Source of the DNA: a virus
DNA length: 21,277 nt
Strand: one strand, 5' to 3'
Virus record (IMG/VR): IMGVR_UViG_3300031758_004396
Coordinates: 1-21,277 of that record
In this document: one piece after another, positions 1 to 21,277 of the stretch
How the letters are laid out: the number at the start of each line of letters is the position of its first letter
How positions within the stretch are numbered: position 1 is the first letter of the stretch
Position numbers and translations under genes: made by a program
The notes under the pieces: generated by a model
The model's database searches: none
Told to the model about the DNA's origin: nothing
What the model saw: the letters and a program-made list of their open reading frames with translations, nothing else

Positions 1-47
1 GGCCTAGAGTTATGCTCTACAACCGAATCATCTAAAAAGTTTCTCAT
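1..47 (-). CDS. Partial CDS, N-terminus of an unknown protein
   Basis: Only the first 15 codons lie in the window; the gene runs off the left edge. The start is chosen because ATG at 47 sits behind a strong GGAGGA ribosome-binding site at about 51-59 and overlaps the stop of the preceding gene as TAATG. The visible residues begin MRNFLDDSVVEH. That is too little for a functional call. Confidence 0.6.
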   Translation of the reverse strand, partial: MRNFLDDSVVEHNSR

Positions 48-196
48 TAGTATCCTCCTCCACATTCATTTCTCGTATGATATAGGCGATTGCCTACAAA
101 TTCTGATCTTGTGGGCGCAAAGAGCTCTTTACGACATGAGGCGCAAATCCCCTGCCACTCTCGCCCAAAAAAGTCATACCACATATATCTAGACAT
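47..196 (-). CDS. 49-aa zinc-finger-like microprotein
   Basis: A 49-residue ORF begins MSRYMWYDFF and contains a CASC pair near residues 18-21 and one more cysteine (C45) near the end. That resembles half of a zinc ribbon, but a complete four-ligand site is not obvious. The ATG at 196 has a GAGG motif about 6 nt upstream and overlaps the stop of the upstream gene by 8 nt. The stop overlaps the next ATG as TAATG. This coupling is the main support for it being real. Function unknown. Confidence 0.6.
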   Translation of the reverse strand: MSRYMWYDFFGREWQGICASCRKELFAPTRSEFVGNRLYHTRNECGGGY

Positions 197-476
197 TGTT
201 GCCTCGTGCTATCTCTGCTGCATAATGAAATGCACAATCACATTGAATTAATACTGGACATTGAGACTCGATATCTCTGGCAATAATTTCTCTCAAATTG
301 TATTCAAGAGAAAAAGCTTTAACCTTCCTCTTGGTTTTATTTACCATTTCACCATTTGGATCATGCACATGGCACCAACCATTACGCCATTCTTCTCCAC
401 CTATGGGGCATTCTTTGCCCTTTCTGGTGATAGCAGGACATTTGATGCCCGTTTGAGGCATATACTTATATTTCAT
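189..476 (-). CDS. 95-aa protein with zinc-knuckle motif (phage hypothetical)
   Basis: The N-terminal half has the pattern C-x7-GK-x-C, then GWCHVH (C13, C23, C35, H37 and H39 region). This resembles the short metal-binding motif 'CxAxTrkGxxC...GxCxxH' seen in many phage and bacterial hypotheticals. A second cysteine cluster, CPVLIQCDC, lies near residues 73-82. The start at 476 is preceded by an AAGGCGG ribosome-binding site, and a strong promoter lies at 532-561, so it is the first gene of the last transcription unit seen here. It overlaps the 49-aa gene downstream by 8 nt. A nucleic-acid-binding role is possible, but that is inference. Confidence 0.75.
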   Translation of the reverse strand: MKYKYMPQTGIKCPAITRKGKECPIGGEEWRNGWCHVHDPNGEMVNKTKRKVKAFSLEYNLREIIARDIESQCPVLIQCDCAFHYAAEIARGNNV

Positions 477-531
477 ATCCGCCTTCTATCTCTCGCCGCA
501 CTTTTGCGTTTCACTTTTGGTCACAATGAGT

Positions 532-561
532 ATTATATAATATATATAGAGGATTAGTCAA
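532..561 (-). promoter_or_regulatory. Sigma70-like promoter for the 95-aa gene
   Basis: On the minus strand TTGACT (556-561) is followed by an 18-nt spacer and a perfect TATAAT (532-537). The -35 begins 4 bases beyond the stop codon of the upstream 61-aa gene. The predicted start near 525 gives a leader of about 50 nt with a ribosome-binding site, so this promoter is of the leadered type. The leader carries two copies of CAAAAGTG. Confidence 0.7.
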
Positions 562-564
562 TGG

Positions 565-750
565 TTAGATTGACCACCATCCCCTTATGGTTCCGCCGTC
601 TACAGGGCATATATAGGCCTTTGGAGCCTCTGATTTATAGTATTCTACAAATAGCTCGTGCTGCTTCTCATGATCGGGCTCACAGGTTTCTGAGCCACAG
701 TATGGGCATATCTTGGCATAAACGTACTCATAGACATGCTTACATTTCAT
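565..750 (-). CDS. 61-aa zinc-ribbon-like protein
   Basis: A 61-residue protein with a C3/H5 pair near the start, CPYCG at 15-19, C23 and YICPVDGG near 46-53; cysteine pairs of this kind usually bind zinc. It ends with an aromatic GWWSI. The ATG at 750 has no convincing ribosome-binding site. A TATAAT sequence at 770-775 lies 19 nt upstream, but its -35 is poor, so its expression signal is uncertain. Function unknown; nucleic-acid or protein binding is plausible. Confidence 0.65.
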   Translation of the reverse strand: MKCKHVYEYVYAKICPYCGSETCEPDHEKQHELFVEYYKSEAPKAYICPVDGGTIRGWWSI

Positions 751-756
751 GATCTA

Positions 757-894
757 TTAATCTTTTTTAATTATATCTACAATTAACATTTTCATCCCAA
801 GAGCATTTAGCTGGGATGGAGAGTTTATATCTATTTGATCTATTTCTTTTAATATGCGATTACGTTCTTCTTGTACTGCCGCCTCAATCTGCAT
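757..894 (-). CDS. 45-aa helical microprotein
   Basis: A 45-residue ORF beginning MQIEAAVQEE and ending DIIKKD. The first 20 residues form a charged, probably helical stretch with hydrophobic residues at heptad-like spacing. No cysteines and no membrane segment. It starts inside the end of the preceding 32-aa ORF, an 11-nt overlap, which suggests translational coupling. Its stop lies 6 nt before the next start. The coding call rests on position, overlap and composition. Function unknown. Confidence 0.5.
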   Translation of the reverse strand: MQIEAAVQEERNRILKEIDQIDINSPSQLNALGMKMLIVDIIKKD

Positions 895-982
895 GTAAAA
901 ATCCTAACTCTTCTAATTCATCGATAGACGTATCGATAGTTCTTGTGCACTCTTTCGTGCAATCTCCACATTCTCTACACAT
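884..982 (-). CDS. 32-aa cysteine-rich microprotein
   Basis: A 32-residue ORF, M-C-R-E-C-G-D-C-T-K-E-C at the N-terminus, with four cysteines in the first twelve residues (C2, C5, C8, C12), a spacing able to hold one metal ion. The rest is acidic. The ATG at 982 is preceded by GCGGGGAA, but those bases form the 3' arm of a strong hairpin (991-1021). It overlaps the next ORF by 11 nt. It could be a real regulatory peptide or only a coupling ORF. Confidence 0.4.
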   Translation of the reverse strand: MCRECGDCTKECTRTIDTSIDELEELGFLHAD

Positions 983-990
983 AATAAGTT

Positions 991-1021
991 CCCCGCCAAG
1001 TCCTATTGGGGACCAGCGGGG
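991..1021 (-). terminator. GC-rich intergenic hairpin (terminator-like or RNA switch)
   Basis: On the minus strand CCCCGC pairs with GCGGGG, with an inner GTCC/GGAC stem and a CCAATA loop. It starts 6 nt after the stop codon of the 69-aa gene. The following bases, AACTTATT, are a poor uridine tract, so termination would be weak. The 3' arm contains the only G-rich candidate ribosome-binding site for the next ORF, so the structure could limit its translation. Confidence 0.5.
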
Positions 1022-1027
1022 AATTCT

Positions 1028-1237
1028 TTATACTTTCTTTGGCTTTGTCTTCTTCGGAACAATTGTAGTTTCTCTGCGAATACCATGACGATTACGATCT
1101 ATTTTAATAGGTCTCTTCTCTTGTATTCCAGATCTAAATTTGCCCTGACTTGGTTTCTTTCGCCCAACTTCTGCAGCAGTGACTGCTCCTGATGGCTGGT
1201 CCGTTGGAGGACTGTCCATTCCTGTTCCATTATTCAT
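1028..1237 (-). CDS. 69-aa basic protein, unknown
   Basis: A small, strongly basic protein. Residues 1-25 are polar and rich in P, S, T and G; residues 26-69 are dense in K and R and end KKTKPKKV. No cysteines, membrane segments or recognised domain. The ATG at 1237 overlaps the stop of the 51-aa gene by 8 nt; an AGGAGAG sequence lies farther upstream than ideal (about 15 nt). A nucleic-acid-binding or internal virion protein is conceivable, but composition is the only evidence. Confidence 0.6.
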   Translation of the reverse strand: MNNGTGMDSPPTDQPSGAVTAAEVGRKKPSQGKFRSGIQEKRPIKIDRNRHGIRRETTIVPKKTKPKKV

Positions 1238-1385
1238 TAATGAATCGCAATCTCTCCTGTTGACTTGCCGTCATGTTAAGCGTAAGCCCTGACTCGCCAT
1301 CTCTTGAAACGTTAAGCACTCCTCCTGGAACACTTACGTCGCCAGTTTGGCTGCCGAAAGTATCGGCAGTAGGCTTCTTGTCCAT
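1230..1385 (-). CDS. 51-aa microprotein, unknown
   Basis: A 51-residue ORF beginning MDKKPTADTF, Gly/Ser/Thr-rich in the middle and ending QQERLRFINE, which looks like a short helix. The ATG at 1385 has a well-placed GGAGG ribosome-binding site (8 nt). Its stop overlaps the next start by 8 nt and its start lies just after the stop of the 52-aa gene. The clear ribosome-binding site and packing support it as coding. It may be a small virion-associated or scaffold-type protein; this is inference. Confidence 0.6.
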   Translation of the reverse strand: MDKKPTADTFGSQTGDVSVPGGVLNVSRDGESGLTLNMTASQQERLRFINE

Positions 1386-1386
1386 C

Positions 1387-1545
1387 TTACTTGCCTCCGT
1401 TGCCTAGACCTGCGCCATCTTGTGATGACACGTCTTTTGCAGGGAATGCTGGTTTTGGCTCTTGGCCAGTTGGATTTAAGTCAAGGTTGTTTGTTGCTCC
1501 AGCCTTGGTATCGTTAAATCCTGTTAAGTTTAATCCGTCTGACAT
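1387..1545 (-). CDS. 52-aa low-complexity microprotein with strong RBS
   Basis: A 52-residue ORF beginning MSDGLNLTGF and ending GLGNGGK, rich in G, N, P, D and T, probably disordered. Its TAGGAGAATAAAATG start region matches the ribosome-binding cassette of several other genes here (14148, 13880, 9491, 3538), which suggests high expression. It is the first full-size gene behind the promoter at 1600-1630 and follows a 12-codon leader ORF whose stop codon TAG is part of its ribosome-binding site. Function unknown. Confidence 0.6.
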   Translation of the reverse strand: MSDGLNLTGFNDTKAGATNNLDLNPTGQEPKPAFPAKDVSSQDGAGLGNGGK

Positions 1546-1554
1546 TTTATTCTC

Positions 1555-1593
1555 CTATAGGTTGTATTTAAGCGGTTCTAGAAATCCGCTCAT
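1555..1593 (-). CDS. 12-codon leaderless leader ORF
   Basis: ATG at 1593 lies exactly 6 nt after the TATAAT at 1600-1605, where a leaderless transcript would begin. The peptide is MSGFLEPLKYNL followed by TAG; that TAG is the beginning of the TAGGAGA ribosome-binding site of the 52-aa gene. The ATG also overlaps the stop of the upstream 36-aa ORF as ATGA. Translation would end on the downstream ribosome-binding site, a natural reinitiation arrangement. It could also be chance. Confidence 0.35.
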   Translation of the reverse strand: MSGFLEPLKYNL

Positions 1594-1700
1594 TCCTCTA
1601 TTATAGCATTTTCGTCATCTTCTATGTCAAAGATGTCGTCTGGAAGGGCGGCGATTTTCTCTACCGCCCTCCAGATAATATTAGCTATTTTTTCGATCAT
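1590..1700 (-). CDS. 36-aa amphipathic acidic microprotein
   Basis: A 36-residue ORF beginning MIEKIANIIW and ending ENAIIEE: an amphipathic helix-like N-terminal half (I/W/A/V on one face) and a very acidic C-terminal half. The start overlaps the stop of the zinc-finger microprotein as ATGA. The -35 and -10 boxes of the next promoter lie inside its last third, so coding sequence and promoter share DNA. It might associate with membranes or with basic neighbours; that is speculation. Confidence 0.5.
   Translation of the reverse strand: MIEKIANIIWRAVEKIAALPDDIFDIEDDENAIIEE
1600..1630 (-). promoter_or_regulatory. Strong extended -10 promoter for the microprotein genes
   Basis: Perfect TTGACA (1625-1630), 19-nt spacer and a perfect TATAAT (1600-1605) with a TGC extension. 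The stretch TGCTATAATAGAGG followed by ATGAG-type starts recurs at the lysis operon promoter (10803). The nearest ATG is 6 nt downstream of the -10. The spacer is slightly long, which the TG extension may offset. Confidence 0.75.
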
Positions 1701-1819
1701 ATTTTATACTTTTCGTGCCAACAATCATCGCAAATGAAAATAAATTTGCTTTCTGTGCTGGTGAATCTGGTTGACTCATTATCGCAACCCTTCATTTCGC
1801 ACCTTTCTTTATATTCCAT
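1697..1819 (-). CDS. 40-aa zinc-finger microprotein
   Basis: A 40-residue ORF beginning MEYKERCEMK. It has a C7-x4-C12 pair and, after about 17 residues, a CDDC pair (C30, C33) followed by WH: a compact four-cysteine zinc-binding arrangement in a very small protein. The start is 3 nt after the stop of the preceding basic gene, and its stop overlaps the next ATG (ATGA). No obvious ribosome-binding site, so translation is probably coupled. Likely nucleic-acid or protein binding, by inference. Confidence 0.55.
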   Translation of the reverse strand: MEYKERCEMKGCDNESTRFTSTESKFIFICDDCWHEKYKI

Positions 1820-1822
1820 ATT

Positions 1823-1960
1823 TTATGATTTTCTGGCCTTTACACGATTATATCCAGTTTTCTTCTTATTCATAGATCCTGGAACTTTACCGCCAGGACC
1901 CTTGTGGTTCCTGCGTCGGATCTCAAGGGAGGCGGCTATTTTGTCGTGATGTTTTCCCAT
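1823..1960 (-). CDS. 45-aa highly basic microprotein
   Basis: A 45-residue ORF beginning MGKHHDKIAA and ending VKARKS, with about fifteen K/R residues plus three His and a glycine-rich middle (GPGGKVPG). The ATG directly abuts the stop codon of the preceding Lys/Ala-rich gene (TAAATG). It looks like a small RNA- or DNA-binding or ribosome-associated basic peptide, but no named family is recognised. Adjacent placement with an H1-like protein suggests a nucleic-acid-related pair. Confidence 0.55.
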   Translation of the reverse strand: MGKHHDKIAASLEIRRRNHKGPGGKVPGSMNKKKTGYNRVKARKS

Positions 1961-2161
1961 TTACTTCTTCTTTGTGTTTGACTTCTTTACAGTCTTCTTA
2001 GCTGGAGACTTCTTTGCAGGAGCCTTCTTCTTGGCTGCTGGCTTCTTTGCTGCTGCTTTCTTCACGGCTACCACCTTTCTTTCAGGCTCAGCCTGAACTA
2101 ATACATTATATACAAACTCTTCTTCTTTTGGAAAAAGAAAGTTTTTAATCTTATTAAACAT
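1961..2161 (-). CDS. 66-aa histone H1-like Lys/Ala/Pro-rich protein
   Basis: Residues 1-28 are ordinary (MFNKIKNFLF, then an acidic PKEEE). From about residue 29 the protein is a low-complexity tail of AAKK, PAKK and KAPAKK units ending NTKKK. This matches the C-terminal tails of eukaryotic H1 and of bacterial H1-like or extended HU proteins, which bind DNA without sequence specificity. No HU or globular H1 fold is present. The ATG overlaps the upstream stop as TAATG. A role in DNA compaction, in the host or the virion, is inference from composition. Confidence 0.7.
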   Translation of the reverse strand: MFNKIKNFLFPKEEEFVYNVLVQAEPERKVVAVKKAAAKKPAAKKKAPAKKSPAKKTVKKSNTKKK

Positions 2162-2313
2162 TATATTTTATTTCCTTTATCTTCTATTTTTCTTACAATA
2201 TATCCTATTACATCTCTAGGACTCCACTCTGGAGGTAATTGTAAATCTTTTAGTTCATGGACAATGTCATCTATAAATTGTTTTTTTATAACTACAAAAT
2301 TATCCCATTCCAT
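2161..2313 (-). CDS. 50-aa microprotein, first gene after the terminator
   Basis: A 50-residue ORF beginning MEWDNFVVIK. It contains LQLPPEWSPRDVIGYIV, which looks like a short helix-turn segment, and ends in lysines. The ATG at 2313 lies 6 nt after a TAGAAT -10 box, a leaderless arrangement, with no ribosome-binding site. Its stop overlaps the H1-like gene start (TAATG). Function unknown. The promoter geometry repeated at other operons is strong support for the start. Confidence 0.65.
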   Translation of the reverse strand: MEWDNFVVIKKQFIDDIVHELKDLQLPPEWSPRDVIGYIVRKIEDKGNKI

Positions 2314-2319
2314 ATACTT

Positions 2320-2348
2320 ATTCTACCATTTATAAAATGAAGGGGCAA
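2320..2348 (-). promoter_or_regulatory. Leaderless-type promoter embedded in the terminator
   Basis: TTGCCC (2343-2348), 17-nt spacer, TAGAAT (2320-2325), then 6 nt to ATG. The -35 lies in the 3' arm of the terminator hairpin at 2340-2369, so the two signals share bases. The -35 match is modest (TTG only). Confidence 0.55.
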
Positions 2349-2369
2349 GACCCTTGAGTCCTGCCCCTT
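2340..2369 (-). terminator. Rho-independent terminator after the Ig-like surface protein
   Basis: A strong hairpin on the minus strand: AAGGGGCA pairs with TGCCCCTT, continued by GGAC/GTC-type pairs for roughly 12 base pairs, then CATTTTAT as a short T-rich tail. It begins 11 nt after the stop of the 385-aa gene. It is the clearest terminator in the window and separates the accessory region from the microprotein region. Confidence 0.8.
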
Positions 2370-2380
2370 ATTTAATCAGA

Positions 2381-3538
2381 TTACTTTACGAGAGTAACCT
2401 TTGCAGTTGGATTCTTTTTATTCCACTTCTTAGCAAGGGAATTGAATGCCTTCTTCATTTCTGCGATAGCAGCAGCATTTGCAGCCTTAACTGCATCTAG
2501 TTCTGCCTTAGCGATGGCTTGTGCATCTGCAAGAGCCTTATCAGCAGAAACTTTAGCGGTTACGGCATCAGCCTTAAGCTTAGCAATTTCTGCATTGGCA
2601 GTTACAAGATCAGCAGCAGCCTTTAAAGCGGCAGCATCAGCAGCAGCCTTAGCGGTTGCAGCGGCAGCATCAGCAGCAGTTTTATCAGCAGCACGTGCTG
2701 ACTTTTCTGCAACAAGATCTGCCTGTGCTTTTGCTAGTTCTGCAGCAAGATCACGAACAGCAATTTCTGCATATGGAGACAAAGTTGGGGCTGTTAAGCC
2801 AACAACTGTGCTCGCACCATCTGTAGATGTTGTCAAAGAAAACTCTACTAATGAGCGTGTTGCTGTAGTTGGAAGAGTTAAAGAAAACTCCGCTGCTCCA
2901 AATGTTGCAAGTGTTGCACCAGTTGTAGCAGTTGTTGTCTCAAGAGTTCCACCAGAGCCAAATACACGACCAGTTACAGACTTTCCAGATACCTTGTTTC
3001 CAAATACATCTGTAGCAGTTACTGTAATGGTCTGCTTTGTTCCAGCAGCACCGCTTGCTGGGGCAGCAACGGCGAGAGTATTAATCTTGCCCACTGTTCC
3101 CTGTACGTAATAAGTTAGGGTTGTTCCCTGATTTGATACAACTACTGTACCAATTGCTGTCGTTTTAGTATATACATAAAACGTTGCAGTTGTTCCTGTT
3201 CCAGTTGCAACTGTCAAAGATGAAGATCCTGACGATGCAGTTACTGGAGAAGCAGCACTATGTAGAGCAGACACGATTGTGCAGTTTGTGCATGTTGCAG
3301 TTACTGCAGTTCCTGTATCTACTGTTGCTACAAAACGAAGTGCGTCTGCAGCATTTACTTCATTGTCTGCAGGGACTGGCAATGCAGCAGGTGTAGCAAT
3401 AGCGGAAGCAGTTGTATTAGCTGTTCCGTTAAGATCTACAGCGACTGTCATTACAGCAGCACTTGCAGGTGTTGCGATAAGAGTACCCATAGTCATGGCT
3501 GCAACCACGGCTAGAGCGATTTTCTTGAATGATTTCAT
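2381..3538 (-). CDS. Secreted Ig-like / Ala-rich coiled-coil surface protein
   Basis: 385 residues. Signal peptide at 1-28 (basic KSFKK, hydrophobic core, ATPASA-A cleavage-like site). The mature part is Thr/Ala/Ser-rich; a bacterial Ig-like (Big_1 type) segment lies at about 150-250, with DVFGNKVSG typical of that family. Residues 258-365 are an alanine-rich coiled coil, and the protein ends in a basic tail (KKWNKKNPTAK). CxxC at 83-86 could form a disulphide. The start has an AAGGAG ribosome-binding site and a terminator follows. Its composition resembles actinobacterial surface proteins, so a host origin, host-surface mimicry or superinfection exclusion is possible; a virion fibre is less likely given the signal peptide. 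Confidence 0.75.
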   Translation of the reverse strand: MKSFKKIALAVVAAMTMGTLIATPASAAVMTVAVDLNGTANTTASAIATPAALPVPADNEVNAADALRFVATVDTGTAVTATCTNCTIVSALHSAASPVTASSGSSSLTVATGTGTTATFYVYTKTTAIGTVVVSNQGTTLTYYVQGTVGKINTLAVAAPASGAAGTKQTITVTATDVFGNKVSGKSVTGRVFGSGGTLETTTATTGATLATFGAAEFSLTLPTTATRSLVEFSLTTSTDGASTVVGLTAPTLSPYAEIAVRDLAAELAKAQADLVAEKSARAADKTAADAAAATAKAAADAAALKAAADLVTANAEIAKLKADAVTAKVSADKALADAQAIAKAELDAVKAANAAAIAEMKKAFNSLAKKWNKKNPTAKVTLVK

Positions 3539-3584
3539 TCTTTTATTTCTCCTTATTTATTCTGTCTCTTTCTGAGGCAGAAAC

Positions 3585-3818
3585 TTAGTTTGTGTACGAA
3601 TTCCGCCAAATTGATGGGGAATGATTATCTTCTATTCTTTTTTTCATTTCAATATCCTCGTACATACGAACAATATGCATACATGGATCTTGCCCTTCAG
3701 CAAATTCCGCATCTTCTTCGTTGGACATTGGTAGTCCGTCATGGGTGTAACACACTGGAGCTCCGCACCAACCTTTTGCTACTCCGTAAGACATCCATTC
3801 ATCATATGTTAAATCCAT
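3585..3818 (-). CDS. 77-aa conserved phage hypothetical (GWCG..VC.THDG motif)
   Basis: The protein contains GWCGAPVCYTHDGLPMSNEE at about residues 17-36 and a DPCMHIV segment near 44-50. Small proteins with a GW(C/V)xxxVCxTHDGxPxTxEE core are widespread in actinobacteriophages and their hosts; I know no function for them. The ATG overlaps the thioredoxin stop by 10 nt, with GGAG about 8 nt upstream. The fixed Cys/His residues may bind a metal. Confidence 0.8.
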   Translation of the reverse strand: MDLTYDEWMSYGVAKGWCGAPVCYTHDGLPMSNEEDAEFAEGQDPCMHIVRMYEDIEMKKRIEDNHSPSIWRNSYTN

Positions 3819-4114
3819 CCTTCAAGCTCCTTTACGAGCTTGTGCTTCGGGTATGCTCCAACAAGTTTCTTTACTGGTATTCCTTTTTCAAATACTAGCA
3901 AGGTGGGAATACTTGTTATCTCATACTTTTGTGCCAACTCTGTTTGTTCATCTACATGAACTTTATAAACTTGTACTTTGTACTCGTCTTCTAACTCTTC
4001 TAATATTGGAGCAACCTTTAAACAAGGTCCACACCAATCCGCCCAGAAGTCTACTATCATTATATCATTTTCACCTAAAGACTTGCTGAAGGTTTCTTTT
4101 GTTAAATTAATCAT
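3809..4114 (-). CDS. trxA: Thioredoxin
   Basis: A 101-residue single-domain thioredoxin with the active site WCGPC at about residues 27-31, preceded by VDFWADW, and the cis-proline segment SIPTLLVF near 66-73. Family members reduce protein disulphides in the cytoplasm and may act as processivity or folding factors for phage enzymes. ATG at 4114 is chosen over an upstream in-frame start: it has a GGAGG site directly before it and overlaps the preceding stop by 8 nt, whereas the longer version would add 14 residues lacking any family match. It sits between a glycosylase-like gene and a phage hypothetical. Confidence 0.95.
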   Translation of the reverse strand: MINLTKETFSKSLGENDIMIVDFWADWCGPCLKVAPILEELEDEYKVQVYKVHVDEQTELAQKYEITSIPTLLVFEKGIPVKKLVGAYPKHKLVKELEGWI

Positions 4115-4580
4115 TATCCTCCACGTGAGTAGGCCAGTAGTAACTGCAAGATTCACAGCAAGTATATCCTAGTTGCCTATAATCAGCAAATTCAGAATAA
4201 AAATAATACTTATCTGGATCTTTCTCGTATAGTCTGCCCTTATGGGAATAATGTAAAGGCTCTTCTCCTAGCCACCAAGGCTCCTGAGACTCTAGAAACA
4301 TGAAGTTCTCTTGATATATCTCATCAAACTTCTTTCTTGTGCTATTTTTATAGCCACGCATGATGATCTCTTTGACTATGGCCTCATTGTATAAGAAGAG
4401 CCAGTCTTCATGACCCTCCCACATTTTGACTGCTGGGTGATTCTTCCAAGCACCTGAACTGTAAAGTCCAGCTAAAGACTTTAATACTTGCAGGTTTTCT
4501 ACACTCTGCTTGATAAGTCTTTTGCGATCTAAATGCTTTGCAGTATTTGCAAAGTCCGCCTCTGGTAAAAATGTTTGCAT
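4107..4580 (-). CDS. MSMEG_6728-like / pyrimidine-dimer DNA glycosylase family protein
   Basis: 157 residues. The N-terminus MQTFLPEADFANTAKHLD, then RKRLIKQSVENLQVLK and NHPAVKMWEGHE are the hallmark stretches of the actinobacterial MSMEG_6728 family, which is linked to the T4 endonuclease V type pyrimidine-dimer glycosylase family. A DNA-repair role against UV damage is the family-based guess; catalysis is not proven for this branch. The C-terminus has a CCESC cluster near 140-145, possibly binding metal. It is the first gene of an operon behind the promoter at 4587-4615, whose -10 lies 6 nt before the ATG. Confidence 0.85.
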   Translation of the reverse strand: MQTFLPEADFANTAKHLDRKRLIKQSVENLQVLKSLAGLYSSGAWKNHPAVKMWEGHEDWLFLYNEAIVKEIIMRGYKNSTRKKFDEIYQENFMFLESQEPWWLGEEPLHYSHKGRLYEKDPDKYYFYSEFADYRQLGYTCCESCSYYWPTHVEDND

Positions 4581-4586
4581 GTGCCT

Positions 4587-4615
4587 ATCCTACTAAATAA
4601 TGAAAGACTAGTCAA
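4587..4615 (-). promoter_or_regulatory. Leaderless-type promoter with a palindromic -35 region
   Basis: TTGACT (4610-4615), 17-nt spacer, TAGGAT (4587-4592), then 6 nt to the ATG at 4580; there is no ribosome-binding site. The -35 is centred in an 18-bp inverted repeat, GACTAGT-ATTG-ACTAGTC, at 4606-4623, which also covers the stop codon of the upstream gene. A repressor site is likely by position. Confidence 0.7.
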
Positions 4616-4617
4616 TA

Positions 4618-4836
4618 CTAGTCCTCGTTTTTTAATCTTTCCGCCTCTTCATTAAATTTATCCATAAACATTTGTATTACAAATAATGTAACTTCTTTTG
4701 CATTTTTATTTAATGCTAGCGCTTCTTCTGAATCTTCACTTACTCTTCCTGAAGGTATTGCGTTATACCATTTCTGATATAACGCAACAGCAACATCTTC
4801 AATAATGCCCTCAAGAACGGTGACATTATTAGCCAT
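4618..4836 (-). CDS. 72-aa helical hypothetical protein
   Basis: A small protein, predicted mostly helical and acidic at the end (EEAERLKNED). No cysteines or membrane segment. The central segment has YQKWYNAIPSG. It follows the subtilase gene with an 8-nt overlap (ATG inside its last codons) and an AAGGA site about 8 nt upstream, so it is co-transcribed with it. One possibility is a cytoplasmic partner for the protease, but only the adjacency suggests this. Family not recognised. Confidence 0.65.
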   Translation of the reverse strand: MANNVTVLEGIIEDVAVALYQKWYNAIPSGRVSEDSEEALALNKNAKEVTLFVIQMFMDKFNEEAERLKNED

Positions 4837-5743
4837 TTAACAATTCCTTATCTACGACTATTGCAGATATGGTCTTGCTTGTTAGCTTATTACCTTTAGT
4901 CTTCATCAAATCAATGATTTGTGAACTTGTTAAGGTAGGATTTTTTTGCTTTAAGCCATAATATACGGCTGCTGCAACCTGAACGGATATAGAAGTTCCA
5001 TCTTCATTAAACAGCATTCCGTTAGCATCAGATACTCTTAGCCTTCCTAGGGCAAACATATCTGTAATATTTTTATCATAGTTGGTATAAACTGCAGGGC
5101 CACCCGTGACAGAACTAGCGCTGACCGTTACTGCCTCTGTAAAGCATGATGGCCAAAATACTCTAGTCAAATCTCTTGCATTTCCTGCTGGCAGGAATAC
5201 TGGAACTCCAGCCTGATTCAATGACGAGATCAATCCTCTTGTTGCTGGGGTATTCGGGCAATAGTCTGCTATACGTAAATAATTTCCGTGTCCTTGCGAC
5301 ATTGCTACGGCAGTAATGTTATATTTATCTTTGTTATTTAATACCCATGTTAGAGCATTAACAAATGTTGACTCATTGGTAGTTTGTCTATCGCCATTTA
5401 CTGTTGCTCCGACAATTCTAATAAATACGATCTTTACATTTGGGTTTGTCAGAACTGATGCATGTGTCATCTTAGTTCCATGATTGAAGCCATTTCTAAG
5501 CATCTGTGAAATAGGCATAGAGGCTGCTCCTGGGCCCTCCATAAAGCTTTTACCATTAGCACAAGATGGCCAGTCTAGAATACATACTTCTTGGACTACC
5601 TTGTCCTTAAAAACTGGCAAACTAGCATTTAATGCTGTATCTAAAATTGCCACTGTTGCAGGTTGTGTATTTGCCACAACCGTATGTGTTGTTGTGATGG
5701 TGAGTACTGCTGCCAATACGGCAGTTATTAGTTTTTTATTCAT
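4829..5743 (-). CDS. Secreted subtilisin-family (S8) serine protease
   Basis: 304 residues from the ATG at 5743. Signal peptide at 1-24 (MNKKLITAVLAAVLTITTTH, AxA-like end). The catalytic triad is in family order: D35 in VAILDTAL, H88 in NHGTKMTH, S251 in DGTSISVQVAAA, with the oxyanion asparagine N188 in PAGNARD. It has no separate propeptide or C-terminal anchor and is compact for the family. The start is set by a promoter whose -10 (TAGAAT) ends 7 nt upstream; an in-frame TTG at 5779 falls inside the -35 box and is rejected. Expected to be exported and to cut surface or extracellular proteins, perhaps host receptors or competitor proteins (inference). Confidence 0.92.
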   Translation of the reverse strand: MNKKLITAVLAAVLTITTTHTVVANTQPATVAILDTALNASLPVFKDKVVQEVCILDWPSCANGKSFMEGPGAASMPISQMLRNGFNHGTKMTHASVLTNPNVKIVFIRIVGATVNGDRQTTNESTFVNALTWVLNNKDKYNITAVAMSQGHGNYLRIADYCPNTPATRGLISSLNQAGVPVFLPAGNARDLTRVFWPSCFTEAVTVSASSVTGGPAVYTNYDKNITDMFALGRLRVSDANGMLFNEDGTSISVQVAAAVYYGLKQKNPTLTSSQIIDLMKTKGNKLTSKTISAIVVDKELLNG

Positions 5744-5750
5744 AGGGTCT

Positions 5751-5779
5751 ATTCTACTAAATTGTAGCCAGTAGGTCAA
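5751..5779 (-). promoter_or_regulatory. Leaderless-type promoter for the subtilase operon
   Basis: TTGACC (5774-5779), 17-nt spacer, TAGAAT (5751-5756), 7 nt to the ATG at 5743. The -35 lies within a short inverted repeat TAGGT-ATTG-ACCTA (5772-5785), the same layout as at the 4587-4615 promoter. There is no ribosome-binding site between the -10 and the start. Confidence 0.7.
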
Positions 5780-5782
5780 TAC

Positions 5783-5965
5783 CTAGTTATTTGGAATGTC
5801 TGGCCTATTCTGTTTCTTTGAGTACCATTTTCCAGCGTCTAAATCTGGTGTTTTGCCTCCGCCCATCTCTATAATTACAGAGAGCATGGCTTTTACGTAT
5901 TCTAATTCATAATTAAGTCTAACTATTTCCATCTCAGCCAGCCTTAATCTTTCAGATTTTCTCAA
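5783..5965 (-). CDS. 60-aa coiled-coil hypothetical protein
   Basis: Residues 1-34 form one long helix with heptad-like leucines (RLRLAEMEIVRLNYELEYVK), suitable for dimerisation. The tail is polar with GGGKTPDLDAGKWYSKK. It starts at TTG 5965, overlapping the stop of the upstream zinc-ribbon gene, with AAGGA about 8 nt upstream. No known family. Possibly an accessory subunit of the neighbouring membrane or zinc protein, judged from coupling only. Confidence 0.6.
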   Translation of the reverse strand: MRKSERLRLAEMEIVRLNYELEYVKAMLSVIIEMGGGKTPDLDAGKWYSKKQNRPDIPNN

Positions 5966-6318
5966 TTATCTAATCCTTCACTATCCATAGGCGTTGGCGC
6001 AGTTGCCAAGCTTCCACAATTTGCACATTCCATATCTAAAAAGTATGTAGCAATTTCATAATCATCAAAAATAACTTTAACATTAAATATGTTACAGCCA
6101 CAAGCGCAAACGTGAGTAGGGGTTCCTCGAAGATCCATGGCATTATCATAATTATCTGGTCTGAGATTAATTATTTCATCCATTTCATCCTCATCCTCTT
6201 CATCGTCTTCAAAATTTTTATCAAGCACAACTACTGTGTGCTTGTCAAAGAAATCTCTAATTAAACCTACTGATATGAGTCCGAACAGTAGGGCGGCCAA
6301 TCTATTTAGCCACTTCAT
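5962..6318 (-). CDS. 118-aa membrane-anchored zinc-ribbon protein
   Basis: Residues 3-20 form one hydrophobic segment (LNRLAALLFGLISVGLI). A very acidic linker follows at 36-48 (EDDEEDEDEMDE), then a C-terminal domain with CACGC near 71-75 and CANCG near 98-102, a four-cysteine zinc ribbon. It probably sits at the inner membrane face with the zinc domain in the cytoplasm (positive-inside: RDFFDKH after the segment). The ATG is 6 nt after a TATAAT box, a leaderless arrangement. Not assigned to a named family. Confidence 0.75.
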   Translation of the reverse strand: MKWLNRLAALLFGLISVGLIRDFFDKHTVVVLDKNFEDDEEDEDEMDEIINLRPDNYDNAMDLRGTPTHVCACGCNIFNVKVIFDDYEIATYFLDMECANCGSLATAPTPMDSEGLDN

Positions 6319-6324
6319 ATCTTT

Positions 6325-6353
6325 ATTATACTCTAGACTTCAATTATTGTAAA
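6325..6353 (-). promoter_or_regulatory. Leaderless-type promoter for the zinc-ribbon membrane gene
   Basis: TTTACA (6348-6353), 17-nt spacer, TATAAT (6325-6330), 6 nt to the ATG at 6318. The -35 and spacer lie in the last codons of the upstream Ntn-hydrolase gene. No ribosome-binding site is present. Confidence 0.75.
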
Positions 6354-6899
6354 GGGGCCTCTTACGGTCATTATGAACTTAGAAGACGCCTCTAAAGCTG
6401 TTCTTACACGCTTGCGAGGAGTTTTAACAGCTGCCGTAGAGAACAATGATCCTAATGCTACCTGCTGGCCGCTTCCCTCTGCTAAGTATTCTACATCTAC
6501 TTCAGATATATGGAAGTCCACATCCATAATAAAAATTCTACCTGTATTTTGTACTGCAATAATTATAATTCCGCCTTCGTCACCATCTTCTGTATTTGAT
6601 CCAAACTTTCCATATCCATGTTCCTGATAAGCCTCTTTTATGGATTGAACAAATTTTGTTCTCATAAACTTATCTAAGTTTTTAAATCCTGTAGTTGGCT
6701 TATAGATAGGCGGTGTCCAATTGTATTGTAAAATTTGTCCCATTCTAAAACTATCAACAAAGCCTATGCCGTATTGCCCTATTTTAAAAACTTTAGAATC
6801 TGTTACTTGCAAAATTAGCCCAGACTTTTCGTCAGATGCGGCTGAGTCTCCGCCAAGATAGACTTTATTTCCAACTGCGAGGGCTACTATACAGGTCAT
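6333..6899 (-). CDS. Proteasome/HslV-like Ntn-hydrolase
   Basis: 188 residues beginning M-T-C-I-V-A, so removal of Met would expose Thr2 as the nucleophile. The proteasome beta-subunit pattern follows: GGDSAASD with D18 (canonical Asp17), K36 in DSKVFKIG (canonical Lys33), a GIGFVDSFRMGQIL helix, and GSGQQVALGS late in the chain. These are the residues expected for an active N-terminal-Thr peptidase forming a ring. No HslU or other ATPase gene lies in the window, so the partner may be a host AAA+ unfoldase. Cytoplasmic. The start follows a TACAAT -10 by 7 nt (leaderless type). Confidence 0.85.
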   Translation of the reverse strand: MTCIVALAVGNKVYLGGDSAASDEKSGLILQVTDSKVFKIGQYGIGFVDSFRMGQILQYNWTPPIYKPTTGFKNLDKFMRTKFVQSIKEAYQEHGYGKFGSNTEDGDEGGIIIIAVQNTGRIFIMDVDFHISEVDVEYLAEGSGQQVALGSLFSTAAVKTPRKRVRTALEASSKFIMTVRGPFTIIEV

Positions 6900-6906
6900 A
6901 TACCCT

Positions 6907-6935
6907 ATTGTACTATTTTTAAATTTCGGAGTCCA
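6907..6935 (-). promoter_or_regulatory. Leaderless-type promoter for the Ntn-hydrolase gene
   Basis: TGGACT (6930-6935), 17-nt spacer, TACAAT (6907-6912), 7 nt to the ATG at 6899. An AGGG in the gap is only about 3 nt from the ATG, too near to act as a normal ribosome-binding site. Confidence 0.6.
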
Positions 6936-7227
6936 GCTCGTTTAATTCAACTAAATTTAATTGTACTAGGGCATTTTCAAGCTCTGACTTTACTACAATT
7001 AGGTCCTGAATGGCATTATAATATTTGTCTTTCCATTCTGTCAGGTCCCGCTCAAGCTTATATAAAGATATTTTAAGGTCTTTTATCTCTAATTTAAGCT
7101 GGTCCTGCTCTCTTTCATTCTGCCTGTTCTTTTCTCTTCTAGTTTCCCTTATTCCAGAAATAATTGCTGTTCCCATGCCGCTTAAAATGGCGGCAGAAAT
7201 AGCCAGAATGATTGAGGTATAATCCAT
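6919..7227 (-). CDS. 102-aa membrane-anchored coiled-coil protein
   Basis: Residues 4-25 form one hydrophobic segment (YTSIILAISAAILSGMGTAI), then a basic patch (RETRREKNRQ) and a long coiled coil at 40-95 (LEIKDLKISLYKLERDL). The arrangement suggests a single-span protein with a cytoplasmic coil. Size and layout resemble small phage membrane proteins with spanin-, holin-accessory- or Rz-like shapes, but it is far from the lysis cassette. A TATAAT box ends 9 nt before the ATG. Function unknown. Confidence 0.7.
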   Translation of the reverse strand: MDYTSIILAISAAILSGMGTAIISGIRETRREKNRQNEREQDQLKLEIKDLKISLYKLERDLTEWKDKYYNAIQDLIVVKSELENALVQLNLVELNELDSEI

Positions 7228-7236
7228 AATAGATTA

Positions 7237-7242
7237 ATTATA
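7237..7242 (-). promoter_or_regulatory. Possible -10 box for the membrane coiled-coil gene
   Basis: A perfect TATAAT on the minus strand ends 9 nt before the ATG at 7227. No good -35 is seen at 16-18 nt (TTAGTT at best), so this is a weaker candidate than the other near-start promoters. Confidence 0.4.
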
Positions 7243-7256
7243 CCTTTAATTAAGTC

Positions 7257-7493
7257 CTAAACTAATAGCTCTGAGGCGGATATTTCTTCGCCCAAGTAGC
7301 GCTTCTTAAGAACAAACTCTCTTACATGATCTGCCCCACTCGATCTGCCAGCCAATATTATAACCCATCTTGGCTCTAATTTTGCATTTATGCAAGTCTC
7401 ACACATTAGCAAATTAATCGGCAGCAAAGAGGATTTCTTTGCATTTAATTTATGCTTGTTTTTATTGCAACTATAGCATAATATTTTATTCAT
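7257..7493 (-). CDS. 78-aa zinc-binding conserved phage protein
   Basis: An N-terminal CYSCNKNKHK (C6, C9) and an LLMCETC pair (C31, C34) make a four-cysteine zinc site. It is followed by EPRWVIILAGRSSGADHVREF, a conserved-looking core with RSSG. The ATG has an AGAGG site upstream and overlaps the preceding stop by 8 nt. It is the last gene of the WhiB operon. No named family assigned; a small adaptor or nucleic-acid-binding role is inferred from the zinc site. Confidence 0.75.
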   Translation of the reverse strand: MNKILCYSCNKNKHKLNAKKSSLLPINLLMCETCINAKLEPRWVIILAGRSSGADHVREFVLKKRYLGEEISASELLV

Positions 7494-7686
7494 TATTTTC
7501 CTCTACATGATGAAACACGATTTCGTCAACTATTGCGAATTCGTCATTTTCTAAAAGAACTTCGTAATCAGTTCCATCTTTTTGATACTTTACCATCGAA
7601 GCAAATGCTCCAAGTTGTTCAACTGTTCCATATACTTTTTCTGGGTATACATATACAATATTGATAATTTCATAATACTCTTCCAC
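7486..7686 (-). CDS. 66-aa acidic hypothetical protein
   Basis: A small acidic protein with alternating hydrophobic residues (EIINIVYVYPEKVYG, YEVLLENDEFAIVDEIVF), probably a beta-rich barrel-like fold. GTG start at 7686 (GTG-GAA-GAG) with a GGAGGG site 8 nt upstream. It overlaps both neighbours by 8-17 nt within the WhiB operon. No cysteines and no known domain. Confidence 0.65.
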   Translation of the reverse strand: MEEYYEIINIVYVYPEKVYGTVEQLGAFASMVKYQKDGTDYEVLLENDEFAIVDEIVFHHVEENNE

Positions 7687-7999
7687 TCGGTATACCCTCC
7701 AGCTCGCATCTTACTCCATAGGACTCTATGAGTTTTTTAACCTTTGAAACATAATCTATTACTTCTTCTTTCTTAGATCCGTCAAATTGTAAAAAATTGT
7801 CTTCATATAATCTTAATGCTAGAAAGTCTGGATACATTGCTACATCCATCAAAAGAAGCATAGGCTTTTTAATTTCTCTTACCCGCTTCTTCATTTCTTC
7901 TGTGTAAAATACTGGCTTATTGGGTTCGCCCGTCCATTGATTAATTCCATACTTAAAATGATTATTGTCGTAAAAATGCTGACTATCGTTAAGCGACAC
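7670..7999 (-). CDS. 109-aa hypothetical protein in the WhiB operon
   Basis: The N-terminus is polar (HFYDNNHFKYG), the middle has EEMKKRVREIKKPMLLLMDVAMYPDFLALRLYEDNF and the C-terminus a helix with KKLIESYGVRCELEGIP. The GTG start at 7999 is preceded by GGAG (5 nt) and overlaps the end of the WhiB gene by 11 nt. It has a mixed alpha/beta look but no recognisable motif. Position suggests co-regulation with the WhiB protein. Confidence 0.65.
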   Translation of the reverse strand: MSLNDSQHFYDNNHFKYGINQWTGEPNKPVFYTEEMKKRVREIKKPMLLLMDVAMYPDFLALRLYEDNFLQFDGSKKEEVIDYVSKVKKLIESYGVRCELEGIPSGRVL

Positions 8000-8300
8000 C
8001 TTTACTCCTTAGCTTCTTCCAGATTTCTGGGGTCTTATGTAAATTTTTTGACTTGTCTATTTCTCCAGATGACAAATAAACTCCTCCCCATACTCCGTAT
8101 TCTGAATTTTTAACTCCAGAATCAAAACACATTTTCATAACTGGACAAGACATGCATGCCTCGTCTATATTCTTGGCAACGTTAACATCAGATTCGTACT
8201 TGTCATAGAATAGATTTGTTTCCATTCCTCGACATACTGCTAGATGCCACCAAGAGAAGTCTTCTGGATCTACCCCTAAATTATCTAAAATATTTGACAT
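7989..8300 (-). CDS. WhiB-family iron-sulfur transcription regulator
   Basis: 103 residues from the ATG at 8300. The four conserved cysteines are C23 (AVCRG), C49, C52 and C58 (CMSCPVMKMC), with the glycine turn GVWGG at 69-73, which is diagnostic. Family members bind a 4Fe-4S cluster and usually work with the primary sigma factor; the basic tail (KKLRSK) would contact DNA. WhiB proteins are confined to actinobacteria and their phages, the best host clue here; phage examples can repress host whiB genes. An in-frame TTG at 8327 would add nine residues and lacks a ribosome-binding site. The gene overlaps the upstream 86-aa gene by 20 nt. Confidence 0.93.
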   Translation of the reverse strand: MSNILDNLGVDPEDFSWWHLAVCRGMETNLFYDKYESDVNVAKNIDEACMSCPVMKMCFDSGVKNSEYGVWGGVYLSSGEIDKSKNLHKTPEIWKKLRSKGVA

Positions 8301-8541
8301 ATTTTTTAGGGAGCTCCCAGACTCCAATATTATTTACTTTTATTCTCTTAGATATTCCCCAAGAGTTTTTCCTGAACATCCCGTTTTTATCAGTAAATCC
8401 AGAAGAATCCTTTTTCCATATAACTAAATCATAATTATCCCAAAATGGGGATATGTCTTTTGCCCTTTTGATAAAGAGTTCTACACCTAATTCATTAAGA
8501 TTTAACATGCTGTCCTTTATGACTAAACCGCAGCATCCCAC
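8281..8541 (-). CDS. 86-aa hypothetical protein, first gene of the WhiB operon
   Basis: It begins MGCCGLVIKD with adjacent cysteines, then polar and aromatic segments (DISPFWDNYDLVIWKKD, GISKRIKVNNIGVW). The GTG start at 8541 lies 8 nt after a TATAAT box, so the mRNA is probably leaderless. The first codons form one arm of an 8-bp inverted repeat around the promoter. Function unknown; it looks like a small globular protein and precedes WhiB with a 20-nt overlap. Confidence 0.65.
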   Translation of the reverse strand: MGCCGLVIKDSMLNLNELGVELFIKRAKDISPFWDNYDLVIWKKDSSGFTDKNGMFRKNSWGISKRIKVNNIGVWELPKKYVKYFR

Positions 8542-8570
8542 TGATATATATTATACAGGAATTGCTGCGG
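8528..8570. repeat. Inverted repeat bracketing the WhiB-operon promoter
   Basis: Perfect 8-bp arms, ccgcagca (8528-8535) and tgctgcgg (8563-8570), are separated by 27 bp that hold the -10 box and the predicted transcription start. One arm is in the first codons of the 86-aa gene and the other in the -35/-10 spacer. A leaderless mRNA would carry only one arm, so a DNA operator fits better than an RNA hairpin. Confidence 0.65.
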
Positions 8571-8579
8571 CTATGTCAA
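8550..8579 (-). promoter_or_regulatory. Consensus promoter for the WhiB operon
   Basis: Both hexamers are perfect: TTGACA (8574-8579), 18-nt spacer, TATAAT (8550-8555), then 8 nt to the GTG at 8541, with no ribosome-binding site. It is among the strongest predicted promoters here, so control by a repressor at the flanking inverted repeat would make sense. Confidence 0.8.
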
Positions 8580-8582
8580 TGA

Positions 8583-9491
8583 CTATTTAATAAAAGTTCC
8601 GTTCCAAACGGACTTTTCAACTTTTTCTACTGGGACACAATTGGGAACCATACGGCCATTCTTTTCTTTCATTCCCTCTTGCTTATATCCTGTCCAGCAG
8701 GCCTTCTCCATATTGTCCCATTTATCTTCTTCCTCATTATCTGATTCATAAGATTTACTCATTTCTTCTGAGCATACTGGGCACTTGTCACAGGAAACAT
8801 TCATTGCCTTACATGTTTCGCATCCACAATTTTCGTATGCTTTTGCAATTGGCCAGTTTATTTCATTCTTCATTGGATCTCCAATTGGGGCTGGATTAGA
8901 GCTGTTGGCGTCTTCTACTTCCATGCTTGGAGCATCTTCTTCGCCTTCCTCTTCTTCCTCTTCCTCTGGGGCTTCGATCATTCCCTCAATCACTTCCATC
9001 AAATGCTCAATTACCATTCCGAGCTGTTCTTTTGTAATTTCTGGACGTAGGGCTTTTTTAATTTCTTCGTCATCATCAATTTCAACTACAGTATCAAATG
9101 GTTCTACTACATCTGTTAGCATATCTTTAATTTCTTCAATTAAGTCCTCTTGTACATAAGACTTTTTCATATTCTTTTCTCTCTCTGCAATTTTGCGAGA
9201 CCAAGAGAATCCAGCATCTCCGCCCCATGCGTCCCACATAATTCGACCATTTGAAGGATTAGAAGTATTATAAAAGTCTTTACCTTTCTTGTCTACTTCA
9301 TGTCTAGAAAAGAAAGAGTACATTCTTTTAACTGTTGATAAGCTAAGAGTCTCACCACGGGCAAGTTGTCCTGCACGAGTCCATCCTACTGCGGTTCCAG
9401 CACCTGTTGCCTTACCCTGCTCTTTCCAGCGAATAGCTCTTTTTGCTGCAGCTTTCATTCCAGAGGTGGGTTTGTATCCTTCTTTAGCCAT
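8583..9491 (-). CDS. 302-aa conserved phage protein (head or scaffold-associated type)
   Basis: Residues 8-100 contain SGMKAAAKRAIRW, GTAVGWTRAGQL, STVKRMYSFFSRHEVDKKG and PSNGRIMWDAWGGDAG, a domain repeatedly seen in phage structural or head-maturation proteins. The middle is very acidic (a run of glutamates near 165-180). A cysteine cluster lies at about 222-245 (CGCETCK, CDKCPVC). Near the C-terminus CWTGYKQEGMKEKNGRMVPNC is a second motif known from phage proteins that pair with the first. Function is unproven; scaffold, protease-substrate or minor head protein is plausible. A strong AAGGAGAAATAAAATG start suggests high expression. Confidence 0.75.
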   Translation of the reverse strand: MAKEGYKPTSGMKAAAKRAIRWKEQGKATGAGTAVGWTRAGQLARGETLSLSTVKRMYSFFSRHEVDKKGKDFYNTSNPSNGRIMWDAWGGDAGFSWSRKIAEREKNMKKSYVQEDLIEEIKDMLTDVVEPFDTVVEIDDDEEIKKALRPEITKEQLGMVIEHLMEVIEGMIEAPEEEEEEEGEEDAPSMEVEDANSSNPAPIGDPMKNEINWPIAKAYENCGCETCKAMNVSCDKCPVCSEEMSKSYESDNEEEDKWDNMEKACWTGYKQEGMKEKNGRMVPNCVPVEKVEKSVWNGTFIK

Positions 9492-9492
9492 T

Positions 9493-9636
9493 TTATTTCT
9501 CCTTAACGCTAACTACTTTAACGTTTTTAATTTCATCATCTACGCCAAATATATCATTGGCATAGTCTAAAGCATCACCTTCGTCAAAAGCTTCTACCTC
9601 TGCTTCTACTTCTAGCTTTACTTTATAATTTTTCAT
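9493..9636 (-). CDS. 47-aa acidic beta-type microprotein
   Basis: A 47-residue ORF beginning MKNYKVKLEV, with alternating charged and hydrophobic residues (KVKLEVEAEVEAF), a D/E-rich helix-like middle (DEGDALDYANDIF) and a beta-type end (KNVKVVSVKEK). The ATG overlaps the endolysin stop by one base (TAATG), and its stop is one base before the next ATG, whose ribosome-binding site lies in its last codons. Small proteins of this kind (DUF-type beta-alpha-beta) are common in phages. Function unknown. Confidence 0.65.
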   Translation of the reverse strand: MKNYKVKLEVEAEVEAFDEGDALDYANDIFGVDDEIKNVKVVSVKEK

Positions 9637-10169
9637 TATGCTTTTAGTTCGTCTGCCCCGCCGCCAGATTTCTTAAATTTAGGGCGTCCAAATCCTACGA
9701 TTGATATTTGAACTCCCTTTTTATTCTTTTTAAATGCACGAAGTTGTTTACATACTTCTCCGCCATTTCTTTGGCTTCCACCTTTTCTATTTGTGGTATT
9801 GCCCTCTATGCACCAAACGGTTCCGTCTTCATTGTCTTTAATAACAATGCCTACGTGGGAAATTCTATCAACACCATCTGCTGGAAAATCAAAATAGGCA
9901 ATATCTCCTGGCTCTGGATCAGCTAAGTCTCCGTCAATCCATGCATTTTTCTTTTTAAATGCCGCTGCCCCTGCTGGAGTGTAAACAGTATTAGGAACTT
10001 TTACGCCAGCCTCATTACCGCACCACATAACGAAACTTCCGCACCATGGTTGAAAATCTGACTTAGTAAATTTACCATACTTAGTCTCATTATCTTTTGG
10101 ACCTTCAACTACGCCCACTTCTGCTTTAGCAACTTCAACTAAACGTTCTGCTGTTCCTTGATCTGCCAT
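9636..10169 (-). CDS. CHAP-domain endolysin
   Basis: 177 residues, one CHAP (NlpC/P60-like cysteine amidase/endopeptidase) domain. The nucleophile C43 is in PWCGSFVMWC, H105 in SHVGIVI, and the polar third residue is in WCIEGNT (E122/N124). It would hydrolyse peptidoglycan amide bonds at the end of infection. No signal peptide and no clear separate cell-wall-binding domain; a basic tail (KFKKSGGG) may aid wall binding. The ATG at 10169 has AAGGA upstream. It follows the holin gene by 2 nt. Confidence 0.9.
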   Translation of the reverse strand: MADQGTAERLVEVAKAEVGVVEGPKDNETKYGKFTKSDFQPWCGSFVMWCGNEAGVKVPNTVYTPAGAAAFKKKNAWIDGDLADPEPGDIAYFDFPADGVDRISHVGIVIKDNEDGTVWCIEGNTTNRKGGSQRNGGEVCKQLRAFKKNKKGVQISIVGFGRPKFKKSGGGADELKA

Positions 10170-10171
10170 AA

Positions 10172-10582
10172 TTATTCCTTATCCCAATCTTCATCAACTT
10201 CATGTGGAGCAGGAACTTGATCTGCTGGCTTAGCAGCTCTACGTGCTGCTGCTTCATCAATTTCTGCTTCTAATTTTTTATCTGCTTGAGTATTTTTAGC
10301 ATCCATTTCTTTATTTGCTAACTGTGCCGCCATAACATCTTTAGCACCAGATTGTCCAATTAGCAATCCTGCCAGTGTACCTGTGATGAATGTTGCAACG
10401 CTACCAAGCACATTAAAAAACATTTTATCATTTTCTGACTGTGCTCCAATTGGCTGGGTTACAAATATAAGAGCGTACAAAATACCTAGCGATGTACACA
10501 ATAAAATTGTTCCAAGCGTGATGCCAAGAATAAACTTTAATCTTGCATCAAGATCTTGTGGGGTTAATCTTTCTCTAGCCAT
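10172..10582 (-). CDS. Putative holin (two membrane segments)
   Basis: 136 residues. Two hydrophobic segments at about 16-41 (FILGITLGTILLCTSLGILYALIFV) and 55-77 (MFFNVLGSVATFITGTLAGLLIG), then a long charged tail rich in A, K, E and D at 85-136. Size, topology and position directly before the endolysin fit a class II-like holin. The identification is by context, since holins share little sequence. The ATG overlaps the lipoprotein stop by 8 nt and has AAAGG upstream. Confidence 0.8.
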   Translation of the reverse strand: MARERLTPQDLDARLKFILGITLGTILLCTSLGILYALIFVTQPIGAQSENDKMFFNVLGSVATFITGTLAGLLIGQSGAKDVMAAQLANKEMDAKNTQADKKLEAEIDEAAARRAAKPADQVPAPHEVDEDWDKE

Positions 10583-10796
10583 TCTTTACCTTTGATTTCT
10601 GGTACTCATCCCATACTTCCTGCCCAACTAAATCTCTTGAACAGGTTCCAGTAGTCTCACAAATTGGAGGATTACATTCTGCCTTCTCCCAGTTTGCTGG
10701 GTCCTGGCATTCATAACGGAATGAACCATCAAAATTACACGATGTAACTGTGAGGGCTAGCATTATGCTAGCTAATGAGGCACCTAATTTTCTCAT
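10575..10796 (-). CDS. Small cysteine-rich lipoprotein of the lysis cassette
   Basis: 73 residues. A lipoprotein signal peptide ends in the lipobox VTSC with C20. The mature part has four further cysteines (YEC, AEC, PIC, GTC in CQDPANWEKAECNPPICETTGTC), giving two possible disulphides. Similar short 'CQDPxNWExxxCxPPxC' proteins occur beside lysis genes of other tailed phages as far as I recall; their role is unclear. It is the first gene of the lysis operon: a TATAAT box ends 6 nt before the ATG. Confidence 0.75.
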   Translation of the reverse strand: MRKLGASLASIMLALTVTSCNFDGSFRYECQDPANWEKAECNPPICETTGTCSRDLVGQEVWDEYQKSKVKNG

Positions 10797-10802
10797 GCCT
10801 CT

Positions 10803-10831
10803 ATTATAGCATTTCTACTCTTCTTTTCGAA
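10803..10831 (-). promoter_or_regulatory. Extended -10 promoter of the lysis cassette
   Basis: TGC-TATAAT (-10 at 10803-10808) with a weak -35 TTCGAA (10826-10831) at 17 nt. The stretch TGCTATAATAGAGG is shared with the 1600-1630 promoter. The ATG begins 6 nt after the -10; AGAGG is present but too close to act as a ribosome-binding site. A 6-bp hairpin (10818-10834) lies across the -35. Confidence 0.7.
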
Positions 10832-11009
10832 GAGGGATCGTAGCAAGCCAAATAATAGTAGCAATTACTGTTGCTACGCCTACTACCTGCTGGGCTGTGC
10901 CTGTCAGGGTAAGCCATGCGATAAAGAATCCAAGGAGGGTAAATATTTGGGCAATGCTCTCCTTAATTACTTCCCAGGCATAGTTAAATATAGCCTTGAT
11001 TATTTTCAT
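10815..11009 (-). CDS. 64-aa two-span membrane protein
   Basis: Two hydrophobic segments, at about 20-38 (AQIFTLLGFFIAWLTLTG) and 40-58 (AQQVVGVATVIATIIWLATI), with a basic end (LRKEE). The ATG overlaps the stop of the PA14 gene as TAATG and has a very good AAGGAGG ribosome-binding site 5 nt away, encoded in the last codons of the PA14 gene. Position next to the lysis operon suggests a second holin or antiholin, or a membrane partner of the secreted PA14 protein. Topology is clear, function is not. Confidence 0.75.
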   Translation of the reverse strand: MKIIKAIFNYAWEVIKESIAQIFTLLGFFIAWLTLTGTAQQVVGVATVIATIIWLATIPLRKEE

Positions 11010-13123
11010 TATATCCTCCTTGTCATGGCGGCAGCAATAATATTAGATGCAATAATTACTGGCACAATTACTTCCTGCGCCTTTTCTCTTTGATCGTCAG
11101 TCATATCTTTACCCCATTCTGATGGGCTAAGGACTTTTTCTAAATCTATATTGGTTAATGATCCTATTGGATCCGCCAAAAATGCTTCTGTTTGAACCTC
11201 TGTAGTTGCGTCTGCTAAAGTATAAGGCATTGTGGCGTTTTCTGCTGCTGCCTCTCTATCTTTAAATTCCACAAATGCGGTTGCTAATTGAGGATTAGAT
11301 TTCATTGTTTCTGCAATTACTGCAACTTCAGATGATTTAATTCCAAGATCTTCTGCGACCTCAATCTTTGCTTCATTTGTTAATGCGGTTAGTGTTTGAC
11401 TAACTGCAGCAACTTGTTCTGGGCTTAATACAATTAATTTATTATCTTTGCTTGTTAAATTAGCTATAACGGAAGTAAGATCTTCTGAGGTTCCCGTCCC
11501 TTTTTCTGGAATTAATGCCAACAACTCTTTATCTTTTATGATAACATTATCTTGTGATTCTTCAGAAGGTTCAGTCGGAGATGGTTCAGGTTCAGGAGTT
11601 GGGCTTGGATCTATATCCGTTGTCTGAGGTGAAGGCTCTGGTGAAGGCTCAGGAGTGGGCTGAGGATCATCAGTTGGTTCTGGCTTCGGTTCATCTGTGG
11701 TTTGAGGGGTTGGCTCAGGAGTGGGATCGACTGTTTCAGTTTGCTCAGGTGATGGCTGTGGTGAAGGCTCAGGAGTAGCTTCCTCTGTTGGTTCTGAAGA
11801 AGGCTCAGGGCTTGGCTCAGGGCTTGGCTCAGGGCTTGGCTCAGGGCTTGGATCAGGAGTGGGCTGATTAGCTGCTGCAGCGGCGGCTTGTGCAAGAGCA
11901 GTGGCAATTTCTCTAGCCATCTGTTCTTCATAATAATCCCAGGCATCCTCAATGGCACTTGTTAAATTTATAATTGACTGTTCATAAACACTAATAGCAT
12001 TATTTTTTGCAGTTAAGGCATTAGATGTTGTAGTTATTGAATTATTATATGACGTTGTTTTAGTTGTTAAAGTTTGATTATATACATTTAATTTTGCAAC
12101 TTCTTGATTATAAATAGATAGTTTATTGTTACGAACCGTAGTTGCTGCTACTTGTGCAGCATATGCAGTATTGTATGCATCAATTTGTTCTTGAGTTGCT
12201 TGAGTTCCATGAGAGAATGTATTTAAATTACAGCTAAAGTTTTGCCCCCACACCCTTGGATCTCCAGCATAGTCACATCCTGCTCCAGTCCAGCCTCCAG
12301 GAATCGCCCATCCAAGATGATAAGATCCTGGGCCTCCACCGTTATACCACCATATTTCTACATCTAAAGTCTTGTCTAAGCTTACATCATATATAGGTGA
12401 ATATGGACTCCATGTGGCTCCCTGCTCAACCCAATTATTTGTTGCAAGGTTTCCGTCTATATACATTCTAAAACCATCATCTGTATATCCTGCAAATTTT
12501 GTTGTTGTAAACCAGGAAGGAACAGTTATACGCCCAGTAAACTTAACAATGATATCTTCGTAATATCCACAAACTGGGAGATTCATTGAATTTGAATTCC
12601 ATACACCAGTACATATAACAGAACCAGGTACTGCTATATGCTGTCCATTAACATAGCCGTCTCTTAATAGATTATAAACAGTATATTCAAGTCCTACCCC
12701 ACCCTGCACATATGTTTGTGCTGTAGATAGATTTATGTTTGCTATATCAAGGGCATCCTGAGCATTATTTTTATCTGTTAATGCCGTTGCCACTATTGCA
12801 GTTTGAGTATCAACTGCGGCTTCAGATGCTTCTTTTTCTGATAAGGCTGTTGCTTCTGCTGCTAATGCTAAATCATAAGCATCTTCTTTATCTTCTTTAT
12901 CTTCTTTTGCAGCAACTGCCACATCATATTTATCTTCAGCTACAGAAATTAAAGATTGAAATTCTTCTTTATATCCAAGATTAGGTACGCTATTATTTAA
13001 TTCTTGTATTTCTTGAGCAGCCGCCGTTAATTCGTCTGGATTACTTTGAGCAGGAGCGAGAAACAGCCATCCAAATCCTAAGATTGCGGCTAATGATAGT
13101 CTCCATAGCTTAGTTCCAGTCAA
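11009..13123 (-). CDS. 704-aa secreted PA14-domain protein with Pro-rich linker
   Basis: Domains in order: signal peptide 1-27 (LSLAAILGFGWLFLAPAQS); coiled coil 30-138; PA14-like domain about 145-280 with FTGRITVP, AGYTDDGFRMYIDGN and WYNGGG, the usual carbohydrate-binding/Ca2+ loop signature; second coiled coil about 306-415; Pro-rich linker 420-522 (PSPEPSPEP); acidic C-domain; hydrophobic tail 685-700 followed by TRRI, which may anchor it in the membrane. TTG start at 13123 has GAGGAG 7 nt upstream. Export suggests a host-surface or adhesion protein; a tail spike is possible but less likely with a signal peptide. Confidence 0.85.
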   Translation of the reverse strand: MTGTKLWRLSLAAILGFGWLFLAPAQSNPDELTAAAQEIQELNNSVPNLGYKEEFQSLISVAEDKYDVAVAAKEDKEDKEDAYDLALAAEATALSEKEASEAAVDTQTAIVATALTDKNNAQDALDIANINLSTAQTYVQGGVGLEYTVYNLLRDGYVNGQHIAVPGSVICTGVWNSNSMNLPVCGYYEDIIVKFTGRITVPSWFTTTKFAGYTDDGFRMYIDGNLATNNWVEQGATWSPYSPIYDVSLDKTLDVEIWWYNGGGPGSYHLGWAIPGGWTGAGCDYAGDPRVWGQNFSCNLNTFSHGTQATQEQIDAYNTAYAAQVAATTVRNNKLSIYNQEVAKLNVYNQTLTTKTTSYNNSITTTSNALTAKNNAISVYEQSIINLTSAIEDAWDYYEEQMAREIATALAQAAAAAANQPTPDPSPEPSPEPSPEPSPEPSSEPTEEATPEPSPQPSPEQTETVDPTPEPTPQTTDEPKPEPTDDPQPTPEPSPEPSPQTTDIDPSPTPEPEPSPTEPSEESQDNVIIKDKELLALIPEKGTGTSEDLTSVIANLTSKDNKLIVLSPEQVAAVSQTLTALTNEAKIEVAEDLGIKSSEVAVIAETMKSNPQLATAFVEFKDREAAAENATMPYTLADATTEVQTEAFLADPIGSLTNIDLEKVLSPSEWGKDMTDDQREKAQEVIVPVIIASNIIAAAMTRRI
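11802..11849 (-). repeat. 12-bp exact tandem repeat, four copies
   Basis: Four exact copies of ggctcagggctt (plus-strand reading) encode part of the PSPE run of the PA14 protein linker. Degenerate copies extend across about 11575-11860. Such repeats can gain or lose 12-bp units without frameshift, changing linker length. Confidence 0.85.
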
Positions 13124-13136
13124 TTAAAAACTCCTC

Positions 13137-13168
13137 GTTACAACTTTTGTAACAAGTTAATTATAACA
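13137..13168 (-). promoter_or_regulatory. PA14 gene promoter and +1 hairpin
   Basis: An extended -10 (TGTTATAAT, 13160-13168) without a recognisable -35. A perfect 7-bp inverted repeat GTTACAA-AAG-TTGTAAC (13137-13153) begins about 6 nt after the -10, at the predicted transcription start. The ribosome-binding site GAGGAG follows directly. It could be a 5'-end protective hairpin or an operator. Confidence 0.6.
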
Positions 13169-13173
13169 TTGAA

Positions 13174-13356
13174 CTATTTAGCGTTATCTGTTTTGTAGAA
13201 GCCTGAACCTTTGAATTGAATGCCAAATGAACCATACTGCTTGATCATTGCAGAGCCACAATTGGAGCAAAGCTCAACAACTGATGCGTCATTGATTGAC
13301 TTGGTAACTTCCTTAACATGTTCACATAGAACACATTTATATTCGTAAACTGGCAC
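13174..13356 (-). CDS. FmdB-type zinc-ribbon protein
   Basis: 60 residues starting MPVYEYKCVLCEHVKE, the classic FmdB/CxxC_CXXC_SSSS N-terminus, with the second pair CSNCG near 30-34 and a following SFGIQFKGSGFYKTD. All four zinc ligands are present. Such proteins are annotated as regulators, but their real role is unclear; they are widely found in phages of actinobacteria and cyanobacteria. GTG start at 13356 with AGGAGAG upstream. It has its own promoter (13453-13481) and a leader of about 90 nt with inverted repeats. Confidence 0.9.
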   Translation of the reverse strand: MPVYEYKCVLCEHVKEVTKSINDASVVELCSNCGSAMIKQYGSFGIQFKGSGFYKTDNAK

Positions 13357-13375
13357 TATCTCTCCTAAATTTTAA

Positions 13376-13405
13376 TGAGCAGTTTATACACATGCTCAGG
13401 TGTAT
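13376..13405 (-). promoter_or_regulatory. Two mutually exclusive hairpins in the fmdB-like leader
   Basis: TGAGCA/TGCTCA (13376-13381 with 13393-13398) and ATACAC/GTGTAT (13386-13391 with 13400-13405) overlap, so only one stem can form at a time. The pair lies in the leader about 20 nt before the GTG codon. It may be an RNA switch, or chance. Confidence 0.35.
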
Positions 13406-13429
13406 CCTAAGGCGTAACTATTCGGCCCG

Positions 13430-13481
13430 TGTCCATCTACATGGACAGAACCATTATACCTTATTTGACCTTGATTGTCTT
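13430..13481 (-). promoter_or_regulatory. Promoter of the fmdB-like gene with +1 hairpin
   Basis: AAGACA (13476-13481), 17-nt spacer, TATAAT (13453-13458), followed 5 nt later by the inverted repeat TGTCCAT-GTAG-ATGGACA (13430-13447) at the predicted start site. The leader is about 90 nt. The -10 lies just beyond the stop codon of hsp20. Confidence 0.6.
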
Positions 13482-13880
13482 TGGCTTTTTGTCTTCTGGA
13501 ATTAGACGATCTACATCAATGTGTAGCATGCCATTTTTAAATTCCGCTCCGACTACCTCCATATATTCACCAAGCGCAAATGTGCGTGTGAATTTACGGG
13601 CGGCAATTCCTTTGTGAAGAACTTCTCCAGTCTCTTCTGTAGTAACTTCACCCTTAACAATAAGAGTCTGATTATCTACTGAGACCTCAATATCCTTCTT
13701 ATCAAATCCTGCCACCGCCAAAGATACACGATATGAATCTTCGTCTACCTTGACAATGTTGTATGGCGGGAAAGACTGGGCCGTAGCCTCACGATGGATA
13801 TTGTTTAGTCTTTCTACTTCACGATTGAAGCCAATAAAAAATGGATCTCTAAAAAGATCCATAGCAAATGTTGTTACCAT
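13461..13880 (-). CDS. hsp20: Hsp20 small heat-shock protein
   Basis: 139 residues with an alpha-crystallin domain at about 38-130: FPPYNIVKVDEDSYRVSLAVAGF, KKDIEVSVDNQTLIVKG, and the C-terminal GMLHIDVDRLIPEDKKPKTIKV containing an IPE/KTI-type anchoring motif. Small heat-shock proteins hold unfolded proteins without ATP; phage copies may protect virion assembly. The ATG at 13880 has a strong AAAGGAGG site. It has its own promoter (13940-13968), with a 9-bp palindrome across the predicted start. Also called IbpA-like. Confidence 0.95.
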   Translation of the reverse strand: MVTTFAMDLFRDPFFIGFNREVERLNNIHREATAQSFPPYNIVKVDEDSYRVSLAVAGFDKKDIEVSVDNQTLIVKGEVTTEETGEVLHKGIAARKFTRTFALGEYMEVVGAEFKNGMLHIDVDRLIPEDKKPKTIKVK

Positions 13881-13908
13881 TTTATTCCTCCTTTAAGCGA
13901 ATAAATTA

Positions 13909-13939
13909 ATATGTGGGCCCCTATTGGCGACCCACATAT
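13909..13939. repeat. 9-bp inverted repeat over the hsp20 start site
   Basis: Arms atatgtggg (13909-13917) and cccacatat (13931-13939), 13-bp spacer, directly abutting the -10 box (13940-13945). The geometry recalls CIRCE and HAIR heat-shock operators, but the sequence does not match them. Confidence 0.75.
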
Positions 13940-13968
13940 ATTATAGCAAATTAGATTTTTTAAGTCTA
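13940..13968 (-). promoter_or_regulatory. Extended -10 promoter of hsp20
   Basis: TAGACT (13963-13968), 17-nt spacer, TGC-extended TATAAT (13940-13945). The -35 overlaps the stop codon region of the upstream 60-aa gene. The leader is about 50 nt and carries a good ribosome-binding site. Confidence 0.65.
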
Positions 13969-14148
13969 GTAAATTTTCTTCTTCTTGTCGTGCATCTTTT
14001 TCTCATCTGCCTCTGAGGCATATAAGGCTCTCATTTGGGCAGAGGCTGCTGATTTTCCTGCATGACATCCTACTAATTCGTTTGATCCCTGTTTTACTAC
14101 AGCGTATCCTTTGCATCCCGCAAAGTTTTGTTTAATTTCCCAAGGCAT
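13966..14148 (-). CDS. 60-aa conserved phage domain (GCHxxxxxAxxQMRALYASE)
   Basis: It contains NFAGCKGYAVVKQGSNELVGCH and KSAASAQMRALYASEADE at about residues 8-48. This two-part motif is widespread in phages, often within head-maturation or minor-head proteins; here it stands alone, so it may be a split-off module of the head machinery. Cysteines C12 and C28 are conserved in that motif. The C-terminus is basic (KKMHDKKKKIY). The ATG at 14148 has the TAGGAGAATAAAATG cassette and follows the previous stop by 9 nt. Confidence 0.8.
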   Translation of the reverse strand: MPWEIKQNFAGCKGYAVVKQGSNELVGCHAGKSAASAQMRALYASEADEKKMHDKKKKIY

Positions 14149-14157
14149 TTTATTCTC

Positions 14158-14475
14158 CTAATTGTTAGGGGGTTCTGGTAGATTCATTTCTATCAGCCCC
14201 ATTTCTTTTGCGATCTTTTGTCCTTCTGGACTGATGTGAAGCATAGCTTCAAGATTCTCATCATATTCTACTTGCAATAAACCTTTTTCATAAAGCTTCA
14301 TAAGAGATTCGTCTACATATCTAATATGGGCTTCCCAAAGTTCTGGTGCAATTTCTTTTGCCTTATCTTCAATGGCATAAATAATTTCTCCATTTTCATC
14401 CACACCTGCTAAACTTATGGCACCAATTTCTAGATAATGTTCTAACTGCATCTCTTCTTCTCTTTCTTCATCCAT
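14158..14475 (-). CDS. 105-aa acidic phage hypothetical
   Basis: A strongly acidic N-terminus (MDEEREEEMQLEHYLE). The core has IYAIEDKAKEIAPELWEAHIRYVDESLMKLYEKGLLQVEYDENLEAMLHISPEG, which looks like a helix plus beta-hairpin wing; a winged-helix fold is possible. The end is KEMGLIEMNLPEPPNN. The ATG at 14475 is 6 nt after a TATAAT box (leaderless type), just behind the tRNA. Function unknown. Confidence 0.75.
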   Translation of the reverse strand: MDEEREEEMQLEHYLEIGAISLAGVDENGEIIYAIEDKAKEIAPELWEAHIRYVDESLMKLYEKGLLQVEYDENLEAMLHISPEGQKIAKEMGLIEMNLPEPPNN

Positions 14476-14481
14476 AGTATT

Positions 14482-14510
14482 ATTATACTCTCTTTTGTGT
14501 GGCGTGTAGG
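14482..14510 (-). promoter_or_regulatory. Leaderless-type promoter overlapping the tRNA 3' end
   Basis: TATAAT (14482-14487), 6 nt to the ATG at 14475. The -35 at 17 nt is CCTACA (14505-14510), which is the 3' side of the tRNA T-stem and acceptor junction; it is a poor match, forced by tRNA sequence. Confidence 0.55.
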
Positions 14511-14571
14511 ACTTGAACCTACGACGGCCAAATTATGAGTTTGGGGCTCTAACCAACTGAGCTAACGCCAC
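14498..14571 (-). tRNA. tRNA with CAU anticodon (Met or Ile2)
   Basis: A full 74-nt cloverleaf: 7-bp acceptor GTGGCGT/ACGCCAC, D-arm GCTC..GAGC with AGTTGGTTA loop, anticodon stem CCAAA/TTTGG with loop CTCATAA (anticodon CAT), variable CCGTC, T-arm GTAGG/CCTAC with TTCAAGT, discriminator A. CCA is not encoded. The G1-C72 pair and the weak anticodon stem rule out initiator tRNA. It could be elongator Met, or Ile2 reading AUA after lysidine modification; the ATA-rich codon use of the window favours Ile2, but the sequence alone does not decide. Confidence 0.95.
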
Positions 14572-14577
14572 CTAACC

Positions 14578-14829
14578 CTATTGTATTGTCCCGTCCTCAT
14601 TTTTGTCAATAGTTGTTTCTACCAACTGTTGTACATAATCTGAGAAATGTTTTCTAACGCTTCCTGGTGGTCGTGCTCCAAGAGATTTCCACAGTCTCTT
14701 GTATTCAATTACATTAGCAAATGTTGTTGGGCATAACGTGTTTCCCTCATACTCTTTTAATACAGTAGGAAGGGGCACATGCTTACCACAACACTTACAT
14801 TCTTTTGCTCTTTCTTGATATATGCTCAC
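14578..14829 (-). CDS. 83-aa zinc-binding phage hypothetical
   Basis: It has an N-terminal CKCCGKHVPLPTVL motif (C11, C13, C14) and one further cysteine in NTLCPTTFAN (C33), which together could hold zinc. A helical part follows: VIEYKRLWKSLG, then RKHFSDYVQQLVETTID. Its GTG start overlaps the terminase stop (GTGA) with GGAG 5 nt upstream, so translation is coupled to TerL. Small HNH- or zinc-containing proteins beside terminases are common, but no HNH motif is visible here. Unknown function. Confidence 0.75.
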   Translation of the reverse strand: MSIYQERAKECKCCGKHVPLPTVLKEYEGNTLCPTTFANVIEYKRLWKSLGARPPGSVRKHFSDYVQQLVETTIDKNEDGTIQ

Positions 14830-16616
14830 AGTATCTCCATACCCTCTAAAGCGTCTGCCAATTTTGAAGGCATTCTTGGCGGCCTAACCATATTTAATAC
14901 AATTTCATCCTGCTCTTTTGATGGCCTACGCATTAATGAATCATAGGTATGCACATCAATTTCTTCATTACTTTCAAATCTAGTTCTACTTATAGCGTTA
15001 TATATAGAACCACAAACTGCATCCGCCAAGTCTTTTGAACCTTTTCTTGGATGGTCTACCCTATCTCTCATAATCCTAAGCTGTAAAAGCTCATCAATTA
15101 AAAGCTTAATATGTGGTCCGCTCAACCTATCCTCAGCAATCACCATTGCCATATCGTCGTAATGTTTTTTGGCTACAGATAAAGTCTCTGTATTTATTCC
15201 ATATTGTTTTAATTGCTGCATCATATCGTGAGAGTTCCAGCGATCAAATGTGCAGACTCTTATCTTAAATCCTTTTGTTCTTAAAGATAGAATATAATCT
15301 TTAACCTCTGTGAAGTCTACGGACTTATCTGAAGTCGGTGTCCAGTATCTTACTGCGTCAACTTCTACAATTGGGGCAGGCTGTGAGTATGTATCAGTTA
15401 CTTTAACATTAACCCATTTTTGAACATGTGCCATAGACACAGCACAATGGTCATGTTTTTGTGCCAAGTCTACATGTATAAAATATTCTTTATCTGGGTC
15501 TGGCAAAAACCAGTTTTCAAATCTGCCAAAATTATCTACGGCTAAGGACATATTGTTAAATGCCCGCTCAACCTTCTCACGAGATTTAAAAAATGCATCA
15601 ATTGCTTCTGATGGCATACATGCAAATCTTCCCATAGCATCTGGCATATTCTTATAAAATTCTACTTTAAAGTTATCTATTGTTTTAGTTGGATTGACTT
15701 CCCATGTAGGTCTTTTTAATGCATATACTTTAGGTATCTTATAGGAAATAATATTATCTTCTTCCCACTCCACCTCAATTTCATTTCCTTCTGTGCCGTC
15801 TGGCAAACCTTCGTCCATCTTTAAGACTTTATTTCTTAGGATTACTTCTTTTTCAGCTATAACAGAATTATAAAACTTTTGTATTGGATCATTCTTAAAA
15901 CGGGGGAAGGACAAAAGAATAACCTTTCCGTAGTCTGGGAAACGTGAAACTACCGATCCTCTATACATATCGTATATTGCATCTGCTGTTTTTGCTTGGT
16001 CATGCCCAGTTGTATTCTCTGTAGCAAATCCTGAAATTTCATCAAGGATAACTGCTATTACGTTATAACCTTCCCACGCCTCACGCTCAGAGTGTCCAGA
16101 GTGAACGGTTATTGCCTTGTTAAATTTCATCTCAGAAGCCTTTGCTTCATACTTACCAATAAACCAAGGCGATCTATCTATTCTAGTTTTAAATCCTTTA
16201 AAGAAAACATTGTTTGCCTGCTGTGCGTTAATAGCAATATTAAGAATATCTATTGAATCTCCAGGAGGTTTTCCATAATATGTTGCTGGGTCTTTCAAGC
16301 AGAGCAACAAGTAAACCATATAAGATACTGCAATTGTTGAGCAATAATCTTTGCCGCTACCTTTTCCTAATTGTGCAATTACTTCGTTACAGGTTTGCTT
16401 GAAGCGACGTCGGCCTTCTTCTTCTCCAAATAATTTAATAAGAGTGGATTCTTTATAGATCTGAGAGCTTTTTTCGATGAGCGTATGTTGGTACTCCGAA
16501 AGTGGCGGGAGTCCAAGATAATTTGTTCCTGTGACAAATGTTCGTAAATCGACTGGTCTTTCATCAAATTCCTCTCCGTCTAGGATATCAATGAGATCTG
16601 AAAAATCAAGATCCAC
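14826..16616 (-). CDS. terL: Terminase large subunit (ATPase and nuclease)
   Basis: Numbered from the TTG at 16628 (600 aa). Walker A AQLGKGSGKD at 85-94, with Asp94 where Ser/Thr is usual, and Walker B VIAVILDE at 190-197. A C-terminal RNase H-like nuclease carries acids D387 (FIHVDLAQ), D462 (CTFDRW) and D536 (KDLADAV). It pumps and cuts concatemeric DNA at the portal. I prefer GTG at 16616 (residue 5) as start because GAGG lies 6 nt before it, while the TTG has only a weak site. It overlaps terS by 11 nt. Length is usual for the family. Confidence 0.95.
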   Translation of the reverse strand: MDLDFSDLIDILDGEEFDERPVDLRTFVTGTNYLGLPPLSEYQHTLIEKSSQIYKESTLIKLFGEEEGRRRFKQTCNEVIAQLGKGSGKDYCSTIAVSYMVYLLLCLKDPATYYGKPPGDSIDILNIAINAQQANNVFFKGFKTRIDRSPWFIGKYEAKASEMKFNKAITVHSGHSEREAWEGYNVIAVILDEISGFATENTTGHDQAKTADAIYDMYRGSVVSRFPDYGKVILLSFPRFKNDPIQKFYNSVIAEKEVILRNKVLKMDEGLPDGTEGNEIEVEWEEDNIISYKIPKVYALKRPTWEVNPTKTIDNFKVEFYKNMPDAMGRFACMPSEAIDAFFKSREKVERAFNNMSLAVDNFGRFENWFLPDPDKEYFIHVDLAQKHDHCAVSMAHVQKWVNVKVTDTYSQPAPIVEVDAVRYWTPTSDKSVDFTEVKDYILSLRTKGFKIRVCTFDRWNSHDMMQQLKQYGINTETLSVAKKHYDDMAMVIAEDRLSGPHIKLLIDELLQLRIMRDRVDHPRKGSKDLADAVCGSIYNAISRTRFESNEEIDVHTYDSLMRRPSKEQDEIVLNMVRPPRMPSKLADALEGMEIL

Positions 16617-17142
16617 TAGCTTCCTCAATTATCTCTATAGGTTCTACAACTCCAGTTATCTGTGCAAGTCTACGCATAATTTCTTTTCTTACCTGCGGAT
16701 ATTCTGCTGAGACATCCTTTAGTATACCAACCAAAATTTCTTGCTTGCGTTCCGTCTCCGCAATTTGATTTGCCAATTCCACATTGTCCAATAAGCCAAC
16801 CTCTTGCAGCATGCCAATTCTTTTGCCTTCAATGTCTGCAATTAATTTTAGGGCGGTAGCCTTGACGTTTAATTGACCTGCTTGGTCTGCGTCCTCTACG
16901 GTCTTCCACGCCTCTTTAATAAGCATAGCGTAGTGTTGGTCTGCTCCAGAGATGGCCTGCTTTGCCCTCTCACGGGCCCCAGAATCGTTTTTAACGACAT
17001 CTTTCCACTCATCTATATACCCTAACACTTCTGCCCGCTTAAAACCCGTCAGGGCGGCAATCTGGGTAGGGTTATTTCCCTTAAGTAATTCCTCAACAAC
17101 CTTATTCATGCGATCAAAATGATCAGCTAATTCAATGTCCAT
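16606..17142 (-). CDS. terS: Terminase small subunit
   Basis: 178 residues. The N-terminal HTH-like part (residues 10-46: VVEELLKGNNPTQIAALTGFKRAEVLGYIDEW) is the DNA-recognition module typical of small terminases. A central helical oligomerisation region follows (VKATALKLIADIEGKRIGMLQEVGLL), then an acidic C-terminus (EPIEIIEEASGS). It would recognise the packaging site and load TerL. It directly precedes terL with a short overlap. A TACAAT box ends 8 nt before the ATG, with no ribosome-binding site. Confidence 0.85.
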   Translation of the reverse strand: MDIELADHFDRMNKVVEELLKGNNPTQIAALTGFKRAEVLGYIDEWKDVVKNDSGARERAKQAISGADQHYAMLIKEAWKTVEDADQAGQLNVKATALKLIADIEGKRIGMLQEVGLLDNVELANQIAETERKQEILVGILKDVSAEYPQVRKEIMRRLAQITGVVEPIEIIEEASGS

Positions 17143-17150
17143 ATGTAACC

Positions 17151-17179
17151 ATTGTACTCTTAGTCAACTAAAATATCAA
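17151..17179 (-). promoter_or_regulatory. Leaderless-type promoter of the terminase operon
   Basis: TTGATA (17174-17179), 17-nt spacer, TACAAT (17151-17156), 8 nt to the ATG at 17142. A 12-bp inverted repeat TTAGT-TG-ACTAA (17160-17171) fills the spacer and resembles the -35 palindromes upstream of 4580 and 5743. Confidence 0.65.
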
Positions 17180-17499
17180 ATGGATTTAGCGACTTTTAGT
17201 AATATTAAATATCCAATTAAATCATCGATATCATTATCGCCTGGATATTCGGTGCCTTTCATTAATCTATTTAATTTATCATCAATTCTGACGTGGAGTT
17301 GTTCTCTTGGTCCCGCCTTCGAAAATATACGCACAGGGTCTAAGGCTGAGTTGCCGTAGGCAATATTCTTCTTGACTAGCATGTGTGCAATTTCGTGGCA
17401 GGTTTCAAATATCTCTCTGCCTGCTTCTGTACCTACAGTTAATAAATATAAATCTTCACATTTAAACTGTGGTGAATCTGGAAATACTGGTTCTAACAT
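17176..17499 (-). CDS. Nmad1 / DUF1599-like protein
   Basis: 107 residues. The segment KKNIAYGNSALDPVRIFSKAGPREQLHVRIDDKLNRLMKG and the end DIDDLIGYLILLKV match the DUF1599 (nucleotide modification associated domain 1) pattern, K-N-x-x-YG then RixDKlxRl and DxxxDlxxYxxL. Phage members are associated with modified nucleotide metabolism or MazG-like hydrolysis. The ATG overlaps the preceding glycosyltransferase stop (TAATG). No base-modifying enzyme is seen in the window, so its role is open. Confidence 0.8.
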   Translation of the reverse strand: MLEPVFPDSPQFKCEDLYLLTVGTEAGREIFETCHEIAHMLVKKNIAYGNSALDPVRIFSKAGPREQLHVRIDDKLNRLMKGTEYPGDNDIDDLIGYLILLKVAKSI

Positions 17500-18212
17500 T
17501 ATCTCGTACCTTTCACTAGTGGATCTTCAATCCATTGAACATATCCATCTTTCCAATTTTGACTCCCATATATATGCTTAACATCTACAAAATGAAATTT
17601 TCTCCATTCTTCTCCGCCATAATTATGGAAGTTATAAAGTTTAGCATTATCCGAAGAATTTATCAATAGGTAATCATCAATTAAATTTGATACATTTAGA
17701 TCTAATGCCTTTAATATCCCTTTAGTCCAAATTGATGGTCCAGTCATACTGTGTACAAAATGAGGTTGTCCATATATTGGATTCTTAAACGCTTCTTTAA
17801 TTTCATATAAAACTGATTTTAATATAGGATTTCCTGCGGTTGCTGCAAATGTCCATTGACAAAAATGTTCGCTAGTCTCTGGACATACAATAAATTCTTT
17901 ATCATTTAAAAGCCAGTTGTCTATTGAAGATAAGCAAAGTGTATCTAGATCTGAATAGACTCCACCGAATGCATATATAACTAAATATCTCCAAAGATCG
18001 CCACGCATTACTCCAACTGGACAATTATTAAAAATGTCTAACCACTCTTGTCCGTATTCAGAATATATAAATTCTTTTGCCTGAGAGTCATCCATGTAGT
18101 GCCATTCATATTCTGGGTTTAAATCTTTCCATGTTTGAGTAGCATCTTTTTGATATTGTGGCAATACATTATAAGGGTCTTTATATGTTTGCCAAATAAT
18201 TTTTGGTATCAT
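17499..18212 (-). CDS. GT32-like glycosyltransferase
   Basis: 237 residues beginning IPKIIWQTYKDP, then GDLWRYLVIYAFGGVYSDLD: the capsular-sugar/OCH1-like DXD glycosyltransferase pattern with the metal-binding DLD at 88-90. It should transfer a nucleotide-activated sugar to a protein or glycan. The donor and acceptor cannot be read. The ATG overlaps the methyltransferase stop as ATGA. With the GT25-like and methyltransferase genes it forms one operon that could modify virion proteins or host surface glycans. Confidence 0.87.
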   Translation of the reverse strand: MIPKIIWQTYKDPYNVLPQYQKDATQTWKDLNPEYEWHYMDDSQAKEFIYSEYGQEWLDIFNNCPVGVMRGDLWRYLVIYAFGGVYSDLDTLCLSSIDNWLLNDKEFIVCPETSEHFCQWTFAATAGNPILKSVLYEIKEAFKNPIYGQPHFVHSMTGPSIWTKGILKALDLNVSNLIDDYLLINSSDNAKLYNFHNYGGEEWRKFHFVDVKHIYGSQNWKDGYVQWIEDPLVKGTR

Positions 18213-18721
18213 TTAAATCTCGCCACAAATACTCCAGTAACTGGAAATTCTATATGCTCAATAATGCTATGAAAACTTTTTAGAACTCTTTCTGTATTCC
18301 AGTCTTCATCCACATGTACCTCATATGGATTTCCATTAATTGCATCTTGATGATAATGTATTATTGGAATAGATATAATTGCATATTTGGCCTCTTTAGA
18401 TATTCTATCCCACAACTTGATAGCATCTGGCTCTGGCATATGCTCTAGGACATCTCCTAAAATAACTAAATCGTAGTCAAAACTTTCCATGTCTCTAACA
18501 TCTATATCAAACAGATTATCATATCTATTTCTTAAATTAAATTGCTCTATATATGGAGGCCATACTTCTACTGCGTTAATCTTTACATCCTCCCCTAACG
18601 AATCTCTTATTAAATTTAAGTAAACTCCTTGACCTGCGCCCACGTCTAAAACAGTTTTAGGATTAAGTTCAGCTATTTTTTGCTGAGTCCATGGCTTGTT
18701 TGTTGGATCAGAAAATCCCAT
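18209..18721 (-). CDS. Class I SAM-dependent methyltransferase
   Basis: 170 residues. Motif I is VLDVGAGQGVYL at 24-35; an acidic motif II-like residue lies in NAVEVWPPY, and the motif IV-like LVILGDVLEHMPEPDA is near 85-100. No DPPY/NPPY DNA N-methylase motif, so it is more like small-molecule or sugar methyltransferases. It lies between two glycosyltransferases with 4-14 nt overlaps, which suggests O-methylation of a sugar. The ATG at 18721 has AAAGGAG upstream. Confidence 0.9.
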   Translation of the reverse strand: MGFSDPTNKPWTQQKIAELNPKTVLDVGAGQGVYLNLIRDSLGEDVKINAVEVWPPYIEQFNLRNRYDNLFDIDVRDMESFDYDLVILGDVLEHMPEPDAIKLWDRISKEAKYAIISIPIIHYHQDAINGNPYEVHVDEDWNTERVLKSFHSIIEHIEFPVTGVFVARFK

Positions 18722-19403
18722 TTATAATTCTCCTTTCATGTTTTCCTTGAAATGTTGATTCAAGACTTGCCAGCGTACAGCCTTTTGGGCTATCTGGCTT
18801 TATTGAGTATCCATAAAACTTTTCTTTTTGTCTATAAAAAAACCAATCAAGAGGTAGACTAACTTTATTATTCATCATAGCTAAACTTTTTTCAGCGCCT
18901 TTTCTGCTTAGGATATAGCAAAGGCAAGACCAGTCTTGATAAATAAAAGATGTGTTTTCCCCCCAAGAAATAGAGGCATTATACTTGTGATGCTGATCAG
19001 CTGGACTAAAGAAAGAAAAGAATTCCCATCCTTCTGGTAATTCATCCAAATATTTTTCTAATAAAAGAAAAAAATCTTGATTAAAGTCAATATCATCTTC
19101 CATCAATATTAAATAATCGCTATCTGTTTTTAAAAAGTTTTTCCATGCTATATAATTGCTCGCCCATATTCCCAGCTCTCCATATTTCCATCCTTGAACT
19201 CCATGTAAATTATATCCATTAGGATCAATATTAAAATCTGGATTATGAGTATAGAAGCTGTGTAAATCTTCATCAGAACTTATCTGTATGGTTGGTGTTT
19301 TCATCTCAACAGAATACTTTGACAAATAAATGTTTATTGATTTTACTAGCGAATCTCTTTCTGAGTCTGAATCTAGATGAAATACCTTATGTGTAAATAT
19401 CAT
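18708..19403 (-). CDS. GT25-like glycosyltransferase
   Basis: 231 residues. GELGIWASNYIAWKNFLK followed by YLILMEDDIDF near 98-108 is the glycosyltransferase family 25 (LPS/LOS biosynthesis) signature; ILSRKGAEKSL and PLDWFFYRQ follow later, as in that family. It starts at ATG 19403, overlapping the HTH gene stop as ATGA. Acceptor unknown. A phage copy could decorate capsid proteins or modify host receptors. Confidence 0.87.
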   Translation of the reverse strand: MIFTHKVFHLDSDSERDSLVKSINIYLSKYSVEMKTPTIQISSDEDLHSFYTHNPDFNIDPNGYNLHGVQGWKYGELGIWASNYIAWKNFLKTDSDYLILMEDDIDFNQDFFLLLEKYLDELPEGWEFFSFFSPADQHHKYNASISWGENTSFIYQDWSCLCYILSRKGAEKSLAMMNNKVSLPLDWFFYRQKEKFYGYSIKPDSPKGCTLASLESTFQGKHERRIINGIF

Positions 19404-19540
19404 TTTATAAGCCCGTGATCTTTAAGAGACCTGTATATGGTCATAGTTGTTACGCCACACTCTTTTGCTATTTCTTCCATAGTCTTACGCTGGACAACGT
19501 ATCGTCTGTATAGCCAGTCTTTGCTCTTATATAGTTTCAT
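19400..19540 (-). CDS. 46-aa helix-turn-helix DNA-binding protein
   Basis: A 46-residue ORF beginning MKLYKSKDWL. Residues 18-41 read RKTMEEIAKECGVTTMTIYR, a clear HTH of the homeodomain-like/resolvase type, with basic flanks. The start overlaps the resolvase stop (ATGA) and the end overlaps the GT25 start (ATGA). It could be a stand-alone regulator or a module that once belonged to a homing or HNH enzyme. No nuclease part remains. Confidence 0.8.
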   Translation of the reverse strand: MKLYKSKDWLYRRYVVQRKTMEEIAKECGVTTMTIYRSLKDHGLIK

Positions 19541-20103
19541 CGTTCTGTTAATACCTTGTTAGCATAATGAGCAATTCCAAATGAATCTGCTACGTCATAA
19601 TCTGTTAATGAAAGATTGTATTTGTTGTTGAAGTAGTCAACTGTTCTTTGTTTACGCATATTACGTAATTGAGTTTTATACCAAGAGTCTGCGTATCCTG
19701 GATTGTTTACTCTGATAGCCGCCTTTTCTTCTTTGGTTGGGTTCTTATTTCCAATATATGCCTGCCAAGAACTAGGGGATATAGTAATAACGGAAGCACC
19801 AGTAGACATAAGCTCAGCGATAACGACACCATATACATAGGATAATTTTATCACGGCATCTGGGGATCTGACAAGGATTGCTCCTTCTACGGCAATATAA
19901 TCACTTTTTAATTCATCTAGCATAACCGAAGTTTTAACTTTAGCATCATATATCTTTTCATATATATTAGCCCCAGTTAATTCTATCTTTCCCCATTTGA
20001 CTGGCTTGTTATCTTCCATTAAACAAAATGCGACGGAATTTGTAGAGGCATCTATACCAAGTACTCTATTAGCCTTAGTCTTAATTAAATCAGTTAATTT
20101 CAT
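19537..20103 (-). CDS. RuvC-like Holliday junction resolvase
   Basis: 188 residues with the RNase H-fold acid set: D18 in VLGIDAST, E73 in IAVEGA, and D170/D173 in YDVADSFGIAHY. The region RVNNPGYADSWYK may contact DNA. It probably resolves recombination or replication branches before packaging. The ATG at 20103 has AAGGA 6 nt upstream and lies inside the last codons of the zinc-finger gene. The family is also annotated as crossover junction endodeoxyribonuclease. Confidence 0.88.
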   Translation of the reverse strand: MKLTDLIKTKANRVLGIDASTNSVAFCLMEDNKPVKWGKIELTGANIYEKIYDAKVKTSVMLDELKSDYIAVEGAILVRSPDAVIKLSYVYGVVIAELMSTGASVITISPSSWQAYIGNKNPTKEEKAAIRVNNPGYADSWYKTQLRNMRKQRTVDYFNNKYNLSLTDYDVADSFGIAHYANKVLTER

Positions 20104-20374
20104 CTATCATCCTTAATAGCTTGGACTTCTGAGAAATGTCTACTTTCTTTTGACATGCCGCACAAATATTAGATTCATTGTATCTGCTTAACCTGGAATT
20201 ACATTTAACGCATGACCTTTTTGCCCCGCCCCTAATTGCTTTCTTTTCATAATACTTTTCCATAATCCTTCTATTTGTAGCAATTCGGCAGCATTCATCT
20301 GAACAATACTTTTGATTATGTGTTTTTGGGGTAAACTCTTTGCCATTTGGGCATTCTTTATTTGCACAAATCAT
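20090..20374 (-). CDS. 94-aa double zinc-finger protein
   Basis: From ATG 20374: CANKECPNGKEFTPKTHNQKYCSDECC, an FCS/MYND-like zinc finger common in phage proteins, then a basic linker (KYYEKKAIRGG) and a second ribbon, SCVKCN and CAACQKK. Six or more cysteines in two sites. The ATG overlaps the nuclease stop (TAATG); a longer in-frame version would add 19 residues overlapping that gene and is rejected. Likely nucleic-acid binding between Cas4-like and RuvC-like genes. Confidence 0.8.
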   Translation of the reverse strand: MICANKECPNGKEFTPKTHNQKYCSDECCRIATNRRIMEKYYEKKAIRGGAKRSCVKCNSRLSRYNESNICAACQKKVDISQKSKLLRMIDEIN

Positions 20375-21156
20375 TACTTGGGAACCTTGTATGCTTCTAT
20401 TTGTACTGTGCCAGTCTCGCCCTTCCAGCATTCTTTTTTAATTGGGCAACCCTTACAAGCATAACTTGTTTTCTCAAATGGCCTAATTGGAATATCCCCA
20501 TCTTTAAAATTGTCATATACTTCGCATAGCCACAGGAACAATTCTTCAATTATCTCCTTGTTCTTGGCATTCATTTGAACTGGTATGATAAGGAGCTCTT
20601 GAGTATTTTTATTCTCATAAAGAAAGAATGCTTCCTTGACATCTTTTAGTTTCATATATGTTAAAAGTTGAAGAAGGTGATTTGCTGAAGGAGCCATCTC
20701 TGCCTGTCTTACATCCCAAACTTCTTGCTTAGCCGTCTTAATTTCACCGATTACATTCTCATCATCCCAGTTAATTATAAGATCCATGAATCCTCTAATG
20801 GGTGGATACTCGTTCTTTATTTCAATTTCTGTTTCTACTGATTTTATTGGCCCGCCCATTTTATTAATTAGATTTTGTATTCTTTCGTGGGCCAAGGTTC
20901 CATTAGCCATATTAGCAACTGCCTGTGCATCATTATTGTCTACAAAATTAGCTCCACTAAATGCCATATACCAATATCTTGGGCAATTGCCATGACCATA
21001 TCCAAAACTACTTGGACTAAAAGTATATTTTGTCATGTCGCCATCTGCCCGCTTTGTGGCAAGGTAGGCATCATCTAGCATCTTGGCAAATTCTTTTGGA
21101 TCAAATTTACCTTCATACTTTTTAAATTTTAAATTCTTTACAATTTCTCTAGCCAT
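20374..21156 (-). CDS. Cas4-like PD-(D/E)XK exonuclease with Fe-S cluster
   Basis: 260 residues from ATG 21156. C58 (NCPRYWYM), a GTLAHERIQ helix (H90, E91), D125 (RGFMDLII), E138-x-K140 (IGEIKTAKQ) and Q163 (LLQLLTYM) form the RecB-family nuclease; C234, C237 and C243 (CKGCPIKKEC) complete the four-cysteine cluster with C58. Phage members process DNA ends in replication or recombination. No CRISPR array or other cas gene is near, so it is not an adaptation gene here. An upstream start lacks homology and is rejected. Confidence 0.9.
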   Translation of the reverse strand: MAREIVKNLKFKKYEGKFDPKEFAKMLDDAYLATKRADGDMTKYTFSPSSFGYGHGNCPRYWYMAFSGANFVDNNDAQAVANMANGTLAHERIQNLINKMGGPIKSVETEIEIKNEYPPIRGFMDLIINWDDENVIGEIKTAKQEVWDVRQAEMAPSANHLLQLLTYMKLKDVKEAFFLYENKNTQELLIIPVQMNAKNKEIIEELFLWLCEVYDNFKDGDIPIRPFEKTSYACKGCPIKKECWKGETGTVQIEAYKVPK

Positions 21157-21277
21157 TATAACGAACGATATACTTGAGTGCATCTACAAGTTTATCTATC
21201 GACTCCTTTGCTGAATAGTATACATTCTTTTTATTGTTATTAATTGTTCCAGCTTTATCTTTTGCTATGGTAGAGTA
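21149..21277 (-). CDS. Partial CDS, C-terminal end of an unknown protein
   Basis: The last 42 codons of a gene entering from the right edge: polar, with KDKAGTINNNKKNVYYSAKES, then IDKLVDALKYIVRYNG. The TAG stop overlaps the Cas4-like ATG by 8 nt, so it belongs to the same operon. Family not recognisable from this part. Confidence 0.7.
   Translation of the reverse strand, partial: YSTIAKDKAGTINNNKKNVYYSAKESIDKLVDALKYIVRYNG

Follow-up and report, generated by a model that had tools for sequence, protein, structure and literature searches.

We found that eight of ten gene starts proposed as leaderless in a sequence-only reading of a phage genome, and a ninth start absent from that reading, are strongly supported by sequence comparison as leaderless or near-leaderless, with predicted leaders of 0 to about 3 nt. 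The window, i.e. the whole stretch of DNA that was analysed, comprises positions 1–21,277 (21,277 nt) of the virus record IMGVR_UViG_3300031758_004396 in IMG/VR and is AT-rich. The starts very probably result from sigma-A/sigma-70-type promoters whose -10 box lies 6–9 nt before the start codon. We read the eight starts and that of gene 7227 in this way because box, spacing and start codon are conserved and a Shine-Dalgarno (SD) site is absent. The phage host is probably actinobacterial, which we infer from a WhiB gene and from kinship with Streptomyces phages. A TerL scan of genomes returned two contigs, one in a bin labelled Cytophagaceae and one in a bin labelled cyanobacterium; the sole WhiB match in the latter bin is on contig C31, which is presumably the phage's own, and of 14 control genomes Corynebacterium glutamicum alone gave a WhiB match. 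The nine genes, and a tRNA beside one of them, are the following.

2161–2348, minus strand: gene 2313 (50 aa), predicted leaderless; TAGAAT at 2320–2325 (6 nt), -35 element TTGCCC at 2343–2348, the latter in the stem of a terminator-like hairpin (2340–2369).
4107–4615, minus strand: gene 4580 (pyrimidine dimer glycosylase family, PF03013), predicted leaderless; TAGGAT at 4587–4592 (6 nt), -35 element TTGACT at 4610–4615.
4829–5779, minus strand: gene 5743 (subtilase family, PF00082), predicted leaderless; TAGAAT at 5751–5756 (7 nt), -35 element TTGACC at 5774–5779.
5962–6353, minus strand: gene 6318 (118 aa), predicted leaderless; TATAAT at 6325–6330 (6 nt), -35 element TTTACA at 6348–6353.
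6333–6935, minus strand: gene 6899 (HslV-family peptidase, phrog_1040), predicted leaderless; TACAAT at 6907–6912 (7 nt), -35 element TGGACT at 6930–6935.
6919–7242, minus strand: gene 7227 (102 aa), predicted near-leaderless, the ninth site; TATAAT at 7237–7242, 9 nt from the ATG.
10575–10808, minus strand: gene 10796 (73 aa), predicted leaderless; TATAAT at 10803–10808 (6 nt), with AATGC ahead of the box.
14158–14487, minus strand: gene 14475 (105 aa), predicted leaderless; TATAAT at 14482–14487 (6 nt), directly behind tRNA-Met.
14497–14609, minus strand: tRNA-Met (14497–14571) with a promoter-like pair, TTGACA at 14604–14609 and TACAAT at 14580–14585.
16606–17179, minus strand: terS-like gene 17142 (phrog_9507), predicted leaderless; TACAAT at 17151–17156 (8 nt), -35 element TTGATA at 17174–17179.

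The sequence-only reading had placed a -10 box 6–8 nt before ten start codons, and this is borne out at every one: the boxes are of the TAnnnT type and precede an ATG or GTG by 6 nt at six of the 10 sites (1593, 2313, 4580, 6318, 10796 and 14475), by 7 nt at 5743 and 6899 and by 8 nt at 8541 and 17142. The short, fixed box-to-start distance of TA-like leaderless genes was found at eight of the ten and at 7227, and, as in such genes, no SD site precedes the start. Likewise, the claim that the ten starts have no usable ribosome-binding site held, the single SD-like core being the AGGA inside the TAGGAT box of 4580. Internal genes do use SD sites, as had been proposed (a core of at least 4 nt at 26 of 34 other start coordinates checked, three of the 34 not being at a start codon), but leader-bearing promoters with SD sites apparently occur too, before genes 1545 and 8508. 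The -35 elements described ahead of most boxes were checked site by site in boxed orthologs, scored as a match of at least 4/6 with a spacer of 15–20 nt: 13/13 at 2313, 58/61 at 4580, 91/92 at 5743, 57/57 at 6318, 37/54 at 17142, 35/50 at 10796, 38/82 at 6899 and 0/19 at 14475.

The box itself is present in 13 of 13 distinct relatives at gene 2313, 92/93 relatives at 5743, 57/57 at 6318, 82/88 at 6899, 50/50 at 10796 and 54/55 at terS; at 4580 it matches at least 4/6 in 61 and at least 5/6 in 37 of 68 relatives. Gene 7227 has a box in 53 of 65 relatives and a -35 element in 7 of the 53. At gene 14475, box and SD site stand in for each other across 49 relatives (box in 19, SD site instead in 18, neither in 12); tRNA ends in this comparison were taken from a T-loop pattern, not from ARAGORN.

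Summed over the eight starts, a box of at least 4/6 lies at 5–9 nt in 428 of 473 distinct orthologs; 30 control genes gave 72 of 1236. At a threshold of at least 5/6 the counts are 400/473 and 25/1236. At 14–18 and 23–27 nt, boxes of at least 4/6 number 131 and 77 for the eight starts, and 123 and 185 for the controls. The eight genes were picked for having a box in the window, and agreement of close relatives is therefore expected. Among orthologs below 60% protein identity the box is kept in 191 of 231 (sum over the eight sites), but conservation fails there at 4580 (5/12), 14475 (5/30) and terS (0/1). The ortholog count excludes cases that lack a usable start, lie too close to a locus end or have an alignment beginning after residue 12; every in-frame start within 30 nt was allowed to score, with the same rule for the controls. 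Identical upstream sequences were dropped (24, 21, 22, 38 and 25 in five sets), loci L012, L019, L030 and L064 were replaced by longer records, and genes in relatives were called with our own simple gene caller.

Is the short spacing also visible among genes that were not selected for it? A scan of related phages for boxes near starts, suggested in the sequence-only reading, indeed gave an enrichment in which the 6-nt spacing stands out. The scan covered 97 pieces (1.16 Mb, window included) and considered each in-frame ATG or GTG upward from the coding-score start. At exactly 6 nt, 84 of 1388 genes have a box of at least 5/6, compared with 12.4 ± 5.3 at spacings of 0–3 and 10–44 nt, and so do 25 of 469 non-redundant families, compared with 4.8 ± 2.4 at other spacings. 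A box at 6 nt occurs in one of 203 families whose genes abut or overlap the preceding gene, in 10 of 66 after gaps of 11–60 nt and in 13 of 162 after gaps above 60 nt. In the usual promoter geometry, a box 6 nt before the codon puts +1 on the first base of that codon. It is unlikely that these are real promoters giving short leaders of 3–8 nt, with translation coupled to the upstream gene: the spacing, 8 nt in 38 of the 54 boxed terS relatives and 9 nt in 48 of 53 at 7227, fits such leaders, but no SD site precedes the eight starts, and the main peak is the one at exactly 6 nt. At a spacing of 8–9 nt (terS, 7227), a leader of 1–3 nt is as likely as none.

Boxes at 6–8 nt are joined by a -35 element (spacer 16–19) in 106 of 179 called genes, and those at other spacings in 9/43, 9/36, 12/29 and 16/47. 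An SD site was found in 2 of the 179 boxed genes, compared with 463 of 1209 others; we set this exclusivity aside as weak evidence because the box takes the position of the SD site, so that it is partly geometry. At most sites, substitutions immediately after the start codon tend to fall at codon position 3 (positions 1/2/3: 13/11/79 for terS, 26/5/87 for 6318), the pattern being absent or weak at 5743 (217/95/211) and 10796 (53/20/55).

Two of the ten starts did not survive the comparison with relatives, and their segments are better described as follows.

1387–1605, minus strand: putative leader-bearing promoter of gene 1545, claimed as leaderless start 1593; TATAAT at 1600–1605, 5'-terminal hairpin at 1569–1592, AGGAG at 1552–1556, start ATG at 1545.
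8281–8579, minus strand: probable leader-bearing promoter, claimed as leaderless start 8541; TTGACA at 8574–8579, TATAAT at 8550–8555, AAGGA at 8513–8517, likely start ATG at 8508.

At 1593, a start codon exactly 6 nt after the box is missing from 23 of 42 relatives, an ATG, GTG or TTG stands 6–8 nt from it in 20 of 42, and the frame meets a stop within ten codons in 14 of 42. The codon behind the box thus does not behave as the start of a translated gene; judging from the aligned relatives, the segment instead forms a covarying hairpin at the 5' end of the gene 1545 leader, and AGGAG precedes the gene in these relatives. Two of 44 regions (L159 and L168, in which the chosen start directly follows the box) were left out of this upstream alignment. 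A conserved leaderless leader peptide encoded by a micro-ORF at 1593, first suggested by the window, G001 and G002, was dropped because in the larger set no reading frame was conserved and the hairpin showed covariation. In an Rfam scan of the window at gathering score, the hairpin had no match and the tRNA was the sole match. Site 8541 was at first held to be a leaderless start and was given up after comparison with relatives: the in-frame start is kept in only 5 of 10 distinct relatives, and in L494 its frame meets a stop at codon 6. An AGGA precedes the downstream ATG in 15 loci, in a search whose pattern required AGGA there and in which locus L031 was counted in two rows. Thus the codon behind the box, judged by conservation only, is probably not a translated start, and the gene probably begins at ATG 8508 behind AAGGA, from a leader-bearing promoter. 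The gene next downstream of 8508 encodes a WhiB-family regulator. Although the box stands before an ATG or GTG at all ten listed sites, it is very unlikely, given the lost starts, early stops, covarying hairpin and SD-like motifs at these two, that all ten are leaderless gene starts.

Compared with shuffled upstream sequences, as the sequence-only reading had proposed, the window alone shows an excess, but a moderate one: 8 of 43 starts have a box, against 2.31 ± 1.45 in 2000 dinucleotide shuffles, the highest of which likewise reached 8. The decisive evidence is therefore that of the relatives. A generic promoter-pair scan of the window gave no excess (66 compared with 63.4 ± 6.5 in shuffles). 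Both results would suit boxes that arise by chance in AT-rich gaps, with translation from upstream readthrough RNA without SD sites, but the spacing-specific peak and the conservation of the box in relatives make this hardly tenable.

How widely do the phages use leaderless starts? The view that this phage built its gene-expression grid on them is too strong, because leaderless-type starts are a minority in longer relatives. In three of these, a box at 6–8 nt was found for 11 of 119, 13 of 147 and 5 of 90 called genes, partly by chance, with control boxes numbering 5, 4 and 1 at 12–14 nt and 3, 6 and 3 at 18–20 nt; in this count, the start used for terS of G003 was an ATG lying two codons ahead of the usual one. 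In G002, 12 genes have a box at 6–8 nt, compared with 4, 7, 6 and 15 in controls (the 15 at 26–28 nt), a share hardly above the controls.

Two further motifs were considered and rejected as general features. The dyad TAGTYRACTA occurs at 100 sites in the pieces, compared with 6, 3 and 8 in three simulated sets, and only 54 of 200 readings (both strands) lie before a leaderless-type box, so that it is not a general part of leaderless promoters. A promoter class TTTAGTAnnAT was found at no more than three called groups, and two of these are one subtilase-like gene that our clustering had split. The spacer of the terS promoter holds a dyad, TTAGTTGACTAA, at 17160–17171; in a loose pattern, a terS dyad is found in 50 of 51 upstream regions.

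The leaderless promoter mode is already known, in phages too, and the present phage is a well-supported further case; in the open-licence literature, we found no report of leaderless promoters in this phage group. In a survey of bacterial genomes, leaderless genes carry a TA-like signal (TANNNT) close to the start codon; they are frequent in Actinobacteria and Deinococcus-Thermus and make up about one fifth of actinobacterial genes (on average 19.2%) (PMC3160421). As described there, these genes have a Pribnow-type box, about 12 bp upstream of the start, and no SD site, as here; the present cases differ in being phage genes in AT-rich DNA, with fuller TATAAT or TAGAAT boxes and frequent -35 elements. 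The same promoter and start-codon geometry occurs in bacterial genes of another phylum, where it is read as leaderless expression. For cluster O mycobacteriophages (the Corndog group; PMC4351075), the passage concerned predicts three leaderless promoters, PL1, PR2 and PL2, whereas here nine lie within 15 kb and were tested by conservation. For Thermus phage phiYS40, whose host belongs to a different phylum, a similarly wide use of leaderless mRNA is described: most middle and late transcripts are reported to have no leader, along with a shift in IF2/IF3 (PMC3594737).

Among the matches listed for Stanwilliamsviridae, TerL is at most 63.6% and TerS at most 51.8% identical to that of the window. 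The large terminases of the Streptomyces phages Gilson and Samisti12 are 63.6% and 58.2% identical, and their gene neighbourhood is similar; WhiB, RuvC-like and CRISPR/Cas-associated genes are annotated in Gilson too. Both have an excess of boxes 6 nt before annotated starts (7/215 and 4/76, plus-strand genes only). Unlike the window, these two phages have 47–49% GC, and their terS overlaps the preceding gene and has no box at its start.

We propose that the actinobacterial host RNA polymerase would start at, or no more than about 3 nt before, the first codon, and that the ribosome would begin on this leaderless or near-leaderless 5' end. Each such transcript would also carry the genes that follow its first gene, most of these being served by ordinary SD sites. 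The compact joining of promoter to start codon would be used for genes that follow a gap, and promoters with a leader would be used elsewhere (1545, 8508). We also entertain, as a rather doubtful extension, that operons are sorted at the promoter into two translational classes whose expression could be shifted during infection. Leaderless operons would include those of terS and the HslV-like peptidase and, in relatives, of a head maturation protease and a DNA polymerase; the other class would have leaders with conserved elements, such as the covarying hairpin before 1545 and the leader before the operon holding WhiB. An altered host translation machinery or a phage regulator could then shift expression between the classes.

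In summary, spacing statistics and hundreds of orthologs indicate, from sequence alone, leaderless starts for many operons in a group of uncultured phages. Gene callers expecting SD sites can misplace starts in these phages. A further product of the comparison is a conserved leader with a 5'-terminal hairpin, which had no Rfam match in the scan of the window, and gene 14475 offers a natural series in which box and SD site alternate before one and the same gene.

A −10-type hexamer, or box (TATAAT, TAGAAT, TAGGAT or TACAAT), lies 6–8 nt before the start codon at all ten starts listed by the sequence-only reading (1593, 2313, 4580, 5743, 6318, 6899, 8541, 10796, 14475 and terS 17142), as it had claimed. 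These starts indeed lack a usable Shine-Dalgarno (SD) site, the four-base SD core being found at 4580 alone, inside its own box; an SD core was found at 26 of 34 other start coordinates, the 34 including three that were mistyped. In the window, 8 of 43 starts are boxed at a match of ≥4/6 versus 2.31 ± 1.45 in 2000 shuffles, whose maximum of 8 equals the observed count, and a box of this grade precedes 35 of 706 other ATG/GTG codons on the sense strand (Fisher p = 0.002). Judged on the window alone, the excess of boxes at starts is moderate. At the eight listed starts that relatives support (see below), a sigma-A-type polymerase of the host very likely initiates at or just ahead of the first codon, with the ribosome loading on the 5′ end of the mRNA, as for actinobacterial leaderless mRNA. 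Boxes, spacing and conservation were observed here; host, polymerase, 5′ ends and translation we infer.

The 21,277-base virus record (38% GC) carries all genes treated here on its minus strand. It encodes a WhiB-family regulator, a CHAP endolysin, an Hsp20 protein, an HslV-family peptidase, a Cas4-like nuclease, a RuvC-like resolvase and a tRNA-Met. Its large terminase is up to 63.6% identical to those of Streptomyces phages of the family Stanwilliamsviridae, a kinship that together with WhiB points to a probable actinobacterial host, and it matches at least 597 confirmed IMG/VR contigs, the best 80 of which were taken for comparison. Two contigs bearing this terminase (L103, L104) sit in MAGs that carry the labels Cytophagaceae and cyanobacterium, and have probably been binned wrongly.

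Is the spacing enriched among the relatives, a check that had been proposed? We called genes by coding score in 97 pieces of relatives' DNA (1.16 Mb, window included) and tallied boxes per spacing, beginning at the coding-score start and moving upstream through every in-frame ATG/GTG. Of 1388 genes, 84 have the box exactly 6 nt upstream, versus 12.4 ± 5.3 at control spacings (0–3 and 10–44 nt), and in 25 of 469 non-redundant families versus 4.8 ± 2.4. Among families with a measured gap, the 6-nt box occurs in 1 of 203 where the gene abuts or overlaps the preceding one, in 10 of 66 after a gap of 11–60 nt and in 13 of 162 after a longer gap.

The box is also conserved at individual starts. Orthologs, each with a distinct sequence around the start and drawn from all loci taken, counted as boxed if an in-frame start no more than 30 nt from the aligned start had a box 5–9 nt upstream.

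Orthologs keeping the box (all; those below 60% identity)
2313: 13/13; 8/8
4580: 61/68; only 5/12
5743: 92/93; 84/85
6318: 57/57; 37/37
6899: 82/88; 44/50
10796: 50/50; 8/8
14475: 19/49; 5/30
terS 17142: 54/55; 0/1

Summed over these eight starts, 428 of 473 orthologs are boxed, compared with 72 of 1236 across 30 control genes; the off-target spacings of 14–18 and 23–27 nt give 131 and 77 for the eight starts, and 123 and 185 for the controls. A further start, 7227, absent from the original list, carries TATAAT 9 nt ahead of its ATG, and its box is found in 53 of 65 orthologs, at 9 nt in 48 of them. At most sites, substitutions in the first codons are concentrated at position 3, the pattern of coding sequence, the exceptions being 5743 (217/95/211 at positions 1/2/3) and, with a weak bias, 10796 (53/20/55).

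Among boxed orthologs a −35 element (≥4/6) precedes the box in 13/13 cases at 2313, 58/61 at 4580, 91/92 at 5743 and 57/57 at 6318, and in 0/19 at 14475. TTTAG stands ahead of the box in 49/61 at 4580 and 86/92 at 5743, and AATGA or AATGC in 12/13 at 2313 and 33/50 at 10796. Because the sequence ahead of the box differs by site, more than one promoter type is suggested. The terS promoter spacer contains a dyad in 50 of 51 upstream regions (loose pattern). This dyad, TAGTYRACTA (window 17160–17171), has 100 sites in the 97 pieces versus 6, 3 and 8 simulated, many in terS promoters and the rest elsewhere, and is a candidate operator. One locus of a longer relative (L085, G001:60001–80000) has three copies within 600 bases at about 9.2–9.8 kb, beside GTTTCATGTGAAAC, which we take to resemble a parS site. 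Terminator-like sites number 28 in window 1–20000 versus 14.3 ± 3.9 in shuffles, about 2-fold; of those scanned, the hairpin that has the largest number of pairs (13), at 2340–2369, contains the −35 of the predicted leaderless 2313 promoter, and a similar GC-rich hairpin lies ahead of the 2313 box in the relatives shown.

The 49 orthologs of 14475 divide into 19 with a box, 18 with an SD site and 12 with neither, and a tRNA-like 3′ end, recognised by a T-loop pattern, is no more than 80 nt away in 10 boxed and 16 SD cases. From this alternation, one gene can apparently use either mode, being predicted leaderless in some relatives and SD-read from an upstream-started transcript in others.

Two listed sites did not hold as leaderless starts. 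At 1593, a start codon lies 6–8 nt past the box in only 20 of 42 relatives. Relatives of gene 1545 have a TATAAT-type box 51–58 nt before the ATG, followed by a short stem, whose loop is almost always TTCTAGA or TACTAGT, and then by CTATAGGAG before the start.

Window 1552–1605, minus strand: covarying, putatively 5′-terminal hairpin and CTATAGGAG in the gene 1545 leader (relatives L108–L176)

The alignment, which covers 42 distinct sequences and omits two of the 44 available, keeps pairing in 98.6% of stem cells; 53 cells have both partners changed. Its covariation score is 0.502 versus 0.274 ± 0.020 in shuffles and ≤0.142 when slid. Two measures are not unusual: 3 pairs have changes in both partners, a number attained by 240 of 500 shuffles, and there are 8 further pair types, attained by 52 of 500. 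The motif has a single occurrence in the window and in each of G001 and G002, and is absent from the pieces of G003 and G004 (G001 to G004 are longer relatives); an Rfam scan of the window matched the tRNA solely, leaving the hairpin unmatched. Since the hairpin covaries and a start codon is near the box in only 20 of 42 relatives, the 1593 box appears to drive the leader-bearing gene 1545, with the hairpin at or adjoining the 5′ end.

The 8541 promoter is strong (TTGACA, 18 nt, TATAAT; 12/12) and conserved among relatives. Only 5 of 10 distinct relatives keep an in-frame start there: the frame reaches a stop at its sixth codon in L494, and the GTG is missing in L498 and L499. The conserved protein probably starts at ATG 8508, 33 nt downstream, behind AAGGA; AGGA precedes the equivalent ATG in fifteen loci, found by a search that itself required AGGA. 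An inverted repeat, CCGCAGCA / TGCTGCGG (window 8528–8570), places its two arms in the promoter spacer and in the leader. These arms change jointly in L037 and L038 and not in L489 and L495, and the repeat is a possible operator of the WhiB-containing operon.

In three longer relatives, 6–8 nt boxes precede 11 of 119, 13 of 147 and 5 of 90 called genes, with control counts of 5, 4 and 1 at 12–14 nt and 3, 6 and 3 at 18–20 nt. A second count used stricter gene calls.

Boxes at 6–8 nt versus controls at 12–14, 16–18, 20–22 and 26–28 nt
G001: 10 versus 5, 0, 6, 6
G002: 12 versus 4, 7, 6, 15
G003: 5 versus 1, 3, 3, 3
G004: 6 versus 1, 0, 1, 3
Window: 6 versus 0, 1, 0, 1

Given these control counts, the per-genome excess is small, and that of G002 is not clear. 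In all three longer relatives terS is boxed at 6–8 nt (for G003 the ATG scored lies two codons before the usual start), as is the head maturation protease, identified by its start sequence and assigned to phrog_9427 in the two tested; a DNA polymerase is among the boxed genes of G002. A 6-nt box also precedes annotated plus-strand starts of two Streptomyces phages, 7 of 215 in Gilson and 4 of 76 in Samisti12, a count that tops every other spacing from 0 to 39 nt. Because of this peak, the arrangement appears to extend past the window's close relatives, with most genes lacking it. The proposal that the phage built its expression grid on leaderless promoters thus goes too far.

Leaderless mRNA is established in actinobacteria (PMC3160421, PMC7148126), the latter paper giving about 14% leaderless genes for mycobacteria. 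Our search of open-licence papers found nothing on leaderless promoters in this phage group. Elsewhere, leaderless promoters with +1 at the first codon base have been predicted in cluster O mycobacteriophages (PMC4351075) and one for a single gene of mycobacteriophage Adephagia (PMC11373665), and most middle and late mRNAs of Thermus phage phiYS40 are reported to be leaderless (PMC3594737). Given these precedents, leaderless phage promoters are already known, and the present phage is a well-supported further case.
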